From Chitinophaga vietnamensis (lineage in GTDB: Bacteria > Bacteroidota > Bacteroidia > Chitinophagales > Chitinophagaceae), in the NCBI RefSeq assembly GCF_902167635.1, contig NZ_CABHMS010000011.1, positions 64,501-128,500 of the forward strand: DNA of 64,000 bases. The letters are read 5' to 3'. Positions 1 to 64,000 of the stretch are shown here, piece by piece (positions within the stretch are counted from its first letter, which is position 1; each line of letters begins with the position of its first letter). The notes under the pieces were generated by a model that saw only the letters and a list, made by a program, of their open reading frames with translations, was not told the DNA's origin and ran no database searches. A program made the translations under genes and the position numbers.

Positions 1-267
1 AGAAATGCGCTCGTGAAACAATACAAAAAGCTCTTCAAGGTGGAAAACATCGACCTCGTGGTAGAAGACGATGCCGTGGAATATATCGTAGACAAAGCCA
101 TGGAGTACAAACTCGGCGCACGCGGCCTCCGCTCCATCTGTGAAGTGGTGCTTAGCGATGCCATGTTTGAACTGCCATCCGCCAATGAAACCACCTTCGT
201 GCTCTCCAAAGAGTACGCACAGGCCAAACTGGAACAGTCTACCCTGGTAAAACTTAAAGTGGCGTAA
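1..267 (+). CDS. clpX: ClpX, ATP-binding subunit of Clp protease (C-terminal fragment)
   Basis: The frame is open from the first base of the window and encodes the last 88 residues of ClpX, the AAA+ unfoldase that feeds tagged proteins to ClpP in the cytoplasm. What is visible is the C-terminal small AAA+ subdomain: the [11 protein letters not shown] helix followed by [12 protein letters not shown], which carries the conserved GARGLRS sensor-2 arginine. The Walker motifs and the zinc-binding domain lie upstream, outside the window. The GTG at base 13 is an internal valine, not a start. The last residues ([12 protein letters not shown]) are family-variable. The identification rests on the GARGLR block and its context and is firm for a fragment. 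Confidence 0.9.
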
Positions 268-303
268 GCACCATCATTCACCCGTCAAAAATTACTATTC
301 ACT

Positions 304-597
304 ATGCAAGAACTTATTCAACAATTACAGGAAAAGGCTGGTCTTACCGCCGAACAGGCCGAGCAGTCTATCAACGTAATCAAGGAATACGTAAAAGGCA
401 AACTACCTCCTTTCATCGCAGGCACTGTGGATAACTGGTTCGCAGGCATGAGCGGCAATAAAGCCGAAGGCAAATCAGACAGCATCACAGACAAAGCCAG
501 CGACTTCCTGGAAAATGTGAAAGACAAAGCGGAAGACTGGGTAGATGAAGCCAAACATAAAGTATCGGACTTCTTCAATAAAGAGAAAAAAGATTAA
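304..597 (+). CDS. small helical conserved hypothetical protein
   Basis: A 97-residue protein with no signal peptide. Residues 1-35 form a predicted helix (LIQQLQEKAGLTAEQAEQSINVI), followed by a short KLPPFIAGTVDNWFAG segment and a charged, lysine/aspartate-rich amphipathic tail (ASDFLENVKDKAEDWVDEAKHKVSDFF). The tail resembles YtxH-like or LEA-like stress proteins in composition only. It starts 36 nt after clpX and ends 3 nt before a strong terminator, so it may be co-transcribed with clpX. I do not recognise a specific family and assign no function. Confidence 0.75.
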   Translation: MQELIQQLQEKAGLTAEQAEQSINVIKEYVKGKLPPFIAGTVDNWFAGMSGNKAEGKSDSITDKASDFLENVKDKAEDWVDEAKHKVSDFFNKEKKD

Positions 598-600
598 AAG

Positions 601-630
601 AAAAACCCTCGCACTTGCGAGGGTTTTTCT
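601..630 (+). terminator. rho-independent terminator after the clpX / small protein unit
   Basis: A perfect 12-bp stem (601-612 with 617-628, stem CCCTCGC/GCGAGGG flanked by A5/T5) with a 4-nt loop and a T-rich tail. The flanking A run makes it plausible in both directions. It lies 3 nt after the stop of the small protein. Confidence 0.85.
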
Positions 631-1016
631 TTTATAAAGATAAATTTGATTGATCAGGGGGCTAACTGAGGGAAAGCTCAGTACTACAGATAACGTGGGA
701 TTACAGGCTATAACGTCTACTTACATTTACATCTATCTGAAACCTTTCTTAAAGAAAAGCACCCTTTTACAGGGTGCTTTCATTTGCGTAAAAGTGTTTC
801 AAATCTTGATTTGATTTTGTGTTAAGGTTGATAAACGGTAAAGAGTGATGAATTAACCCAAATTTAACCTTCCTTTTGCAATTTTCTATAACACTAAAGG
901 GGTAATATTTCATTTAATTGTCAAAAAAGATGAACGGTTTGTATGACGTCTCTTTTTACATTAAAAAAATCAACATCTTAAAAACGGATCAGGATCAGCT
1001 CTTATTTATCACCTAC
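631..1016. other. gene-free stretch; possible small transcript at about 655-780
   Basis: No credible ORF is present between the small protein and the acyl-CoA dehydrogenase gene (convergent). A TAAATTTG box lies at 641-648. About 15 nt downstream begins a GC-richer patch with a CTGAG/CTCAG stem-loop, ending in a strong hairpin at 756-780. This arrangement could be a small RNA of roughly 125 nt. From 781 to 1016 the sequence is A/T-rich with one weak 7-bp hairpin (799-814, TCAAATC/GATTTGA) and nothing else that I can identify. Confidence 0.3.
756..780. terminator. intrinsic-terminator-like hairpin
   Basis: A perfect 10-bp stem AAAGCACCCT / AGGGTGCTTT (756-765 and 771-780) with a 5-nt loop. 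On the minus strand it is followed by TTTTCTTT, so it can terminate the acyl-CoA dehydrogenase transcript as well as any plus-strand RNA from 641. Confidence 0.65.
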
Positions 1017-2156
1017 TTATCTTAATGCCTCTCTGGCGATTACAATCTTCTGTATTTCCGAGGTACCTTCTCCGATGGTACATAATTTTGCATCCCGATA
1101 AAATTTCTCCACGGGAAAGTCTTTCGTATAGCCATACCCTCCGAACACCTGTACTGCATCATTGGCCACTTTCACGGCTACTTCCGATGCATAGTATTTG
1201 GCCATGGCGGCTTGCTGCGTCATTTTTACGTGCCTGTTTTTCATATCGGCCGCCTGCATGGTAAGCAGTTCAGCCGCTTCTATCTCCGTACACATATCCG
1301 CCAGTTTAAAGGAGATGCCCTGGAAGCTGGCAATAGGTTGATCAAATTGGTGGCGTTCCTGGGCGTATTTAAGGGCTGCATCACGAGCGCCCTTGGCAAT
1401 GCCCAGCGACAGTGCCGCAATGGAAATACGGCCGCCGTCCAGCACTTTCATGGATTGTATGAAGCCATCTCCCACCGCACCCAGCACATTAGCTGCAGGT
1501 ACGCGGCAATTATCAAATATCATTTCCGCAGTTTCAGAAGCGCGCATGCCGAGTTTATTCTCTTTCTTGCCGCCACTAAAACCTGCTGTACCCTTTTCCA
1601 CTACGAAGGCCGTCATACCGTGGCTGTCGCGCACATCGCCTGTACGGGCGATCACTACGGCCACATCGCAGCTCTTGCCATGCGTGATCCAGCATTTGGT
1701 GCCATTGATGATCCAGTCATCGCCATCTTTTTTGGCAATGCATTTCATATTCATGGCATCGGAACCGGTGTTTGGCTCAGTGAGGCCCCATGCGCCGATC
1801 CACTCTGCAGTGGCCAGTTTGGGGAGATAACGCTGCTTCTGTTCTTCATTGGCGAATTGCAGGATATGACCGGTGCACAATGAATTATGCGCAGCCACGC
1901 TCAGCCCGATAGCGCCACAGAAGCGGGCTATCTCGCTCACCACCGTTACATATTCAAGGTATCCGAGGCCGCTGCCGCCGTACTGTTCGGGCACCAATAC
2001 GCCCATCAGGCCCAGCTCGCCCAGTTTCTTGAAAAGAGGAACCGGAAATTCCTGGTGTTCATCCCATTCCAACACGTAAGGCTGAATGTCTGTCTTGCCA
2101 AAATCGCGGATCGTTTGGGCAATCTGTTTCTGTATTTCCGTAGGCTCAAAGTTCAT
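1017..2156 (-). CDS. acyl-CoA dehydrogenase
   Basis: A 379-residue FAD-dependent acyl-CoA dehydrogenase of usual family length. It catalyses alpha,beta-dehydrogenation of acyl-CoA thioesters, passing electrons to ETF. Sequence signs are the FAD/substrate block [14 protein letters not shown], the WITHG segment, the [20 protein letters not shown] block, and IGEGTSEIQ near the C-terminus, where Glu363 is the expected catalytic base. No signal peptide is present, so it is cytoplasmic. It starts 10 nt after the HhH-protein stop and is probably co-transcribed with it. The subfamily resembles short/branched-chain or butyryl-CoA enzymes, but substrate chain length cannot be read from the sequence. 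Confidence 0.92.
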
Positions 2157-2166
2157 AACGCGTGGT

Positions 2167-3084
2167 TTAAAGTTTGATCACGATGTAATGTTCAATTTTA
2201 CGATAAATAATATCATCCACCAACGGGAGCGTCTTCAGCTCTTCCACCCGGCTGAAACCCGCATGGGCACTGCGATACTGCACAATGAGATGGGCCAGTT
2301 TATAGCGTATATATGGATGTGCCGCCAAAGATTTTTCATCTGTGAGGTTGAGGTCCATTTTTTTTAGAGAACCGTCACTGATCTTCAAAAAAGGTTGAAT
2401 TTTTTTGAATGTGGAATCTGGCAAGCCATAGGTTTCGGCTATCTGCGCTGTTTCGTAGAAGCCGCCGAGCCGATCCCGGAAGGCCACAATGCGCCTGGCA
2501 AAGCCGGGGCCGATCCCCGGCAAGGTTTGCCAGGCCAGCGTATCCGCTGTATTGATATCTATCGGTGCGGCATGCGATTTACCATGATAACTTCTCTGCA
2601 AGGTGTCCCGTTTATACGTCACCGTTAGGGCAGGCTTGCTAGGGTGCATTTCTTCCTTGATCATCACATAGGGCTGAAGTTGTTGATACAGGCGGGCAGA
2701 AAGGCCATACACCTTTTGCAGATCGGCCGCTTTGCGGAAATGACCGCCCTTCGCCAGGTAACGGCCGATGGTACGTACCGTTCTATCCGGCACGCCTAAA
2801 CGTAACCAGCCTTCCGGCGGCAATGTATTAGGATCGAAGCGGAACAAGCTGTGTTTAACTTCCATAAAAGCCTTTTCAGGCAAGGGTTCCACGTTCCTGA
2901 GCTGCGCCTCGAATGTTTGTACTGCCGCATAAAATCCGGCGGTATCGGCTACGGGTACACGACGAAAATAAAAGATGATATCTGGTGTATAACAACTGGC
3001 CAGCACCAGCGCCAGCAGGGTAACAATACCGGCCCGCTCCTTTTTCGACAGCCGGAACCAGGCCCTCACAAATGGTTTCAACAT
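2167..3084 (-). CDS. membrane-anchored helix-hairpin-helix (ComEA-like) protein
   Basis: A 305-residue protein. An N-terminal transmembrane helix ([22 protein letters not shown], shown here only in part as [12 protein letters not shown]) follows a basic leader. It is followed by three helix-hairpin-helix repeats: [36 protein letters not shown] and [15 protein letters not shown]. The central copy carries the classic ComEA motif (INTA...[12 protein letters not shown]) associated with non-specific DNA binding. ComEA proteins bind incoming DNA at the outer face of the inner membrane, but Bacteroidota have several HhH paralogues whose role is unproven. It lies in a minus-strand run, 67 nt after the PhnP-like gene and 10 nt before the acyl-CoA dehydrogenase. 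Confidence 0.8.
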
Positions 3085-3151
3085 GGGTTAACAAATTTTG
3101 ATCACTGCAAAATACGGCAGCGATCCAGTGCATTCCTTTAGCAGATGTTAA

Positions 3152-3931
3152 TCAGATATCGATCGTGAGGCCATCGTAAGCGAGCGCCACACCGTCTGGC
3201 AGCTCTTTCATCACTTCATCATGCAGCCCCATCTGGTGACTGATATGCGTGAAATACACTTGTGGTATTTCCAGCTCGCGGCCCAGCGCCATGGCCTCTT
3301 CGAGGGTAAAGTGGGAAATATGTTTTTCGCGGCGCAGCGCGTTCAGCACCAGCACTTTTGAGCCGCGGATCTTCTCCTTTTCTTCCGGGGCAATGTAATT
3401 GGCGTCGGTGATGTAAGTAAAATCATGGATGCGGAAACCCATCACCGGCATCTTGTAATGCATCACCTGCACCGGGGTAATGCGAAGGCCATTCACCTCG
3501 AAAGGCGCGTCGTCAATGGATTTCAGGTTGATCTCCGGGATACCGGGATATTTGAAATCAGCAAAGGCGTAGGCAAATTCGCGCATGATCACATTTTGCG
3601 AAAATTCTGTCGCGTAAATATCGATGGAGCTTTGCTGGAAATAGTTAAAGGCACGGATATCATCCATACCGGCAATATGATCTTTATGGGAATGGGTGAT
3701 GAGCACGGCTTCCAGGTGTTTCACTTCAGCGCGCAGCATCTGGTAGCGGAAATCTGGCGTGGTATCCACCACGATATTACCTGCCGGCGACGACAGCAGG
3801 ATGCTGCTGCGCAAGCGCTTATCTTTTTTATTGGAAGAGGTACACACTTCACAACCACAAGCAATAACGGGCACGCCCTGCGATGTTCCAGTTCCAAGAA
3901 ATGTAACTTTCATTCCGGTATCATTTGTCAT
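3152..3931 (-). CDS. PhnP-like metallo-beta-lactamase-fold hydrolase
   Basis: A 259-residue cytoplasmic protein. FLGTGTSQGVP opens the MBL fold. The metal motif HSHKDH lies at residues 80-85 and a further histidine in YFTHISHQ near the C-terminus. A Cys-rich CGCEVC segment at 25-30 matches the structural zinc site of PhnP (5-phosphoribosyl 1,2-cyclic phosphate phosphodiesterase). No phn genes are nearby, so the natural substrate is probably another cyclic phosphodiester. The ATG at 3931 abuts the stop of the upstream gene; the internal ATG at 3913 (MKVTFLG) is an equally good start. It forms an operon with the 107-residue gene. Confidence 0.85.
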   Translation of the reverse strand: MTNDTGMKVTFLGTGTSQGVPVIACGCEVCTSSNKKDKRLRSSILLSSPAGNIVVDTTPDFRYQMLRAEVKHLEAVLITHSHKDHIAGMDDIRAFNYFQQSSIDIYATEFSQNVIMREFAYAFADFKYPGIPEINLKSIDDAPFEVNGLRITPVQVMHYKMPVMGFRIHDFTYITDANYIAPEEKEKIRGSKVLVLNALRREKHISHFTLEEAMALGRELEIPQVYFTHISHQMGLHDEVMKELPDGVALAYDGLTIDI

Positions 3932-4255
3932 TTAAACCTGCTCTGTTGTATCTTCTTCTGTTCCCTTTTCTGTTGCCGTATCTGCTATATTGCGGTTTTC
4001 CACGATCTGCCTGTACAGCTTGTGTGATTCAGCGGTCAGCAGGTCTTCTTCCAAGGGTAGCGTGGAGAGGATATCCAGCAAGGTATTGATGCGGCCTTCC
4101 AGGTTCAGGAATTTGTTGATCACCACTACCTTTTTATGTTCCAGGATACAATAGCCGGAGGTGAAAGTGCCTTTTTCAAAACGCAGTACATACTTGGCGT
4201 CTTCAAAGATTTTTTCCAGCTTGGTCAGGTTATTAGGCGTGATCTTGATATTCAT
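3932..4255 (-). CDS. conserved hypothetical protein, 107 aa
   Basis: A small soluble protein whose central segment (FEKGTFTSGYCILEHKKVVVINKFLNLEGRI) is strand-rich, with a leucine-rich helix after it and a disordered Glu/Thr tail. It has no signal peptide or membrane segment. It sits directly before the PhnP-like gene with zero spacing and after porX. A TATTTTTG promoter box lies only 4 nt upstream of its ATG. I recognise it as the kind of small conserved Bacteroidota protein found beside PhnP-like hydrolases, but know no function. Confidence 0.75.
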   Translation of the reverse strand: MNIKITPNNLTKLEKIFEDAKYVLRFEKGTFTSGYCILEHKKVVVINKFLNLEGRINTLLDILSTLPLEEDLLTAESHKLYRQIVENRNIADTATEKGTEEDTTEQV

Positions 4256-4259
4256 TCGG

Positions 4260-4267
4260 CAAAAATA
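4260..4267 (-). promoter_or_regulatory. -7 promoter box (TATTTTTG), near-leaderless
   Basis: It matches the Bacteroidota sigma-ABfr -7 consensus TAnnTTTG on the minus strand and ends 4 nt upstream of the ATG at 4255. The transcript would therefore start at or beside the start codon. Confidence 0.45.
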
Positions 4268-4285
4268 ATTAAAAAAGGGCTGGTT

Positions 4286-5839
4286 TTATTTCGATACCAT
4301 CCGTGCTACGGGTACGATCATCTCTTCCAGTGAGATACCGCCATGCTGGAAGGTATTGCGGTAATAATTTACAAAATAGTTGTAGTTATTGGGATAGCAG
4401 AGATAACCATCTTCTCTGGCAAAGATATAAGATGAGTTGACGTTGGGCTTTGGAAGTCCAGCCTCGCGCGGATCGCGGAAGGCCAGTACTTCTTTGGGAT
4501 CGTAGTTAAGATTGCGCCCGTGCTTGTAACGCAGGTTGGTGGTGGTTTGTTTATCACCAATTACTTTCACAGGTGTTTTGACTCTTACGCTGCCGTGGTC
4601 TGTTGCTACGATCAGGTTGATCTTTTTATCTGCAATGCGTTTGAGCGCCTGATGCAATGGCGAATGTTCAAACCAGCTGGCTGTGATAGAGCGGTAGGAT
4701 GGTTCGTCGCCGGCCAGTTCCTTGAGCACCTCCATTTCTGTGCGGGCATGGCTGAGCATATCCACAAAGTTGTAAACGATTACGCTCAGCGGGTAATCCA
4801 GCATATTGTGGATATTGTTGAGCATCTGCTGTGCGTCGGCGTGGTTGGTCACCTTGGTATAGGAGAACCGTGTATCCATGCGCAGGCGCTGCAATTGCGC
4901 GGCAAAGAATTTTTCTTCATACAGGTTCTTTCCTCCTTCTTCATCGTCATTCTTCCACTCTTCCGGAAATTTATGTTCAATATCGATGGGCAGCATGCCG
5001 GCGAAAATGGCGTTGCGACTATATTGCGTACTGGTAGGCAGGATACTGTAAAAAGTATCTTCCTCCACCAGGCGGAATGATTCCTGGAAGATAGGCAGGA
5101 TGGCTTTCCACTGGTCGTAGCGCAGGTTATCTATCAGCAGGAAAACATTGGGCGCATTGGGATCCATGAAGGGCACTACCTTATCACGGAACAGGGTATG
5201 CGACATCACCGGTACTTCTTTGGCTTTCGGATTGAGCCAGTTGCTGTAGTGGCGGGCGATGAATTTGGCAAACTCGGTATTGGCTTCGGCCTTTTGCGCA
5301 TTGAATACTTCCAGCATTTCCGGGCTGTTGGCCTTGGTCATTTCCATCTCCCAATACACCAGTTTTTTGTAGATATCCATCCATTCATTGTAATCGGGAT
5401 TGGAGCTGAGCGCCATGAAGAGGCTGCGGAACTCCTGCTGATAGGCGATGGTGGTCTTTTCCGCTACCAGTCTTTTATTATCGATGATTTTTTTCAGGGA
5501 GAGTAATACCTGGTTGGGATTGACGGGTTTGATGAGATAATCGGTGATCTGCGAGCCGATGGCGTCATCCATCAGGTTTTCAGCTTCGTTTTTCGTGATC
5601 ATCACTACAGGGATCTGCTGGTCTATTTCCTTGATCTTTCCCAGGGTTTCGAGGCCGGTGATGCCCGGCATGGACTCGTCCAGCAGCACTACATCCACTA
5701 CCTGATCTTTCAGAAATTCGAGGGCGTCATAACCGTTGGTGAGGGCGGATACTTTGTAGCCTTTGCTTTCCAGGAAAATGATCTGTGATTTTAATGATTC
5801 TATTTCGTCGTCTACCCAAAGTATATTTATCTGGCTCAT
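4286..5839 (-). CDS. porX: PorX-type response regulator with PglZ domain (type IX secretion control)
   Basis: 517 residues, almost exactly the length of Porphyromonas PorX. Receiver domain 1-120: DD at 10-11, phospho-acceptor Asp54 in VVLLDESMPG, Lys104 in YLIKPVN. A helical linker follows. From about 230 there is an alkaline-phosphatase-superfamily PglZ domain: LLIDNLRYDQW with Asp237, LPTSTQYSR with the likely nucleophile Thr271, FVDMLSHAR, TDHGSV and a final QHGGISLEEM. In P. gingivalis, PorX works with the histidine kinase PorY and SigP to control type IX secretion genes, and its PglZ domain hydrolyses oligonucleotides. No T9SS structural gene is in this window, which is usual. Monocistronic, divergent from the HD-domain gene. 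Confidence 0.9.
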   Translation of the reverse strand: MSQINILWVDDEIESLKSQIIFLESKGYKVSALTNGYDALEFLKDQVVDVVLLDESMPGITGLETLGKIKEIDQQIPVVMITKNEAENLMDDAIGSQITDYLIKPVNPNQVLLSLKKIIDNKRLVAEKTTIAYQQEFRSLFMALSSNPDYNEWMDIYKKLVYWEMEMTKANSPEMLEVFNAQKAEANTEFAKFIARHYSNWLNPKAKEVPVMSHTLFRDKVVPFMDPNAPNVFLLIDNLRYDQWKAILPIFQESFRLVEEDTFYSILPTSTQYSRNAIFAGMLPIDIEHKFPEEWKNDDEEGGKNLYEEKFFAAQLQRLRMDTRFSYTKVTNHADAQQMLNNIHNMLDYPLSVIVYNFVDMLSHARTEMEVLKELAGDEPSYRSITASWFEHSPLHQALKRIADKKINLIVATDHGSVRVKTPVKVIGDKQTTTNLRYKHGRNLNYDPKEVLAFRDPREAGLPKPNVNSSYIFAREDGYLCYPNNYNYFVNYYRNTFQHGGISLEEMIVPVARMVSK

Positions 5840-6167
5840 AATTCAGTTTAAGCGTCTTTAAAAAAGGAAATTACCCCATTTTCTCGTCAAAAACCATTCC
5901 CTGCGGCAGAGAGACCGGTAATTAAATGTTAAAAAGGTACCGTGCATTCAAAAATGCATTTCCGGGCCGGAAAGTTATTTACCTTCGTAAACACGGCATT
6001 TTTATACCTGTAATTTACCAGTCACCCTTGCGGGATAGGGGTTTAACAGTTTAAAAACGTCTTATAAGTAAAAAAAATACATATAATTAATTCATGGTGT
6101 AGTTTTGTACACATTTTTGTAAATGTTGGATGCGGAAAACCCGTCTGAAATTGAATAACTGAATGCA
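5840..6167. other. divergent intergenic region with tandem hairpins and promoter boxes
   Basis: No ORF. Two adjacent small hairpins occur at 5943-5958 (TGCATT/AATGCA) and 5959-5973 (TTTCCGG/CCGGAAA). Two plus-strand promoter-like boxes occur: TACCTTCG at 5980-5987 and TAGTTTTG at 6100-6107. The first would give the HD-domain mRNA a leader of about 170 nt, the second about 55 nt. I find no minus-strand box for porX. Confidence 0.4.
6100..6107 (+). promoter_or_regulatory. -7 promoter box (TAGTTTTG) for the HD-domain gene
   Basis: It matches TAnnTTTG and ends 60 nt before the ATG at 6168. A clear -33 TTTG partner is not seen. Confidence 0.4.
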
Positions 6168-7394
6168 ATGACCGAACGCAAGCGAAAAATTGTTAATGAT
6201 CCGGTGTATGGCTTTATTACCATAGATCACCCGTTGATTTTTAACCTTATTTCCCATCCATATTACCAGCGTTTGCGCCGTATACATCAGATGGCGCTGG
6301 CACAACTGGTATATCCGGGGGCAATGCATACCCGTTTTCATCACAGTATGGGCGCTTATCATCTGATGAGTGGCGCTTTGCAGGAGCTGAGGAGCAAGGG
6401 CGTAGAGATCACAGAGGAGGAAGAGGTAGCGGCCAAGCTGGCGATACTCCTGCATGATATCGGCCATGGGCCTTATTCCCATGCGCTGGAACACGGCATC
6501 ATCGAAGATGTTTCGCACGAAGAGATCTCCCAGTGGATGATGGAGGCGCTGAACCAGGAAATGGACGGGGCCCTCACCCTCACCCTGGATATCTTCAACG
6601 GACGTTACTATAAAAAATTCCTGCACCAGCTGGTATCCAGTCAGCTGGATGTAGACCGGATGGATTACCTGAACCGCGACAGTTTTTTCACGGGCGTATC
6701 GGAAGGGGTGATCGGTTACGACCGCATCATCAAGATGCTGACGGTACACAACGGCGAGCTGATGGTGGAGGAGAAAGGAATTTATTCCATTGAAAAGTTC
6801 ATTATCGCCCGGCGGCTCATGTACTGGCAGGTATACCTGCACAAAACGGTGCTGAGTGCGGAAAATATGTTGGTAAAGATACTCGGCAGGGCTAAGGCAC
6901 TGGCACAGGGCGGCACGCGCCTGTTCTGTTCCCCGGCGCTGGAATACTTCCTGTATCACAACATTACCCGGGAAAATTTTGAACGCGAACCGGAATGCCT
7001 GCGCCAGTTCTGTATGCTGGACGACTATGACATTATGGGAGCCATCAAGGTATGGGCCTCTCATGAAGACAAGGTACTGTCCATGCTGTGTAAATGGCTG
7101 ATCAACCGCCAGCTTTTCAAGGTGGTGCTAAGCCATGAACCCTTTGACCAAAGCGCATTGGAGCTGCTCCGGCAACAGGTGGCACAGAAATGGGACATCC
7201 ATGGCCAGGATCTTGATTATTTTGTATTCTCAGACGCTGCCACACTAAGGGCTTATAATATCAACGACGAAAAAATCAATATCCTTTTCAAAGACGGAAC
7301 TGTAAAAGACATTTCCTCTATTGACAATGCACTGATTAGCCATACACTGGCTATACCGGTAAAAAAATTCTACATTTGTCATCCAAAAATCTAG
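6168..7394 (+). CDS. HD-domain phosphohydrolase (SAMHD1/dNTPase-like)
   Basis: A 408-residue cytoplasmic protein. The opening IVNDPVYGFITIDHPLIFNLI and QRLRRIHQMALAQLVYPGAMHTRFHHSMG match the YdhJ/SAMHD1-like HD family. Metal-binding motif elements are H in RFHHS, HD in ILLHDIGHGPYSHALE, and a later Asp in SQLDVDRMDYLNRDSF. Members hydrolyse (d)NTPs or related nucleotides. The substrate here is unproven. The gene precedes the lpx operon by 87 nt with a weak hairpin (7400-7427) between, so it is probably a separate unit. Confidence 0.85.
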   Translation: MTERKRKIVNDPVYGFITIDHPLIFNLISHPYYQRLRRIHQMALAQLVYPGAMHTRFHHSMGAYHLMSGALQELRSKGVEITEEEEVAAKLAILLHDIGHGPYSHALEHGIIEDVSHEEISQWMMEALNQEMDGALTLTLDIFNGRYYKKFLHQLVSSQLDVDRMDYLNRDSFFTGVSEGVIGYDRIIKMLTVHNGELMVEEKGIYSIEKFIIARRLMYWQVYLHKTVLSAENMLVKILGRAKALAQGGTRLFCSPALEYFLYHNITRENFEREPECLRQFCMLDDYDIMGAIKVWASHEDKVLSMLCKWLINRQLFKVVLSHEPFDQSALELLRQQVAQKWDIHGQDLDYFVFSDAATLRAYNINDEKINILFKDGTVKDISSIDNALISHTLAIPVKKFYICHPKI

Positions 7395-7399
7395 GCTAA

Positions 7400-7427
7400 T
7401 AACGTTTTACCTGGCACTGAAACGTTA
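7400..7427 (+). terminator. weak hairpin between the HD gene and lpxD
   Basis: An 8-bp stem TAACGTTT/AAACGTTA with a 12-nt loop followed by AAATTTTAG. It is A/T-rich, so termination would be partial at best. Confidence 0.3.
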
Positions 7428-7481
7428 AAATTTTAGTTTATATAAACATGAAGGGCCTGGAAAACATTACAATTTTAAACT

Positions 7482-8531
7482 ATGCAGTTTAGCGCATTAC
7501 AATTAGCTACCATGCTAAATGGTAAGCTGGAGGGGAATCCAGATGTGAAGGTGAGCAACATCGCCAAGATCGAAGAAGCCGGTGAGGGCATGCTCAGCTT
7601 TATAGCGAATCCTAAATATGAAGAGTTCATATATACCACCAATGCTTCCATCCTTATCGTGAATGAAAGCCTGGTGATAGAACGACCTGTGAAATCAACC
7701 CTGATCCGGGTAAAGGATGCCTATAGCAGCTTTGCCCTCCTGCTGGAACAATACCGTTACCTCACTGGTAACAAAACCGGTATCCAGCAACCTTCCTATA
7801 TACCCTCTTCCGTAAAAGTGGGAAAGAATGTGTTTGTGGGCGCGTTCGCCTACCTGGGTGAGAATGTGGTGCTGGGCGATAATGTGAAGATCTATCCGGG
7901 CGTATATCTTGGCGACAATGTGATCGTGAATAATGACTCCGTTATATATCCTGGCGTAAAAGTGTATGACAACTGTGTGGTGGGCTGCCGCGTGATGCTG
8001 CATGCCGGCTGCGTGATCGGCGGCGATGGCTTCGGCTTTGCCCCTCAGCCGGATGGCTCTTACAAAAAAGTACCGCAAATCGGCAATGTGGTGATTCATG
8101 ATGATGTGGAGATCGGCGCCAACACAACGATCGACCGTGCTACGATGGGTTCTACTGTGATCCGTAAAGGCGTTAAGCTGGACAACCTGATCCAGGTAGC
8201 GCACAATGTGGATATCGGCACCAACACCGTTATTGCTGCACAGACGGGCGTTTCCGGCAGTACCAAGATTGGTCAGAACTGCGTGATCGGCGGCCAGGTA
8301 GGTATGGTAGGTCATATCCATATCGCTGATGGTACAAAGATCAACGCCCAGAGCGGATTGTCTAAATCTATCGCTACGCCGAACACTTCACTCACCGGCT
8401 CTCCGGCGTACGACTATAAAAGTTCGCTGAAAAGTCAGGCAATTTTTAGAAATTTGCCGGACCTTGAAAAGCGGGTGAAAGAATTGGAAGAGATGGTAAA
8501 ACAACTGCTTCAGGAGAGAGCAGGCGTTTAA
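7482..8531 (+). CDS. lpxD: UDP-3-O-acylglucosamine N-acyltransferase LpxD
   Basis: A 349-residue enzyme that transfers the second (N-linked) hydroxyacyl chain from acyl-ACP in lipid A synthesis. It has an N-terminal uridine-binding domain (1-100), then a left-handed beta-helix of hexapeptide repeats (about 105-310), then a C-terminal helix (LPDLEKRVKELEEMVKQL). The catalytic histidine is His241 in NLIQVAHNVDIG, preceded by TTIDRATMG. Length is normal. It is the first gene of the lpxD, lpxC-fabZ, lpxA, ABC ATPase operon, with 34 nt to the next gene. Confidence 0.96.
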   Translation: MQFSALQLATMLNGKLEGNPDVKVSNIAKIEEAGEGMLSFIANPKYEEFIYTTNASILIVNESLVIERPVKSTLIRVKDAYSSFALLLEQYRYLTGNKTGIQQPSYIPSSVKVGKNVFVGAFAYLGENVVLGDNVKIYPGVYLGDNVIVNNDSVIYPGVKVYDNCVVGCRVMLHAGCVIGGDGFGFAPQPDGSYKKVPQIGNVVIHDDVEIGANTTIDRATMGSTVIRKGVKLDNLIQVAHNVDIGTNTVIAAQTGVSGSTKIGQNCVIGGQVGMVGHIHIADGTKINAQSGLSKSIATPNTSLTGSPAYDYKSSLKSQAIFRNLPDLEKRVKELEEMVKQLLQERAGV

Positions 8532-8565
8532 GTTTTGAAAGCTCAAACAGTTATACATTAGTAAT

Positions 8566-9984
8566 ATGATTGAAAATCAACAGGTGCAGAACCAGCATAC
8601 CCTGAAAGGCGAGATCAGCATTTCAGGCGTGGGTTTGCACACAGGCGCTAAAGTGAACATGACACTGAAGCCGGCATCACCGGGCTTCGGCATCAAATTT
8701 CAACGTGTAGACCTGCCTAACCAACCAGTGGTAAAAGCAGACGTAGATTACGTAGTGGACACTGCAAGAGGCACCACCCTGGAGCACAATGGCGCCCGCG
8801 TGAGCACCGTGGAGCACCTGCTTGCCGCCCTGGTAGGCACCGGCGTGGATAACGTACTGATAGAACTGGATGGCCCCGAGATCCCTATCATGGATGGCAG
8901 CTCCCTGCCCTTCATTGAAGCGATCGAAAAAACCGGCACCCAGGACCAGGACGCCAAAAAGATCTATTACACCATAGATACCAACATCAGCTATTACGAC
9001 GAGCAGAAAAAAGTAGAGATGGTAGCATTACCTGCCGTTGACTACCGTATCACCTGCCTGATCGATTTCAACTCTCCCGTATTGGGCACCCAGCACGCGA
9101 AAATGAAAGGCATTGAAGCATTCCGGAACGAGATCGCCTCTTCCCGTACCTTCTGCTTCCTTCATGAGCTGGAATACTTGCTGAGCAACAATCTCATCAA
9201 AGGCGGCGATATCAACAATGCCATCGTAGTGGTGGACAGGGCCGTGAATGAAGACGATATGAAACGCCTGGCCAAAGCTTTCAATCGTGAAACCATGTCT
9301 GTTCAGCGTGAAGGTATCCTCAACAATATCGAGTTGCGTTTCCCCAACGAGCCGGCACGCCACAAGCTGCTGGACGTAGTAGGCGACCTCGCCCTGATCG
9401 GTTTCCCTATCAAGGCGCATATCATCGCCAACCGTCCTGGACATGCTTCCAACGTGGAGTTTGCCCGCAAGATCAAGGCGTATATCAAAAAGAACAAGCA
9501 CAACAAAGACGTACCTGTATACGATCCTAACCAGCCACCGATCTTTGATACGCCACGTATCGAAAGAACGCTGCCGCACCGTTACCCGATGCTGCTGGTA
9601 GACAAGATCATTGAGCTGACAGACGAGCGCGTGGTAGGTATCAAGAACGTTACCTTCAACGAGGGCTTCTTCCAGGGCCACTTCCCCGGAAACCCGGTAA
9701 TGCCGGGCGTTTTACAGCTCGAAGCACTGGCGCAGGTAGGTGGTATCCTTGCGCTCAACAGAGTACCGGATCCACAGAATTACGACACTTATTTCCTCAA
9801 GATAGATAACTGCAAATTCAAACAGAAAGTGGTGCCAGGTGATACCATGATCCTGAAGATGGAGTTACTCAGCCCCATCAGGAGAGGTCTTGTAGAAATG
9901 CGGGGTACAGTATTTATCGGCAATAAAGTGGCTACCGAAGCTGACATGGTAGCTCAAATTATAAAAACAAGAGAAGGCAATTAA
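8566..9984 (+). CDS. lpxC/fabZ: bifunctional LpxC deacetylase / FabZ hydroxyacyl-ACP dehydratase
   Basis: A 472-residue fusion typical of Bacteroidota. Residues 8 to about 305 are LpxC, the committed step of lipid A synthesis. Its zinc ligands are visible as His84 (VEHLLAAL), His266 and Asp270 (ARHKLLD), with catalytic His293 in RPGHASN. After a basic linker, residues 330-470 are FabZ: LPHRYPMLLVDK, then GHFPGNPVMPG with His372 and LEALAQ with Glu386, the hot-dog-fold catalytic pair at the normal 14-residue spacing. The fusion joins fatty-acid dehydration and lipid A commitment, two activities competing for 3-hydroxyacyl-ACP. Six nt separate it from lpxA. Confidence 0.97.
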   Translation: MIENQQVQNQHTLKGEISISGVGLHTGAKVNMTLKPASPGFGIKFQRVDLPNQPVVKADVDYVVDTARGTTLEHNGARVSTVEHLLAALVGTGVDNVLIELDGPEIPIMDGSSLPFIEAIEKTGTQDQDAKKIYYTIDTNISYYDEQKKVEMVALPAVDYRITCLIDFNSPVLGTQHAKMKGIEAFRNEIASSRTFCFLHELEYLLSNNLIKGGDINNAIVVVDRAVNEDDMKRLAKAFNRETMSVQREGILNNIELRFPNEPARHKLLDVVGDLALIGFPIKAHIIANRPGHASNVEFARKIKAYIKKNKHNKDVPVYDPNQPPIFDTPRIERTLPHRYPMLLVDKIIELTDERVVGIKNVTFNEGFFQGHFPGNPVMPGVLQLEALAQVGGILALNRVPDPQNYDTYFLKIDNCKFKQKVVPGDTMILKMELLSPIRRGLVEMRGTVFIGNKVATEADMVAQIIKTREGN

Positions 9985-9990
9985 CAGCAA

Positions 9991-10791
9991 ATGATCCACC
10001 CGCTTACATACATACATCCTGACGCCAAAGTTGCGCCTAATGTAAAAATTGATCCGTTTACCGTTATTCACAAGAATGTTGAGATCGGTGAAGGCACCTG
10101 GATAGGCTCCAATGTTACCATCATGGAAGGAGCCCGCATCGGCAACAACTGCCGTATCTTCCCGGGCGCCGTTATCTCCGCGATCCCACAGGATCTGAAA
10201 TACGCGGGTGAGGAAACAATTGTGCAGATCGGCAACAACACTACTATCCGCGAATTCGTCACTATCAACCGGGGCACTAAAGACAAATGGAAAACAGTGA
10301 TCGGCAATAACTGCCTGATCATGGCCTACAGCCACATTGCGCATGATTGCGAAGTGGGCGACTACTGCGTGTTTTCCAATAACACTACCCTCGCCGGACA
10401 TATTACAGTGGGCAACCACGTGGTATTAGCCGGTATGGTGGCCGTACAGCAGTTCTGCAAGATCGGCGACCATGCTTTCGTAACCGGTGGTTCACTGGTA
10501 CGTAAAGATGTTCCGCCCTTTGTAAAAGCAGCCCGTGAGCCGCTCTCCTATGTAGGCGTGAACTCCGTAGGATTGAAAAGAAGAGGCTTCTCTCTCGAAA
10601 AGATCAATCATATTCTGGATATCTATCGTGTCATCTTCGTAAAAGGATTTAAATTATCCAAAGCGATCAGCATTATAGAGGCAGAATTTCCTGCTACCGA
10701 TGAAAGAGATGAGATACTCTCCTTCATCCGTGATTCAGGACGTGGTATTATGAAAGGTTATACTTCACGCTCCAATGACGATCTCCCTTAA
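9991..10791 (+). CDS. lpxA: UDP-N-acetylglucosamine acyltransferase LpxA
   Basis: 266 residues, normal length. It adds the first 3-hydroxyacyl chain to UDP-GlcNAc. The N-terminal two thirds are hexapeptide repeats forming a left-handed beta-helix. YSHIAHDCEVG contains the catalytic His118 (equivalent to E. coli His125). The C-terminal helical domain begins near residue 190 (VNSVGLKRRGFSLEKIN). Its last 17 nt overlap the following ABC ATPase gene, which implies translational coupling. Confidence 0.96.
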   Translation: MIHPLTYIHPDAKVAPNVKIDPFTVIHKNVEIGEGTWIGSNVTIMEGARIGNNCRIFPGAVISAIPQDLKYAGEETIVQIGNNTTIREFVTINRGTKDKWKTVIGNNCLIMAYSHIAHDCEVGDYCVFSNNTTLAGHITVGNHVVLAGMVAVQQFCKIGDHAFVTGGSLVRKDVPPFVKAAREPLSYVGVNSVGLKRRGFSLEKINHILDIYRVIFVKGFKLSKAISIIEAEFPATDERDEILSFIRDSGRGIMKGYTSRSNDDLP

Positions 10792-11392
10792 CCAGGCCGG
10801 TAAACGCTTCAACTACGACTGGATATTCCGCAGGATTACTTACCAGTTCGAACAGGGAGAACGTTATGCCATCCTGGGGCCCAACGGCTCGGGAAAATCC
10901 ACCTTACTACAAGTGATCAGCGGCGCCATTCAACACAATGAAGGCACCGTTACATACAACACGCCGGAAGGATCCATCGCGCCCGATGTATTCTTCCGGC
11001 ATTGCGCTATCGCTACCCCTTATCTGGAGCTCATCGAAGAGCTTACACTCACCGAGATCATACAATTCCATTTACAGTTCAAATCATTCCTGCCTGGCAT
11101 TACACCGCAGAAGGCGATGGAGCTGGCAGGCCTCGGAAAGGCCGCCAGAAAGCAGATACGGCACTTCTCTTCCGGGATGAAGCAACGTATCAAACTGGCG
11201 CTGGCCATCTTCTCCAATGTACCCGTGCTATTGCTCGATGAACCCTGCACCAACCTTGATGCTGCCGGCACCGCACTGTACCAGCAACTCATCAAAGACT
11301 ATGGCGGCAACCGGCTTATCATCGTCAGCTCCAATGATGAACAGGAATACTTCATGTGCCCTCACCGTATTCACATCACAGACTATAAGTAG
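10775..11392 (+). CDS. ABC transporter ATP-binding protein, lpx operon
   Basis: A 205-residue stand-alone ATPase subunit. Walker A GPNGSGKST at about 34-42, signature HFSSGMKQR (degenerate LSGGQ), Walker B VLLLDEP. Where the switch (H-loop) histidine is expected the sequence reads IIVSSNDEQE, so Asn appears to replace His; see findings. No permease is encoded next to it, so the partner must lie elsewhere or the protein works alone. Its position at the end of the lipid A operon and its overlap with lpxA suggest a link to envelope biogenesis, but the substrate is unknown. A strong inverted repeat follows directly. Confidence 0.85.
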   Translation: MTISLNQAGKRFNYDWIFRRITYQFEQGERYAILGPNGSGKSTLLQVISGAIQHNEGTVTYNTPEGSIAPDVFFRHCAIATPYLELIEELTLTEIIQFHLQFKSFLPGITPQKAMELAGLGKAARKQIRHFSSGMKQRIKLALAIFSNVPVLLLDEPCTNLDAAGTALYQQLIKDYGGNRLIIVSSNDEQEYFMCPHRIHITDYK

Positions 11393-11434
11393 TTAAATGA
11401 CTGATGGTGTGAAACACACCGCCAGTCATTTAAC
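11392..11434 (+). terminator. long hairpin terminating the lpx operon
   Basis: Arms GTTAAATGACTG (11392-11403) and CAGTCATTTAAC (11423-11434) enclose a second stem GGTGTG/CACACC with an AAA loop. It starts inside the last base of the ABC ATPase stop codon. Confidence 0.7.
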
Positions 11435-11447
11435 CCTTTACGATAGA

Positions 11448-11455
11448 TAAATTTG
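11448..11455 (+). promoter_or_regulatory. -7 promoter box (TAAATTTG) for the MFS gene
   Basis: It matches TAnnTTTG and lies 38 nt before the ATG at 11494, directly after the lpx terminator. Confidence 0.45.
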
Positions 11456-11493
11456 TACATTAGCTCCGCTATCAACAAAAGCGTTTCGAGCAT

Positions 11494-12795
11494 ATGCAAA
11501 CTGCCAATAAGAAAGTGATCAATGGCTGGGCGATGTACGACTGGGCCAACTCTGTGTATAACCTGGTGATCACCACTACTTTTTTCCCTATCTATTTTCT
11601 CGCGGTAACAAAAGAAAAAGTATCCTTTCTGGGGATGACCTTTGTAAACTCCGCCCTGTACAATTACACGATGGCAGCGGCTTTCCTGCTGGTGGCCATC
11701 GCCTCTCCCATCCTCTCTTCCATTGCGGATACAAGAGGTAACAAAAAGAATTTCCTCGTATTTTTCACGTTGCTGGGGTCCATATCCTGCAGTGCCTTGT
11801 ATGGTTTCCACAGCGGTAACCTGGCCTATGGCGTCGTTTTCTTTATGCTGGCTACTATCGGCTATTGTGGCGGACTGGTGTTCTACAACTCCTATCTGCC
11901 CGAGATCGCCGCGCCGGAAGATCGTGACCGGGTGAGCGCCAAAGGCTTCGGCATGGGCTATGTAGGCAGCGTATTGTTGCAGCTCGTCGGTTTCGCGCTG
12001 GTGATGTACAAGCCTTTCGGGATGGACGACAGCACCGCCGTACGCCTCACTTTCCTGCTCACAGGCCTCTGGTGGCTGGGCTTTGCACAGATCACCTTCA
12101 CCAGGCTTCCATCTGTAAAGGCAACGGTGGAAAAGCACTATGCCAGCGCCATCACAGAAGGATTCACTGAATTAAGGAAAGTATATGCACAGGTAAAATT
12201 GATGCCCGTGCTCAAGCGTTTCCTGCGCGGTTTCTTCTTCTACAGCATGGGCGTACAAACCGTGATGCTGGCGGCTACTATCTTCGGCAGTAAGGTGCTG
12301 CACCTCGAAAGCGACAAACTGATCGCTACCGTGGTAGTGATACAGCTGGTGGCTATCGCCGGCGCATGGGGCATGGCAAAGCTTTCCAGCCTGTATGGCA
12401 ATCTTCGTGTATTGATTGGCGTGGTAATACTCTGGATCGGCATTTGTGTAGCGGGATATAAAATGCAGACCGCCATGCACTTCTATCTGCTGGCTACCGC
12501 GGTAGGTCTTGTAATGGGCGGTATACAATCGCTCAGCCGCTCTACCTACGCGAAGCTGATGCCCGAAACAAGCGATACGGCCTCCTTCTTCAGTTATTAT
12601 GATGTAACAGAGAAATTATCCATCGTGGTCGGCATGTTCTCTTTTGCGTATATAGACGACCTCACCAACGATATGCGCAAATCCGTGCTGGCGCTGGTAG
12701 TGTTCTTCGTGATAGGATTGATATGGCTGATATCTGCGCTGGACAAGCAAAAGAAGTTAGCGCAGGAAAACTTACCTTCGGTAAAACCTTTGTAA
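11494..12795 (+). CDS. MFS transporter, UMF1/Atg22-like
   Basis: A 433-residue polytopic inner-membrane protein with about 12 hydrophobic segments. The N-terminal INGWAMYDWANSVYNLVI and the following FFPIYFLAVTKEK are characteristic of the UMF1 (Atg22-like) branch of the major facilitator superfamily. A central loop and MGGIQSLSRSTYAKLMPE also fit. Members are implicated in amino-acid or other small-solute efflux; the substrate is unknown here. Its TAA stop overlaps the ATG of the next gene by 1 nt (TAATG), so the two are translationally coupled. Confidence 0.87.
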   Translation: MQTANKKVINGWAMYDWANSVYNLVITTTFFPIYFLAVTKEKVSFLGMTFVNSALYNYTMAAAFLLVAIASPILSSIADTRGNKKNFLVFFTLLGSISCSALYGFHSGNLAYGVVFFMLATIGYCGGLVFYNSYLPEIAAPEDRDRVSAKGFGMGYVGSVLLQLVGFALVMYKPFGMDDSTAVRLTFLLTGLWWLGFAQITFTRLPSVKATVEKHYASAITEGFTELRKVYAQVKLMPVLKRFLRGFFFYSMGVQTVMLAATIFGSKVLHLESDKLIATVVVIQLVAIAGAWGMAKLSSLYGNLRVLIGVVILWIGICVAGYKMQTAMHFYLLATAVGLVMGGIQSLSRSTYAKLMPETSDTASFFSYYDVTEKLSIVVGMFSFAYIDDLTNDMRKSVLALVVFFVIGLIWLISALDKQKKLAQENLPSVKPL

Positions 12796-13634
12796 TGAAA
12801 TTATACACCATAGAAACAGGATTCTTTAAACTGGATGGCGGCGCCATGTTTGGCGTGGTGCCTAAAAGCATCTGGAATAAATTGAATCCAGCGGATGACA
12901 ATAACCTGTGCAGCTGGGCCATGCGCTGCTTGCTGATTGAAGACGGCAAGCGCCTGATACTCGTGGATAATGGTATCGGCGACAAACAGGATGCTAAATT
13001 CTTCAGCCATTATTATCTCCATGGTGATGCTACGCTCGATAAATCTCTTGCTGCGCACGGCTTTCACCGGGATGATATCACAGATGTATTCCTGACGCAC
13101 CTTCATTTTGATCATTGCGGCGGTAGCATTGTAAGAGCAGGCGACAAACTGGTGCCTGCCTTCAAAAATGCGACCTACTGGAGCAATACGGATCACTGGC
13201 AATGGGCCACAGTGCCCAATGACCGCGAAAAGGCTTCCTTCCTCAAAGAAAATATATTACCTATACAGGAGAGTGGTCAGCTGCAATTTGTAGAGCGTAA
13301 AGATGGCGTTGTCTTCACAGATAATATCTCCATCCGCTTTGCCAACGGGCATACTGATGCCATGATGCTGCCACAGATCAACTATAAAGGCCGTACCATC
13401 GTGTATATGGCGGATCTGTTGCCATCTATCGGGCATATCCCCCTGCCTTATGTGATGGCTTATGATATGTTTCCGTTGACAACCTTGCAAGAGAAAAAGA
13501 CATTTTTGCAAGAAGCGCTGGAAGGCCAGTATGTGCTTTATTTTGAGCATGATCCTGTAAATGAGTGCTGTGTGCTGCAACAAACCGATAAAGGCATCCG
13601 GGCGGGTGATACCTTCCGCCTTGACGTCCTGTAA
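12795..13634 (+). CDS. MBL-fold metallo-hydrolase
   Basis: 279 residues from the ATG at 12795. An upstream in-frame start at 12723 lies inside the MFS gene and would add a non-homologous leader, so I reject it. Metal-binding motif THLHFDHCGG, further ligands in FANGHTDAMM, MADLLPS and YFEHDP. The order and spacing match quorum-quenching-lactonase-like / glyoxalase-II-like hydrolases (DUF-type MBLs with a GFFKLDGGAMFGVVPK opening). No signal peptide. Coupled to the MFS gene by a TAATG overlap, which suggests a shared pathway. Substrate unknown. Confidence 0.85.
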   Translation: MKLYTIETGFFKLDGGAMFGVVPKSIWNKLNPADDNNLCSWAMRCLLIEDGKRLILVDNGIGDKQDAKFFSHYYLHGDATLDKSLAAHGFHRDDITDVFLTHLHFDHCGGSIVRAGDKLVPAFKNATYWSNTDHWQWATVPNDREKASFLKENILPIQESGQLQFVERKDGVVFTDNISIRFANGHTDAMMLPQINYKGRTIVYMADLLPSIGHIPLPYVMAYDMFPLTTLQEKKTFLQEALEGQYVLYFEHDPVNECCVLQQTDKGIRAGDTFRLDVL

Positions 13635-13669
13635 AACTGCCAGTATGGCACGCTAACCGGCTGCTGCAT

Positions 13670-13688
13670 TATATTTGATGTACCTTTG
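13670..13688 (+). promoter_or_regulatory. two overlapping -7 boxes upstream of the GroES-like gene
   Basis: TATATTTG (13670-13677) and TACCTTTG (13681-13688) both match TAnnTTTG. The second is 19 nt upstream of the ATG at 13708. Confidence 0.45.
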
Positions 13689-13707
13689 GTACTGAAACAA
13701 AATAATC

Positions 13708-14088
13708 ATGGCCATACATATAACACCGGATAACAAATTGAAAAAGCTGATCGTTGTAGGCGACCGGGTGTTGATCAAACTCACCACCCCGCATGAACGC
13801 ACCAACAGTGGGTTATACCTGCCGCCCGGCGTGCAGGAAAAAGAAAAAGTACAGCAGGGGTATGTGATCAAAACAGGCCCTGGTTACGCGATACCAGTAC
13901 CTGTAGAAGATGATGAAGCCTGGAAGCCGGAAGAAGAAAAAGTAAAATATATCCCTTTGCAGGCGAAAGAAGGAGACCTTGCTATCTTCCTCGTCAGTGG
14001 TTCTACTGAAGTGGTTTACCAGGATGAAAAATATTTCATCGTGCCACAAGGCGCCATTCTGATGCTTGAAAGAGAAGAAGAGTTATAA
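13708..14088 (+). CDS. GroES-like co-chaperone family protein
   Basis: A 126-residue protein with the GroES beta-barrel pattern: VVGDRVLIKLTTPHERTNSGLYLPPG corresponds to the GroES start and its mobile loop region, and the C-terminal EVVYQDEKYFIVPQGAILMLE to the closing strand. It is longer than GroES (about 95 aa), with an acidic insertion (VEDDEAWKPEEEK) after GYVIKTGPG. No groEL follows, so this is a paralogue rather than the main groES. Whether it docks to GroEL is unknown. Followed by a strong terminator. Confidence 0.82.
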   Translation: MAIHITPDNKLKKLIVVGDRVLIKLTTPHERTNSGLYLPPGVQEKEKVQQGYVIKTGPGYAIPVPVEDDEAWKPEEEKVKYIPLQAKEGDLAIFLVSGSTEVVYQDEKYFIVPQGAILMLEREEEL

Positions 14089-14112
14089 GTTATTCTTTGC
14101 AAGAAGAAATAG

Positions 14113-14141
14113 ATCCCGCCGCATGCCGGCGGGATTTTTTA
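14113..14141 (+). terminator. rho-independent terminator after the GroES-like gene
   Basis: A perfect 9-bp GC-rich stem ATCCCGCCG/CGGCGGGAT (14113-14121, 14127-14135) with a 5-nt loop and a T6 tail. Confidence 0.88.
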
Positions 14142-14165
14142 TTTTTATGTAAACTTGTAGCAGTA

Positions 14166-14558
14166 ATGACTCACGACGAATTAAACCAGTATGCGAATTA
14201 TGTACTTAATCTGTCAGATGTAAACACCAGTGAGCGGGAGATTATCAGGCACCTGCAAACAGCGGGACTATCTGATGAGGACATTACTACCATTGTCATC
14301 CATGTGTACGAACAATATCGTCAACATCAGAAAGCCCAGGCTAGGGCTGTATTCTCTGAAAGTTTGATATACTTTCTCATCACTGGTCTACTATTGGTTG
14401 TGATCATTGTTTGCTGGATATACGCACCACTGGAAGGTAGCATCAATACGCTGATTACTCCCACCTTGATCATTTCTTGGCTATTTCTCCAAAAGGGTAT
14501 CATACCGATGATCATCAGTATCAGAAAATACCGCCATTATGAGGCGCTAACTCACTAA
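14166..14558 (+). CDS. small two-helix membrane protein, hypothetical
   Basis: 130 residues from the ATG at 14166. The longer frame from 14097 would run back through the terminator hairpin, so I reject it. Residues 1-60 are soluble and helical (MTHDELNQYANYVLNL...GLSDEDITTIVIHVYEQY). Two transmembrane segments follow (SLIYFLITGLLLVVIIVCWI and LITPTLIISWLFLQKG). A near-consensus box TAAACTTG sits 8 nt upstream of the ATG. I do not recognise the family; its codon use is more A/T-rich than that of its neighbours. Confidence 0.65.
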   Translation: MTHDELNQYANYVLNLSDVNTSEREIIRHLQTAGLSDEDITTIVIHVYEQYRQHQKAQARAVFSESLIYFLITGLLLVVIIVCWIYAPLEGSINTLITPTLIISWLFLQKGIIPMIISIRKYRHYEALTH

Positions 14559-14615
14559 AAACTACATTTTCCTCATTCCCCATTTTTGCTATCTTCATAA
14601 AAAAAAACAAACGCC

Positions 14616-16151
14616 ATGTCCAATAAAGACGCATTTCTTGAGAGTATAAAGAATGGTTACACTTTTAAAGGCGAGCATTTCAAACTCGGCTGCGCCATGC
14701 TGGATGGTGAAGTGGTGGCAGGCGCGGATGTATACCTTCCGCTGAAGACCATGAACCGTCATGGTTTGATCGCCGGAGCCACTGGTACCGGTAAAACCAA
14801 AACCTTGCAGGTGATTGCCGAAGGCCTCAGCGATGCCAGTGTGCCCGTATTACTGATGGATATCAAAGGTGACCTTAGCGGCATTGCCGCGGCAGGCGCC
14901 AGCAACGATAAAATAACAGAGCGCTACCAGAAGATCGGCGGCAGCTGGAGCCCCGCAGCCTATCCTGCCGAACTGCTCTCCCTCAGCCAGGAGAAAGGAG
15001 TGCGCCTGCGTGCTACCACCAGCGAATTCGGTCCTATCCTGCTTTCTAAAATATTAGAGCTGAATGATACGCAGGCAGGCGTTGTAGCCATGCTGTTCAA
15101 ATATTGTGATGATAACAAACTGCCGCTACTGGACCTGAAAGACTTCAAGAAAGTACTGCAATATGCCAGCGATGAAGGAAAAGCCGATCTGGAAAAAGAT
15201 TACGGCAAGATATCCACCACCTCCACCGGCACCATCCTCCGCAAAGTGATTGAGCTGGAACAACAGGGCGCCGAGCTTTTCTTTGGTGAAAAATCCTTTG
15301 AAGTGGATGACCTCCTGCGCATCAGCGATGATGGCCGCGGCATGGTATCTATCCTCCGGGTGAATGATATACAGGACCGCCCCAAACTCTTCTCCACCTT
15401 CATGCTCAGCCTCCTGGCCGAATTATATGCCACCATGCCGGAAGAAGGCGACCTCGATAAACCCAAGCTGGTAATGTTCATTGACGAAGCGCACCTCATC
15501 TTCAACGAAGCCAGTGATGCATTGCTCAAACAAATAGATACAATCATTAAACTGATACGTTCCAAAGGTATTGGCATCTTCTTCTGTACACAGAACCCGA
15601 TGGATGTTCCGGCCTCCGTGCTCGGACAGCTGGGACTCAAAGTGCAGCATGCCCTCCGCGCATTCACGGCCAATGACCGTAAGTCTATCAAGCAAACAGC
15701 GGAGAACTACCCGCTGTCCAATTTCTACAAAACAGATGAGCTGCTGACGCAGATCGGTATCGGTGAAGCCCTGATCACTTGTCTGGACGAAAAAGGCGTA
15801 CCCACCCCGCTGGCCGCTACCATGCTGGTTTCCCCCCGCTCACGCATGGACGTGCTCACCGATGGCGAGATCGACAACATCGTAAACAGTTCCAAACTGG
15901 TGAAGAAATACGCCGAAACAATCGATAACGAAAGCGCTTACGAAATACTCACTGCCAAATTGCAGGAAGCTGCGGAAAAATCTGCGGCCGCTCCCGCATC
16001 CGGTGGTAAAGCGAAAGAAGAAAAGAGTGTGCTCGACCAGGTGCTCGACAGCTCCGTTGCCCGCCAGGTGGGCCGCACCGCCGCCAGTGTCATTACCCGT
16101 AGCATCCTCGGCGCACTCGGGCTTGGTGGCAAAAGCAAAAGACTTTTTTGA
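14616..16151 (+). CDS. HerA-like / DUF853 ATPase
   Basis: A 511-residue cytoplasmic P-loop ATPase of the HerA-FtsK superfamily, DUF853 branch (YjgR type). Walker A GATGTGKT at 54-61, MDIKGDLSGIAAAG, Walker B VMFIDEAHLIF, an arginine-finger-like FCTQNPMDVPASVLGQLGLK block, and a basic C-terminal tail rich in Ala/Ser (QVGRTAASVITRSILG). The biological role of the family is unclear; it is usually a singleton not associated with a nuclease, and no NurA-like gene is adjacent here. Its TGA stop codon is the first three bases of an 8-bp repeat array (see repeat at 16149). Confidence 0.88.
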   Translation: MSNKDAFLESIKNGYTFKGEHFKLGCAMLDGEVVAGADVYLPLKTMNRHGLIAGATGTGKTKTLQVIAEGLSDASVPVLLMDIKGDLSGIAAAGASNDKITERYQKIGGSWSPAAYPAELLSLSQEKGVRLRATTSEFGPILLSKILELNDTQAGVVAMLFKYCDDNKLPLLDLKDFKKVLQYASDEGKADLEKDYGKISTTSTGTILRKVIELEQQGAELFFGEKSFEVDDLLRISDDGRGMVSILRVNDIQDRPKLFSTFMLSLLAELYATMPEEGDLDKPKLVMFIDEAHLIFNEASDALLKQIDTIIKLIRSKGIGIFFCTQNPMDVPASVLGQLGLKVQHALRAFTANDRKSIKQTAENYPLSNFYKTDELLTQIGIGEALITCLDEKGVPTPLAATMLVSPRSRMDVLTDGEIDNIVNSSKLVKKYAETIDNESAYEILTAKLQEAAEKSAAAPASGGKAKEEKSVLDQVLDSSVARQVGRTAASVITRSILGALGLGGKSKRLF

Positions 16152-16238
16152 TTTGCGAATTTTCATATTTAGAAATTGTATTGGTATTTTGTTGTTTGAC
16201 AAATCAAAAAATTCGTAAATCAAAAAATTCATAAATCT
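16149..16238. repeat. 8-bp ATTT-type array, forward then inverted
   Basis: Three forward units (TGATTTGC, GAATTTTC, ATATTTAG; 16149-16172) are separated by 26 nt from five in-register reverse-complement units (ACAAATCA, AAAAATTC, GTAAATCA, AAAAATTC, ATAAATCT; 16199-16238). The array starts in the stop codon of the HerA-like gene and ends 2 nt before the ATG of the oxidoreductase. Confidence 0.65.
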
Positions 16239-16240
16239 TT

Positions 16241-17290
16241 ATGGGCAGAGTTATTAAGACCGGTGTTTGCTCCTATGGTATGTCAGGACAGATATTTCAC
16301 GCCCCCTTCCTGCATGTAAATCCGGGTTTTGAATTTACCGCAGTAGTGGAGAGAAGTAAGCATACCGCGCAACAACGTTACCCTGATGTGAAAGTATACG
16401 CCAGTGTACCCGATATGCTGGCCGATCCATCGCTGGACCTCATCGTGGTGAACACGCCCAACTATACCCACTTCGACTACGCCAAAGCCGCGCTGGAAGC
16501 AGGGAAAAACGTGATCGTGGAAAAGCCGTTCACCGTAAAACAGGAAGAAGCAGCAACATTGATCAAACTGGCGGAAGAAAAAAAATTATTGCTCAGCGTG
16601 TATCATAACCGCCGCTACGACAGCGATTACAAAGTTGTGAAAAGCGTGATCCAATCCGGCGACCTTGGTGAAATACTCGAAGCAGAAATACACTACGACC
16701 GCTTCAAGGAAGAGCTGAGTTATAAAAAACACAAGGAACAGGCATTGCCCGGAACCGGCGCCCTGTACGACCTTGGCTCACATCTGATCGATCAGGCGCT
16801 CACTATTTTTGGCTTGCCAAATGCCGTGTGGGCGGACATCCGCATCATCCGCAAAGATTCTGTGGTAGATGATTATTTTGAACTGGTACTGTATTACGAC
16901 AAACTGCGTGTACGCCTGAAATCCAGCTACCTGGTGCGGGAAGCGCTGCCAGCCTACCAGGTGCATGGCCGTATCGGTTCTTTCATCAAATCAAAATCAG
17001 ATATACAGGAAGCGCAGCTGCAAAAAGGCCTCTTCCCTAACAGTCACGACTGGGGCGCCGAAGCGCCGCATGAATGGGGATTGCTGCATACAGAAAAAGA
17101 TGGTAAAGTACTGAAACAGTATATTCCCGGCGGCAGCGGCAATTACATGGACTATTACCAGGGCATCTATGAAGCGCTGGTAAATCATGCGCCCAATCCG
17201 GTTACACCACAGGACGGCGCTAATGTAATACGTGTGATAGAAGCTGCTTTTGAAAGCAGCAACACAGGGAAAGTAGTGCCTTTCAAATAA
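16241..17290 (+). CDS. Gfo/Idh/MocA family oxidoreductase
   Basis: A 349-residue NAD(P)-dependent oxidoreductase. N-terminal Rossmann domain (VCSYGMSGQIFHAPFL, a variant GxxG loop), nucleotide-site EKPFTV at about 93-98 with the conserved Glu-Lys-Pro, then the C-terminal beta-sheet substrate domain with DLGSHLIDQAL carrying the catalytic-area Asp and His. The GMSGQIFHAPFL variant and NRRYDSDYKVVK are typical of the YdgJ/scyllo-inositol-type branch in Bacteroidota, but substrate is not inferable. A terminator follows that overlaps the end of recQ. Confidence 0.88.
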   Translation: MGRVIKTGVCSYGMSGQIFHAPFLHVNPGFEFTAVVERSKHTAQQRYPDVKVYASVPDMLADPSLDLIVVNTPNYTHFDYAKAALEAGKNVIVEKPFTVKQEEAATLIKLAEEKKLLLSVYHNRRYDSDYKVVKSVIQSGDLGEILEAEIHYDRFKEELSYKKHKEQALPGTGALYDLGSHLIDQALTIFGLPNAVWADIRIIRKDSVVDDYFELVLYYDKLRVRLKSSYLVREALPAYQVHGRIGSFIKSKSDIQEAQLQKGLFPNSHDWGAEAPHEWGLLHTEKDGKVLKQYIPGGSGNYMDYYQGIYEALVNHAPNPVTPQDGANVIRVIEAAFESSNTGKVVPFK

Positions 17291-17299
17291 ATACTTCTT

Positions 17300-19231
17300 T
17301 TAAGCCCCGCTCCTTGCGGGGCTTAGTTTTCCCGTCTCGTCTCTTTTTATCAATCCCTCCTCTTCCATATACTGCAATACTTCCAGCAGGTCGTTTGTAC
17401 GTACATCCGTCATTTTTGCCTGTAGGTCTTTATAGGGTAAAGATGTGCCGTTCAACAGCGATATAACGTGATCGGATATACGTTTAAAAGCAGCGGCATC
17501 CAGTGGAACCGCTTTTTTCCGCAGACAGGCATCGCATACACCGCAGGCGGGCGTATCCTTCTCCCCGAAATAGGCCGTGAGCTGCTGTGTGCGGCAGGTA
17601 TGGCCATTGCGGGCATAGGCAAACATGGCTTCCAGTCTTTCGGTGTAAGCCTTCTTTCTGATCTCTACCCGCGCCATATTGATGCGCAGGTTGGCAGCTG
17701 ATACACGTTCCTGTAAAAAGCAGAGCTGTGGCTCATCACGGCGGGGATAGTAATGTATGATGCCGTATTGATGTAACTGTTGCAGTTGCGCCGCGATATC
17801 GTCATCTTCCATCAACATAATGCGCCCGATCTGTCTTTCATAGATGGGCACCGCATGATCGAAGATGCCTTCATAGGTACGGAGCAATGTTTGAATAATT
17901 TCTACGAGAGAAGGGACCGCGCTTTCAAATTCATACAGCGCATCCTTGTTGGTCACAAATTCCGCACGGGATGGCAGCAGCACACTTTCGCTCAGTTGCA
18001 GCAATCCTTCCTGTTCCAGCAGGCGAATGGCGCTGTAGGCGATCGTGAGGTTGAGCTGGAAGGTGCGGGCGAAGTCGTTGATATCAAAATCGAAGTACAC
18101 GCCCTCTGCGCTGCCCACAGGCACTTGCAAATAGTTGACGATACATTGGTATACTTCCCGGATCTGCTCGAGTGAGGGGAATTGCAGGGCAATGCGTGTG
18201 TGCATGTCCGTTAGTTCCTCTTCATTATAGAGCAGTACGGCATAGGCTTTCTGTTCGTCTCTGCCGGCACGGCCGGCTTCCTGATAATAGGCTTCGGGGC
18301 CATCGGGCATGTCATAGTGCAGCACGATACGCACATCGGGTTTATCGATGCCCATGCCGAAAGCATTGGTACATACCATTACACGGGTATCGTTGTTGAT
18401 CCAGGCTTCCTGCCGGGAGGCGCGCTCCGCCTGCGGCAGGCCCGCATGATAGTGGCTGGCAGGGATACCCTGCAACTGCAACAGCGAGGCGATCTCTTTG
18501 GTGCGCTTGCGGTTGCGGCAATAGATGATAGCGCTGCCGGGAACACGGTCGAGGATATGTTTGATCTTATCGATCTTGGTGGTTTCTTCCAGTACGCTAT
18601 AGGAGAGATTGGCGCGGGCAAAGCTTTTCGTAAAAATCTGCGGGTCCTGCATCAGCAGTTTATCACAGATATCTGCCTGCACTTTAGGAGTGGCAGATGC
18701 CGTGAGCGCCAGCACCGGCGTGCCGGGGAAGAAGCCGCGTATCTCTGCGATCTGCAGATAAGCAGGCCGGAAATCATATCCCCATTGGGAGATACAATGC
18801 GCTTCGTCTACCGCGATCAAGTTCACGGGGAGACCATCGCAATAGGTCTGAAATAATTTACTCTGTAACCTTTCCGGCGATACATAGAGAAACTTGCAAC
18901 GTCCGCGGCGAGCCGCTTCCATGGCCTTTTCTACTTCTTTGTAATGCATGCCGGAATAGATGGAATAGGCGGTGATACCCCGTTTCTTGAGATTGGCCAC
19001 CTGGTCTTTCATGAGGGCGATGAGTGGTGTGATCACCAGGCAGAGCCCGGGTTTCATCATGGCTGGCACCTGAAAGCAAATGGATTTACCACCGCCGGTA
19101 GGTAGTAATGCGAGCGTGTCGCGGCCCGCCAGTACAGCATTTACAATATCTTCCTGTAAAGGTCTGAACTGGTCGTATCCCCAATATTGCTTCAGTATGG
19201 CGACAGGTGTGCCCAAAGTGATAATGGTCAT
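17300..19231 (-). CDS. recQ: RecQ-family ATP-dependent DNA helicase
   Basis: A 643-residue superfamily 2 3'-5' helicase. Motif 0 GYDQFRPLQ, Walker A LPTGGGKS (44-50), DEAH box in VDEAHCISQWGYDFRP, motif III LALTASATPKV, helicase C with CTNAFGMGIDKPDVR and the Q-x-x-G-R-x-x-R-like YQEAGRAGRD. It continues with an RQC winged-helix part whose zinc cysteines are seen as CRTQQL...CGVCDAC. The C-terminal segment is short and I see no clear HRDC domain. The last codons (SPARSGA) are written by the terminator hairpin at 17302-17324. It is a paralogue typical of Bacteroidota; whether another RecQ exists cannot be judged. Confidence 0.93.
   Translation of the reverse strand: MTIITLGTPVAILKQYWGYDQFRPLQEDIVNAVLAGRDTLALLPTGGGKSICFQVPAMMKPGLCLVITPLIALMKDQVANLKKRGITAYSIYSGMHYKEVEKAMEAARRGRCKFLYVSPERLQSKLFQTYCDGLPVNLIAVDEAHCISQWGYDFRPAYLQIAEIRGFFPGTPVLALTASATPKVQADICDKLLMQDPQIFTKSFARANLSYSVLEETTKIDKIKHILDRVPGSAIIYCRNRKRTKEIASLLQLQGIPASHYHAGLPQAERASRQEAWINNDTRVMVCTNAFGMGIDKPDVRIVLHYDMPDGPEAYYQEAGRAGRDEQKAYAVLLYNEEELTDMHTRIALQFPSLEQIREVYQCIVNYLQVPVGSAEGVYFDFDINDFARTFQLNLTIAYSAIRLLEQEGLLQLSESVLLPSRAEFVTNKDALYEFESAVPSLVEIIQTLLRTYEGIFDHAVPIYERQIGRIMLMEDDDIAAQLQQLHQYGIIHYYPRRDEPQLCFLQERVSAANLRINMARVEIRKKAYTERLEAMFAYARNGHTCRTQQLTAYFGEKDTPACGVCDACLRKKAVPLDAAAFKRISDHVISLLNGTSLPYKDLQAKMTDVRTNDLLEVLQYMEEEGLIKRDETGKLSPARSGA
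17302..17330 (+). terminator. terminator hairpin shared with the recQ 3' coding end
   Basis: A 9-bp stem AAGCCCCGC/GCGGGGCTT (17302-17310, 17316-17324) with a 5-nt loop, followed by AGTTTT on the plus strand and AAAAG on the minus strand. The last base of the recQ stop codon complement and the final codons of recQ are inside the stem. Confidence 0.75.
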
Positions 19232-19262
19232 TGGTAAGATTGCAATTTACCAATAACTGCTG

Positions 19263-21365
19263 TTAACTCACGCGCTTATAACGTAATCTTATAGAATTTA
19301 CCGCCAGTATAACATCTGAAATACCCATCACGCCGGCGCCGATAACAGGATTGAGATATCCCAATGCCGCTACAGGAATGGCCACTACGTTATAGATAAA
19401 TGCCCAGAAGAGATTTTGTTTGATGGTAAGATAGGTATGTTTGCCCAGTCCCATCGCGAGTGGTAATGCACCGAGATGATTGTTGAGCAGCACCACATTG
19501 GCGCTCTGCATCGCTACCTGTGTAGCATCGCTGAGCGAGATGCCGATAGTTGCTTTCGACAGTGCGGGCGCGTCGTTGATGCCATCGCCAACCATGGCGG
19601 TGGGCGCGGTTTTCATCAGTTCGTCGATCTTTTGCAGTTTCTGTTCGGGAGATTGTTCCGCATATACTTCGGCGATGCCCAGTTGCTGAGCCAGTTCCTG
19701 GCACTTGCGGGTGGTATCGCCGCTGAGCAGCACCGGGCGGATGCCCATGTGTTGTAGTTGTTTGATAACGGTCGCAGCTTCGGGACGCACTTCGTCAGTG
19801 AAGTTGATCCAGCCTGCAAGCCGGCCGTTTTTGATCAGGTAAAGATGATGGCTGTCATCGGTTGTGAGGCCTGCGGCCATGCGGTACGAGCCGAGTTGCC
19901 ATTCGTTGCCCGCTTTATCTACCGCGCGCATACCTAAGCCTTTGTGCTCGCGGACCTGCTGCAGCGGCACTTCTCCGGCGTTTTTCCAGATGCCGGCGAT
20001 CGATCTGGCGATGGGATGGGAAGAATATTTTTCGAGACTATACACGATCTGTTTAAACTCCACTTCGCTCATCTCTTCCATATGAAAATCGCCCATCTGC
20101 AATTTACCGGTGGTGAGCGTACCTGTTTTATCAAATACGATCTGCCGGATATTTTTGAACATTTCCAGCGTGTGACCGCCTTTGATAAGGATGCCATTGC
20201 GCGCGGCGCGGCCCAGGCCTACCATTACGGCGGCCGGCGTAGCCAGTCCCATGGCGCAGGGGCAGGATATAACGAGAACGGCTATACTCCGCATCATGGC
20301 GGTGCCCAGTGTAGTATGGCCAATGAAGTACCATCCGAGGAAAGTAAGCGCTGCGATGCTGAGCACCAGTGGTACAAAGATGGCGCTGATACGGTCTGCC
20401 AGCTTTTGCATCGGGGGTTTATCGTTCTGCGCCTGTTTTACCAGTTCGATGATATACGACAGTACGGTGTCTTTGCCGGTAGCGGTAATATATACTTTGA
20501 TGCTGCCATCTTCGAGGATGGTGCCGCCGATCACTTTATCTTTTTCCTGTTTACCTACGGGAGCGCTTTCGCCGGTGATCATGGATTCGTTTACATGGCC
20601 GCTACCCCAGTAGATAGTGCCATCCATGGGGATCTTGTCGCCGGTATTAACGAGCACGCAATCGCCGGGGCGGAGGCTGCGGTTATCTACTTCATGAATA
20701 TGCTCATGGCCATGATCGGTATTGATAAGGCGGGCGGTGGTTACCTGCAGCTGCGCCAGCTCGGAAATGGCCGTGGTGGTCTGTTTCACGGAACGTTCTT
20801 CCAGCAGGTTGCCCAGCAATACCAGGGTGATGATGGCGGCTGTGGTTTCATAGAACATGTAATCGGTGTTGCCATAGATCACGGTGCCTACGAAGCTGTA
20901 AACGAAAGCGGCGGTAGCGCCGATGCTCACCAGCACGTCCATATTGGCCATGCGGTTAACCAAGGAGCGGAAGGCGCTGCGGCCGAAGTGCCACATCCCT
21001 GTGATGAATACGGGTAGCGACAAGGAGAGCTGTACCCATGGATGATGCAGCCATGGCCAGTTTACCCACATATGGAGTAACAAGGGCAGGGTAAAAACGA
21101 GGCAGAAGAAGAATTTAAAGGTAAGGGTAGAGAAGGGAGATACTTTTTGTGGCGCCTGGTCGGGCAATACCACACGATATCCCAGCTGGTTGATCCCTTC
21201 CAGCACCTCCTTTGAATCGGCGCCTGCAGGCAGGCTGAAGCTCACCTCTTCTGTGGCGAAGCTCACATTTACATCCTGCATTCCTTTTTTCTCCAGGTAC
21301 CTGGAAACGCTCGCTGCACAATTGGTGCAATGCATTCCTTCTACCTTGCAACTGATTGGTGTCAT
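19263..21365 (-). CDS. copA: copper-translocating P1B-type ATPase
   Basis: A 700-residue heavy-metal P-type ATPase of the inner membrane. One N-terminal HMA domain with GMHCTNC (Cys13, Cys16), eight predicted transmembrane helices, the actuator TGES in MITGESAPVG, the intramembrane metal motif SCPCAMGLATP, phosphorylation site DKTGTLTTG, SSHPIA in the nucleotide domain and hinge GDGINDAPAL. CPC plus these blocks point to Cu(I) export. No CopZ or metal regulator is adjacent. The promoter box TACCTTTG ends 7 nt upstream of the ATG, implying an almost leaderless transcript. Confidence 0.93.
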   Translation of the reverse strand: MTPISCKVEGMHCTNCAASVSRYLEKKGMQDVNVSFATEEVSFSLPAGADSKEVLEGINQLGYRVVLPDQAPQKVSPFSTLTFKFFFCLVFTLPLLLHMWVNWPWLHHPWVQLSLSLPVFITGMWHFGRSAFRSLVNRMANMDVLVSIGATAAFVYSFVGTVIYGNTDYMFYETTAAIITLVLLGNLLEERSVKQTTTAISELAQLQVTTARLINTDHGHEHIHEVDNRSLRPGDCVLVNTGDKIPMDGTIYWGSGHVNESMITGESAPVGKQEKDKVIGGTILEDGSIKVYITATGKDTVLSYIIELVKQAQNDKPPMQKLADRISAIFVPLVLSIAALTFLGWYFIGHTTLGTAMMRSIAVLVISCPCAMGLATPAAVMVGLGRAARNGILIKGGHTLEMFKNIRQIVFDKTGTLTTGKLQMGDFHMEEMSEVEFKQIVYSLEKYSSHPIARSIAGIWKNAGEVPLQQVREHKGLGMRAVDKAGNEWQLGSYRMAAGLTTDDSHHLYLIKNGRLAGWINFTDEVRPEAATVIKQLQHMGIRPVLLSGDTTRKCQELAQQLGIAEVYAEQSPEQKLQKIDELMKTAPTAMVGDGINDAPALSKATIGISLSDATQVAMQSANVVLLNNHLGALPLAMGLGKHTYLTIKQNLFWAFIYNVVAIPVAALGYLNPVIGAGVMGISDVILAVNSIRLRYKRVS

Positions 21366-21372
21366 CTTGATA

Positions 21373-21380
21373 CAAAGGTA
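21373..21380 (-). promoter_or_regulatory. -7 promoter box (TACCTTTG) of copA
   Basis: It matches TAnnTTTG on the minus strand, 7 nt upstream of the copA ATG at 21365. Confidence 0.5.
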
Positions 21381-21440
21381 CCCAGCGCATGATTAATGGG
21401 GTAAAATATTAATGCAACCCCGAGGCATTTTGGGATGGGA

Positions 21441-21596
21441 GAATTTAGGGATTTACGGATTTACGGATTTACGGATTTACGAATTTGAGGATTTACGGAT
21501 TTATTTGCTATATAAATATTTAAATTAATCTAAATATATCCATCCTCTTTAAATCAAAAAATTCGAAAATCCGAAAATCCTTAAATTTGTAAATGC
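21441..21596. repeat. 8-bp tandem array (GGATTTAC) with inverted partner array
   Basis: Eight consecutive octamers run from 21441 to 21504: GAATTTAG, four perfect GGATTTAC, GAATTTGA, GGATTTAC, GGATTTAT. After 44 nt of A/T-rich spacer, six reverse-complement octamers follow in register from 21549 to 21596 (TTAAATCA, AAAAATTC, GAAAATCC twice, TTAAATTT, GTAAATGC). The tsaE start codon is inside the last unit and its promoter box spans the last two. Confidence 0.75.
21582..21589 (+). promoter_or_regulatory. -7 promoter box (TAAATTTG) of tsaE, inside the repeat
   Basis: It matches TAnnTTTG and ends 3 nt before the ATG at 21593; if used, the mRNA would be leaderless. The box itself is made of repeat units. 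Confidence 0.4.
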
Positions 21597-22030
21597 ATTG
21601 GACGTTTACGTTGGACCAACTACCGGAAACTGCGCTTGATTTCTGGAAACATTATCAGGACAAACAAATATTTACCCTGGAAGGCCCTATGGGTGCGGGC
21701 AAAACCACACTGATCAAAGCGTTGTGCGCTGCGGCAGGTGTGAAAGATGCCACTGCCAGTCCTACGTTCTCCATCATCAATGAATATGCTTATACAGATG
21801 CAGCGGGCCTGTCGCGCCGGATCTATCATCTCGATCTTTACCGCTTGCGGGATGAGGAAGAGGCGATTACCGCAGGCGTGGAAGACACGCTGTACCAGGA
21901 TGCCATCAGCTTCATAGAATGGCCGCAGGTGATAGCGCCTATCCTCCCGCCGGGTACCGTACACCTGCAACTGAGCGTGCTTCCCGACCAAAAAAGGATG
22001 CTGCGCGAGGTCGCCGCAACTGACAAATAA
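21593..22030 (+). CDS. tsaE: tRNA threonylcarbamoyladenosine biosynthesis protein TsaE
   Basis: A 145-residue P-loop ATPase that partners TsaB and TsaD in making t6A37 on ANN-decoding tRNAs. Walker A GPMGAGKTTLIKAL, the conserved SPTFSIINEY block, HLDLYRL and the ISFIEWPQ motif are all present. Length is normal for the family. It is followed after 42 nt by ald, which has its own promoter box, a gene pair often found together in Bacteroidota. Confidence 0.93.
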   Translation: MHWTFTLDQLPETALDFWKHYQDKQIFTLEGPMGAGKTTLIKALCAAAGVKDATASPTFSIINEYAYTDAAGLSRRIYHLDLYRLRDEEEAITAGVEDTLYQDAISFIEWPQVIAPILPPGTVHLQLSVLPDQKRMLREVAATDK

Positions 22031-22032
22031 TG

Positions 22033-22040
22033 TATCTTTG
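22033..22040 (+). promoter_or_regulatory. -7 promoter box (TATCTTTG) of ald
   Basis: It matches TAnnTTTG, 3 nt after the tsaE stop and 32 nt before the ald ATG. Confidence 0.45.
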
Positions 22041-22072
22041 AAAAGGACCAATTAAACACAACACAGACCGTT

Positions 22073-23290
22073 ATGGAGCAAAGGCAAAAACCTGTAGTGA
22101 GTGCCGGCTTTACTTATTCACCGCTGGAAGAGACGCTGGATATACCGCAAAAAAACTCCCGCTTATACATTGGTATCCCGAAAGAGGTATCCTTCCAGGA
22201 AAACCGTATTGCCCTGACACCCGATGCAGTAAGCATTTTGGCTGCCCACGGACATCATATCGTAGTGGAACATAAAGCCGGCGATGGCTCCCATTACTAC
22301 GACACCGACTATTCCGAAGCCGGTGCGGAAATCGTTTACGACAAGAAAGAAGTGTTCAAAGCGGAGATCATCGTGAAATCCGCCCCCCTCACTGATGAAG
22401 AGATAGAGATGCTGCACCCGCACCAGATCATCATCTCCCCCATCCACCTGGCCGCCCTCAAGGCACAACAGGTGCAGAAGATGATGGACAAACGTATCAC
22501 GCTCCTCTCTTTTGAAAACCTCAAAGATGATGCTGGTACCTACCCTATCGTGCGCGCTATGAGCGAGATCGCCGGCGGCGCCGTAATGCTCATTGCCGGG
22601 CAATACCTGAGCAATGGCAACAAAGGTAAGGGCATCCTGCTGGGAGGCATCACCGGTATCCCTCCCACCAAAGTGGTGATCATCGGCGCAGGCATCGTAG
22701 GGGAATTTGCCGCCCGCACCGCCATGGCGCTGGGCGCATCTGTAAAGGTATTTGACAACAATATCTATAAACTGAAACGCCTGCAGAACAATATCGGCGT
22801 TCGTGTATTCACCTCCGTTATACAACCCAAAGTACTGGCCGAACAACTGCGTAATGCCGACGTGGCCGTAGGCGCGCTGTCATCACAAAGCGGCCGTACG
22901 CCAATTGTAGTGACAGAATCGATGGTGAGTAATATGAAAGCCGGCTCTGTGATCGTAGATGTGAGCATCGACCGAGGCGGCTGTTTTGAAACCTCCGAGA
23001 TCACCAGCCACGAAAACCCGGTATTCAAAAAGTACGACGTAGTGCACTATTGTGTGCCCAACATACCATCCGGCTTTGCCCGTACCGCTTCAGAAGCCAT
23101 CAGCAACGTACTGATGCCGCTGCTCATAGAAGCCGCTGACGACGGCGGTTTCGAGAACCTCGTATGGATCAAGCGTGGCGTACGTAATGGCATCTACCTG
23201 TATAAAGGTGCGCTCACCAATTACCACCTGAGTGAAAAATTCAAATTGAAATATACTGACCTGGAACTGCTGCTGGCAGTGAAGGGCTAA
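22073..23290 (+). CDS. ald: alanine dehydrogenase
   Basis: A 405-residue NAD-dependent alanine dehydrogenase / pyridine-nucleotide transhydrogenase-like protein: reversible L-alanine to pyruvate plus ammonia. An N-terminal extension of about 32 residues precedes IGIPKEVSFQENRIALTP. Active-site features are Lys in IIVKSAPL, His in IISPIHLA and Asp in VSIDRGG. The nucleotide-binding loop is VIIGAGIVGEFAA. It is slightly longer than classical Ald (about 370), as usual for Bacteroidota members. The stop codon is the first arm of a perfect 63-bp inverted repeat. Confidence 0.9.
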   Translation: MEQRQKPVVSAGFTYSPLEETLDIPQKNSRLYIGIPKEVSFQENRIALTPDAVSILAAHGHHIVVEHKAGDGSHYYDTDYSEAGAEIVYDKKEVFKAEIIVKSAPLTDEEIEMLHPHQIIISPIHLAALKAQQVQKMMDKRITLLSFENLKDDAGTYPIVRAMSEIAGGAVMLIAGQYLSNGNKGKGILLGGITGIPPTKVVIIGAGIVGEFAARTAMALGASVKVFDNNIYKLKRLQNNIGVRVFTSVIQPKVLAEQLRNADVAVGALSSQSGRTPIVVTESMVSNMKAGSVIVDVSIDRGGCFETSEITSHENPVFKKYDVVHYCVPNIPSGFARTASEAISNVLMPLLIEAADDGGFENLVWIKRGVRNGIYLYKGALTNYHLSEKFKLKYTDLELLLAVKG

Positions 23291-23417
23291 CCAGGATTAA
23301 ACGGATTTATAAGATTAATAAGATTTTACGGGGAGATTTTCTGGAAGATTAAAATAATCTTCCAGAAAATCTCCCCGTAAAATCTTATTAATCTTATAAA
23401 TCCGTTTAATCCTGGTT
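23289..23417. repeat. perfect 63-bp inverted repeat filling the ald-uppP gap
   Basis: Arms 23289-23351 and 23355-23417 are exact reverse complements around a 3-nt AAA loop. They extend from inside the ald TAA stop to inside the uppP TGA stop. GATT recurs at about 9-bp steps in the outer part of the arm. As RNA it would fold into a hairpin of 63 bp, a bidirectional terminator candidate between convergent genes. Confidence 0.9.
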
Positions 23418-24217
23418 CAGACCTCTAATTGATACCCCATCAATATCGCGGCAATGATCACAATCCCCACTACAATGCGGTAATAGCCCCACATTTTAAA
23501 ACCATATTTCTTCAAGGCGCCGATAAAGAACCTGATGGCCAGCATGGCTACGATGAATGCCACAAGGTTACCTACCAGCAAGAGTTTCAGGTTTTCGTGG
23601 TGGGCAAAAAGCAGTTCTCTTCCTTTGAGCAGTTTGTAACCCGTAGCGGCAGCCATGGTAGGTACAGCCAGGAAGAAAGAAAATTCGGCGGCTTCATTGC
23701 GGGTGAGCTTTTGTTGCATACCACCGATGATGGAAGCAGCACTGCGGCTTACACCCGGGATCATGGCAATACATTGATAAAAGCCGATACGGAGCGCATT
23801 GAAGATGCTGATCTTTTCATCGGAATCAATGGTGGGCGATTGGAACCAGCTGTCTACAAACAAAAGGATGATACCTCCCAGCAGCAGCGTGATACCCACG
23901 GTGAGCGGGCTTTCCAGCAGTTTATCGATCTTGTCGCTGAACAGGTAGCCGATGATCAGCGCAGGCACCACCGCTACGATCAGTTTAATATAGAAACTCA
24001 GGCGGTTCTTGTCGAACACAAAGAATTTTTTCCAATACAGTACCACTACGGCGAGAATGGCGCCCAGCTGGATACATACTTCGAACAGTTTGGTAAATTC
24101 ATCTTTGCTGATACCTAACAAAGAGCTCACGATGATCATATGCCCGGTGGATGAGATGGGCAGAAATTCAGTTAGTCCCTCAACGATGGCAATGATGATA
24201 GCCTGAAGAAAAGTCAT
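23417..24217 (-). CDS. uppP: undecaprenyl-diphosphate phosphatase UppP (BacA)
   Basis: A 266-residue integral membrane enzyme that dephosphorylates undecaprenyl diphosphate to recycle the lipid carrier for peptidoglycan and O-antigen. The two family motifs are EGLTEFLPISSTGHMI near the N-terminus and PGVSRSAASIIGG in the second half, plus about eight hydrophobic helices. Length is normal. It follows ftsX and the DUF3098 gene on the minus strand but is separated from them by a terminator (24238-24268), so it likely has its own promoter or receives readthrough. Confidence 0.95.
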   Translation of the reverse strand: MTFLQAIIIAIVEGLTEFLPISSTGHMIIVSSLLGISKDEFTKLFEVCIQLGAILAVVVLYWKKFFVFDKNRLSFYIKLIVAVVPALIIGYLFSDKIDKLLESPLTVGITLLLGGIILLFVDSWFQSPTIDSDEKISIFNALRIGFYQCIAMIPGVSRSAASIIGGMQQKLTRNEAAEFSFFLAVPTMAAATGYKLLKGRELLFAHHENLKLLLVGNLVAFIVAMLAIRFFIGALKKYGFKMWGYYRIVVGIVIIAAILMGYQLEV

Positions 24218-24237
24218 GAAAAAAGTATGGTTAAGTG

Positions 24238-24268
24238 AAAAAAAAAGCGATGACGGTAGTTCATCGCT
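24238..24268 (-). terminator. rho-independent terminator after the ftsX-DUF3098 pair
   Basis: An 8-bp stem AGCGATGA/TCATCGCT (24246-24253, 24261-24268) followed on the minus strand by nine T. Confidence 0.82.
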
Positions 24269-24295
24269 ATAAGTATTTACGGAACATTCAGCATG

Positions 24296-24592
24296 TTATG
24301 CGTTGGTTTTCGGACGGCGCATGATCGCGTATACTTCTACCAGCAGGCCGAATACGATCACGATCGGTGCGAGGGTGATACGGCGGAAGCTATACACTTC
24401 TTCCGGTTTAAACACCTTGGGATCGTTGCTGGCGCCACCCATCATCAGCAGGAAGCCTATTGCCACTACAACGAGGCCGGCCACCATGATCTTGTAATTT
24501 TCTTTCGGAAAAATAGGGCGGCTGTCAGTTACCGGTGCATCGGCAGCAGGAGTAGTTTTCGCCGCAGCAGGTTTTACAGTTGTTTTAGCCAT
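24296..24592 (-). CDS. DUF3098 family membrane protein
   Basis: 98 residues. An Ala/Thr/Lys-rich cytoplasmic N-terminus (1-35), then two transmembrane helices (YKIMVAGLVVVAIGFLLMMGG and ITLAPIVIVFGLLVEVYAIM) with a GGASNDPKVFKPEEVYSFRR loop between. This matches DUF3098, a Bacteroidota family routinely located between ftsX and uppP. It starts 33 nt after ftsX and is presumably co-transcribed. Function unknown; the conserved neighbourhood suggests a role in division or envelope synthesis. Confidence 0.88.
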   Translation of the reverse strand: MAKTTVKPAAAKTTPAADAPVTDSRPIFPKENYKIMVAGLVVVAIGFLLMMGGASNDPKVFKPEEVYSFRRITLAPIVIVFGLLVEVYAIMRRPKTNA

Positions 24593-24625
24593 AGTGTGTA
24601 ATTATCTTCAGTTATAGATTTCAAA

Positions 24626-25498
24626 TTAATAAAGATCATCGAGTTTCAGGCGCAGGTATTTCATCACCGAGCGGTGCGTGCTGAACAGGGAGATGGCGAT
24701 ACCGATCACGATCATGCCCAGGAAAAGCAGGCCTATCATGAGATTATCGCGCATGCCGTTCAGTTCAGGCAGCACATTATCGGCAAATGAGAGGATGCCC
24801 AGCAGGCCGGCAATAGCCACCACAGCGCTGATGGCGCCGTTGATGATACTGCGCAGATCGAAGGGCTTGGCAATGAACCAGCGGGTAGCGCCTACCATCT
24901 GCATGGTTTTGATCAGGAAGCGGTTGCTGAACATGGCCAGGCGGATGGTATTGTCGATCAGGAAGATCACTACCAGCGCCAGCAGGCCGCTGATGATCAG
25001 GATGATCATACCAATGCGGCGCACATTCTCATCCAGCTTGCTCACCAGCGTGCGTTGATAGGATATTTCCCTTACAATGCTCTGCTGGGTGAGGTTATTC
25101 TCAATGATCTTGAGACTGTCAGCATTCACATAGTTGGCATTCGCCTTTATGTTGATACTGGCGTAAAGCGGATTATATTGGAGCAGGTTGATGAAATCTT
25201 CCCCAAACTCCTTTTTAAAGCGCTGCGCCGCCATATCCTTGGATACGTATTCAATGGATTTGATATAAGGCTTCCGGGCAACAGAATCGCGCAAGGCCGT
25301 GGCCTGGCTCTCTTTCACATTATCTCTCAATATCACCTGGATCTCTATGCTCTCCTTGAAATATCTGCTCAGCTTATTTGCATGAATTACCACCAGTCCG
25401 AGGGTACCCAATAAAAACAGTACCAGTGCCACCCCGATGATAGAGTACAGGTAGGATGGTTTGGACTTCTTTGCTGATGATCTTCCCGATTGCGCCAT
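24626..25498 (-). CDS. ftsX: cell division protein FtsX (ABC permease)
   Basis: A 290-residue inner-membrane protein with the FtsX layout: cytoplasmic basic N-terminus (AQSGRSSAKKSKPSY), TM1 (IIGVALVLFLLGTLGLVVIH), a large periplasmic domain (about 45-165, FKESIEIQVILRDNV...), then three C-terminal TM helices. With FtsE it activates peptidoglycan hydrolases at the septum. FtsE is not in this window. A TATTTTCG box (25517-25524, minus) lies 18 nt upstream of the ATG. First gene of the ftsX-DUF3098 unit. Confidence 0.92.
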   Translation of the reverse strand: MAQSGRSSAKKSKPSYLYSIIGVALVLFLLGTLGLVVIHANKLSRYFKESIEIQVILRDNVKESQATALRDSVARKPYIKSIEYVSKDMAAQRFKKEFGEDFINLLQYNPLYASINIKANANYVNADSLKIIENNLTQQSIVREISYQRTLVSKLDENVRRIGMIILIISGLLALVVIFLIDNTIRLAMFSNRFLIKTMQMVGATRWFIAKPFDLRSIINGAISAVVAIAGLLGILSFADNVLPELNGMRDNLMIGLLFLGMIVIGIAISLFSTHRSVMKYLRLKLDDLY

Positions 25499-25754
25499 TA
25501 ATCTGTAGTTTATCGGCGAAAATAATAAAAATTAGTAGTTATGTGTTTAATTTTGCCGCCTGATCCTGATGACAGGACCCGGTGAACAAGACGGCAATAT
25601 AAAAAGATGTCGGGGTTCGACCTTGCTGTATTAATGATTTTAACATTATTTTGCTGATCCGGCATTCAACAGATTTTAAAAATTTTACTGATAACGCTGT
25701 AAAGGGAAGATGTATTGTTGTCATCTCCCGGATTACAGCCCATCTACAACAGAT

Positions 25755-28520
25755 ATGGAATACAATTTCAGGGCAATCGAAAAAAAGTGGCAGGAACAAT
25801 GGGTAGCATCCCACGCATACCGCGTGAGCAATGACAGCAGCAAACCTAAATGTTATGTGCTCGATATGTTCCCCTACCCCTCCGGCGCGGGCCTGCACGT
25901 AGGCCATCCGCTGGGATATATCGCCACAGATATTTATGCCCGTTATAAAAGGCTCAAAGGCTTTAACGTGCTGCATACCATGGGCTATGACGCCTTTGGC
26001 CTGCCGGCAGAACAATATGCCCTGGAAACAGGCCAGCATCCAGCCATTACAACGGAGCAAAATATCAAGGCATTCCGCCAGCAACTTGATAATATCGGCT
26101 TCTGCTTCGACTGGGAGCGGCAGGTGAACACCAGCGATCCATCTTACTACAAATGGACACAATGGATATTCCTCCAATTGTTCGAAAGCTGGTACAACCG
26201 TGCGGAGAAGAAAGCAGCCTCCATCAACACCCTGGTAGCCATCTTCGAAAAAGATGGTAACAAAGATCATATCTGCCCCGGCGACCGCTCCATCCGCTTT
26301 ACCGCAACTGACTGGAAAGGCTATACGGAAACGGAACAGCGCGACATCCTCATGCAGTACCGCCTGGCTTACCTGGCCTATGCAGAAGTGAACTGGTGCC
26401 CCGCCCTCGGCACCGTACTCGCCAACGATGAAGTAGTGAACGGCGTAAGTGAACGCGGCGGCTATCCCGTGATCAAAAAGAAAATGCGGCAGTGGTTCCT
26501 GCGTATCACCGAATACGCCAACCGCCTGCTGGAAGGCCTGGAAACCGTGCAGTTCAGCGAAGCCATGAAAGAGATGCAACGCAACTGGATCGGCAAGAGC
26601 CAGGGCGCCGAAATCAGCTTCGCGCTGAAAGGCAGTAACCTGCATCTCAACGTATACACCACCCGCCCCGATACCATCTTCGGCGTGGACTTCATGGTGA
26701 TCGCACCGGAACACGACCTGGTACAACAGATCACCACACCAGAACAAAAAGCCGATATAGAAAAATACCTCGAATACGTGCAAAGCCGCTCTGAGCGCGA
26801 ACGTATGGCCGATGTAAAACAGATCACGGGCTGCTTCACCGGCGCCTATGCCATCAATCCCTTCGATGGCCGCGAGATTCCGGTGTGGACAGCAGAATAC
26901 GTGCTCGCCGGCTATGGCACCGGCGCCATCATGGCCGTGCCATGCGGCGACCAGCGCGACTTTAGCTTCGCACAGCATTTCGGCATCCCCATCACCAACA
27001 TCATCGGTGATGCCTTCAACGGCCAGGAAGCCAATCCTACCAAAGATGCCCAACTGCAAAACAGCGGCTTCCTCAATGGCATGGACATGAAACCCGCCAT
27101 GGATGCCGTGATCAACAAAGTGGAAGAAATGGGCATCGGCAAACGCCAGATCAACTATAAAATGCGCGACGCAGGCTTCAGCCGCCAACGCTACTGGGGC
27201 GAGCCTTTCCCGATCGTCTATAAAAACGGCGTTCCTTATGCGATGGATGAAAAAGACCTCCCGCTGGAACTGCCCCATGTGGAAAACTATAAACCCGGCG
27301 AAGAAGGCGAAGGCCCCCTCGCCAACATCACCGACTGGGTGAACGTCGCTCCCGGCATCAAGCGCGAAACCAATACCATGCCCGGTTACGCCGGCAGCTC
27401 CTGGTATTTCCTGCGCTATGCCGACCCGCACAATACCCACGAATTTGCCAGCCGTAAAGCCACCGACTACTGGAACCAGGTAGATGTATACGTAGGCGGC
27501 ACCGAACACGCCGTAGGCCACCTGCTCTATTCCCGCATGTGGACCAAAGCGCTGTTCGACCTCGGCTACATCGGCTTTGATGAGCCTTTCAAATCCCTGA
27601 TCAACCAGGGCATGATCGGCGGCAGTTCCCGGCTCGTATACCGTATCCGCGGCACGCAGCAATTCGTTTCCCATGGCCTGAAAGACCAGTACGAAACCGA
27701 CGAGCTGCACGTAGATGTGAATATCGTTGACGGTGTAGAGCTGGACCTGGAAGCATTTAAAAAATGGAAGGCCGACTTTGCAGATGCTACCTTCATCCTC
27801 GAAGATGGTAAATATATCTGTGGCGTGCTGCTCGAAAAAATGAGCAAGCGTTTATTCAATACCGTTAACCCGAACGACCTCGTGGAAAAATACGGCGCAG
27901 ACACTTTCCGTATGTACGAGATGTTCCTCGGGCCGGTAGAGCAGTCGAAACCCTGGGATACCAAAGGCATCGAGGGCGTACACCGTTTCCTGAAAAAGCT
28001 GTGGCGCCTCTTCGTGGATGAGCAGAAAGGTATCATCGTTAAAGACGATGCCCCTACCCCGGAAGAGCTGAAGGTTTTACACAAAACGATCCACAAGATC
28101 GATCACAATACCAACTCCTTCTCTTACAATACCGCGGTGAGCTCTTTCATGATCTGCGTAAACGAACTGGCTACCATGAAATGCAGCAAACGCAATATCC
28201 TGGAGCCTTTGCTGATACTGCTCACCCCTTACGCGCCACACCTCTGCGAAGAGCTGTGGCAACTGATCGGGCACAATGAGAGCATCCTGAACGCGCTGTA
28301 TCCTGTATACAACGAAGAATATACCCGGGAGAGCGCCTTCAACTACCCGATCGCTATCAACGGTAAAACCCGCACTGAAATGGGCTTTGCGCTGGATGCC
28401 GATAACGGCGCCATCGAAAAAGAAGTACTGGCCAGCGAAGTAGTACAAAAATGGCTCGAAGGAAAAGCGCCTAAAAAGGTGATCATTGTTAAAGGCAGGA
28501 TGATCAACGTGGTGATATAA
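25755..28520 (+). CDS. leuS: leucyl-tRNA synthetase
   Basis: 921 residues from the ATG at 25755 (MEYNFRAIEKKWQEQW, the family start; the in-frame ATG at 25710 adds an unconserved leader). Class I synthetase: HIGH motif GLHVGHPLGY, CP1 editing domain with TTRPDTIFGVDF and GTGAIMAVPCGDQRD, GSSWYFLRYADP, catalytic KMSKR in LLEKMSKRLFN, then the anticodon-binding helical domain. The domain between the CP1 region and KMSKS carries an insertion, as in other Bacteroidota. A terminator follows the gene. Confidence 0.97.
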   Translation: MEYNFRAIEKKWQEQWVASHAYRVSNDSSKPKCYVLDMFPYPSGAGLHVGHPLGYIATDIYARYKRLKGFNVLHTMGYDAFGLPAEQYALETGQHPAITTEQNIKAFRQQLDNIGFCFDWERQVNTSDPSYYKWTQWIFLQLFESWYNRAEKKAASINTLVAIFEKDGNKDHICPGDRSIRFTATDWKGYTETEQRDILMQYRLAYLAYAEVNWCPALGTVLANDEVVNGVSERGGYPVIKKKMRQWFLRITEYANRLLEGLETVQFSEAMKEMQRNWIGKSQGAEISFALKGSNLHLNVYTTRPDTIFGVDFMVIAPEHDLVQQITTPEQKADIEKYLEYVQSRSERERMADVKQITGCFTGAYAINPFDGREIPVWTAEYVLAGYGTGAIMAVPCGDQRDFSFAQHFGIPITNIIGDAFNGQEANPTKDAQLQNSGFLNGMDMKPAMDAVINKVEEMGIGKRQINYKMRDAGFSRQRYWGEPFPIVYKNGVPYAMDEKDLPLELPHVENYKPGEEGEGPLANITDWVNVAPGIKRETNTMPGYAGSSWYFLRYADPHNTHEFASRKATDYWNQVDVYVGGTEHAVGHLLYSRMWTKALFDLGYIGFDEPFKSLINQGMIGGSSRLVYRIRGTQQFVSHGLKDQYETDELHVDVNIVDGVELDLEAFKKWKADFADATFILEDGKYICGVLLEKMSKRLFNTVNPNDLVEKYGADTFRMYEMFLGPVEQSKPWDTKGIEGVHRFLKKLWRLFVDEQKGIIVKDDAPTPEELKVLHKTIHKIDHNTNSFSYNTAVSSFMICVNELATMKCSKRNILEPLLILLTPYAPHLCEELWQLIGHNESILNALYPVYNEEYTRESAFNYPIAINGKTRTEMGFALDADNGAIEKEVLASEVVQKWLEGKAPKKVIIVKGRMINVVI

Positions 28521-28540
28521 ACGAAAAATATAATTATAGC

Positions 28541-28577
28541 AAAAGCCCTTGAAGCGCCTTGCTTCAGGGGCTTTTTA
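28541..28577 (+). terminator. rho-independent terminator after leuS
   Basis: Stem AAAAGCCCTTGAAGC / GCTTCAGGGGCTTTTT with a 5-nt loop and T-rich end, 20 nt after the leuS stop. Confidence 0.85.
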
Positions 28578-28659
28578 TTATTTAGCGCCTCCCGGCTTTT
28601 TTATTTATTATACGCAAAATAATTATTATATTTAACAGCCCCGATACGGGCCATACACT

Positions 28660-29346
28660 ATGTTAAGGGACGTTTTAAAGAAGTATCAGTCCACATTCCA
28701 GCCGGTGATTGCCCTCAATAACCCGGAAGAGCGTTTGCTTGTCATGGATTTCACCAGTAATAACCGCTCGCTGAATGATAGCATCCTTACCGATATCACG
28801 AAATTCTGCAAATACATCGACCGTACCTTGCTGGCGCATCATTGCCGGCTAGGCATTGGCGGCTATGCTGAACACCGCACCATCTATTCTATTACGCCGC
28901 ATTTTGACGCCGGTGAAGAGCCCCGCAGGCTGCACCTCGGCATCGATGTATGGGGCGCCATCGGAACGCCCGTTTTTGCGCCGCTAAATGGCCATATCCA
29001 CAGTTTCCGGTATAATGATCATTTCGGTGATTATGGCGCTACCATCATTGTGCAACATAAACTCGACGGACACACTTTCCATACTTTGTACGGACACCTG
29101 AGCATCTCTAACCTCCAGGGGCTATACGAAAATATGCCCGTTACCGCCGGCCAGCTACTGGCTCATTTCGGCGCGCCCGGCGAAAACGGCGGATGGCCGC
29201 CACACCTGCATTTCCAGGTAATAGAAGATATGCAACATTTCCGGGGTGATTACCCCGGCGTATGCCGCTACAGCGAAAAAGAAAAATACCTGCAAAACTG
29301 TCCCGACCCGGATCTCATCCTTCAGATGAATGCCAATGCCCGCTGA
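28660..29346 (+). CDS. M23-family peptidase (LytM/gametolysin fold)
   Basis: A 228-residue zinc peptidase-like protein. Metal site HLGIDVW (H-x3-D) and HLHF (HxH) with the usual ATIIVQHKLDGHTFHTLYGHL between: the full M23 set is present. It lacks a signal peptide and a membrane anchor, unusual for an enzyme expected to cut peptidoglycan in the periplasm, so it may act in the cytoplasm or leave by another route. The N-terminal 90 residues have no recognisable domain. Monocistronic between leuS and the EEP gene. Confidence 0.87.
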   Translation: MLRDVLKKYQSTFQPVIALNNPEERLLVMDFTSNNRSLNDSILTDITKFCKYIDRTLLAHHCRLGIGGYAEHRTIYSITPHFDAGEEPRRLHLGIDVWGAIGTPVFAPLNGHIHSFRYNDHFGDYGATIIVQHKLDGHTFHTLYGHLSISNLQGLYENMPVTAGQLLAHFGAPGENGGWPPHLHFQVIEDMQHFRGDYPGVCRYSEKEKYLQNCPDPDLILQMNANAR

Positions 29347-29434
29347 TCTCTTGTGATCAAATCATCAACACTATATATCTCCCTGGCGATTGTCGGTGAC
29401 GCTTATTATTTTTACCCGCTAAACAGATACCGAC

Positions 29435-30283
29435 ATGAGAAAAACAGTACTCACAGCTCTTTGCTGTTTACTGCTCAGCGCCGCTTTTGCACAGGCGCCA
29501 CTGCACGTGATCACCTTTAACATCCGCATGAACACACCCGACGACAGCCTCAATGCATGGCCTTACCGCAAAGACAAAGTAGCCGCTACCGCCCTGTTCT
29601 ACCAGGCCAGCATACTGGGTGTGCAGGAAGCGCTCTATGAACAGATGCAAGACCTCCGGCAGCTGTTGCCACAATATAAGTCCGTAGGCGCAGGCCGGGA
29701 CGATGGAAAAAACGATGGTGAATTTTCTGCTATCTTCTATGATACCACCCGCCTGCAATTGCTGCAAAGCAATACCTTCTGGCTGTCGGAAACGCCCACC
29801 GTGGCGGGCAGCAGAGGCTGGGACGCCGCCTGCAACCGTGTGGTAACATGGGCGCAGTTCAAGGATAAAAAAACCGGCAAGGCTTTCTATCACTTCAATA
29901 CGCACTTCGATCACAGGGGCAAGGTGGCCCGCCGGGAAAGCGCGCATCTCCTGCTGAAACAGGTGCATCACATCGCGGGTAAAACACCCGCCATCATCAC
30001 CGGCGATTTCAACGCCACACCTGATGATGAGCCGATACAAATAGTAATGGATAGCAAAGATCCATTACATCTCACCGATAGCAAGGCGGTCAGCAAAACG
30101 CCACACTTCGGCCCCACCGGCACTTTCAACGGATGGCACATGGCGGAAGAAGAAAATAAACCGATCGATTATATCTTCCTGAAAGGAAAATTCAATGTAT
30201 TAAAGCATGCAACGATCTCTGAAACCTGGGGAGGAAGATATGCTTCAGATCATTTTTCAGTATACGCGGAGTTAACAATGTAA
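29435..30283 (+). CDS. secreted endonuclease/exonuclease/phosphatase-family hydrolase
   Basis: 282 residues with an N-terminal signal peptide (MRKTVLTALCCLLLSAAFAQ, cut after AQ). The EEP fold is shown by ITFNIRMN, ILGVQEA with the metal-binding Glu, FNTHFDHRG, ITGDFNATPDD and the C-terminal SDHFSVYAEL with the catalytic Asp-His pair. Such periplasmic proteins may be phosphodiesterases, nucleases or inositol-phosphatase-like enzymes; substrate cannot be assigned. It converges on the lipoprotein gene across a long palindrome. Confidence 0.87.
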   Translation: MRKTVLTALCCLLLSAAFAQAPLHVITFNIRMNTPDDSLNAWPYRKDKVAATALFYQASILGVQEALYEQMQDLRQLLPQYKSVGAGRDDGKNDGEFSAIFYDTTRLQLLQSNTFWLSETPTVAGSRGWDAACNRVVTWAQFKDKKTGKAFYHFNTHFDHRGKVARRESAHLLLKQVHHIAGKTPAIITGDFNATPDDEPIQIVMDSKDPLHLTDSKAVSKTPHFGPTGTFNGWHMAEEENKPIDYIFLKGKFNVLKHATISETWGGRYASDHFSVYAELTM

Positions 30284-30374
30284 TTTGGTTATTTGATTAT
30301 TTGATCATTTAGATATTTAGGGTCAAGGAAGATCTTCCTTGACCCTAAATATCTAAATGATCAAATAATCAAAT
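30283..30374. repeat. 84-bp perfect palindrome with 8-bp ATTT units
   Basis: 30291-30374 is a perfect palindrome (42-bp arms, no spacer). Counting from 30283, five forward octamers (ATTTGGTT, ATTTGATT, ATTTGATC, ATTTAGAT, ATTTAGGG) lead to a GTCAAGGAAGA/TCTTCCTTGAC core, and four reverse octamers lead away. It fills the gap between two convergent genes. Confidence 0.9.
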
Positions 30375-30381
30375 ACTAAAA

Positions 30382-31146
30382 TCAATCATGTTCGTGGTCA
30401 ACAGACAGGCAATTGTCGTCTTCCAGCTCTTTCACTACTTTGTCGTGTAATCCGCTGTTCACGTCAACATTGATCTGGAGCTTTCCATCCTGGAAGGAGC
30501 CAGTGAAATCGCCCACTTGCAGTTTGCTCAACACCAGGTCCATAGAGAGTTTGAGCTTGCCATGCCAAACAGTGCTGCTGTCAGTAACAACAACATCTTT
30601 GCCCATAGCTTTCAATTCAATAACGCCACTCAGTTTTACTTCTACCGGGATCTTTTTACCATCCCAGGTAAGGCGTCCTTTCAGGAATACAGCCGGGTCT
30701 TTCTTGTCGCCTTGTACTTTCACAAATACCTTTACAAACTGGTAGGTTCCCACAGGAATTTTGATGGCACCAATTTTTCCGGGTAAAGTCAGCAGGTCAA
30801 CATAACGATCAGTAGTAAGTTTGAATTCAACTTGGTCTTTGCCTCTTTTGGCATCGAAACGAATTTCTTTCAAACGTGCTACTGCAGTGTCCCAGGTGAT
30901 GTCGAAACGGCCGGAAGTAGATTTAGCCATTGCTTCATTACCTGTGATCACAGCCAAACGGCCTGATGCATCAGGGCTCAGAGAGGAAGTAGTGTTCGTC
31001 GCTGCGAGTTCATAGTTGACACTGGCTGCGTTCTTCTCATCCATGGGCGCCTGGTCTGGCTTGGCCATGTCGGAGGTGGTACATGAGTACAGCATTGTAG
31101 ATGCCACGCCCATTGCTCCGAATAAGTGGAGGATTCTGGTCTTCAT
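30382..31146 (-). CDS. predicted lipoprotein, DUF4382-like
   Basis: 254 residues with a lipoprotein signal peptide: basic MKTR, hydrophobic core, lipobox MLYSC giving lipidated Cys22. The mature part is beta-rich; TDRYVDLLTLPGKIGAIKIPVGTYQF (positions about 112-137; key residues VDLL and PxGTY) resembles DUF4382 proteins, which are surface or periplasmic beta-sandwich lipoproteins of unknown function. The tail (CLSVDHEHD) is acidic with a Cys. No co-transcribed partner. The DUF4382 match is tentative. Confidence 0.7.
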   Translation of the reverse strand: MKTRILHLFGAMGVASTMLYSCTTSDMAKPDQAPMDEKNAASVNYELAATNTTSSLSPDASGRLAVITGNEAMAKSTSGRFDITWDTAVARLKEIRFDAKRGKDQVEFKLTTDRYVDLLTLPGKIGAIKIPVGTYQFVKVFVKVQGDKKDPAVFLKGRLTWDGKKIPVEVKLSGVIELKAMGKDVVVTDSSTVWHGKLKLSMDLVLSKLQVGDFTGSFQDGKLQINVDVNSGLHDKVVKELEDDNCLSVDHEHD

Positions 31147-31237
31147 TATGATATGGTTTTAAATGACGAAATGGGTATTCGCTCAGAAGTAAAAATAAAT
31201 AAGAAATCTGTAAAAAATAGCAATGAGAGATTAAATT

Positions 31238-31278
31238 AAAAAGAAAAGATCCGGTTGAGTTAGCTCAACCGGATCTTT
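31238..31278 (-). terminator. rho-independent terminator after the M28 peptidase
   Basis: A perfect 15-bp stem (31245-31259 with 31264-31278; GATCCGGTTGAG core) with a 4-nt TTAG loop and a T-rich minus-strand tail, 14 nt after the M28 stop. Confidence 0.88.
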
Positions 31279-31292
31279 ATATGATGCGGGTT

Positions 31293-32609
31293 TTACTCGG
31301 TTAGAGGCTTGATTCGTGTAGGCGTATCCGTGCCATTTATAATCGTACCTGCACTCACCGCAATCGCCTTGATGATGTCTGCAATATTCGTCATATCCAG
31401 GGTATTGATCTCATCTCCAACAGTATGATAGAATTTATCTTTATCAATCTGTGTAGTGGAAATGGTATGCGCCGGCACTCCCAAACGCGCCAGGGTAGCG
31501 TTATCCGAACGATAGAACAAATGTTGCTCCGGATAAGGATCAGGATAGAAATGGAAGGAAGATCCGGTAAGATTACGTTGTAATATCTTGCCAAAATCAG
31601 ACAGATCGAAGCCGGTGATGAAAGCATTGTTCTTTCCGAATTTGGATTCCTTACCAATCATTTCGATATTGAACATCGCTGTAAGCTTTGCCGGATCGAG
31701 CTTGCGGGAGAAATACTCCGAGCCTTGTCCGCCTGTCTCTTCTGCCGTGAAAGCTACAAAGATAATAGAACGAGCCGGGTGTTGCTTGCCGAAATAATGC
31801 GCCAGCATAATCACCGCCGTAGTACCGGAAGCATCATCGTCTGCACCGTTGGCGATGCTGTCGCCCGCCATGGCAGGCAATATGCCGAGATGATCATAGT
31901 GACCGGAAAAGATCACATACTCCTCTGGTTTGCTGCTGCCCCTGATCATACCAGCGATGTTTGCAAATGAGATCACATGCACATTCCTGCTAACATTCAC
32001 CTGCCAGGTATCGTTGTCGGATACCGGTTCTTTCTCCAACACCACCACAATATTCTTGCGGGTTTCAGCAGGTTCCTGGTTATCGATCTCTTCTGTGGAA
32101 TTATAAAATTTTTCAGAGAAAGAAGACTGGATATGTTCCATGTATAGTTGAAGCGACTCAGACAACCATATCAATGTATTATGCTCAAGCGATTTGGTTT
32201 TCCTCAACAGCGAAAAAAGTGTGCGCAGGTCTTTTACATGATATTCTTTATAAGCGCTGGTATCCCGCTTCCAATCAATATTACGGGCCTTGCCAACAAC
32301 CGCCACGGGCCAGTCTTTCTTCACGCCGTTGATCTCGAAGGATACGCTATTTTGCCGCAGGCTGTATTTATTGAACTCCTGCCGGTAACTCTGTTCGCCG
32401 GGAATAGGCTGCAGGCCTGCCTTCCGGAACTCTTCTGCAATAAAGTTCGCTGCTTTCTCCGCGCCGGGCGTACCGGGCTTACGGCCTTGCATATCATCGG
32501 CAGCCAATGTGCCAATAACGCGGGCCACGTCTTTCTCTTTGATATTTTGCGCAAAGGCGCTTACCGCCAGACTTCCGGCGGCCATCAGTAGTACAAGTGT
32601 TTTCTTCAT
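31293..32609 (-). CDS. secreted M28-family metallopeptidase
   Basis: 438 residues with signal peptide MKKTLVLLMAAGSLAVSAFA. Zinc site elements: SGHYDHLG (His), NGADDDASG (bridging Asp), AEETGGQGS (catalytic Glu pair), NIEMIG, where Glu stands in the usual Asp position, and the final His in KFYHTVGDE. Members are aminopeptidases or glutaminyl-cyclase-like. A PA-like insertion (about 90-220) separates the N-terminal helix from the catalytic core. It is 8 nt behind the TlpA-like gene, so the two form an operon of periplasmic proteins. Confidence 0.87.
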   Translation of the reverse strand: MKKTLVLLMAAGSLAVSAFAQNIKEKDVARVIGTLAADDMQGRKPGTPGAEKAANFIAEEFRKAGLQPIPGEQSYRQEFNKYSLRQNSVSFEINGVKKDWPVAVVGKARNIDWKRDTSAYKEYHVKDLRTLFSLLRKTKSLEHNTLIWLSESLQLYMEHIQSSFSEKFYNSTEEIDNQEPAETRKNIVVVLEKEPVSDNDTWQVNVSRNVHVISFANIAGMIRGSSKPEEYVIFSGHYDHLGILPAMAGDSIANGADDDASGTTAVIMLAHYFGKQHPARSIIFVAFTAEETGGQGSEYFSRKLDPAKLTAMFNIEMIGKESKFGKNNAFITGFDLSDFGKILQRNLTGSSFHFYPDPYPEQHLFYRSDNATLARLGVPAHTISTTQIDKDKFYHTVGDEINTLDMTNIADIIKAIAVSAGTIINGTDTPTRIKPLTE

Positions 32610-32617
32610 ATAAGCGG

Positions 32618-34906
32618 TTAGTCTTTCTCTTTTGGTGTCAGTGCCGACGACGCTTGCTCCGGTTGAAAGTAGGCGTTGTTGAACGCTTCCAGGATGGAGC
32701 GGTAATCTTTCCCGAACTGTAATGTTAGCATTTTTCCTTCTGGTGAAATTAACACTTTGGTAGGATAACCAGCTACTTTATAATCCTTTTCCATGCGGCC
32801 ATCGGAATAGCCGGAAACCAGGTGATATTGATGTTGCTGGAGGAACTTGCGGGAGATGGCCAATTCTTCACGACAGGCTACCGCCAATACCGCCGTCCGT
32901 GGCAGTTTTCCGCTGATGGCATCATCTGCCACTTGCTGCAATTGAGGCAGATCGGCCCTGCACGGGCCGCACCAGCTGCCCCAGAAATCGAGCAGCAGCC
33001 ATTTGCCGCGGTAGTCTGATAATTTATGACGGCCTTTGTCCAGGTTCGGGATATCAAAGTCGGGCGCGGCTTCCCAGCTTTTGATCACCACCGTTTTTAA
33101 AAAATCGGTAAACGACCTGCCGGGAAATTGCCGCCTGAACAGGGCGATGGTACTGTCGAGGCGGTCCGGCGCAAATTGCAGCGATTTCGAGATCACTTTC
33201 ATCGCTGCTTCCTTCTCCCCCATAGACGACAGTTCCGAGGCAAAGAGCTGACTGTAGTCTTCCTGTCCGTTTAAAAACTCCTGATCGTATGAGCTGCCAT
33301 GCGCGCGGTCTTTCGGGCTGGCCGGCGTGAGTTCTGCGGCATGGGCGAGGTAGCCCATGGCGGCTTCCTTGTTCGCCGGCAAGGCAGCTTTGTATTTGAG
33401 ATACCAGGCATGCGAGAGCAAATACCTGCTAACGTTCCTGTCATCTCTTTTGGTGGCGGTATCTTCCATGGCGCCTTTCAAACTGTTGATGGTACGATCC
33501 AGCAGGGCGCCGGCAGCTGTATGAAGCCCCGCATCCTGCAGGAGGCTATACGTCAGCATAGCATAGCGGCCCGCTTTACCCTTAAGCACTTCATCGGTCT
33601 TTTCCTGGCCGAAGGTGGCGGCCAGCTTTTTTAGTGTAGCCGTATCCGTTGTATTGGTTGCAGTGTACCATCTGTATAAAGGATCGATCTCCATCTGCAA
33701 GTTTTTATCCGCTGAGGCGTGTAATCGTTCCAATAGCTCGGCAGCAACAGGTTGGCGGGCCTGGAGGCCCTGGAAGAACGAATCGTGTATCCAGGAGTGT
33801 AATGATGAGCCCTTAAGCATCCCTGCCAGCCTGCTGGCGGTATCGGCATTGCGTTCATACACATTTTGCAGTTTATTGAAGAGATGAGTGTTCTGACCTT
33901 TCAGCAATGAATCCGGCACACGATCGAGCAGTTGACTATATTCTTGGTAATGCCTTGCCTGTTGCCAGGCATGGGCTATCCCTAAGAGATAAGCGCCATT
34001 GTTGCCGAAGCGGGGATCATTTTCAGCGGCATATTGCGCAATGCGCGTGGAATCGTATTCTCCATTTACCTTGAGCGCCTGGCTGAAACTACTTGCCCTG
34101 CTAGTTACCGCAATGAGCGCAGTATCCACGAGAGGCAGTGGTGTGGCGGGATCCAGCTGTGTGATACAGTCGTACAACACAAAGGTGGGCTGTCCGTGGC
34201 GATAAAATTGTTTCTTACTGTCTGCCCTCAGCAAAGCATGATTATAACGGGAAAGCACATACGAAATATGTTCCGAAGTAGCGGAAGTATCTGTCGATTC
34301 CGTCCGGTCGCAGGCCACCATCACGCTATCCGGCGTAACGGCCGTAACGCGGTATTGGCCATTGTTGTATTGCCAGGTATAGCCGGCTTTTTCTTCTGCC
34401 GGCGCGGGTTGAAACAATTTCGGCGGCAACATGGAGCGGTGTGCGGAGCGGTAATTGGCCAGCAAGGTCGCGGTCATCTCATTACTGAGCCCCCATCGCT
34501 TTCCCATGGCGGCCAGGATGGCTTCTCCTTGTGTAAAGCCCAAAGCAGTATCACGAACGATCGTAAAATGTAAAGGTATTTTCAGAAAGATAAAATCGTC
34601 CAGCATGCCGGAGGAATTGAATTGCCAGGATGATGGTTCACTACTGTTGTAATAGATGTCAAAGTCTGTAAACACCATATGCTGCAAGGCGTTTTCCAGA
34701 GTAACATGGCCGGTGGTATGGCCTTGTTTATCAGCGTCCGTGACGTATACGCGGAAAATGCGCTCTTCCTTTCCTGACTGTGTGAATGTGAGCGCCGTAT
34801 AATGGCTTTCAATGCGGTACAAGAACTGATCGCCCTTTTTGAAAATAGTTTGTGATATAGCGGAAAAGCTGCACAACAGCAGGCATAGCGATAAGATTCT
34901 GGTCAT
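32618..34906 (-). CDS. large TlpA-like thioredoxin-fold protein
   Basis: 762 residues with signal peptide (MTRILSLCLLLCSFSAISQ). The C-terminal 140 residues are a TlpA/ResA thioredoxin domain with WGSWCGPCRADLPQLQQ active site and the cis-proline region VAGYPTKVLISPEGK. The long N-terminal 600 residues have a beta-rich start (QFLYRIESHYTALTF) and TPR-like helical pairs but no family I recognise. The CxxC is intact, so a periplasmic disulfide reductase or sensor role is plausible. First gene of an operon with the M28 peptidase. Confidence 0.8.
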   Translation of the reverse strand: MTRILSLCLLLCSFSAISQTIFKKGDQFLYRIESHYTALTFTQSGKEERIFRVYVTDADKQGHTTGHVTLENALQHMVFTDFDIYYNSSEPSSWQFNSSGMLDDFIFLKIPLHFTIVRDTALGFTQGEAILAAMGKRWGLSNEMTATLLANYRSAHRSMLPPKLFQPAPAEEKAGYTWQYNNGQYRVTAVTPDSVMVACDRTESTDTSATSEHISYVLSRYNHALLRADSKKQFYRHGQPTFVLYDCITQLDPATPLPLVDTALIAVTSRASSFSQALKVNGEYDSTRIAQYAAENDPRFGNNGAYLLGIAHAWQQARHYQEYSQLLDRVPDSLLKGQNTHLFNKLQNVYERNADTASRLAGMLKGSSLHSWIHDSFFQGLQARQPVAAELLERLHASADKNLQMEIDPLYRWYTATNTTDTATLKKLAATFGQEKTDEVLKGKAGRYAMLTYSLLQDAGLHTAAGALLDRTINSLKGAMEDTATKRDDRNVSRYLLSHAWYLKYKAALPANKEAAMGYLAHAAELTPASPKDRAHGSSYDQEFLNGQEDYSQLFASELSSMGEKEAAMKVISKSLQFAPDRLDSTIALFRRQFPGRSFTDFLKTVVIKSWEAAPDFDIPNLDKGRHKLSDYRGKWLLLDFWGSWCGPCRADLPQLQQVADDAISGKLPRTAVLAVACREELAISRKFLQQHQYHLVSGYSDGRMEKDYKVAGYPTKVLISPEGKMLTLQFGKDYRSILEAFNNAYFQPEQASSALTPKEKD

Positions 34907-34972
34907 GGCGGGGGGATGTTTGTATAAATATATCCATATAAACTGAGAGAAGAAATACCCTGATTATTTGCG

Positions 34973-34980
34973 TATTTTTG
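34973..34980 (+). promoter_or_regulatory. -7 promoter box (TATTTTTG) of ruvB
   Basis: It matches TAnnTTTG and ends 6 nt before the ruvB ATG at 34987: a near-leaderless transcript. Confidence 0.45.
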
Positions 34981-34986
34981 GGCAGT

Positions 34987-36015
34987 ATGTCCAATCAGCA
35001 TTTAAGACCAGACGAGAACCGGCTCAGTGCTGCCGAGAAGGAGTTCGAGAACAGTATCCGGCCGAAGGAGATCATGGATTTCTCCGGGCAGGAACAGATC
35101 ATCGAGAACCTGAAGATATTTATCAAGGCGGCCAAAATGCGGGGCGAAGCGCTCGACCATGTATTGTTCCATGGCCCTCCCGGCCTCGGAAAAACCACGC
35201 TGTCGCGCATTGTAGCCAATGAGCTGGGTGTGAACATCCGCGAAACATCCGGACCGGTGATCGAAAAACCCGGCGACCTCGCCGGTTTGCTCACCAACCT
35301 GGAAGACAAAGACGTTCTATTCATCGATGAGATACACCGCCTGAGCACTGTGGTAGAAGAATATCTTTATTCTGCCATGGAAGATTATCGTATCGATATC
35401 ATGATCGACACGGGGCCTAGTGCGCGTTCCATACAGATCAACCTGCAACCGTTCACGCTGATAGGCGCCACTACGCGCTCAGGGCTGCTCACCGCGCCGC
35501 TGCTGTCGCGCTTTGGGATCAAATCGAGGTTGGAATATTATTCTGCTGCTACCTTGCAACAGATCATCTGGCGCGCCGCGGGCCTGTTAGGCACCAAGAT
35601 CACCTCCGATGCTGCGAATGAAATCGCCCGGCGTTCCAGGGGCACGCCGCGTATCGCTAACGGACTGCTGCGCCGTGTGCGCGACTTTGCGCAGGTGATG
35701 GGCAATGGCGTCATCGATCTGGGCATTGCGGAGTTCAGCCTGAAAGCGCTCAACGTAGATGAATACGGCCTTGATGAAATGGACAACCGTATCCTGCAGG
35801 TCATCATCGAAAACTTTAAAGGAGGTCCGGTAGGTATCACTACCATCGCTACCGCAGTAGGAGAAGAGCCGGGCACACTCGAAGAAGTATATGAACCATT
35901 CCTGATACAGGAAGGCTTTATCAAACGTACGCCCCGTGGAAGAGAAGTAACGGAAAAAGCCTACACCCACCTGGGCAAAACGCCCTACAGCCGCGGTAAT
36001 AATTTACTATTTTGA
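34987..36015 (+). CDS. ruvB: Holliday junction branch migration helicase RuvB
   Basis: 342 residues from the ATG at 34987 ([12 protein letters not shown]); the in-frame TTG at 34978 overlaps the promoter box. AAA+ motor of RuvAB: family start [14 protein letters not shown], Walker [13 protein letters not shown], Walker B FIDEIHRL, sensor 1 GATTRSGLL, arginine finger region PLLSRFGI, C-terminal winged helix ([15 protein letters not shown]). Normal length. ruvC is 2.8 kb downstream; ruvA is not here. The TGA stop lies in the first octamer of a palindromic array. Confidence 0.97.
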
Positions 36016-36114
36016 TATTTGGTTATTTAGATATTTTGATAAAATGAAGACGCTCCTGAGATTTCAGGAGCGTCTTCATTTTATCAAAATATCTAAATAA
36101 CCAAATAATCAAAT
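36009..36114. repeat. inverted 8-bp ATTT array around a terminator core
   Basis: Four forward octamers ATTTTGAT, ATTTGGTT, ATTTAGAT, ATTTTGAT (36009-36040) and four in-register reverse octamers ATCAAAAT, ATCTAAAT, AACCAAAT, AATCAAAT (36083-36114) flank GAAGACGCTCCTGA/TCAGGAGCGTCTTC. The paired part 36016-36059 / 36064-36107 is perfect (44 bp, 4-nt loop). It begins in the last codons of ruvB and ends 2 nt before the stop of the response regulator. Confidence 0.88.
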
Positions 36115-36116
36115 GT

Positions 36117-36818
36117 TTAATCCTTCACTACCAGCCTGAATCCATTTCCGTGGATATTTACGATTTCGATATTGTTATCATCTTTCAGGTACTTGCGTAG
36201 TTTAGCGATATATACGTCCATGCTGCGGCCGTTGAAATAAGTATCGCTGCCCCATATTTTTTTCAGTGCCAGTTCACGGGGAAGCAGGTCGTTCTTGTGT
36301 TCGCAGAGCATGTGCAGCAGCTCATTTTCTTTGGGCGACAGCGTATGCGTATCGCCATTGCGGGCGAGGGTGCGCAGCCTGGAATTGAAGGCATAAGACC
36401 CGATCTGGAACTCATGCGTTTCTTCTTCCTTGCTGTTGAGCTCCTGGTTGCGTTTCAGGATCGCTTTTATTTTCAGCAGCAGCAGTTCGCTGTCGAATGG
36501 TTTGGAGATATAATCATCTGCGCCCAGTTTATATCCCTGGATAATATCTTCCTTCATGGTTTTTGCGGAGAGGAAGAACAGGGGAATATCGGGGTCTACA
36601 TCCCGTATCTCTTCTGCCAGTTTAAATCCGTCCATATTGGGCATCATGATGTCCAGCAGGCAGATGTCGAATTTCTCGCGGCGGAAGGCGGCCAAAGCGA
36701 GGATACCGTCGCGGCACAGCTCCACATCATAATCATTCAGCTCCAGGTAATTCTTCAATACCATCCCGAGGTTGGTATCATCCTCTGCCAGTAATATTTT
36801 CGGTTTACGTTCTTCCAT
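36117..36818 (-). CDS. OmpR/PhoB-family response regulator (RprY-like)
   Basis: 233 residues from the ATG at 36818 (MEERKPKILLAEDD); the ATG at 36824 is also possible, while the longer frame from 36878 runs upstream of the promoter box. Receiver domain with ED/D at 12-14 region, phospho-acceptor Asp56 in CLLDIMMPNMDG, Lys in YISKPFD, and a C-terminal winged-helix DNA-binding domain (LSPKENELLHMLCEHKNDLL...). The likely orthologue is RprY of Bacteroides, an aerobic/oxidative-stress regulator. No kinase gene is adjacent. Confidence 0.9.
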   Translation of the reverse strand: MEERKPKILLAEDDTNLGMVLKNYLELNDYDVELCRDGILALAAFRREKFDICLLDIMMPNMDGFKLAEEIRDVDPDIPLFFLSAKTMKEDIIQGYKLGADDYISKPFDSELLLLKIKAILKRNQELNSKEEETHEFQIGSYAFNSRLRTLARNGDTHTLSPKENELLHMLCEHKNDLLPRELALKKIWGSDTYFNGRSMDVYIAKLRKYLKDDNNIEIVNIHGNGFRLVVKD

Positions 36819-36840
36819 GATCATAAAGGATTGATTATAA

Positions 36841-36848
36841 CAAATATA
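36841..36848 (-). promoter_or_regulatory. -7 promoter box (TATATTTG) of the response regulator
   Basis: It matches TAnnTTTG on the minus strand, ending 16-22 nt before the two possible ATG codons and so excluding the longer start. Confidence 0.45.
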
Positions 36849-36961
36849 AGTTTTTTCTGTGGCACAAAAGGTCGTCAAAATTCGGCCTTTATTGCGAAAA
36901 AGAATTGTTAAAACTATGGCTGGAAGCGGTATAACGGTAACACCTATACGTGCAAAAAGGT

Positions 36962-37753
36962 TTATTTTTTATCCAACAGGGAGCTGAAAGGGTATCGCAG
37001 GTTGTTGTATCCGATCATATCCACGATGATATTGCCGACAGAGATAGGGCTTTCGATGCGCAGTGGTACTTTGTTGGCATCGTCGCTCACCCATACGGTC
37101 ATCTTCTCCCCGCCTTCGAAGATAGTGCCTTTAATGAGCAGGGGCTTGAATTTGATGGCGCGGAATTTTCCGAATTTGGTATTCACTTCTTCCTTGCCCA
37201 TATACCGGATGTAGATGTTATAGACCTGATCGTCGAGGAACATGGCGAAAGGTATCTTGTCGCCTTCCTTGTATTTGTTGAAATCGATATTGCGGGCGTA
37301 GTAGATGGCGCTGATCACGTCTTGCACGCAGGGTGGTACGGTGAAGGTGCCATTGGTGCTGATGGCCTGGTGTGCGGCCTGGTTGAACACTACGTTGTTA
37401 TAGATCTTATAGCCGCCTTCGCTCACATTGCGGAGGAACTTGAGCGGTTGTAAGGTGGCGGTATCTACAAAGCTTTCATATTTATCGCGCACTTTGAAGA
37501 ACCAGTCGTAAGCGCGGTAGGTTTTGCCATCGCCGGTGATATGATATACATCGCGGTTGGCGAATTTTTCGAGTGCGACGTTGAAGGTGGCTTCACCTGC
37601 GCCCACATACATTTTACCGAGGTTATAGAAAACTTTGAGGGTAATGCTTTCGCCAGTGTTGAAGCTGGTATTGCGGATAGAGCAAAAGTCGGATTGCGCT
37701 TTAGCGGGGCCAATACAGGATAAACCTAAGATGATGAGTAGAAGATACCTCAT
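36962..37753 (-). CDS. DUF3108 domain protein, secreted
   Basis: 263 residues with a signal peptide (MRYLLLIILGLSCIGPAKA). The mature protein is a DUF3108 beta-barrel-like domain: GESITLKVFYNLGKMYVGAGEATFNV, FKVRDKYESFVDTATLQPLKF, and KMTVWVSDDANKVPLRIESPI, the last a highly typical DUF3108 ending. The family is periplasmic or outer-membrane facing with unknown function. It starts 9 nt after the stop of the flippase-like gene, so the two form an operon. Confidence 0.87.
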   Translation of the reverse strand: MRYLLLIILGLSCIGPAKAQSDFCSIRNTSFNTGESITLKVFYNLGKMYVGAGEATFNVALEKFANRDVYHITGDGKTYRAYDWFFKVRDKYESFVDTATLQPLKFLRNVSEGGYKIYNNVVFNQAAHQAISTNGTFTVPPCVQDVISAIYYARNIDFNKYKEGDKIPFAMFLDDQVYNIYIRYMGKEEVNTKFGKFRAIKFKPLLIKGTIFEGGEKMTVWVSDDANKVPLRIESPISVGNIIVDMIGYNNLRYPFSSLLDKK

Positions 37754-37762
37754 TGCTGGAAG

Positions 37763-38752
37763 CTATTTTTCCTTAATAATTTTTACGCCCAGCAGCAACA
37801 CACTTCCCAGTACTGCCGGCAGGAACAGGTTGATGAACCATATTCCACCAGTGGCCGCTGCGATGGCTACGGTATTGGAACTAAGCAAGCCGAGAAAATA
37901 GATACTTACCTTTCCACGGACTCCCAGTTCTGCGATGGCAATAGTGGGTACTACGGCCATTACCAGGTAAATTATACTGTTGAGCAGGAAGGCCTGCCAC
38001 CATAAGAACTCCATGCCCAGTGCGTCCAACAAAATCAAATACTGTGCCGAGAAGACCACGTACCGGAGGGCTGAAAGCAGCAACAGGTAACGTAAATCGG
38101 CGGCGGAGTATCTCCCGATGATCTGTACAAAAACACTGGCTTTCCGGAGGAATCTTACCTTTTTGAATACAGACAGAATAATCTCCAACCGAAAATATAA
38201 CATTATAATCAGCACACAAATAATGGCGAGCGCACCGATCAGTATTTTTCCCCAGATTGTGGGGGCCAGGTAGCTGCTTCCCGTTGCTGGTGCGAACCTG
38301 ACCATATAGAACATGAGGCCAATTAACCCAAATATAACAGTTACGATCAGCTGGCTGAAACTCCCGACGATCGTGGCTGCGATCGATTTGAGCTTGTTAC
38401 CGTTCTTCAGGTAGAGCATACGGCCACCGTATTCGCCTATACGATTCGGGGTGTTGATAGCCAGTGAAACGCCCGACAGGATAGCGCCGAAGGCCCTGAT
38501 AAAGGAAACGTCTTCCAGCGGCTTTACCAGCTTTTGCCATTTGCGGGCTTCCAGCCCCCAGTTGAATATCATGAGCACAAGTACCAGCAATAACGCCACC
38601 CAGCCTTTCTCATGCAGCGATGCTTTCATCTGCTGTAAGGATGCCTGCAGGTTATCACGACGCACCAGCTGCGTGTAAATAGAGTATGCCAGCCATGTAA
38701 AAAGCCCTGCCCCTAATAAGTAATTGAGAATTATTTTGGTACTTTTGTTCAG
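37763..38752 (-). CDS. UPF0104 / lysylphosphatidylglycerol-synthase-like membrane protein; CTG start proposed
   Basis: A polytopic membrane protein of the flippase-like UPF0104 family, with about eight transmembrane helices and the motifs NTPNRIGEYGGR and PTIAIAELGVRGK. The usual caller start would be GTG at 38665 (300 aa), but the frame stays open for 29 more codons to CTG at 38752. These codons encode a further transmembrane helix (IILNYLLGAGLFTWLAYSIY) that looks like a proper family N-terminus, with NKST before it. No ATG, GTG or TTG is available there. A TATTTTTG box (38768-38775) is 15 nt upstream of the CTG. The CTG is inference; the coding potential upstream of GTG is visible. Confidence 0.8.
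   Translation of the reverse strand: MNKSTKIILNYLLGAGLFTWLAYSIYTQLVRRDNLQASLQQMKASLHEKGWVALLLVLVLMIFNWGLEARKWQKLVKPLEDVSFIRAFGAILSGVSLAINTPNRIGEYGGRMLYLKNGNKLKSIAATIVGSFSQLIVTVIFGLIGLMFYMVRFAPATGSSYLAPTIWGKILIGALAIICVLIIMLYFRLEIILSVFKKVRFLRKASVFVQIIGRYSAADLRYLLLLSALRYVVFSAQYLILLDALGMEFLWWQAFLLNSIIYLVMAVVPTIAIAELGVRGKVSIYFLGLLSSNTVAIAAATGGIWFINLFLPAVLGSVLLLGVKIIKEK
38740..38747 (+). promoter_or_regulatory. -7 promoter box (TACTTTTG) of ruvC
   Basis: It matches TAnnTTTG, about 36 nt before the TTG start of ruvC and interlaced with the divergent promoter at 38768. Confidence 0.4.
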
Positions 38753-38767
38753 ATATCAAGATTTTGG

Positions 38768-38775
38768 CAAAAATA
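38768..38775 (-). promoter_or_regulatory. -7 promoter box (TATTTTTG) of the UPF0104 gene
   Basis: Minus-strand TAnnTTTG with a TTTG-like element further upstream (38796-38800). It points to the CTG start at 38752. Confidence 0.4.
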
Positions 38776-38783
38776 ACCTGTGG

Positions 38784-39344
38784 TTGGCAAACAAGTCAAA
38801 AATAATTCTGGGCATTGACCCTGGGACCATTGTAATGGGCTATGGGCTTATTCTCGCAGAAGGGAAAAAAGCCAGCCTGATCGAAATGGATGTAATAAAA
38901 TTATCCCGGTTTAAAGATCACTACGAACGGCTGCAACTGATACACTCCCGCGTAAATGAACTGATCAACACCTACAAGCCCGACTGTTGTGCGATTGAAG
39001 CGCCCTTCTTCGGCAAGAACGTACAGAGTATGCTCAAACTCGGGCGGGCACAGGGTGTAGCAATAGCCACCGCTATGCAGGCCGGGTTGTTGGTTAGCGA
39101 ATATTCCCCGAAAAAAGTAAAACAATCTGTCACAGGTAATGGTAACGCCGATAAGGAGCAGGTATGGCTGATGCTGAAACGTATCCTGCAATTGCAGGAA
39201 CGTCCGGACTATTACGATGCTACCGATGCCCTTGCCGTAGCCGTCTGCCATTTTTATCAGGAAAGCAACCCGCTTTCAGGCCTCTCTAAATCAAAAGGAT
39301 GGGAAAAATTCCTGCAACAACACCCTGAACGCATTGTACGCTGA
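38784..39344 (+). CDS. ruvC: Holliday junction resolvase RuvC, TTG start
   Basis: 186 residues from TTG at 38784 (LANKSKIILGIDPGT). No ATG precedes the family N-terminus, and a further in-frame TTG at 38724 would add an unconserved leader across the promoter. Catalytic acidic residues: Asp in GIDPGT, Glu in CAIEAPFFG, and the Asp pair in YYDATDALAVA. Normal length. It dimerises and cuts Holliday junctions moved by RuvAB. The start region overlaps the promoter of the divergent UPF0104 gene. Confidence 0.93.
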   Translation: MANKSKIILGIDPGTIVMGYGLILAEGKKASLIEMDVIKLSRFKDHYERLQLIHSRVNELINTYKPDCCAIEAPFFGKNVQSMLKLGRAQGVAIATAMQAGLLVSEYSPKKVKQSVTGNGNADKEQVWLMLKRILQLQERPDYYDATDALAVAVCHFYQESNPLSGLSKSKGWEKFLQQHPERIVR

Positions 39345-39451
39345 CAAAAGGTAATTTCATAAATTCGGAAATTGTAGTTACTTTGGTTAAAATTGTTCAT
39401 CCTATTAAACAACAGCTACGCAGGGCGATGTACTTGCTAAATAGCTTCACT

Positions 39452-39529
39452 ATGAAAAATGACCATCATTTGTTGTACAGCACTGGTACAACGAGCTTTT
39501 TTATTTTAATCAGCATCAGGCAAATATGA
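39452..39529 (+). CDS. possible 25-codon leader ORF before a response regulator
   Basis: ATG at 39452 opens a 25-codon frame (MKNDHHLLYSTG...SIRQI) whose TGA overlaps the ATG of the next gene as ATGA. A hairpin GTTGTAC/GTACAAC (39472-39492) followed by CTTTTTTATTTT lies within it, a terminator-like shape. This fits a leader peptide or attenuator but may be chance; no homology can be claimed. Confidence 0.3.
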   Translation: MKNDHHLLYSTGTTSFFILISIRQI

Positions 39530-40233
39530 AAGCAAGAATCCTATTGGTGGAAGATGATCAGTATATTGGTGCCGTAACAAAGAAAAGATTGGAAGAATCA
39601 GGCTACGACGTAGTACACAGTACCGACGGGCAGGCTGCCTGGGAGCAATTCCAAATGAGACCATTTGATATTTGCCTGCTGGATGTGGTAATGCCCAAAA
39701 AAGACGGATTAGCCCTGGCCCAACAGATACGTGAAGTGAATGACCACGTCCCTATATTGTTTCTTACTTCCAAAAACGAAAAAGAAGACAGGATCGCCGG
39801 ATTACAAACCGGTGCTGATGATTATATCAGCAAACCTTTCAGTATGCAGGAACTCATCCTGCGTATTGAAGTATTCCTGAAACGCACCCGCAATCAAACT
39901 ACAGACCGCTCCGTAGACCGTTCCAATGTTTTCCACATCGGCAAACTTACTTTTGACTACGAAGATCTCCGCCTGTACAACGAAACCGGCGAAATATCCA
40001 TCTCCCTCACCCAGAAAGAGGCTGAGTTGCTCCGCTATCTGTGCAACAACCCCAATAAAACCCTCAAAAGGGAAGATATCCTTTCCCATGTATGGGGAAA
40101 AGATGACTATTTCCTCGGCCGCAGTATGGACGTATTCATCACCAAACTTCGGAAACACTTCAAGTCAGATCCGCATATCAGGCTGGAAACGCTCCATGGC
40201 GTTGGCTTTCGCTTCAATGTACCCGGTCGTTAA
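39526..40233 (+). CDS. OmpR/PhoB-family response regulator
   Basis: 235 residues. Receiver domain with ED/D near 9-11, Asp53 in CLLDVVMPKKDG, Lys in YISKPFS; C-terminal winged helix with LTQKEAELLRYLCNNPNKTLKREDIL. It is close in sequence layout to the regulator at 36117 (same VWGKDDYFLGRSMDVFITKLRK versus IWGSDTYFNGRSMDVYIAKLRK type recognition segments), so the two are paralogues. No kinase is adjacent. The last 4 nt overlap the HIT gene stop (convergent). Confidence 0.9.
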   Translation: MKARILLVEDDQYIGAVTKKRLEESGYDVVHSTDGQAAWEQFQMRPFDICLLDVVMPKKDGLALAQQIREVNDHVPILFLTSKNEKEDRIAGLQTGADDYISKPFSMQELILRIEVFLKRTRNQTTDRSVDRSNVFHIGKLTFDYEDLRLYNETGEISISLTQKEAELLRYLCNNPNKTLKREDILSHVWGKDDYFLGRSMDVFITKLRKHFKSDPHIRLETLHGVGFRFNVPGR

Positions 40234-40625
40234 GCTGGTAGTTTAGCTGTAATTAACGACTGGATATCTTTAAACTCTTCTACAGACAATTTCAATTTGC
40301 TGCGGGAAAAGTTCATGTCATCGGCCGAGTTGATCGGGATCAGGTGCATATGCGCATGCGGCACCTCCAGCCCTACTACGCTCACGCCTACACGATTACA
40401 GGGGATCACGGCTTCAATGGCCTGGGCAATAGGCTTGGCAAATACCAGCCATTCCCTCATCAATTCATCTGATACATCAAAGAATTTGTCTGTCTCTGTT
40501 TTTGGCACGATCAAGGTATGGCCTTTTACCAGCGGGAAGATATCCAGGAAAGCATAGAAATGCTCATTCTCGGCAATCTTGTAACTGGGAATTTCTCCCT
40601 TGATAATTTTTGTGAAGATGGTCAT
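40230..40625 (-). CDS. HIT-family hydrolase
   Basis: 131 residues. Opens with TIFTKIIKGEIPSYKIAE, continues with LVKGHTLIVPK, and ends with the histidine triad HAHMHLIPI (H-x-H-x-H). These are nucleotide-phosphate (AMP-lysine/Ap4A-like) hydrolases of the Hint group. Length is normal. It lies 133 nt downstream of greA with a terminator and a repeat array between, so it is a separate unit. Convergent with the response regulator, 4-nt overlap. Confidence 0.93.
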   Translation of the reverse strand: MTIFTKIIKGEIPSYKIAENEHFYAFLDIFPLVKGHTLIVPKTETDKFFDVSDELMREWLVFAKPIAQAIEAVIPCNRVGVSVVGLEVPHAHMHLIPINSADDMNFSRSKLKLSVEEFKDIQSLITAKLPA

Positions 40626-40626
40626 A

Positions 40627-40702
40627 AGATTTAGGAATTTGAGGATTTCCTGATTTCTTGATTTAAATGCTCACATCAATAAATCAAAAAATCCCAAAAT
40701 GA
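40627..40702. repeat. 8-bp ATTT-type array, forward then inverted
   Basis: Five forward octamers (AGATTTAG, GAATTTGA, GGATTTCC, TGATTTCT, TGATTTAA; 40627-40666) and, after 12 nt, three reverse octamers (ATAAATCA, AAAAATCC, CAAAATGA; 40679-40702). The array starts 2 nt upstream of the HIT ATG. Pairing is imperfect. Confidence 0.6.
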
Positions 40703-40703
40703 A

Positions 40704-40731
40704 AAAGGGTTTACACGAAGTGCAAACCCTG
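40704..40731 (-). terminator. rho-independent terminator after greA
   Basis: Minus-strand stem AGGGTTTGCAC/GTGTAAACCCT with a TTC loop (one G-U pair) and a T5 tail, 27 nt after the greA stop. Confidence 0.8.
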
Positions 40732-40758
40732 CAAATATCGGGAAAAGTATTTTAGCGC

Positions 40759-41232
40759 TTACGCGGAAATATTTTCGATCTTGAATTTAAGATTGCCGTT
40801 CGGCGCCTGTACATCGGCGATATCGCCTACTGTTTTACCCAACAGCCCCTTGCCGATGGGAGAAGTAACGGAGATCTTGCCGGCCTTCAGGTCTGCTTCT
40901 GTTTCAGATACGAGCTGATAGGTAACAGTTTTTTTATTGGCCACATTGGTGATGGTCACTTTACAGAGTATGGAAACTTTGGAAGTATCAATGGAATCAG
41001 CCTCCACAATGCGTGCAGTAGCAATTGCATTTTCCAGCGTTGCAATCTTGGCTTCGTGCATGCCCTGAGCTTCTTTGGCGGCATCATATTCGGCATTCTC
41101 CTTCAAGTCACCCTTTTCCCTTGCTTCTGCAATGGCCTTGGCAATCTCTGAACGACCTTTGGTTTTAAGCATGTTCAGTTCGCTCTTCATTTGTTCGAGG
41201 GTTTCTTTGGTAATGTAGTTTATGCCAGACAT
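40759..41232 (-). CDS. greA: transcription elongation factor GreA
   Basis: 157 residues from the ATG at 41232 (MSGINYITKETLEQMKSEL). A longer frame from 41349 begins upstream of the promoter box and is rejected. The N-terminal coiled coil carries GDLKENAEYDAAKEAQ with the catalytic acidic tip (Asp/Glu pair), and the C-terminal FKBP-like domain ends at SPIGKGLLGKTVGD. GreA rescues backtracked RNA polymerase by stimulating transcript cleavage. Monocistronic, with a leader of about 75 nt. Confidence 0.96.
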   Translation of the reverse strand: MSGINYITKETLEQMKSELNMLKTKGRSEIAKAIAEAREKGDLKENAEYDAAKEAQGMHEAKIATLENAIATARIVEADSIDTSKVSILCKVTITNVANKKTVTYQLVSETEADLKAGKISVTSPIGKGLLGKTVGDIADVQAPNGNLKFKIENISA

Positions 41233-41312
41233 AACCTGCTGTGTTTTTATGGTTATAAGAAAAAAAATCAACGCCTCCATTTGCATGAAAGCGTTGCCAA
41301 CTGGTATTATTG

Positions 41313-41320
41313 CAAATATA
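41313..41320 (-). promoter_or_regulatory. -7 promoter box (TATATTTG) of greA
   Basis: Minus-strand TAnnTTTG. It predicts a leader of about 75 nt, in which CAACGC/GCGTTG (41270-41275, 41291-41296) could pair. Confidence 0.4.
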
Positions 41321-41411
41321 ATAAATTCCGGATAAAGAAAAAAAGACACCTTACCAGATCAGATGAGTTGAAAACCAACTATTTAATCCGGATCAGACAG
41401 GTATTGCCTGC

Positions 41412-42341
41412 TTAAATGATGTTCAGCTTTTCGAGTACTACCTTCGCCATTTTGACACTGGCTTCATGGGAGTAACCGGCGATATGCGGCGTCACCACCA
41501 CATTGCTGGCCTTCAGGAAAAAGTCCAGCTGTTCTTTATCTTCTGCTGAATAGGAACCGAGTTTTTCGTTCTCCAATACGTCCAGGCAGGCGCCTACCAC
41601 GTTGCCGTTCTGCAGTGCCTTGATCAGGTCGTGATTGTTTACCAGCTTGCCCCTGGCAGTATTCATGAACACCAATGGCCGGCTGAAGGAATTGAAGAAC
41701 GCTTCATTGGCAATGTGCAGCGTTTCATCAGTGAGCGGCAAGTGCAGGCTCACGATGTCGGCTTCGCTGAAAATGCCTTCCAGCGTGGTTTCCGTAACAT
41801 CGGCATCGCCAAATCCTTTTTTGTATTTATCGTACGCAAGGATCTTCATATCAAAACCTTTGAGCTTGCGCGCGAGGGTGCTGCCGGTATTACCGTAACC
41901 AATGATACCAATGGTTTTACCACCCAGCTCGAATGCCCGGTTACCATCGCGCTCCCATATGCCCGCACGCAGTTCCAGGTTGCTTTTTAGAATATTATGA
42001 CGCAGGCACAACAACATTCCTACGGCTTGCTCCCCTACTGCATCGCGGTTGCCTTCAGGGCTGCTCACACAGTGAATGCCTTTGCTTTCTGCATAAGGTA
42101 CGTCTATCAGCTCCATGCCGGAGCCCAGGCGGCCGATCCATTGCAGCTGTCTGGCCTGGTCGATCACATGCTTATCCACACGGATGCGGGTGGTCACGAT
42201 CAAACCGGTACAATCCTTGATGGTAGCGGCTACTTCGTCATAAGAAATAGAAGGTTGATACAATACCTCATATCCATTGGCTTGCAGCTGATCTGTTAAA
42301 TACGGGTGTGCCTTGGCTGTTATTAATACTTTCCTGCTCAT
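41412..42341 (-). CDS. D-2-hydroxyacid dehydrogenase (SerA-like)
   Basis: 309 residues. NAD-binding GYGNTGSTLARKL, catalytic Arg in NTARGKLV, Glu in LDVLENEKL and His in VTPHIAGYSHEA. The C-terminal ACT domain of long SerA enzymes is absent, so it may be 3-phosphoglycerate dehydrogenase, hydroxypyruvate reductase or another family member. Its first 4 nt overlap the rsmA stop (ATGA), implying translational coupling of unrelated functions. Confidence 0.9.
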   Translation of the reverse strand: MSRKVLITAKAHPYLTDQLQANGYEVLYQPSISYDEVAATIKDCTGLIVTTRIRVDKHVIDQARQLQWIGRLGSGMELIDVPYAESKGIHCVSSPEGNRDAVGEQAVGMLLCLRHNILKSNLELRAGIWERDGNRAFELGGKTIGIIGYGNTGSTLARKLKGFDMKILAYDKYKKGFGDADVTETTLEGIFSEADIVSLHLPLTDETLHIANEAFFNSFSRPLVFMNTARGKLVNNHDLIKALQNGNVVGACLDVLENEKLGSYSAEDKEQLDFFLKASNVVVTPHIAGYSHEASVKMAKVVLEKLNII

Positions 42342-43090
42342 ATCATCTTATGGGATAATGCTGCAAAATCTGCTACCGTAAGCTGTTCGGCTCTTTTACT
42401 GAAGATCGGATCCTGCAGGGTTTCTTTATTGAATAATGGTTTCAGCGGGTTGCGCAACTGTTTGCGCCGCTGGTTGAAAGCTGTTTTTACGAGGACGAAG
42501 AACTTGCGTTCGGAAGCCACGTCGGCCGGCTGTTCCAGGCGGGTGAGGCGGATCACGGCGGATTTTACCTTGGGTGGCGGATTGAAGCAATTTTCGTGTA
42601 CCTCAAACAGGTATTCGATCTTGTAATAGGCTTGCAGCAATACGCTGAGGATACCATATTCCTTGTTACCATGCGGCGCGGCGATGCGCTGTGCCACTTC
42701 CTTCTGGAACATACCTACCACTATATCCACATGGGAACGCCATTCCAGCACTTTGAACATGATCTGAGTGGAGATATTGTAAGGGAAGTTGCCGATCAGC
42801 CGGAAAGGGCCCTCGAAGGGCAGTGGAGCATCCAGTATGCTGACGTTGATCAACTTACCCTTGATGGCCGGGTAGGTTTTTTCGAGGTATTCCACCTTTT
42901 CGGTGTCCAGCTCGATGGCCTTGAAATGGATGCCAGGCAGCTCCAACAGGTATTTGGTGATGGCGCCCCCGCCGGGACCCACTTCCAGCACCTGCTGGCC
43001 TTCTGTTACAGGTAACGACTCAACAATTTTCCTGGATATGTTCTCATCTTTCAGGAAATGCTGGCCCAGTGATTTCTTTAATGTATACAT
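42338..43090 (-). CDS. rsmA: 16S rRNA (adenine1518/1519-N6) dimethyltransferase RsmA
   Basis: 250 residues. KKSLGQHFLKDENI opens the family; SAM-binding VLEVGPGGGAIT; catalytic motif IGNFPYNIS (NxPY); then the C-terminal helical domain with FNQRRKQLRNPL. It dimethylates two adenines in helix 45 during 30S maturation. Its promoter box lies in the arm of a 140-bp inverted repeat shared with the divergent pdxA. First gene of a two-gene unit with the D-2-hydroxyacid dehydrogenase. Confidence 0.96.
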   Translation of the reverse strand: MYTLKKSLGQHFLKDENISRKIVESLPVTEGQQVLEVGPGGGAITKYLLELPGIHFKAIELDTEKVEYLEKTYPAIKGKLINVSILDAPLPFEGPFRLIGNFPYNISTQIMFKVLEWRSHVDIVVGMFQKEVAQRIAAPHGNKEYGILSVLLQAYYKIEYLFEVHENCFNPPPKVKSAVIRLTRLEQPADVASERKFFVLVKTAFNQRRKQLRNPLKPLFNKETLQDPIFSKRAEQLTVADFAALSHKMI

Positions 43091-43100
43091 GATCGAAACG

Positions 43101-43108
43101 CAAAGATA
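43101..43108 (-). promoter_or_regulatory. -7 promoter box (TATCTTTG) of rsmA
   Basis: Mirror image of the pdxA box, 10 nt upstream of the rsmA ATG, in the outer arm of the palindrome. Confidence 0.45.
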
Positions 43109-43230
43109 AGAGAGAATTTACGGATTTGAGGATTTGAGAATTTACGGATTTAGGGATTTACGGATTTATGGATTTGGATAAATCCGTAAATCCATAAATT
43201 CGAAAATCCTCAAATCCGTAAATTCTCTCT

Positions 43231-43238
43231 TATCTTTG
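43231..43238 (+). promoter_or_regulatory. -7 promoter box (TATCTTTG) of pdxA
   Basis: It matches TAnnTTTG and ends 6 nt before the pdxA ATG at 43245: near-leaderless. Confidence 0.45.
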
Positions 43239-43244
43239 CTACAT

Positions 43245-44306
43245 ATGAGTACTCCACACATCAACAAACCGGTTATAGGCATCACCATTGGTGATATCAA
43301 CAGTATTGGCGCAGAGATCATCATCAAAACCTTCCTGGATGGCAGGATGATGGAATTCTGTACGCCTGTGATCTTTGCGTCTAACAAGACCATCAACTTT
43401 TACCGCAAGCTGATGAATGAGAATAACTTCAACTACCAGTCCATCAAAGACTTTACCCGCCTGAATCACAAGCAGGTAAACGTTTTCAATTGCTGGGAAG
43501 AAGAGGTGCAGATCACACCGGGAGTACTCAACGAAGCAGGCGGCAAATACGCTGCCCGCGCGCTGGAAACAGCTATCCAGTGCCTGAAAGACGGTCATGT
43601 GCAAGGCCTCGTTACAGCCCCTATCCACAAGAATAACGTACAAAGCGAACAATTCAACTATACCGGCCACACGCCCTACCTCAAAGCGGCTTTCAATGCC
43701 AGGGAGGTGCTCATGTTCATGACAGCCGACAACATGCGCGTGGGCCTGCTCACCGAACATGTACCGGTAGCAGAGATCGCGAAATATGTTACCAAGGATA
43801 ATATCCTGTCGAAGCTGCAACTCATGAAAGAGAGCCTGATAAAGGATTTCGGGATCGACAAACCACGTATCGCAGTACTGGGGCTCAACCCGCACGCCGG
43901 CGACGATGGCCTGATAGGCTCTGAAGAAATAGACCAGATCATCCCTGCCATCAAGCAGGCTAAAAATAATGGCATCCTCACTTTCGGCCCCTACAGCGCC
44001 GACGCCTTCTTTGCCCGTGAAATGTATCGCCAGTTCGATGGCGTACTCGCCATGTACCACGATCAGGGCCTGATCCCTTTCAAATCACTCGCCAACGGCG
44101 AAGGTATCAACTTTACGGCAGGACTCCCGATCGTCAGAACATCTCCCGATCACGGTACTGCATTCGATATCGCAGGTAAAAACGTAGCGGATGCCAATTC
44201 ATTCCGGCAAGCCATCTTCAGCTGCCTGGACATCCTGCACCAACGTGAACGCTACGCAGAGAACACTAAAAATCCCCTGAAGAAAACAGAACTGGCCTCC
44301 GAATAA
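43245..44306 (+). CDS. pdxA: 4-hydroxythreonine-4-phosphate dehydrogenase PdxA
   Basis: 353 residues from the ATG at 43245 (MSTPHINKPVIGITIGDINSIGAE); the TTG at 43236 lies inside the promoter box. NAD-dependent oxidation in DXP-dependent pyridoxal phosphate synthesis. Metal-binding His residues appear in TAPIHKNNV, AMYHDQGLIPFK and SPDHGTAFDIAG, and the conserved GLNPHAGDDGLIGSEE block is present. Length is slightly above E. coli PdxA (329). It converges on the winged-helix regulator with a 4-nt gap. Confidence 0.96.
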   Translation: MSTPHINKPVIGITIGDINSIGAEIIIKTFLDGRMMEFCTPVIFASNKTINFYRKLMNENNFNYQSIKDFTRLNHKQVNVFNCWEEEVQITPGVLNEAGGKYAARALETAIQCLKDGHVQGLVTAPIHKNNVQSEQFNYTGHTPYLKAAFNAREVLMFMTADNMRVGLLTEHVPVAEIAKYVTKDNILSKLQLMKESLIKDFGIDKPRIAVLGLNPHAGDDGLIGSEEIDQIIPAIKQAKNNGILTFGPYSADAFFAREMYRQFDGVLAMYHDQGLIPFKSLANGEGINFTAGLPIVRTSPDHGTAFDIAGKNVADANSFRQAIFSCLDILHQRERYAENTKNPLKKTELASE

Positions 44307-44310
44307 GGCA

Positions 44311-44613
44311 TCAGTTCTTAGCCCGGCCGGGCCTGAAGTAAGACTGGATAGAATCTATATAATTCTCAAAGGCTTTCTTGCCTGTGGGCGTTATTTTGCA
44401 AATGGTCCGCGGGTAATTGTCTTTAAATTGCTTCACCACTTCTATGTAAGCTGCATCACGCAGCTTATTGATCTGCACACTCAGATTGCCAGCGGTCGCA
44501 TTGGTTTGCTCTTTCAGATACGTGAACTCTGCTTCTTTCTCACTAACCAATACCGACATGATCGCCAGGCGCAACTGTGAATGTAATACCGGGTCAAGCT
44601 CTTTAAAATCCAT
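44311..44613 (-). CDS. winged-helix transcriptional regulator (HTH_34/MarR-like)
   Basis: 100 residues from the ATG at 44613 (MDFKELDPVLHSQLRLAIMSVL); the longer frame from 44688 would run back through the palindrome. The LHSQLRLAIMSVLVSEKEAEFTYLKEQTNATAGNLSVQINKLRDAAYIEV region is the winged-helix domain of PF13601; key blocks are the LKEQT turn helix and the GNLSVQINKL recognition helix. The protein lacks an effector domain. It is the last of a minus-strand run TonB receptor, periplasmic protein, regulator, separated from the first two by a palindrome. A local regulatory role is inference. Confidence 0.85.
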   Translation of the reverse strand: MDFKELDPVLHSQLRLAIMSVLVSEKEAEFTYLKEQTNATAGNLSVQINKLRDAAYIEVVKQFKDNYPRTICKITPTGKKAFENYIDSIQSYFRPGRAKN

Positions 44614-44632
44614 GCTGTTGATATTTAAGTGC

Positions 44633-44748
44633 TCGCAAAGCGGCGTAAGGAGCAAAGCAGCAAAGACGCGCTTCGCGCAGATGATCACATTATTTTCTTA
44701 CGCGCGAAGCGCGTCTTTGCTGCTTTGCTCCTTATGCTGCTTTGCGGG
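44633..44748. repeat. long inverted repeat, GCAAAGCAGCATAAG family
   Basis: Perfect 33-bp arms (44646-44678, 44702-44734) with a 23-nt loop, extendable to about 45 bp with a few mismatches. Core units GCAAAGC, AGCAAAGC, AGCAAAGA and CGCGCTTCGCGC. Located between the periplasmic-protein stop and the regulator start, both minus strand. It shares GCAAAGCAGCATAAG with the element at 54077. Confidence 0.85.
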
Positions 44749-44765
44749 AACAAATTAATAAAAAA

Positions 44766-45413
44766 TTATTGTGCCCTGCGCAAGAGCCCTTTCGCATAAG
44801 GCTCGCCCCAGTGCGGATGTATAGCTGATGCTGGTTTGAAGGCCGCAAATTTCTGTAAAGCCAGTTCCAAAGTTGTTTTCGCTTGTGATTTGCTGCCACC
44901 GAATTGCTCGGGTGTAAACAGCAGCGACTGTCCCTGCAACACGTATACACGCGGGTTTTCAGGATCGAGCTGTTTGGCTTGCTCCAGCAGCGAACCTGCG
45001 AGGGGCCCGTATTTCATGCCACGGGTCATCGGGTCAACAGTCAGGCGCGCAGATGCCACCAGCGAGCGGATGCAAGTAATTTCAGAATTTTTCGGGCTCA
45101 AAGTTTCCGCCTTATCAAGGTTCTGTTCTGCCTGGTCTGCCAGTCCGTCTACCTTGGTTTTATCGGATTGCATAAAGGCCAGCATCACTTCGCAATAGCT
45201 GGCATAGTAATAAGGCAGCCACTGTGTTTTCTCGGCCTCGCCAATGCGTTCAAAGGTGTTGGCTTTCTGTTGCAGGTTGGCAGGCGTGAAGGTACTGCTG
45301 CTATCGAGGTCAGAAGTTTGCTTTGCCATTGCATCCTGATATTGGGCACTTTGCGCCATGGTAGCGGAATACAGGCCACCAATGCATAATAAAGATAAAA
45401 TGATACGTTTCAT
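44766..45413 (-). CDS. periplasmic TPR-like hypothetical protein
   Basis: 215 residues with signal peptide MKRIILSLLCIGGLYSATMAQ. The mature part is helical and TPR-like: ANTFERIGEAEKTQWLPYYYASYCEVML, AEQNLDKAETLSPKNSEI, ARLTVDPMTRGMKYGPLAG, EQAKQLDPENPRVYVLQGQSLL. It carries a distinctive GMKYGP and TPEQFGGSK pair. It lies 20 nt downstream of the TonB receptor and is surely co-transcribed. It may help the receptor or be a scaffold; no enzymatic motif is visible. Confidence 0.82.
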   Translation of the reverse strand: MKRIILSLLCIGGLYSATMAQSAQYQDAMAKQTSDLDSSSTFTPANLQQKANTFERIGEAEKTQWLPYYYASYCEVMLAFMQSDKTKVDGLADQAEQNLDKAETLSPKNSEITCIRSLVASARLTVDPMTRGMKYGPLAGSLLEQAKQLDPENPRVYVLQGQSLLFTPEQFGGSKSQAKTTLELALQKFAAFKPASAIHPHWGEPYAKGLLRRAQ

Positions 45414-45433
45414 ATAATTGGATTTTTTGGGAA

Positions 45434-47590
45434 TTAAAGATTGTTGATCACGTCTTGTCTTCTGTCTATACCAAAATTCATGAACATGCCGATATACACA
45501 AACCTGGGCACGTTGGGCGTTATCTCACTTCTGCGCAAACCATCTGTTGAATAGTGATAACCAAATACCTGCTTGTTGCCCAACACATTGCTTACCGATA
45601 ACACAAATATGGTGAATGCCTTACGGATGCTGGTCAGGTAGCTGGCACTCAAACCCAGCGCATTATAATCGATCGTTTTTTCAGACATGAATTTGTCCTG
45701 CGGCAGATTGGGATTATAGTACGGCCTGCCGGTGGCAAATGTATAAGTAGCCCCGAGGTTAGTAGAAATTTTCGGGAAGAAATGCTTGTACACCAGGCTG
45801 GCCGTATGATTGGCGGCGAAGTCGGGCATTACACGGAACGGATAGTTCAGGTAATCGCGTTTGGTATCGAGATAAGAATAGGATACCCAATAATCCACAT
45901 TCTTGAAAGTTTTGCGGTCGCGCCAGAACAATTCAATGCCTTTCGCATAGCCGTCACCGTTATTGTTGTAATCAGGTACTGTTTTTACGAGATCATGGTA
46001 CTGTTTGTAAAAGGCTTCAATGCGGAATGTATAGAAGGGCGCCACACGCTGGTAAGTAGCGATGTAATGTGTAGCTTTCATATAGCCAAGACCGTTATTA
46101 AGCCGGATATACTGTGGCTCGGGCTTCTGGTAGTAATCACCATAGGCAACGGAAAACTGGCTGTAGTTATCCACTTTATAAGCGAGTGATACGCGCGGTG
46201 CGAAATTCATTTTACCCAATACAGAAGCGTATTCTGCCCTGCCGCCCACACGCCCTACAAAGCTGGGTGTGAAGTACACATCTGTTTCAGCGAAAGCGGC
46301 GGTGTAATTATCCACATAGTTCGCCTGCCGGCTGTTGAAGGCTGATTTTTCTATTGCATACTGGTATTCGCCGCCGAAGCGCAGCTGGGAGAACTGTCCG
46401 AGGTTTTTGGTGAACATGGCGCGCAGCTGACTGAGGTCTGAACGTACGATGATGCTGGTAGGCGCAGGGTTCTTCTGTAAAGTATCCGCCTTGATATTAT
46501 CAGTATTGGTGCTGTAAGACGCGCCCAGGTCCACACGCCAGCCATTGCCCAGGCTTTCCCGCCAGGTGAGGTTCGTATAGGCGTTATTGTTACGAAGTTT
46601 GAAAGATTCTTCATAGCCGGGATATTCGATGCTCGGGTTCTGGAAGCCCATCTTGCTCCAGTTGCCATAGCCATAGAATTTCAGCATGCCGGTGGCCGAT
46701 GTTTTATGGCGGAAGTTCGCGGAGGCGCCGATGATCTCCGGGCCAAGATTCACTTGCTGCTTGGGTTTCACCACATCGAAATAAGGCGCCAGGTTGGTAT
46801 AATCCGCCTCTACGCCGTAAGATGTTTTCTTGTCTTTTGAAAGATTATCTATGCCGGCGTTTGCGCCTATAACGGAAACGCCTACACTGGAAGAAGAGCG
46901 CTCCGGCAGGTCTATCGATTCGAGGATCAGGGCAGATGACAGCGCCTGTCCGTATTGTGCGGAATAGCCGCCGCTGCTGAAGGTAGTACCTTTGAAGAGG
47001 AAGGGTGAAAAACGGCCACGGCCGGGGATATCAGGCAGGCTGCTATAGAAAGGATTCCTGACCAGCATACCATCGATGAGTGTTTGTGTTTCGTAGCCGG
47101 TGCCGCCGCGCACAAAGAGGCCTTCGCGGTCGTTGGTCTGTTGCGCTCCTGGCAAGGTTTTGATGGCATTCACAATATCGGCGCCAGCACCTGCCGTAGT
47201 CACAATATCCAGTGGTTTCAGTACGGTGTTCTTCTTTTCATCACTGGCTTCAAAGCTGCCCGCAGAAATAGTTACCACCCGCAATGCGTTCACGGCATCT
47301 TTCATTACAATGTTTACCTGCTGATCTCCTACGGTGCTTACTTTCAGCTCCAGCGGCTGATAGCCGTTGAGGGTTGCTGCCAGCACCTGGTCGCCTTTGG
47401 CAGTGGTGGTGAAGGAAAAAGTGCCATCCGCTGCGGAGGTGGCGCCATCATAAGTGCCTTTTATGGAGATGTTCACACCCGGCAGGGCGCGTTTCTTATT
47501 ATCTGTGACTTTACCGCTGATCCTGGCCTGGGCCAATAACCATACAGGTAAACAGAGAAATATTGCGAGATAGAGGTTGAGCTTCCACAT
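45434..47590 (-). CDS. TonB-dependent outer-membrane receptor with CarboxypepD_reg-like domain
   Basis: 718 residues: signal peptide (MWKLNLYLAIFLCLPVWLLAQ), a carboxypeptidase-regulatory beta-sandwich (ARISGKVTDNKKRALPGVNISIKGTYDG), a plug domain (DIVNAIKTLPGAQQTNDREGLFVRGG), then a beta-barrel of about 500 residues ending in aromatic MFMNFGID. It is shorter than SusC-type receptors (about 1000) and has no SusD partner, so a siderophore, metal or small-ligand receptor is likelier than a glycan one. It forms an operon with the periplasmic TPR-like gene; a regulator lies just beyond. Confidence 0.9.
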   Translation of the reverse strand: MWKLNLYLAIFLCLPVWLLAQARISGKVTDNKKRALPGVNISIKGTYDGATSAADGTFSFTTTAKGDQVLAATLNGYQPLELKVSTVGDQQVNIVMKDAVNALRVVTISAGSFEASDEKKNTVLKPLDIVTTAGAGADIVNAIKTLPGAQQTNDREGLFVRGGTGYETQTLIDGMLVRNPFYSSLPDIPGRGRFSPFLFKGTTFSSGGYSAQYGQALSSALILESIDLPERSSSSVGVSVIGANAGIDNLSKDKKTSYGVEADYTNLAPYFDVVKPKQQVNLGPEIIGASANFRHKTSATGMLKFYGYGNWSKMGFQNPSIEYPGYEESFKLRNNNAYTNLTWRESLGNGWRVDLGASYSTNTDNIKADTLQKNPAPTSIIVRSDLSQLRAMFTKNLGQFSQLRFGGEYQYAIEKSAFNSRQANYVDNYTAAFAETDVYFTPSFVGRVGGRAEYASVLGKMNFAPRVSLAYKVDNYSQFSVAYGDYYQKPEPQYIRLNNGLGYMKATHYIATYQRVAPFYTFRIEAFYKQYHDLVKTVPDYNNNGDGYAKGIELFWRDRKTFKNVDYWVSYSYLDTKRDYLNYPFRVMPDFAANHTASLVYKHFFPKISTNLGATYTFATGRPYYNPNLPQDKFMSEKTIDYNALGLSASYLTSIRKAFTIFVLSVSNVLGNKQVFGYHYSTDGLRRSEITPNVPRFVYIGMFMNFGIDRRQDVINNL

Positions 47591-47610
47591 ACGAAATAAG
47601 GATAATTGAA

Positions 47611-47638
47611 CAAATGTAAACTAGTTTATATTATAAAC
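47611..47638 (-). promoter_or_regulatory. promoter box (TACATTTG) and upstream 15-bp palindrome of the TonB-receptor operon
   Basis: TACATTTG (47611-47618, minus) ends 20 nt before the ATG. Directly upstream, 47624-47638 is GTTTATA-T-TATAAAC, a perfect 7+1+7 palindrome in the -20 to -34 region, where a regulator could block polymerase. The winged-helix protein of this cluster is a candidate ligand. Confidence 0.4.
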
Positions 47639-47670
47639 CAAATTTAAAAGATCAACGGCAAATCAAGGGT

Positions 47671-47705
47671 AAAAAAAAGACCTTTACCAATACTGGTAAA
47701 GGTCT
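47671..47705 (-). terminator. rho-independent terminator after atpA
   Basis: An 11-bp stem AGACCTTTACC/GGTAAAGGTCT (47678-47688, 47695-47705) with a T8 minus-strand tail, 28 nt after the atpA stop. Confidence 0.88.
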
Positions 47706-47733
47706 TCCTTTATATTCTTTCAGCAATTGTTGC

Positions 47734-49311
47734 TTATGCGAATCTTGGTTTCAGTTCATTCACAAGCGTAACCATTTTCTTGATACCATCATCTGGCAGG
47801 TTACCTTTCTTGAATTCAGTGAGTACATCCGGCAGGCGCACTTCCATTTCGTTCAGGAAGGCTTCTTCGAATGCGCGCACTTGTTTAACAGGGATATCGC
47901 GGAGCAAACCGTTGGTACCGATGTAGATCATCGCTATCTGTTTTTCTACCGGGAACGGATTGAACTGTGCTTGTTTCAGGATTTCCACGTTACGGGCGCC
48001 TTTGTCGATTACCGCTTTGGTAGCCGCATCGAGGTCGCCACCGAATTTGGAGAACGCTTCCATCTCACGGTATTGTGCCTGGTCCAGTTTCAGGGTACCA
48101 GATACTTTCTTCATGGATTTGATCTGCGCGTTACCACCCACACGGCTTACAGAGATACCTACGTTGATCGCCGGGCGGATACCTGCGTTGAACAGGTTAC
48201 CTTCCAAGAAGATCTGACCATCGGTAATGGAGATCACGTTGGTAGGAATGTAAGCAGATACGTCACCAGCCTGGGTTTCGATGATCGGCAATGCAGTGAG
48301 TGAGCCACCACCTTTTACCAGGTGTTTGATAGACTCTGGCAGGTCGTTCATCTGTTTCGCGATCTCGTCTTTGTTGATGATCTTCGCGGCACGCTCGAGC
48401 AAACGGCTATGCAGGTAGAATACGTCACCAGGATATGCTTCACGGCCGGGAGGACGTTTCAGCAGCAGGGATACCTCACGGTAAGCAACTGCCTGTTTAG
48501 ACAGATCATCATACACGATCAGTGCAGGACGGCCGCTGTCGCGGAAGAACTCACCGATAGCCGCGCCGGCAAATGGCGCGTAGAACTGCAGAGGAGCTGG
48601 TTCAGAGGCAGAAGCGGCAACGATGGTAGTATAAGCCATTGCACCTGCTTCCTGTAATGTTTTCATTACACCGGCAACGGTAGACGCTTTCTGACCAATC
48701 GCTACATATATACAGTATACAGGTTTACCTGCGTCAAAAAATTCTTTCTGGTTGATGATGGTGTCGATACAGATCGCGGTTTTACCGGTCTGACGGTCAC
48801 CGATCACCAGCTCACGCTGGCCACGGCCGATAGGGATCATTGCATCGATCGCTTTCACGCCTGTTTGCAGTGGTTCTTTTACTGGTTCGCGGAACAGAAC
48901 GCCCGGCGCTTTACGCTCCAGCGGCATTTCATACAGTTCGCCAGTGATAGGGCCTTTACCGTCGATCGGCTCACCCAGTGTATTGATCACACGACCTACC
49001 ATGCCTTCACCTACGTTGATAGATGCGATCTTTTTGGTACGACGTACTTTATCACCTTCTTTAATACCTGTTGATTCACCCATCAATACCACACCTACGT
49101 TGTCTTCTTCCAGGTTGAGGGCGATCGCTTTTACACCATTCTCAAACTCTACCAGCTCACCATAACCTACATTGCCCAAACCGTAAATGCGGGCGATACC
49201 ATCACCCACGTTCAGTACTGTACCTACCTCTTCGAGGTCGGCAGCAGCATTGAAGTTGCTTAACTGCTGGCGTAATATCGCCGAAATTTCATCAGGTTTA
49301 ATATCAACCAT
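47734..49311 (-). CDS. atpA: ATP synthase F1 subunit alpha
   Basis: 525 residues. P-loop [13 protein letters not shown], arginine-finger region [10 protein letters not shown], family blocks [41 protein letters not shown] and the C-terminal helical domain. Non-catalytic nucleotide-binding subunit of the F1 hexamer. Last gene of the atpB-E-F-H-A unit; instead of atpG, a terminator follows. Normal length. Confidence 0.97.
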
Positions 49312-49392
49312 AATTATGCTTTTTAAAAAGAGTCGTTAGATAAAATTGAATAACGACAACAGCTTTGCGTGTACGCAGCGGCTGCTGTATGT

Positions 49393-49953
49393 TTAACGTA
49401 TCTGGGATACGTAAATGTTCTTGTTGAATTGTTGTTTGATGTCTTTCAGATCACGAAGCACAGAAGCATCATACAGGTTGTCTGAAGCTTCAAGTACGAA
49501 ACCGCCGATCAGGTCTGCATTTACCGCGGTTTCCAGCCTGATCTGCTGATCAGAACCAGCGGCTACTTTCTGCCGGATCACTTCCAGGGTGGCTTCATCC
49601 AGCGGCACCGCAGTAGTGATTTTCACTTTGCTGATATTCTTCAGTACATCGTACTGACGGGAAAATTCAGTAGCGATTTCGGGCAGGTTGCTTTCACGGC
49701 CTTTGTTTACCAGCAGGTTTACAAAAGCGGTGGTAGTACCGCTTACACGGCTACCCAGGATAGCGGCGAGTATCTTCTGTTTCTTGTCAGCCTTGATGAT
49801 CGGGCTTTTCAGCAGGTTCACCACGTCTCTGTTGGACTTCATCACCTGTTGTAAAAACAGCATATCGTTATGCACCTCTTCCAGCTGGTTCTTTTCCTGA
49901 ACCAGGTCTATCAATGATTTTGCATACCGGGATGCTAAACGGGGATTCTGCAT
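49393..49953 (-). CDS. atpH: ATP synthase F1 subunit delta
   Basis: 186 residues. OSCP/delta subunit joining the peripheral stalk to the alpha3beta3 head. The N-terminal helical bundle PRLASRYAKSLIDLVQEKNQLEEV and the C-terminal EATLEVIRQKVAAGSDQQIRLETAVNADLIGGFVLEASDNLYDASV (key: the DLIGGF motif) are diagnostic. Twelve nt after atpF, 81 nt before atpA. Confidence 0.95.
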   Translation of the reverse strand: MQNPRLASRYAKSLIDLVQEKNQLEEVHNDMLFLQQVMKSNRDVVNLLKSPIIKADKKQKILAAILGSRVSGTTTAFVNLLVNKGRESNLPEIATEFSRQYDVLKNISKVKITTAVPLDEATLEVIRQKVAAGSDQQIRLETAVNADLIGGFVLEASDNLYDASVLRDLKDIKQQFNKNIYVSQIR

Positions 49954-49965
49954 ATAGCTAACTTC

Positions 49966-50460
49966 TTAGTTCAGTTTAATTTCTTCTGCCAGTTGTTTAA
50001 CGTAACCTTCCTGTGCTGTTTTATCAGCCAGTTCTCTTCTCAGCACTTTCTCTGCTACTTCGATCACGAGGTTACCTACCTGGTTTTTTACATCCGTTAA
50101 CGCAGCCATTTTCTGGTTCTCGATAGCGGTGTAAGCTTCAGCAATGATCTTCTTCGCTTCTGCCTGCGCCTGCGTTTTGGCTTCCGCGATGATCTGATCT
50201 TTAGCGTCTTTTGCTTCTTTCAGGATCTTGCTTCTTTCTGCTTTGGCTTCAGCCAGTACATGCTCATGCTCTGCTTTCATCTGCGCCATCTCTTCTTTCA
50301 CTCTCTCAGCAGAAGCAATAGAGTCAGCAATGGAACCTTCTCTCTCTTTCAAAGTGGCCAGGATCGGTTTCCAGGCGAACTTTTTCAGGATCAGGAATAC
50401 GATGATAAAGATCAGAAACGAAATAAGAAACAAGCCTAATGCGGGCTGCAACAGATCCAT
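49966..50460 (-). CDS. atpF: ATP synthase Fo subunit b
   Basis: 164 residues: an N-terminal transmembrane helix (LGLFLISFLIFIIVFLILKKFAW) followed by a long Ala/Glu/Lys-rich coiled coil (SIASAERVKEEMAQMKAEHEHVLAEAKAERSK...) that forms the peripheral stalk. A single b gene, so a b2 homodimer is expected. Preceded by 148 nt that hold a decayed repeat array and the hairpin after atpE. Confidence 0.95.
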   Translation of the reverse strand: MDLLQPALGLFLISFLIFIIVFLILKKFAWKPILATLKEREGSIADSIASAERVKEEMAQMKAEHEHVLAEAKAERSKILKEAKDAKDQIIAEAKTQAQAEAKKIIAEAYTAIENQKMAALTDVKNQVGNLVIEVAEKVLRRELADKTAQEGYVKQLAEEIKLN

Positions 50461-50477
50461 ATAAAGAGGATTTTATT

Positions 50478-50560
50478 ATTTGGTTATTTAGTCATTTTTA
50501 AATTTTCGTTTAGTATACCGGAAGTAAATATCAAGATAAATCCCGGAATATCTAAATGAA
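50478..50560. repeat. degenerate 8-bp ATTT array upstream of atpF
   Basis: Four octamers in register, ATTTGGTT, ATTTAGTC, ATTTTTAA, ATTTTCGT (50478-50509), sharing their first unit with the arrays at 30283 and 36017. AAAT-containing reverse units follow less regularly to about 50560. Pairing is weak; probably an eroded member of the family. Confidence 0.45.
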
Positions 50561-50561
50561 A

Positions 50562-50598
50562 TTACTGCATCCCTTGCCCTGTGCGCAGGATGCAGTAA
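50562..50598 (-). terminator. stem-loop between atpE and atpF
   Basis: Arms TTACTGCATCC/GGATGCAGTAA (50562-50572, 50588-50598) with a 15-nt loop. No T run follows, so it is more likely an mRNA-stabilising or partial-termination structure. It lies 11 nt after the atpE stop, where many bacteria boost subunit c output. Confidence 0.5.
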
Positions 50599-50608
50599 GA
50601 AGTTTGGC

Positions 50609-50902
<294 letters not shown>

Positions 50903-52066
50903 TTAGTGATGATCATCATGTCCGCCTTCCATGGCCTGACCAATAAACACTGCGGTCAGGTTAGCGAAGATGAACGCCTGGATAAACGCTACCAGTAACT
51001 CCAGCATCATCATTACAATGTTGAAGAGGATCGTGATAGGCAGGAAGCCGTAACCAGCTACCTTGTTCAGAGAACCAAATATAAATACCAGGGAGATAAT
51101 ACTCAGAATGATAATGTGACCCGCCAGGATGTTGGCAAACAATCGGATCATCAGGGATACCGGCTTGGTGAATACACCGATCAGCTCAACCGGCGCCAGG
51201 ATCAGCTTCACACCGAAAGGTACAGGAGGATTGAAGATGTGAGCCCAGAAATGTTTGTTGGAACTGATCAGAATAGCGATAAAGCTGATAATAGCCAGTG
51301 CCGCCGTTACCGCCAGGTTACCGGTTACGTTGGCAGAACCTGGTAACAGACCCAACAGGTTATTGATAAGAATAAAGAAGAAGATCGTCAGAATAAAAGG
51401 CGTGTATCTTTCATAGTGCTTGCCAGGAATGTTAGGCTTCACTACTTCGTCACGCATAAAGATAATCACCGGCTCCATCAGGCTCTGGAAGCCTTTGGGC
51501 GCCATCTTGGAACCACGGGTCTTGTATGCTTTCGCTACGCTCAGCATGATCACAACCAACAAGATCGCTGCGATCAGCATAGACGTAATATTTTTAGTCA
51601 TAGAAAGATCGTAGATCTTTTCACCGGTGGGATTATCATTGGCATCCACAGCAATCACCTGGCCATCCATGTATTTGGCAGGGTCCAGTCCTTTCTCATG
51701 CAGATAGTGCGCATTCACCAGACGATAACCATCATGCGCTGCATGACCATGATGGAAAGCAGATGACATGAATACAGATGTACCACGTGCAGGATTATAT
51801 ATAATTACAGGTAAAGGCATAGTCACATGCGTTTCACCAATGCTCAGCAGGTGCCAGTCATGCGCATCCTTTACGTGTCCGAGAATTACTTCCTTAGCAT
51901 CAAATTTCTTTGGCTCGGCTTCCTCTCCATGAGCAGCGGCATCAGCAACGTGTTCTGTCGTGGCCGGATGCGCCTCTTCTGCAAAAGAAAAATTACCAAA
52001 ACCGTGAAGGCCTAAAACCATCACAAGTGCTACCATTCTATGTTTGAACTGACTGAAAGAAATCAC
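50903..52066 (-). CDS. atpB: ATP synthase Fo subunit a, Bacteroidota type with periplasmic extension
   Basis: 387 residues, about 120 longer than E. coli AtpB. A signal-like hydrophobic start (MVALVMVLGLHGFGNFSFA) is followed by a His/Ala/Glu-rich extramembrane domain (about 28-150), then the a-subunit helices. Key residues: LMIRLFANILAGH with the stator Arg, and ANLTAVFIGQAMEG near the end. The final HDDHH adds to the histidine richness. The extension is standard for Bacteroidota; its job is unknown. First gene of the operon; TATCTTTG lies 19 nt upstream. Confidence 0.93.
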   Translation of the reverse strand: MISFSQFKHRMVALVMVLGLHGFGNFSFAEEAHPATTEHVADAAAHGEEAEPKKFDAKEVILGHVKDAHDWHLLSIGETHVTMPLPVIIYNPARGTSVFMSSAFHHGHAAHDGYRLVNAHYLHEKGLDPAKYMDGQVIAVDANDNPTGEKIYDLSMTKNITSMLIAAILLVVIMLSVAKAYKTRGSKMAPKGFQSLMEPVIIFMRDEVVKPNIPGKHYERYTPFILTIFFFILINNLLGLLPGSANVTGNLAVTAALAIISFIAILISSNKHFWAHIFNPPVPFGVKLILAPVELIGVFTKPVSLMIRLFANILAGHIIILSIISLVFIFGSLNKVAGYGFLPITILFNIVMMMLELLVAFIQAFIFANLTAVFIGQAMEGGHDDHH

Positions 52067-52085
52067 CGTTTTCTGAAATTTTGCG

Positions 52086-52093
52086 CAAAGATA
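52086..52093 (-). promoter_or_regulatory. -7 promoter box (TATCTTTG) of the atp operon
   Basis: Minus-strand TAnnTTTG ending 19 nt before the atpB ATG. The remaining gap to 52284 is A/T-rich with no other feature I can support. Confidence 0.5.
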
Positions 52094-52284
52094 AACGTTT
52101 TTATCTCAAAAATTCAGCGACTATGAAAAAATATGGTGGGAAGTTTTAACTATATTGATAAACAAGCACTTAGGAAGAGATTTAGTACCTGAAAATATTC
52201 TTTAATATATGCTGTTTTTTAACAAAGGATAGTGTAAAAATCACACATTGATCTATCGGTAATCTTATTAAAAAAAATCATCAA

Positions 52285-54045
52285 CTACACCTTCGTCGCG
52301 TTAAACTGCATACTGTGCAGCTTGTAGTAAAATCCTTCCAGCTTCAACAACTCCTCGTGCGTACCCATCTCCTTGATCTCCCCCTTATCCAGCACAATGA
52401 TCTTGTCTGCCTTACTGATCGTCGACAAACGATGCGCAATGATAATCGCCGTACGCCCCGCAATCAACTTGTCAATTGCCCGCTGGATCAACATCTCTGA
52501 CTCGGTATCTACAGACGATGTAGCCTCGTCCAGAATCAGGATAGACGGATCGTACAACAAAGCCCGCACAAAAGAGATCAGCTGCCGCTGCCCCAGCGAT
52601 AAAGTACTGCCACGCTCCATCACCTGGTAATCGTAGCCGCCCGGCAATTGCATAATGAAATCATGAATACCGATCAGCCGCGCCGCATCCTCCACCTGTT
52701 GCCTCGAAATCGCCGCATTATGCAAAGTGATATTGTCGTAAATAGAACCGGAAAACAGGAACACATCCTGCAATACCACCCCGATCTTGCTCCGGAGCGC
52801 ATGCAGGGAGTAATCAGGCAGGCTCACGCCATCTATCTTGATACTACCCTGCTGTATCTCGTATAAACGATTCAGGATACTGATGATCGTGGTTTTACCA
52901 GAACCAGTATGCCCCACGATCGCCACCGTATCGCCCGGCGCCGCATGGAAATTAATATCCTTGAGCACATAACGGTCTTCCACATACGCAAATGACACAT
53001 GATCAAACGTGATCGCCCCTTTCATGCCATCGGCAGAACGGGTGCCTTTATCCGCAATATAGTCCTCGTTATCCAGCACCTTGAACACACGGTCGCTGGC
53101 CACCATGCCCATTTGCAGGGTATTGAACTTGTCCGCCATCATCCGCAGCGGACGGAACAGCATGTTCAGGTACATGATGAAAGCGATCATCACTCCCTGC
53201 GTTACCTCATAGTTCAGCACCTTATTGGAACCCCACCATACCATCAGCCCCAGCGAGATAGCCAGGATGATTTCCACTACCGGGAAAAATACAGAGTACG
53301 CAAAAATGGCGTCTATATTGGCTTTGCGGTGCTCCCTGTTGATATGCTTGAACCGCGCAAACTCGCGCTTCTCGGAAGTGAACGCCTGCACCACCACCAT
53401 ACCAGTGATATGCTCCTGTACAAACGCATTCAGCGCCGCCACCGCATTGCGCACGCGGTAAAAAGATTTGTTCACACTTTCCTTGAACACATAGGTAGCA
53501 AAGATCAATATCGGGAAGGGCGACAAACTGATCAGCGTCAGCCGCCAGTCTTCCATAAACATCACCACCAATATGGCCACGATCATCAACAGATCCGCCA
53601 CAATGGAAATGATCCCTTCGGAAAATACATCGTTGATCGCTTCAATATCGTTGATGGTACGCGTAGTAAGTGTACCAATGGGTGTTTTATCGAAGAAGGC
53701 CAGGTTCAGGTGCACGATCTTTTTGTAGACCGTTACGCGCAGATCCTTTACCACCGACTGTCCCAGCCAGTTGGTCAGGTAAGAGAAGAAGAACCTTACA
53801 ATGGTTTCCAGCAACAGCAATAATATCTGTACAACTGTCACGATCACCAGCATGCGCATCACCTGGTTCGCGATATATTTATCCACTGTAACCTGTATCA
53901 GATAAGGGCGCAAGGGCGAGATAACCGCCAGCACCACTGTTAACAACATGGAAACGTAAAAAGACCGCCTGTAAGGTGCTGCAAAGGAGAATATGCGCCG
54001 TAATAAACTGAAATCAAATACTTTCTTAACCGCCAGATTTTCCAA
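52285..54045 (-). CDS. ABC exporter, fused permease-ATPase (MsbA-like), TTG start
   Basis: 586 residues from TTG at 54045 (L/MENLAVKKVFDFSLLRRIFSFA). The frame reaches an ATG at 54111, but that lies in a palindrome upstream of the promoter box at 54064, so the TTG is preferred. Six-helix ABC transmembrane domain (about 25-315) then ATPase: Walker A VGHTGSGKTTI, signature LSLGQRQLI, Walker B ILILDEATSSVDT, H-loop IIAHRLSTI. A homodimeric or heterodimeric lipid/drug exporter; the partner and substrate are unknown. Confidence 0.9.
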   Translation of the reverse strand: MENLAVKKVFDFSLLRRIFSFAAPYRRSFYVSMLLTVVLAVISPLRPYLIQVTVDKYIANQVMRMLVIVTVVQILLLLLETIVRFFFSYLTNWLGQSVVKDLRVTVYKKIVHLNLAFFDKTPIGTLTTRTINDIEAINDVFSEGIISIVADLLMIVAILVVMFMEDWRLTLISLSPFPILIFATYVFKESVNKSFYRVRNAVAALNAFVQEHITGMVVVQAFTSEKREFARFKHINREHRKANIDAIFAYSVFFPVVEIILAISLGLMVWWGSNKVLNYEVTQGVMIAFIMYLNMLFRPLRMMADKFNTLQMGMVASDRVFKVLDNEDYIADKGTRSADGMKGAITFDHVSFAYVEDRYVLKDINFHAAPGDTVAIVGHTGSGKTTIISILNRLYEIQQGSIKIDGVSLPDYSLHALRSKIGVVLQDVFLFSGSIYDNITLHNAAISRQQVEDAARLIGIHDFIMQLPGGYDYQVMERGSTLSLGQRQLISFVRALLYDPSILILDEATSSVDTESEMLIQRAIDKLIAGRTAIIIAHRLSTISKADKIIVLDKGEIKEMGTHEELLKLEGFYYKLHSMQFNATKV

Positions 54046-54063
54046 GGTTGTTCCGTTTGTAAA

Positions 54064-54071
54064 CAAAAATA
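54064..54071 (-). promoter_or_regulatory. -7 promoter box (TATTTTTG) of the ABC exporter
   Basis: Minus-strand TAnnTTTG, 18 nt upstream of the TTG start and just outside the palindrome at 54077. Confidence 0.45.
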
Positions 54072-54076
54072 CGATA

Positions 54077-54163
54077 TAATTTCTCGCAAAGCAGCATAAG
54101 CAACAAAGCACGCGGAGAATATCTCTGCGTGCTTTGTTGCTTATGCTGCTTTGCGAGAAATTA
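54077..54163. repeat. 42-bp-arm inverted repeat, GCAAAGCAGCATAAG family
   Basis: Arms 54077-54118 and 54122-54163 pair with one mismatch around a 3-nt loop. The arm contains CGCAAAGCAGCATAAGC and AACAAAGCACGCG. The inner arm end includes the stop codon of the caspase-like gene (54161-54163). Likely acts as a strong terminator of that gene. Confidence 0.88.
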
Positions 54164-56362
54164 CGATTTCTTCTCGTCTTTCATGATCTGTTTGTAAGCC
54201 TTGATGAAGATCGCGCCCAGGTTTTTATGCGGCGGCACATAGTCGCTGAAAAGCTCCTTGTTACGCGCATCTCCGGCGAATTTTTTTGCCAGCTGCGCCC
54301 ACATAGCCACCCAGTCTACATTTTTACCACTGCGGATCACATCTTCCAGGCTGCGGATGATCGGCTCGTTCACGAAACGGGTACCTACCTGTTTGGAAGA
54401 GATAATGTGCGCCTCGGGTGATTTCTCCAATACTACCGCCAGGTTGTGATAACCGCCACAGGAGCCCAATACCACGATCTTCGCAGAACTTTGCAGGTTA
54501 TCCAGCGTCGTATTTACGTGGTAACTGTGACCACGATGGATGAATATGGTAGGGTGAATATCGCTCTGATCCAGGAACTCCGACAGGCGGGAAATAGCGT
54601 CCTTATCATCAGGCTCGTCCAGCGGCAGGTTCGCGAAAATGGTAGTGGGCTTGCCTTTCAGCGAAGTGATAGTAGCCCAGTATTTATTTTTCACCACCTT
54701 CCATTCTCCGGCCGGGAAGTTGGTCATGAAGCTCGCGAAAGATTCCTGTCCATCTTTATCACCATAAAAGAATACCTGCTGATAAATGCGGCCGCTGTCG
54801 CTTTCGAGCGTATTATAGCTCACATAGTTGATCGGCGGCAATTGCAGCTTGCTGGCCATATCCGTGGCTTTGGATGAATCGTTCTCCTTGCTGGATTCCG
54901 TTTCAAACAAACTGCTGAGCAGTTGATAGATCACCGTACCACGGCGGTCGTTATGTTTCTTCACATAAGCCAGGTTCTTTCTCACTTCTTCGCGGAGGAA
55001 GTCCAGCAGCTTCTCGTCGCGGATACTGCCAAAGGAATTGGCCACATCCACCGCATCTTCCAGGTCTTCGGTCTTCTCCAGGTTCTGCACGTATTTCTGC
55101 ATGAGATAGTTGGAGTTTTCCGGCGCCATGGACTTCAGGAAATTATCGAGGGTATTGAAACCCGCTGCCATCGCGATGAATTTCTTGAAACGGTCGAAAT
55201 TCACCATCATCAGCAAACTATCGCCACGCGGAGGTTTCATGCGGGCCATCATCTGGTCGTACAAACCGGCGTTGTTATGGTTTGTATAGCTGGAAGTATA
55301 TAATTCTTCCTGACCGTTGATGATCAGGTAATACAATTCTTCAGGCGTAAAGTCTTTCACGATGCGGAAGCGCACTGGTGCTGGTTCTTCGTGGAGATCG
55401 TTCACGTCGCGGATATACAGCAGTGATTTGGCCTGCATATTTTCCATCATGGCTTTCATGCCTATCGGGGTCTGGCCTTGCGCTTTCATTTTTTGCAGCG
55501 CCACCATGGATTTCACCATCTGCTTGTAATAGGCGTAGTCGCTATCAGCGATCTTTTCCAGTTTTTCCACTGTGGTGGTGCCGGCCAGCAGCTCATCGAT
55601 GAAAGGCAGGATGCGCGTGCTTTGCGGCGATTGTCCTATCCGCACGATCTGCTGTACGATAGGGTCCTGGTTACGTTTGATGGCATTGGCCATCGGCGTA
55701 TAAGAAGTAGCATAGGTGAGCACCTGGTTCGGGTACTTGCGTGCTACCGCGGCCACGATGGAGTCGGTACCGGGATTGTCCAGGTAATAACTCAGTTTAG
55801 GCATCACCGTTTCCAGGTTATTGAAGGCATATTTGGTGAAAACCTGTCCCCTGGCCTCTTTGTAGCCGGGGTTCTCACGGAATATTTCGATAAGTTTTTC
55901 GGAAGCGTCGAAGGAGAGATGCTGGATATAAGGAACGATGCTCTGTCCTTTAATGTCGGCGCGCATCATGTTGTGAAAGGCCTTTACAATAGCAGGGGCT
56001 TCTTCCGGCTCTATCTTGTGATGGGCGCGTTTCTGGTTATAGTCTTTGAGCATCAGGTAGAGGCCTGTGAGGTATTTCACCTTCAAACGGTGATCCAGCG
56101 CGGTGTCCCGCTCGATCTCTATCTGCATATTGTCTACATCCCGGAGCAGGGCATTAGTCACTTGCAGATTGGTGGTCTGGTCGTCTGATACTTTCACCAT
56201 ATCATCAACTTTCCCATCAAACTTGTCGGCAGCAACCTGCTCTTTGTCGATGTTATCGTGGAATCCCTGTCGCGTAATAGGAATCTGGATATGGCTGCTC
56301 TGTGCATGCACCCAGCTGTTTTGAGAAGCTAGCAGCAGCAACATGAATAAAAATCTTCTCAT
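54161..56362 (-). CDS. periplasmic protein with a putative clan CD (caspase/CHAT-like) peptidase domain
   Basis: 733 residues from the ATG at 56362 (signal peptide MRRFLFMLLLLASQNSWVHAQ); the longer frame from 56461 starts upstream of the promoter box. Residues 25-520 are helical with no domain I recognise. The C-terminal 200 residues show the alternating strand pattern of clan CD proteases: VFFYGDKDG, then TIFIHRGHSYH (His609-Gly611-His612) and, 23 residues on, IVVLGSCGGYHN with Cys635, then AHIISSKQVGTRFV. A hydrophobic strand ending in His-Gly and another ending in Ser/Ala-Cys define the gingipain, separase and CHAT dyad. No T9SS C-terminal signal is visible. The peptidase call is inference. 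Confidence 0.7.
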   Translation of the reverse strand: MRRFLFMLLLLASQNSWVHAQSSHIQIPITRQGFHDNIDKEQVAADKFDGKVDDMVKVSDDQTTNLQVTNALLRDVDNMQIEIERDTALDHRLKVKYLTGLYLMLKDYNQKRAHHKIEPEEAPAIVKAFHNMMRADIKGQSIVPYIQHLSFDASEKLIEIFRENPGYKEARGQVFTKYAFNNLETVMPKLSYYLDNPGTDSIVAAVARKYPNQVLTYATSYTPMANAIKRNQDPIVQQIVRIGQSPQSTRILPFIDELLAGTTTVEKLEKIADSDYAYYKQMVKSMVALQKMKAQGQTPIGMKAMMENMQAKSLLYIRDVNDLHEEPAPVRFRIVKDFTPEELYYLIINGQEELYTSSYTNHNNAGLYDQMMARMKPPRGDSLLMMVNFDRFKKFIAMAAGFNTLDNFLKSMAPENSNYLMQKYVQNLEKTEDLEDAVDVANSFGSIRDEKLLDFLREEVRKNLAYVKKHNDRRGTVIYQLLSSLFETESSKENDSSKATDMASKLQLPPINYVSYNTLESDSGRIYQQVFFYGDKDGQESFASFMTNFPAGEWKVVKNKYWATITSLKGKPTTIFANLPLDEPDDKDAISRLSEFLDQSDIHPTIFIHRGHSYHVNTTLDNLQSSAKIVVLGSCGGYHNLAVVLEKSPEAHIISSKQVGTRFVNEPIIRSLEDVIRSGKNVDWVAMWAQLAKKFAGDARNKELFSDYVPPHKNLGAIFIKAYKQIMKDEKKS

Positions 56363-56392
56363 TATAAATGTACTTTTCAACCGACCTGATAG

Positions 56393-56400
56393 CAAATTTA
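56393..56400 (-). promoter_or_regulatory. -7 promoter box (TAAATTTG) of the caspase-like gene
   Basis: Minus-strand TAnnTTTG, 30 nt upstream of the ATG at 56362, inside the longer alternative ORF and so excluding it. Confidence 0.45.
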
Positions 56401-56533
56401 CAACCAAAATATTACTGTGGTAGCTATTATGCCTTATTCGTTCTTTTCTAGCTTGAAACACATATATATTTTAGCCATGAATATATTTAATCATGGAAGA
56501 TGTAAATTTCATCAGCATTAAAATGCAGACGAT

Positions 56534-57268
56534 ATGCAAACCTTTACCAGTGATGTTTCAGGACAACAATTTCCGGAAGAAGAAAAAGTAAGCGCCAAAT
56601 GGATACGCCCTTCCCTGTTGGCGCTCATCAAAAAAGAGCATCCGCACTTCAATCATAAATGTCATATCTCGGCTTCCGAGATGCTCCATTACCGGCAAAA
56701 ATATTATGAGTCCATCTTCTCAAAAGAGATGAGCGACTTGACAGAGATGGAGAAACAAGTGATGGAGAAGCTGAGGGATCATGAAACCCTTACCGACAAA
56801 CTCGGCGAAGAACAGGAAGATCACCTCTCTTATGGCGAGCGGCTGGCCGACAAGATCGCTGATTTCGGCGGCAGCTGGCGCTTTATCATCATCTTTGTCG
56901 GCTTCATCATCGTGTGGATGGCCCTCAATATCATGTGGCTGGCCAACAAAGGCTTCGACCCCTATCCTTTCATCCTGCTCAATCTTATTCTCTCTTGCCT
57001 GGCGGCCTTGCAGGCGCCGGTGATCATGATGAGCCAGAACCGCCAGGAAGATAAAGACCGCAGGCGCGCCAAGAAAGACTATATGATCAATCTCAAATCA
57101 GAGCTGGAAGTGCGCATCCTGCATGAAAAGATCGACCACCTGATCATCCGCCAGCAACAAGATACGCTCGAATGGCAACAAGCGCAGATGGAAATGCTGA
57201 ACCAATTGACCAACACCTTGTCCCAACATCTTCGCCATAGCAATCAGAAGGGTACGGATAAGGAATAA
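56534..57268 (+). CDS. DUF1003 membrane protein
   Basis: 244 residues. The N-terminal 90 residues are soluble with a Cys/His-containing segment (HPHFNHKCHIS) and a helical ETLTDKLGEEQEDHLSYGERLADKIADFGGSW stretch; key DUF1003 blocks are GERLADKIADFGGSW and FIIIFVGFIIVWMALN. Two transmembrane helices are followed by QNRQEDKDRRRAKKDYMINLKSELE and a cytoplasmic helix (IDHLIIRQQQDTLEWQQAQ). DUF1003 function is unknown. Monocistronic. Confidence 0.87.
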   Translation: MQTFTSDVSGQQFPEEEKVSAKWIRPSLLALIKKEHPHFNHKCHISASEMLHYRQKYYESIFSKEMSDLTEMEKQVMEKLRDHETLTDKLGEEQEDHLSYGERLADKIADFGGSWRFIIIFVGFIIVWMALNIMWLANKGFDPYPFILLNLILSCLAALQAPVIMMSQNRQEDKDRRRAKKDYMINLKSELEVRILHEKIDHLIIRQQQDTLEWQQAQMEMLNQLTNTLSQHLRHSNQKGTDKE

Positions 57269-57388
57269 TGCATATATTCCCTGCATTTTATTTTTAGCGT
57301 AACTTGCTGCCAGTCAATGGAATCAAGACTAGTACTGAATTAACAATTTCATAATGTTAAGTTTCCATTAATCACGAGGATGGCTTTA

Positions 57389-57396
57389 TAATTTTG
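57389..57396 (+). promoter_or_regulatory. -7 promoter box (TAATTTTG) of the PhoB/PhoR-like pair
   Basis: It matches TAnnTTTG, 26 nt before the ATG at 57423. Confidence 0.45.
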
Positions 57397-57422
57397 TGCC
57401 GTCTTTTTAAAAGAAAATTTTT

Positions 57423-58106
57423 ATGGTAGACCAAGCGGTTGCAGGAAAAATTCTGGTGGTAGATGATGAGTTGGACATTCTTGAGATTATCAGCTACAAT
57501 CTCAAAACAGCAGGTTACGACACGGTAACCGCCAAAGACGGCAGCGAGGCTATCCAGAAAGCAAAGATCTTCAGGCCCGACCTGATCATGCTGGATATCA
57601 TGATGCCCAATAAAAACGGTATCGATACCTGCCGTGAGATCAGGAAGATCCCCGAGTTCAAGGACACCATGGTCCTGTTCCTTACAGCGCTCAATGATGA
57701 AAAATCAGAGATCGACGGCCTTAACATGGGCGCCGATGACTATATCGCCAAACCTATCAAACCTAAATTGCTGGTAAGCCGCATCAATGCGCTGTTCCGC
57801 CGTTTGCACAAACCGGAAGAAATGCAGGTGCACCTCGGCGACCTGATCATAGACCGCGAGAAATTCACCGTGACCTACAAAGGCCAGGAGATCATTCTCG
57901 CGAAAAAAGAATTTGAATTGTTGCAGCTGCTCGCTTCCAAACCAGGCCGCGTGTTCCTGCGCAATGAAATATTGAACCAGGTATGGGGCACCGAAGTAAT
58001 CGTAGGCGACCGTACCATTGATGTACATATCCGCAAGATCCGCCAGAAGATCGGTATTGACCTGATCACCACTGTGAAAGGCGTAGGTTACAAATTCGAA
58101 ATGTAA
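57423..58106 (+). CDS. OmpR/PhoB-family response regulator, PhoB-like
   Basis: 227 residues. Receiver with VDDE at 13-16, phospho-acceptor Asp58 in IMLDIMMPNKNG, Lys in YIAKPIK, and a C-terminal winged helix (LAKKEFELLQLLASKPGRVFLRNEIL...VGDRTIDVHIRKIRQKIG). The PVGDRT-like recognition turn and the neighbouring kinase resemble PhoB/PhoR of Bacteroidota. It precedes the histidine kinase by 149 nt and probably forms a pair with it. Role in phosphate response is inference. Confidence 0.9.
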   Translation: MVDQAVAGKILVVDDELDILEIISYNLKTAGYDTVTAKDGSEAIQKAKIFRPDLIMLDIMMPNKNGIDTCREIRKIPEFKDTMVLFLTALNDEKSEIDGLNMGADDYIAKPIKPKLLVSRINALFRRLHKPEEMQVHLGDLIIDREKFTVTYKGQEIILAKKEFELLQLLASKPGRVFLRNEILNQVWGTEVIVGDRTIDVHIRKIRQKIGIDLITTVKGVGYKFEM

Positions 58107-58255
58107 TCCGCCCCCGGAAACCCTTCGCACATCATCTTCCATTCACCAAAACCATTTGGGCTGACAGCGCTTTGCTGCTAGTCACCGGCTTTTTTATGGC
58201 AAGTAAAAAATTTACAGTAATTTCCCACTATTACAATAATTACTCACTTTGGAGT

Positions 58256-59305
58256 ATGTTCAAGACTAAAAACCTGTCGCCACAGAAACTGGCGGGATTC
58301 ACAGCGCTGATCTTATCTGCTGTAATAGCATTGGGCACATGGTTCACTGTAGGTAACTGGAAGGTGGTACTGGGCGCATTCATCCTTACTTTCCTGGTAT
58401 CCTACTACCTTTATCTCTATACGTTACAGAACTTCATCTACCGGAAGATCAAACTGATCTACAAATTTATCTACCAGACCAAAGCATCTAAAAGAGAAGA
58501 ATTTTTCAACAAAAATATTCTTCCTCTGAAAACGATTGAAGAAGTAAGTGAAGATGTGGAGAAATGGGCCAGCCAGAAAAAAGAAGAACTGGAAAACCTC
58601 CGGCGCAACGAAGAGTTCCGTAAGGAGTTCCTGCTCAACCTCTCCCATGAGCTGAAAACGCCCATCTTCGCGGTACAGGGCTATATTCATACGCTGCTCG
58701 ATGGCGCACTCGAAGATCCTAACGTGAACAAACAATTCCTGAAAAACGCCACTAAAAATATCGACCGCCTTTGCCGTCTCATCGATGACCTCGATGAAAT
58801 ATCCAAACTCGAAAGCGGTGAAATGACGATCAACAGCGAAGTGTTCGTGATCCAGGACCTGATCAAAGATGTATTTGATACCCTCTCCCTGAAAGCCAAT
58901 ACCAAAGGCATCAAATTCAGTATCAAAAAGGGTTGCGAAGCGCCGGTACAAGTGCTGGCCGACAAAGAAAAGATACGCCAGGTGCTCATCAACCTGGTAG
59001 ATAACTCCATCAAATACGGCAAACCGGATGGCCATACCATCGCCAGCATTTACAGCATGGACGGCAAACGTGTGCTGGTAGAGATTTCCGACGATGGTAT
59101 CGGTATGGCGGAAGAGCACCTGCCGCGTGTGTTTGAGCGTTTCTACCGGACAGACCGTGCCCGCAGCCGCGACATTGGCGGTACCGGCCTGGGCCTCGCC
59201 ATCGTTAAGCATATCGTGGAAGCGCATGACCAGTCCATCACCGTACGCAGCAAGCCGGAAATAGGCAGCACCTTCGGTTTCACCATGGAATCAGGCCGCG
59301 AATAG
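58256..59305 (+). CDS. sensor histidine kinase, PhoR-like
   Basis: 349 residues from the ATG at 58256 (MFKTKNLSPQKLAG); the longer frame from 58172 adds an unconserved leader. Two transmembrane helices (LAGFTALILSAVIALGTWF and WKVVLGAFILTFLVSYYLYL) with almost no periplasmic loop, so it has no sensor domain of its own outside. Then DHp helix with the phospho-accepting His in NLSHELKTPIFA, and HATPase with N box LVDNSIKYG, G1 SDDGIGM, G2 GGTGLGLAIVKHIVEAH. It stops 6 nt short of the convergent porin stop. Confidence 0.92.
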   Translation: MFKTKNLSPQKLAGFTALILSAVIALGTWFTVGNWKVVLGAFILTFLVSYYLYLYTLQNFIYRKIKLIYKFIYQTKASKREEFFNKNILPLKTIEEVSEDVEKWASQKKEELENLRRNEEFRKEFLLNLSHELKTPIFAVQGYIHTLLDGALEDPNVNKQFLKNATKNIDRLCRLIDDLDEISKLESGEMTINSEVFVIQDLIKDVFDTLSLKANTKGIKFSIKKGCEAPVQVLADKEKIRQVLINLVDNSIKYGKPDGHTIASIYSMDGKRVLVEISDDGIGMAEEHLPRVFERFYRTDRARSRDIGGTGLGLAIVKHIVEAHDQSITVRSKPEIGSTFGFTMESGRE

Positions 59306-59311
59306 CCCGCA

Positions 59312-60640
59312 CTAAAAACGGTATTGCATCCTGCAAGTGAATACATTATCTCTCAGGTCTTTCTCAAAGCCGGCGAGGGAGGTGGATTCATTCTTCACCC
59401 AATCATAGTACACCGTGAACTTGAGGTGCTCATTGGCATAATACAGATAGCCAAGGCCCCAGGTATTATATCGTATATCCGCTTCCGTGAGTCCGGAGCC
59501 GGGAGCGCCGATCTCTTTACCACTCACTTTCTTGTTGGGGTCGTACCAGTCGTATTTCAATACCAGCTGGTGTTTGTTGCTGGCCAGGTTCTGAATAAAA
59601 TAAAAATAGGCCCCATCAAAATTGCGGATATAAAGCGGCAGCGGCTTGCCCTGCGCATCCACCGGAATAATGCCGGGTGTTTCGGAAGTGGCCGCAGTGG
59701 CGGTTTGTACGCCACGGATATATTCCGCCCGGAACTGTGTGCTTCCTTTACCTGGCCCGTTGGGGATCTTCAGCTGCACATCGGCGCCATAGTAATGCCG
59801 GGGCGCAATGGCGCCATTGTTGGTTACTGCTGAATCCATTACAAAACCAGGTTTGCCGTTTACCGTTCCCATACGGTTGATATACTGCGTGAATTGCTGC
59901 ATGCCGCCATACAATACCGACACGCCTGCGGATAGCAGCCATTGCTGGCGGTTAAGCCGCACCGGCTTGATGGCCACACGGCCGATAAAGTCCTTATGAC
60001 TGTCGAAATCGCTGGTGGCCGTCAGGCCCTGGCCATTGAACAAGCCGGCGTCTATTTTCAGGAAGCGCAGCGGATGGTCTTTCCGTCGTGGCTCAAAAGA
60101 GATCATAGCGCCAAGGTCGCGTTCTGTTTTCATTAATATCTGCGACATGCGGCCACGCTCGGGCGTTTCACGATCGGCAGAAGAAAGGTTTACCTCATAC
60201 CCGAAAGGCCGTGCAAACATCCCTCCCACCAGCGAAAACATGTTGAATTTATTTTCAAAGAAACGGCCGTAGAAATCGCGGATGAATACGCCGCGTTCCG
60301 TTCCATCAAACTGAAAAGCAAATTGCACCAGGGGCATATCGTTTTTGTCGTAACGCTCGTAATCCAGGCGCAGACGGCCGCGGCGTAAAGTGAAGCGGTT
60401 GTCTGCCTGTGGCCCAAAATCGCCACCAGCATAGCTTTTAGCTCCACGCGATGAAATAGCCTGGAACTGTGGCTGGATATAGCCGCTAAACCGCAAGGCG
60501 TCGTACTTATGATACATGGCGATCATGCCCTTACCCAGTTCGGTAGTGGTATCAATCATATCCATCAGGAATTGCGCACGCGCAGCAGTGGTGATTAAAA
60601 GCAATGCTATAATCAGCAGGTAGTGTCTCGTAAACCGCAT
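59312..60640 (-). CDS. phosphate-selective porin O/P family outer-membrane protein
   Basis: 442 residues with signal peptide MRFTRHYLLIIALLLITTAARAQ. A 16-stranded barrel is suggested by alternating aromatic/polar strands and the C-terminal DNVFTCRMQYRF ending. Family blocks: LRFSGYIQPQFQ, FTLRRGRLRLDYERYDKN, IRDFYGRFFENKFNMF. OprP/OprO channels take up phosphate or pyrophosphate in Pseudomonas; Bacteroidota relatives are not all phosphate-specific. It is convergent with the PhoB/PhoR-like pair, which supports but does not prove a phosphate link. Confidence 0.88.
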   Translation of the reverse strand: MRFTRHYLLIIALLLITTAARAQFLMDMIDTTTELGKGMIAMYHKYDALRFSGYIQPQFQAISSRGAKSYAGGDFGPQADNRFTLRRGRLRLDYERYDKNDMPLVQFAFQFDGTERGVFIRDFYGRFFENKFNMFSLVGGMFARPFGYEVNLSSADRETPERGRMSQILMKTERDLGAMISFEPRRKDHPLRFLKIDAGLFNGQGLTATSDFDSHKDFIGRVAIKPVRLNRQQWLLSAGVSVLYGGMQQFTQYINRMGTVNGKPGFVMDSAVTNNGAIAPRHYYGADVQLKIPNGPGKGSTQFRAEYIRGVQTATAATSETPGIIPVDAQGKPLPLYIRNFDGAYFYFIQNLASNKHQLVLKYDWYDPNKKVSGKEIGAPGSGLTEADIRYNTWGLGYLYYANEHLKFTVYYDWVKNESTSLAGFEKDLRDNVFTCRMQYRF

Positions 60641-60807
60641 CAGGCTTTTCAGATTTTGCGCAAAAGTATTGAATTGGGGCGGATTAGTGCAGAAATCATA
60701 TCTGTTAAGGGCTAGTTAATCTGAGTTTCATCAGGCCAACTTCGTTTTATCATTCTCAAAATTGAAATAATATTATTAAATCTCAAATCACCATAAACTC
60801 CTTTACT

Positions 60808-61719
60808 ATGAAAAAACCGGAAACCTATCTTTACTGGTACCACATCTGTTTGAAAGCCATGTCTATAGTAGATAGCTATCCACATAAAACCTTTACTGTC
60901 AAGGAAATTGCTGAAATGCTGAATGTGTATCCGCAAACACTGACACGACGATATGAAGAGATATTCGGTATACCATTCAAGCAAGATATCATATTGCGGA
61001 AACTGGAAGCCGCCGGTGGATTGCTTCGCCACAGCGGTTATCGTATCACCGATATTGCAGATTTTGTAGCTTACACGCTGGCCAACTTTTCCAATGATTT
61101 CAAGAAAGTATTCAGCCTCACGCCAACAGCATTCCGCAAAAGGCCGTTTCTCCCCAATGAACATGAAACCATGCGGCGTACAAGGATCATTACTCAATCG
61201 CAGGACGGCTACCGCGATATTTTCTGTACAGATAATATGGTACCGGTAAAATTACCTGCTTATACCCTTTACTACTATCGACTTCCGGGCCATAGGGATC
61301 CGGTGCGGAACCTGGTGGAGAAATTACGTTACAAATTTGATACGCTGGAAATCCTGCTGAAGCTGCATAACATCAAAGATGGCATGATCGTTACCGGTAC
61401 GCTGGATGCGGTGCCATCTACCTCCTACGAACGGTTACGCATGTACGTAGGCATGCTGATACCAAACAGGCCGGAATACTATAAGAATCACTATGAGCTG
61501 ATGAAATCGCCCAACCTGTATAACAAACAAGTACCGGCTGGCGATTACCTGCAACTGGATCTGAACATGTCTTTTTCGGAGGCTGGTGCGCCCATGTACG
61601 ACTTTATCAACGATAGCTGCCGCAGCGGGTATTTCAAGATGAGCGGCAATCATTTCTTTTTATCGATCACAGGCGAGCAAAGCTGTACGCTCTACATCCC
61701 GCACCAGAAGCATTATTAG
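60808..61719 (+). CDS. AraC-type regulator with C-terminal GyrI-like domain
   Basis: 303 residues. Residues 20-115 form an AraC/XylS double helix-turn-helix: FTVKEIAEMLNVYPQTLTRRYEEIFG and ITDIADFVAYTLANFSNDFKKVFSLTPTAFRK (key blocks AEMLNV and FKKVFSLTPTAFRK). Residues 145-303 look like a GyrI-like small-molecule-binding domain (PAYTLYYYRLPG, IVTGTLDAVPSTS, VPAGDYLQLDL, LYIPHQKHY). The HTH-first order, as in SoxS/Rob-like proteins, suggests a ligand-sensing activator. The final 4 nt overlap the MBOAT stop (convergent). Confidence 0.87.
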   Translation: MKKPETYLYWYHICLKAMSIVDSYPHKTFTVKEIAEMLNVYPQTLTRRYEEIFGIPFKQDIILRKLEAAGGLLRHSGYRITDIADFVAYTLANFSNDFKKVFSLTPTAFRKRPFLPNEHETMRRTRIITQSQDGYRDIFCTDNMVPVKLPAYTLYYYRLPGHRDPVRNLVEKLRYKFDTLEILLKLHNIKDGMIVTGTLDAVPSTSYERLRMYVGMLIPNRPEYYKNHYELMKSPNLYNKQVPAGDYLQLDLNMSFSEAGAPMYDFINDSCRSGYFKMSGNHFFLSITGEQSCTLYIPHQKHY

Positions 61720-63200
61720 AACTGGAAATAGATCGGTATCATGGGTTGCGTGCTCTTCACCTGTACCAGTAGCCAGATGAACACCACCATGATCAGCACG
61801 CTACCTACCACGGGTACGCGGCTCAACAAGGCCTCTGTGGAAAACTCTGCCCTGCGCGGCAGGAAATGCAGGATGAAGCCCAACACCATTACCCAGAACA
61901 CTGCAGTATAACCTTGATAGAGCTCAGGCCATATGTCTGGCTGGAAATCGTACACCACCTGGTGTATCAGCGCCCAGGCATCGTGGAAAGTGGCTGCCTT
62001 GAAGAATATCCAGCAGAAACAAACGAAGTGGAAAGTAAAGAGAACGCCCAATACCTTGAGCAGATTGCCTTTCCAGCCTTCGAACACAATCTGGCGTTTT
62101 TTGAGCCAGTCGATCCGCACTTTGTCGATGGCCAGCAAACTGCCATGCATGCCGCCCCAGAAGATAAAGTTCCAGCTGGCGCCATGCCAGAAACCGCCGA
62201 TCAGCATGGTGAGGCCCAGGTTGATATATTGCCGCACCTTGCCTTTGCGGTTACCGCCCAGCGGGATATACAGGTAATCGCGCAACCAGCTTGAGAGAGA
62301 AATATGCCATCTGCGCCAGAACTCTGTGATGGAAGAACTTTGATAAGGCGAGTCAAAGTTAGGCGGGATGCGGAAGCCCGTCCAGCGGGCAATGCCCAGC
62401 GCCATATCCGAATACCCGGAAAAGTCGCAGTAGATTACTAACGCATATCCATACACGCCGAGCAGGCATTCCAGCCCGGTATGCTTACTTGGATCGTCAA
62501 AAATATATTGTACAAAGTTCTGGTAGATGAAATCCGATATCACAATCTTCTTGAACAGCCCGCTCATGATGAGGTACATGCCTTTGCCGATATCCTCTGA
62601 TTCAATGCGGTAGGGTTTTGATATCTGCGGGATGAAGTCGGCCGCACGCACGATCGGTCCCATCATCAGTTTGGGGAAGAAAGACAGGAAGAAGAGATAA
62701 TCCATGAAACTGTTCACCGGTTCTATCTCATCTCTGTAAACATCTATTGTATAACTCAGGTTTTCGAAGGTATAAAAAGAGATACCAATCGGCAAGGTCA
62801 GCTTCAGCAGCGGAATGTGGCCTGCGCCAAAATCGTTGATGATACCGATAAAGAAATTCGTGTACTTAAAATAGAATAGCAGGCCGATATTGAGCAGGAT
62901 ACTGAACACCAGCAGCGATTTCTTGACAGCACGGCTGGGCGTACGGTGTATCCAGCGGGAAAGATTGAAATCGACGATCGCCGAAAGGATCACCAGGCCT
63001 ACGTAGTAGCCGCAGGCCTTGTAAAAGAAATAGAGCGAAAAGAGCGTATATACCCACACGCGCCCCGTTTTGCTGCGATGCACGGCGAGGTAGCACATCA
63101 GGAACAATGCAAAATAATAGAAGAAAAAGGCGCTGTTGAATAATACCGGATCTGATGGATTATAAACTAATTCGGACAACAGCTTGTTAAAGTCGATCAT
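61716..63200 (-). CDS. MBOAT-family O-acyltransferase (AlgI/DltB-like)
   Basis: 494 residues with about ten transmembrane helices. Family signs: PIGISFYTFENLSYTIDVYR, GPIVRAADFIPQ, FCDFSGYSDMALGIARWTG, WRRWHISLSSWLRDYLYIPLGGNRKG, and the catalytic histidine in GGFWHGASWNFIFWGGMHG. Such proteins move acetyl or alanyl groups across the membrane to envelope polymers. It overlaps by 14 nt the start of the next gene in transcription order backwards (SGNH hydrolase stop at 63187), so an acyl-transfer pair is likely. Polymer unknown. Confidence 0.92.
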   Translation of the reverse strand: MIDFNKLLSELVYNPSDPVLFNSAFFFYYFALFLMCYLAVHRSKTGRVWVYTLFSLYFFYKACGYYVGLVILSAIVDFNLSRWIHRTPSRAVKKSLLVFSILLNIGLLFYFKYTNFFIGIINDFGAGHIPLLKLTLPIGISFYTFENLSYTIDVYRDEIEPVNSFMDYLFFLSFFPKLMMGPIVRAADFIPQISKPYRIESEDIGKGMYLIMSGLFKKIVISDFIYQNFVQYIFDDPSKHTGLECLLGVYGYALVIYCDFSGYSDMALGIARWTGFRIPPNFDSPYQSSSITEFWRRWHISLSSWLRDYLYIPLGGNRKGKVRQYINLGLTMLIGGFWHGASWNFIFWGGMHGSLLAIDKVRIDWLKKRQIVFEGWKGNLLKVLGVLFTFHFVCFCWIFFKAATFHDAWALIHQVVYDFQPDIWPELYQGYTAVFWVMVLGFILHFLPRRAEFSTEALLSRVPVVGSVLIMVVFIWLLVQVKSTQPMIPIYFQF

Positions 63201-64000
63201 TGGCGGTTAAAATATTTTTCTTTGATTCTCCCAGGTATCTGTTCCACGATTGTTTGATGGCTTCGTACAAGAGCTGGCCTTGCAACTGATAGCCTCTCAC
63301 ATTAAAATGGATATGGTCGCCCGCCCAGGCGCCACTGAACTGCGCATGCTGCGCTTTATTGACAGCATTGAAATTCCAGCAGGCGAGGCCATGTTCACGG
63401 GCATATCCCATTATCTGCTGCGTTACCATAGCGATATAGGGATTCGGGTAATATGAAACGCGATAATAAGTTTTCCACTTCTTTTTACCTACTTTTTTAC
63501 GATAAGAGGTACGTACCGCACGCATGCAATCCGGTGGCGTAGTTAACAGGATATTGACTGCCGGCAATTGCTGGCGGATCAGTTGCACGGTTTTATCGAT
63601 CTCGCCCCGGAACTGGAAAGGATCAAATTTCCCGTAGGCTTCATTGGTACCGAGGGAGATGATCACCAGCTGAGGCGCCAGCACAGCCATCTGCGCCAGC
63701 AGGATATTATTGACATCATTATAGTGTTGGTACATGGCGCCGTTGATGCCAACGCTATGATACAACACGCCACTGTGGCCATTCTTCAGCACGGCCCCAT
63801 AGAAGGTAAGCGGGCCGCTGCCGCCTTCCCAGCGAGCCTGGAACGATTGCTGCTGCTGCAGGAAGCTGAGCGTAGCCATACTGATCGTAGAAGATCCCGG
63901 AAACGGTGTAGGCGTTACCGTTACTTCGGCATCGGGCGCTACCACGGTGGTGTTGGTATTATGGGCATCGTACAGGAGTTGTACCTTATTGAAATTATTG
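63187..64000 (-). CDS. SGNH/GDSL-family hydrolase or O-acetyltransferase (5' end beyond the window)
   Basis: The frame is open to the window edge, at least 271 residues; the GTG at 63945 is internal. The SGNH blocks visible are IISLGTNEAYG (block III, Gly-x-Asn) and DHIHFNVRGY (block V, Asp-x-x-His). Block I with the nucleophilic Ser is upstream of the window or in the unseen N-terminus. VLYHSVGINGAMYQHYNDV resembles block II (Gly). Pairing with an MBOAT recalls PatA/PatB or AlgI/AlgJ-X: the MBOAT moves the acyl group across the membrane and the SGNH protein attaches it. Overlaps MBOAT by 14 nt, so co-translated. Confidence 0.85.
   Translation of the reverse strand, partial: NNFNKVQLLYDAHNTNTTVVAPDAEVTVTPTPFPGSSTISMATLSFLQQQQSFQARWEGGSGPLTFYGAVLKNGHSGVLYHSVGINGAMYQHYNDVNNILLAQMAVLAPQLVIISLGTNEAYGKFDPFQFRGEIDKTVQLIRQQLPAVNILLTTPPDCMRAVRTSYRKKVGKKKWKTYYRVSYYPNPYIAMVTQQIMGYAREHGLACWNFNAVNKAQHAQFSGAWAGDHIHFNVRGYQLQGQLLYEAIKQSWNRYLGESKKNILTANDRL

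Follow-up and report, generated by a model that had tools for sequence, protein, structure and literature searches.

Dispersed palindromic arrays of eight-nucleotide words, mostly at gene 3' ends, in some Chitinophaga genomes

The analysed window is a stretch of 64,000 nucleotides (64 kb) from the genome of Chitinophaga vietnamensis. An earlier note, made from its letters alone, had described inverted arrays of octamers with an ATTT core, in 8-bp register, in seven intergenic gaps. Runs of at least three such octamers are present at 7/7 of these sites, with an inverted partner (a run of at least three AAAT units) at 6/7. The exception, at 50470, had been described as eroded, and only its ATTT side retains at least three units. 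The seven arrays, with their RNA folding z-scores, are as follows.

16149..16238, unstranded: ATTT octamer inverted array, 3 units left (run from 16151) and 5 right (AAAT run from 16201), in the tandem gap between a HerA-like gene and a GFO/IDH/MocA gene; z -3.4
21443..21594, unstranded: ATTT octamer inverted array, 8 units left (from 21443) and 6 right (from 21551), in the divergent gap between a heavy-metal P-type ATPase gene and tsaE; z -5.4
30281..30383, unstranded: ATTT octamer inverted array with a GC-rich core, 5 units left (from 30283) and 5 right (from 30347), stop to stop in a convergent gap; z -16.3
36002..36121, unstranded: ATTT octamer inverted array with the hairpin core GAAGACGCTCCTGA, 4 units left (from 36009) and 4 right (from 36087), in the convergent gap between ruvB and a response regulator gene; z -17.7
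40626..40705, unstranded: short ATTT octamer inverted array, 5 units left (from 40629) and 3 right (from 40681), between a HIT gene and a greA-like gene; weak folding, z -1.8
43100..43239, unstranded: ATTT octamer inverted array, 8 units left (from 43116) and 6 right (from 43180), in the divergent gap between an RrnaAD gene and pdxA; z -17.0
50470..50560, unstranded: eroded ATTT octamer array, 5 units from 50470, in the atpE-atpF gap; z -1.2

These run counts bear out the proposal that unit numbers differ between the two sides. Arrays said to start in a stop codon are found at 16149, where the HerA-like gene ends in TGA (16149-16151) and the run opens with the final A of this stop (TGATTT), and at 30281 (TAATTT), where it likewise opens with the final A of the stop codon. 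The latter array is built from the words GGTT, GATT, GATC and AGAT. In the first divergent gap, the right edge of the array carries TAAATTTG at the called tsaE ATG (21593), a sequence that fits the TAnnTTTG consensus of the -7 box. The second divergent array, at 43100..43239, has 61-nt arms that are 93% complementary and take in both outward TATCTTTG (TAnnTTTG) boxes. RNA folding is weak at two of the seven sites, 40626 and 50470; the slot of the former is also occupied in the congeneric genomes G030, G029 and G011, with differing words.

Three further palindromes in the window have the same design and are made of different words.

23289..23417, unstranded: sister family with 9-bp GATT words, stop codon to stop codon, 63-nt arms 100% complementary; z -22.4
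44629..44751, unstranded: sister family with CTTTGCnn octamers, 50-nt arms 92% complementary; z -15.9
54077..54163, unstranded: sister family with CTTTGC-type words, 42-nt arms 98% complementary, extending into the stop codon 54161-54163; z -19.8

Sister families with 7-, 8- (CTTTGC) and 9-bp words and an identical design are found in the same host genome. The slot orthologous to 44629..44751 holds ATTT arrays in G030, G029 and G011.

The register is far from what chance would produce. Within 1.262 Mb of host DNA (20% of the genome), chains of at least four ATTT units number 125 at 8-bp spacing and 40 at 16, with only 0-1 at each of the other spacings from 5 to 15. The earlier note had named shuffled sequence as the yardstick; 123 of the 8-bp chains fall in gaps, and none arose in any of 20 shuffles that preserved dinucleotides. 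Genome-wide, the 4-unit pattern gives 540+575 overlapping matches, versus 90+104 for a reversed-pattern control. The order ATTT-then-AAAT is seen in 88/141 gaps with runs and a nested FFRR order in 3, and plain AAAT-then-ATTT in 0/141. The median array is about 107 bp long, with the ATTT core of the arm words pointing inward, a T-rich 5' arm and an A-rich 3' arm. Palindromes of 8-nt words number in the hundreds per genome in some Chitinophaga genomes. These observations confirm a dispersed palindromic family of intergenic inverted octamer arrays. No Rfam family matches the 64-kb window above gathering score, and the one octamer pattern compared with viral contigs gave 0 matches there.

The arrays favour gene ends. 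Runs occupy 37/135 convergent gaps (27%), 84/686 tandem gaps (12%) and 12/210 divergent gaps (6%; p=2e-8); genes were called with a simple hexamer caller, so gene starts are approximate. Outside divergent gaps and in gaps of up to 400 bp, stems start a median of 1 nt from the stop codon (at most 15 nt in 69/76 arrays), compared with a median of 18 nt for ordinary hairpins (at most 15 nt in 64/148; p=2e-17). This strong preference for gene 3' ends argues against the protein-binding idea of the earlier note, in which a protein with an 8-bp repeat would recognise the arrays, such as a nucleoid or insulator factor or, in divergent gaps, a regulator. The strict ATTT register, the inward polarity and a vocabulary that varies from genome to genome, as if following a binder, would suit such a protein. 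However, the registers of the sister families within one genome include 7 and 9 bp, and no simple binding model requires the arms to pair, which leaves this explanation very improbable.

The slot is also one where other genes have an ordinary terminator. In a comparison of gaps of 50-700 bp, with one-armed gaps set aside (6 convergent, 37 tandem and 4 divergent in array-rich genomes), a hairpin with a T-tract is present in only 9/38 convergent gaps with arrays, versus 76/122 without (p=3e-5). Arrays and ordinary terminators thus tend toward mutual exclusion in convergent gaps. The difference in tandem gaps is not significant (8/63 with arrays versus 146/693 without, p=0.14). The earlier note had suggested bidirectional terminators, a suggestion that gains from the position at gene 3' ends and from the smaller share of convergent gaps with an ordinary terminator where arrays are present. 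In its narrowest form, in which the arrays are plain bidirectional intrinsic terminators and nothing else, it also draws on some cores that are GC-rich hairpins, in G029 with a T-tract. Nevertheless, the arrays differ from Rho-independent terminators in their long stems abutting the stop codon and in mostly lacking a T-tract, a GC-rich hairpin with a T-tract being present in just 17/101 convergent and tandem array gaps. The T-rich 5' arm and A-rich 3' arm are the reverse of a U-tract. Tight termination does not suffice as an explanation, because in 32/63 tandem copies the next called start follows within less than 30 nt, with no promoter room downstream, one slot lies inside the atpE-atpF gap, and 12 of the divergent gaps contain runs. 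The narrow form has hardly any probability left. A promoter after the array finds no support either: TAnnTTTG occurs in 6/28 downstream spacers of at least 40 nt, not clearly more often than in tandem gaps that lack arrays.

The copies are related to one another. The earlier note held that the cores differ and that the arrays are not copies of one insertion, a view the wider sample does not support: for 25/46 testable cores (14-110 nt), similarity to some other core exceeds that in all shuffles, and the biggest four clusters have 8, 5, 4 and 3 members. Arms likewise have word trigrams in common (29, versus 6.6 in shuffles and 20 in the highest shuffle). Words are position-specific, with ACGG most frequent as the third word in arms of five ATTT units, and the arms of G000 use 63 different words among 582. 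Array cores and arms form sub-families of dispersed, related copies. One 138-bp element of G029 (L077, 4712-4849), among the matches listed, recurs at many places in G029, G077, G011, G061 and G070 with 72-89% identity.

This shared vocabulary bears on whether the palindromes have grown in place, with terminator hairpins extending outward by template switching and slippage up to the coding sequence. Such growth would account for stems that stop at stop codons, for the 13/46 cores that retain a hairpin of their own, for the nested layers seen in arrays, and for a core that is inverted at 2/11 scorable sites common to species. The lack of any excess of target-site duplications also fits: direct repeats of at least 5 bp lie no more than 3 nt from the ends of the stem at 4/93 elements with 2.7 expected, although decay blurs the ends (2 of 95 pairs were left out of this and the tag test below). 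Growth alone is nevertheless inadequate, because words and cores are common to unlinked sites, and the words are position-specific. Neighbouring words are also no more alike than expected at lag 1 (20 versus 20.2), though alike at lag 2 (24 versus 12.4), and unlike adjacent words rule out local slippage as the sole origin. Growth in place is accordingly an improbable account.

The distribution across the genus is patchy. Relatives had been named as a further check on the family, and the outcome is mixed: 11/79 congeners are rich in arrays, and the other 68/79 have at most 5 pattern matches. The rich genomes are partly one clade. They are not united in a tree of 16 genomes, which includes 8/11 of them (G069, G088 and G092 being left out), and their scatter in this tree speaks against the arrays having been gained once, in one clade; loss or horizontal gain may lie behind it. 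From species to species, slots recur while words change. For long inverted repeats in G000 versus G030, 4/4 host cases re-use a slot among 43 orthologous non-divergent gaps (p=4e-5), and other genome pairs give p=0.002-0.08; these values come from 18 tests, uncorrected, on a small sample. Seven gaps have runs in G077 only, of which four are clear (#11, #67, #119 and #167).

The stems themselves decay without a detectable preference for pairs that RNA tolerates. Stem mismatches in transcript orientation give a G-U:A-C ratio of 272:263 (p=0.73), and ATTT arrays alone give 96:80 (p=0.26). A smaller set had suggested compensatory selection on RNA (53:34, p=0.053), a signal that was gone in the larger set. 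Since G-U is not in excess over A-C, there is no sign of base-pair selection at the RNA level. Between G029 and G077, 11 of 12 shared sites (site #90 excluded) show 36 one-sided breaks, 9 changes to G-U, 14 paired changes and 6 two-sided breaks; adding hairpins at sites that are array-less in G029 brings the totals to 45 one-sided and 16 paired.

A full-length RAYT (Y1 transposase, PF01797) is encoded in 8/11 rich genomes versus 6/68 others (p=1.5e-5). The association may be phylogenetic because rich genomes share ancestry, and G030, G011 and G088 are rich without a RAYT. ATTT runs of at least three units are found at 0/9 RAYT loci of about 3.3 kb, most of which are flanked by other, GC-rich palindromes. 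These data are pertinent to selfish or neutral palindromic repeats, which would have spread by copying, perhaps aided by RAYT, and would survive without function only where harmless, beside stop codons. The patchy, non-monophyletic distribution, the turnover at slots, the mostly uncompensated stem decay without wobble bias and the enrichment of RAYT all fit this explanation. Against it stand the re-use of slots across species, as between G000 and G030, and the lower frequency of ordinary terminators in convergent gaps with arrays; divergent gaps, likewise non-coding, are seldom used. Functionless repeats are rather unlikely on balance, albeit with a real chance of being the answer.

Several known systems resemble the arrays, and, as the earlier note had stated, no named family is known to fit. 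No description of inverted octamer arrays was found in open-licence PMC literature, mostly at abstract level. ERIC and MITE-like elements are imperfect palindromes of about 100-140 bp dispersed between genes, and cyanobacterial STRRs are short tandem intergenic repeats. The arrays match the former in size, imperfection, intergenic location and dispersed related copies; they differ in word-periodic arms, variable cores and the lack of excess target-site duplications. With STRRs and the TAACTGA heptamers of Beggiatoaceae, they share short fixed-register words in gaps and a patchy occurrence over lineages. The heptamers, which also occur in some Bacteroidetes, are repeated in direct orientation and mostly precede start codons closely (PMC4679880), whereas the arrays have inverted arms after stop codons and variable words. 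Like the RAYT-associated REP and BIME sequences, the arrays are extragenic palindromes, hundreds per genome, near stop codons, in genomes where RAYT is commoner. However, their arms of 8-nt words and median length set them apart from REPs of 20-40 bp, as do the three rich genomes without RAYT and the nine RAYT loci without ATTT runs. REPs and REPINs are defined by a foot tag, the tetranucleotide GTAG or CGTC (PMC3733652), which here lies in the 8 nt beyond the foot in only 2/93 elements and in no case among the first 12 nt of the left arm. Translation is reportedly reduced by REPs no more than 15 nt from the stop codon (PMC12306157).

The arrays are best read, with moderate confidence, as REP/ERIC-like portable 3'-end hairpins with re-used slots, swapped content, a presumed role in RNA and a presumed copying mechanism. 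This reading builds on what is shown of the family, its register, polarity and placement, the scarcity of ordinary terminators where arrays fill convergent gaps, the re-use of slots in a small sample and the two inverted cores. Each array would be one copy of a palindromic repeat dispersed between genes, and most copies occupy the slot directly after stop codons, where other genes have an ordinary intrinsic terminator, often spanning stop to stop between convergent genes. Transcription across the slot would, most likely at the RNA level, produce a long hairpin right next to the stop codon. Such a portable 3'-end element might halt or slow the polymerase and shield transcripts from 3' exonucleases, working alike from both directions, and it may influence the terminating ribosome. 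Between species, the slot would tend to persist while its content is replaced by another copy or word family; core flips are expected from template switching or recombination between arms, and the RAYT transposase is one candidate for copying.

A more radical possibility is an undescribed process at the DNA level in Chitinophaga, and perhaps in other Bacteroidota, that rewrites slots from stop to stop with palindromes drawn from lineage-specific 7-, 8- and 9-nt vocabularies, without target duplications and with word families swapped. The property under selection or mutational drive would then be a long word-built palindrome at that place, not any sequence. Were the RAYT association causal, such palindromes would be a novel type of RAYT client. 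This is a doubtful proposition.

If portable 3'-end hairpins are the correct reading, a bacterial group would have re-equipped many gene ends with portable hairpins made of words, interchangeable over evolution with ordinary terminators, offering a natural experiment on the requirements of a gene 3' end. They would also constitute a new class of genomic repeat and would call for caution in annotating operons, terminators and repeats in Bacteroidota.

Chains of at least four ATTT units in 1.262 Mb of host DNA (contig C1, 100 kb of contig C2 and the window; 20% of the genome) number 125 at a spacing of 8 bp, 40 at a spacing of 16, and 0 or 1 at each remaining spacing from 5 to 15. An earlier note had proposed such in-register arrays from the sequence of the window, and they survive comparison with shuffled DNA: gaps hold 123 of these chains, against 0 in 20 dinucleotide-preserving gap shuffles. 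In the whole 6.31 Mb host genome, the four-unit pattern gives 540+575 overlapping matches, and a reversed-pattern control 90+104. Runs of at least four units are mostly intergenic (44/47 in the first 400 kb). By script, all seven octamer sites of the note carry an ATTT run in exact 8-bp register and six have the inverted AAAT partner it described, but 50470-50560 is one-sided. Strong folding (z -3.4 or lower) is predicted for five of the seven ATTT sites in the window and for all three sites of its sister families, which share the palindrome design but use other words or registers.

Array and sister-family features of the window
50470: ATTT array between atpE (50609-50866) and atpF (49966-50460)
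23289-23417: palindrome of 9-bp GATT words, with 63-nt arms, 100% complementary, and a 3-nt loop
44629-44751: palindrome of CTTTGC words
54077-54163: palindrome of CTTTGC words

A paired array reads ATTTnnnn inward from either end. Among 141 run-bearing gaps from four genomes (1.98 Mb), 88 have an ATTT run (F) followed by an AAAT run (R), three are nested (FFRR) and 45 are single-sided (F 19, R 26), with RFR found twice and FRF, RR and FRR once apiece; the plain AAAT-then-ATTT order was not found in these gaps. The arms are on average 91% complementary over about 34 aligned columns (95 pairs), and elements have a median length of 107 bp (n = 93). The most frequent third word of the arms is ACGG. 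Word vocabulary is genome-specific, with ACGG making up 138/582 words in the host compared with 5/166 in G030, a relative in which TTTG accounts for 37/166. Word trigrams recur between 29 site pairs (mean 6.6, maximum 20 in 300 shuffles). Words two apart are alike beyond expectation (24 vs 12.4), while adjacent words show no excess (20 vs 20.2 expected).

Among 46 testable host cores, 25 are more similar to some other core than any shuffle is, and the four biggest clusters have 8, 5, 4 and 3 members. Thirteen of the 46 contain their own inverted repeat of at least 8 bp (shuffled mean 0.15). A 138-bp element of genome G029 (L077 4712-4849), with ATTT arms and a terminator-like core with a T-tract, shows 72-89% identity to many places in five genomes, among the matches listed. 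The arrays are therefore copies of one repeat family with sub-families. This contradicts the note, which took the differing cores to mean that they are not copies of one insertion.

The same design is built from AATTACG 7-mers (15 sites among those listed) and GATT 9-mers (16 sites among those listed) in the host, and from TTAGC 7-mers in G020 and AAAGC in G018. The 23289-23417 palindrome occupies an entire convergent gap, from stop codon to stop codon. At 14 of the 15 remaining 9-mer sites among those listed (1.26 Mb), a longer outer arm, close to CTCAGGATTATAATGATTGAAAGGATT, is shared. At L125 (host contig C1 near 1094929), the left half of an AATTACG 7-mer palindrome (arm plus half core) occurs as three copies in tandem, followed by one right half.

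Within the genus, the five-unit pattern is found in 19/79 genomes, host included. Eight genomes have 1-5 overlapping matches and eleven, here called rich, at least 18 (host G000 616, G030 316, G077 292, G029 245, G011 228, G061 203, G088 162, G070 145, G092 106, G101 55, G069 18); the reversed-pattern control gives 101 in the host and 0-13 in the remaining ten. At class level, 30/295 genomes have a match, host included, and none outside the host exceeds 10. A tree built from seven proteins of 16 genomes places the host with the array-poor G016, G017, G022 and G023 (support 0.968), apart from G030 and from the G011/G029/G077/G061/G070/G101 clade. Searching a genome collection for a pattern that fixes 27 bases gave 15 stretches, five of them from Chitinophaga solisilvae, C. 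qingshengii and C. eiseniae. Arrays are inverted at the C. qingshengii and C. eiseniae loci and one-sided at the C. solisilvae locus. Of five loci tried, two (one each from C. eiseniae and C. qingshengii) align over kilobases with host contig C1, at 72-80%, which makes the host very probably a member of Chitinophaga. Matches in Acinetobacter, Granulosicoccus and Prevotellaceae MAGs are one-sided, and that in Prevotella UBA4341 appears inverted. Tandem ATTTACGG arrays without an inverted partner comprise 20 units in Acinetobacter sp. HY1485 (L181 from 7545) and 17 in the Granulosicoccus MAG (L177 from 1385). In the Prevotellaceae MAGs (L175, L178, L183, L185), different short-period word arrays (AAATCCGT, AGTTGTA, ATTTCTA, AGTTAGAG) adjoin in gaps.

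Arrays are concentrated at gene ends. Among gaps of at least 50 bp, runs occur in 37/135 convergent, 84/686 tandem and 12/210 divergent gaps (p = 2e-8). With rich and poor genomes pooled, the first paired base of an array stem lies a median of 1 nt past the stop codon (at most 15 nt in 69/76), as it does for other long inverted repeats (median 1 nt, 57/69 within 15 nt); ordinary hairpins in array-free gaps start 18 nt after the stop (64/148 within 15). Ordinary terminators, defined as a GC-rich hairpin plus T-tract on either strand, occur in 9/38 convergent gaps with an array vs 76/122 array-free ones in rich genomes (p = 3e-5). Arrays therefore tend to substitute for terminators in convergent gaps; in tandem gaps the scarcity is not significant (8/63 vs 146/693, p = 0.14). 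Long inverted repeats of any kind occupy 77/166 convergent gaps in rich genomes and 10/46 in poor ones, and 6/250 and 0/56 divergent gaps, respectively. In the divergent-gap palindrome at 43100-43239, both outward promoter-like TATCTTTG boxes lie within the arms as mirror images; they fit the Bacteroidetes -7 box, TAnnTTTG.

Under 30 nt separate the array from the next called start in 32/63 tandem copies, and the atpE-atpF slot is also occupied, with other words, in G030, G029, G011 and G077. These copies must either be transcribed through or precede mis-called starts. A hairpin, CTGCATCC...GGATGCAG (50563-50599), directly 3' of atpE, adjoins this slot and is present in all seven relatives displayed for that gap, slightly altered in one.

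Where the arrays sit, and how few ordinary terminators accompany them, favour a role as a 3'-end hairpin that would act in RNA from either direction. A serious rival is that the arrays are purely selfish repeats. They occupy the place of intrinsic terminators, but mostly lack their hairpin and T-tract. Functionally they would resemble REP/ERIC-type extragenic palindromes, yet carry no REP tags and no target-duplication signal. The closeness of array stems to the stop codon is reminiscent of E. coli, where REPs lying no more than 15 nt from a stop are reported to lower translation (PMC12306157). Arrays have no Rfam match, and no description of inverted octamer arrays was found in the open-licence literature; the nearest found there were REP surveys and the TAACTGA repeats, which are direct rather than inverted (PMC4679880).

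The same slot tends to be occupied in orthologous gaps, but what fills it changes. All four host long inverted repeats coincide with ones in G030 across 43 non-divergent gaps around the window (p = 4e-5), and other genome pairs give p = 0.002-0.08 (small samples, uncorrected). For ATTT arrays alone, five of six rich pairs give p = 0.003-0.07 for slot sharing and the other gives 0.17 (small samples, uncorrected); none is common to the host and G002 or G004 in gaps around the window. Where the host has CTTTGC words, at the 44614 gap, G030, G029 and G011 have ATTT arrays instead. Orthologous arrays with their flanks outscore the best non-orthologous pair in 4/12 comparisons, and therefore retain some likeness, partly from the flank.

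Of 170 orthologous gaps compared between G029 and G077 (median gene identity 92.8%), 12 carry runs in both genomes and seven in G077 only. Four of the seven are clear, and at two of those four G029 has a hairpin like an ordinary terminator. At 11 scorable shared sites, six cores align directly, two better inverted (28 vs 12; 17 vs 8) and three are unrelated. Core flips and nested layers, both seen among the arrays, could arise by template switching or recombination between arms. Stem pairs at 11 sites shared by the two genomes comprise 301 unchanged, 36 one-side breaks, nine changes to G-U, 14 altered on both sides yet paired and six broken on both. In transcript orientation, stem mismatches show no G-U excess (272:263, p = 0.73). 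Position-by-position upkeep of pairing is thus not visible, and arrays seem to decay and then be replaced.

The RAYT family offers a candidate lead for a mobiliser. Full-length RAYT (PF01797) is encoded in 8/11 rich genomes vs 6/68 others (p = 1.5e-5), and any RAYT match in 8/11 vs 11/68 (p = 3e-4); none was found in the rich genomes G030, G011 and G088. Common descent of most rich genomes may account for this association. No ATTT run of at least three units lies in any of nine RAYT loci, each about 3.3 kb long. Most of these loci are bordered by short GC-rich palindromes, GCCCAGGGCT...AGCCCTGGG, presumably the RAYT's own REPs. Around the single host RAYT gene (L192, G000:C4:220711-224055), 15 CGCCCC...GGGGCG palindromes lie within 3.3 kb and probably constitute its own REPs; palindromes resembling them also occur in other gaps of host contig C1.
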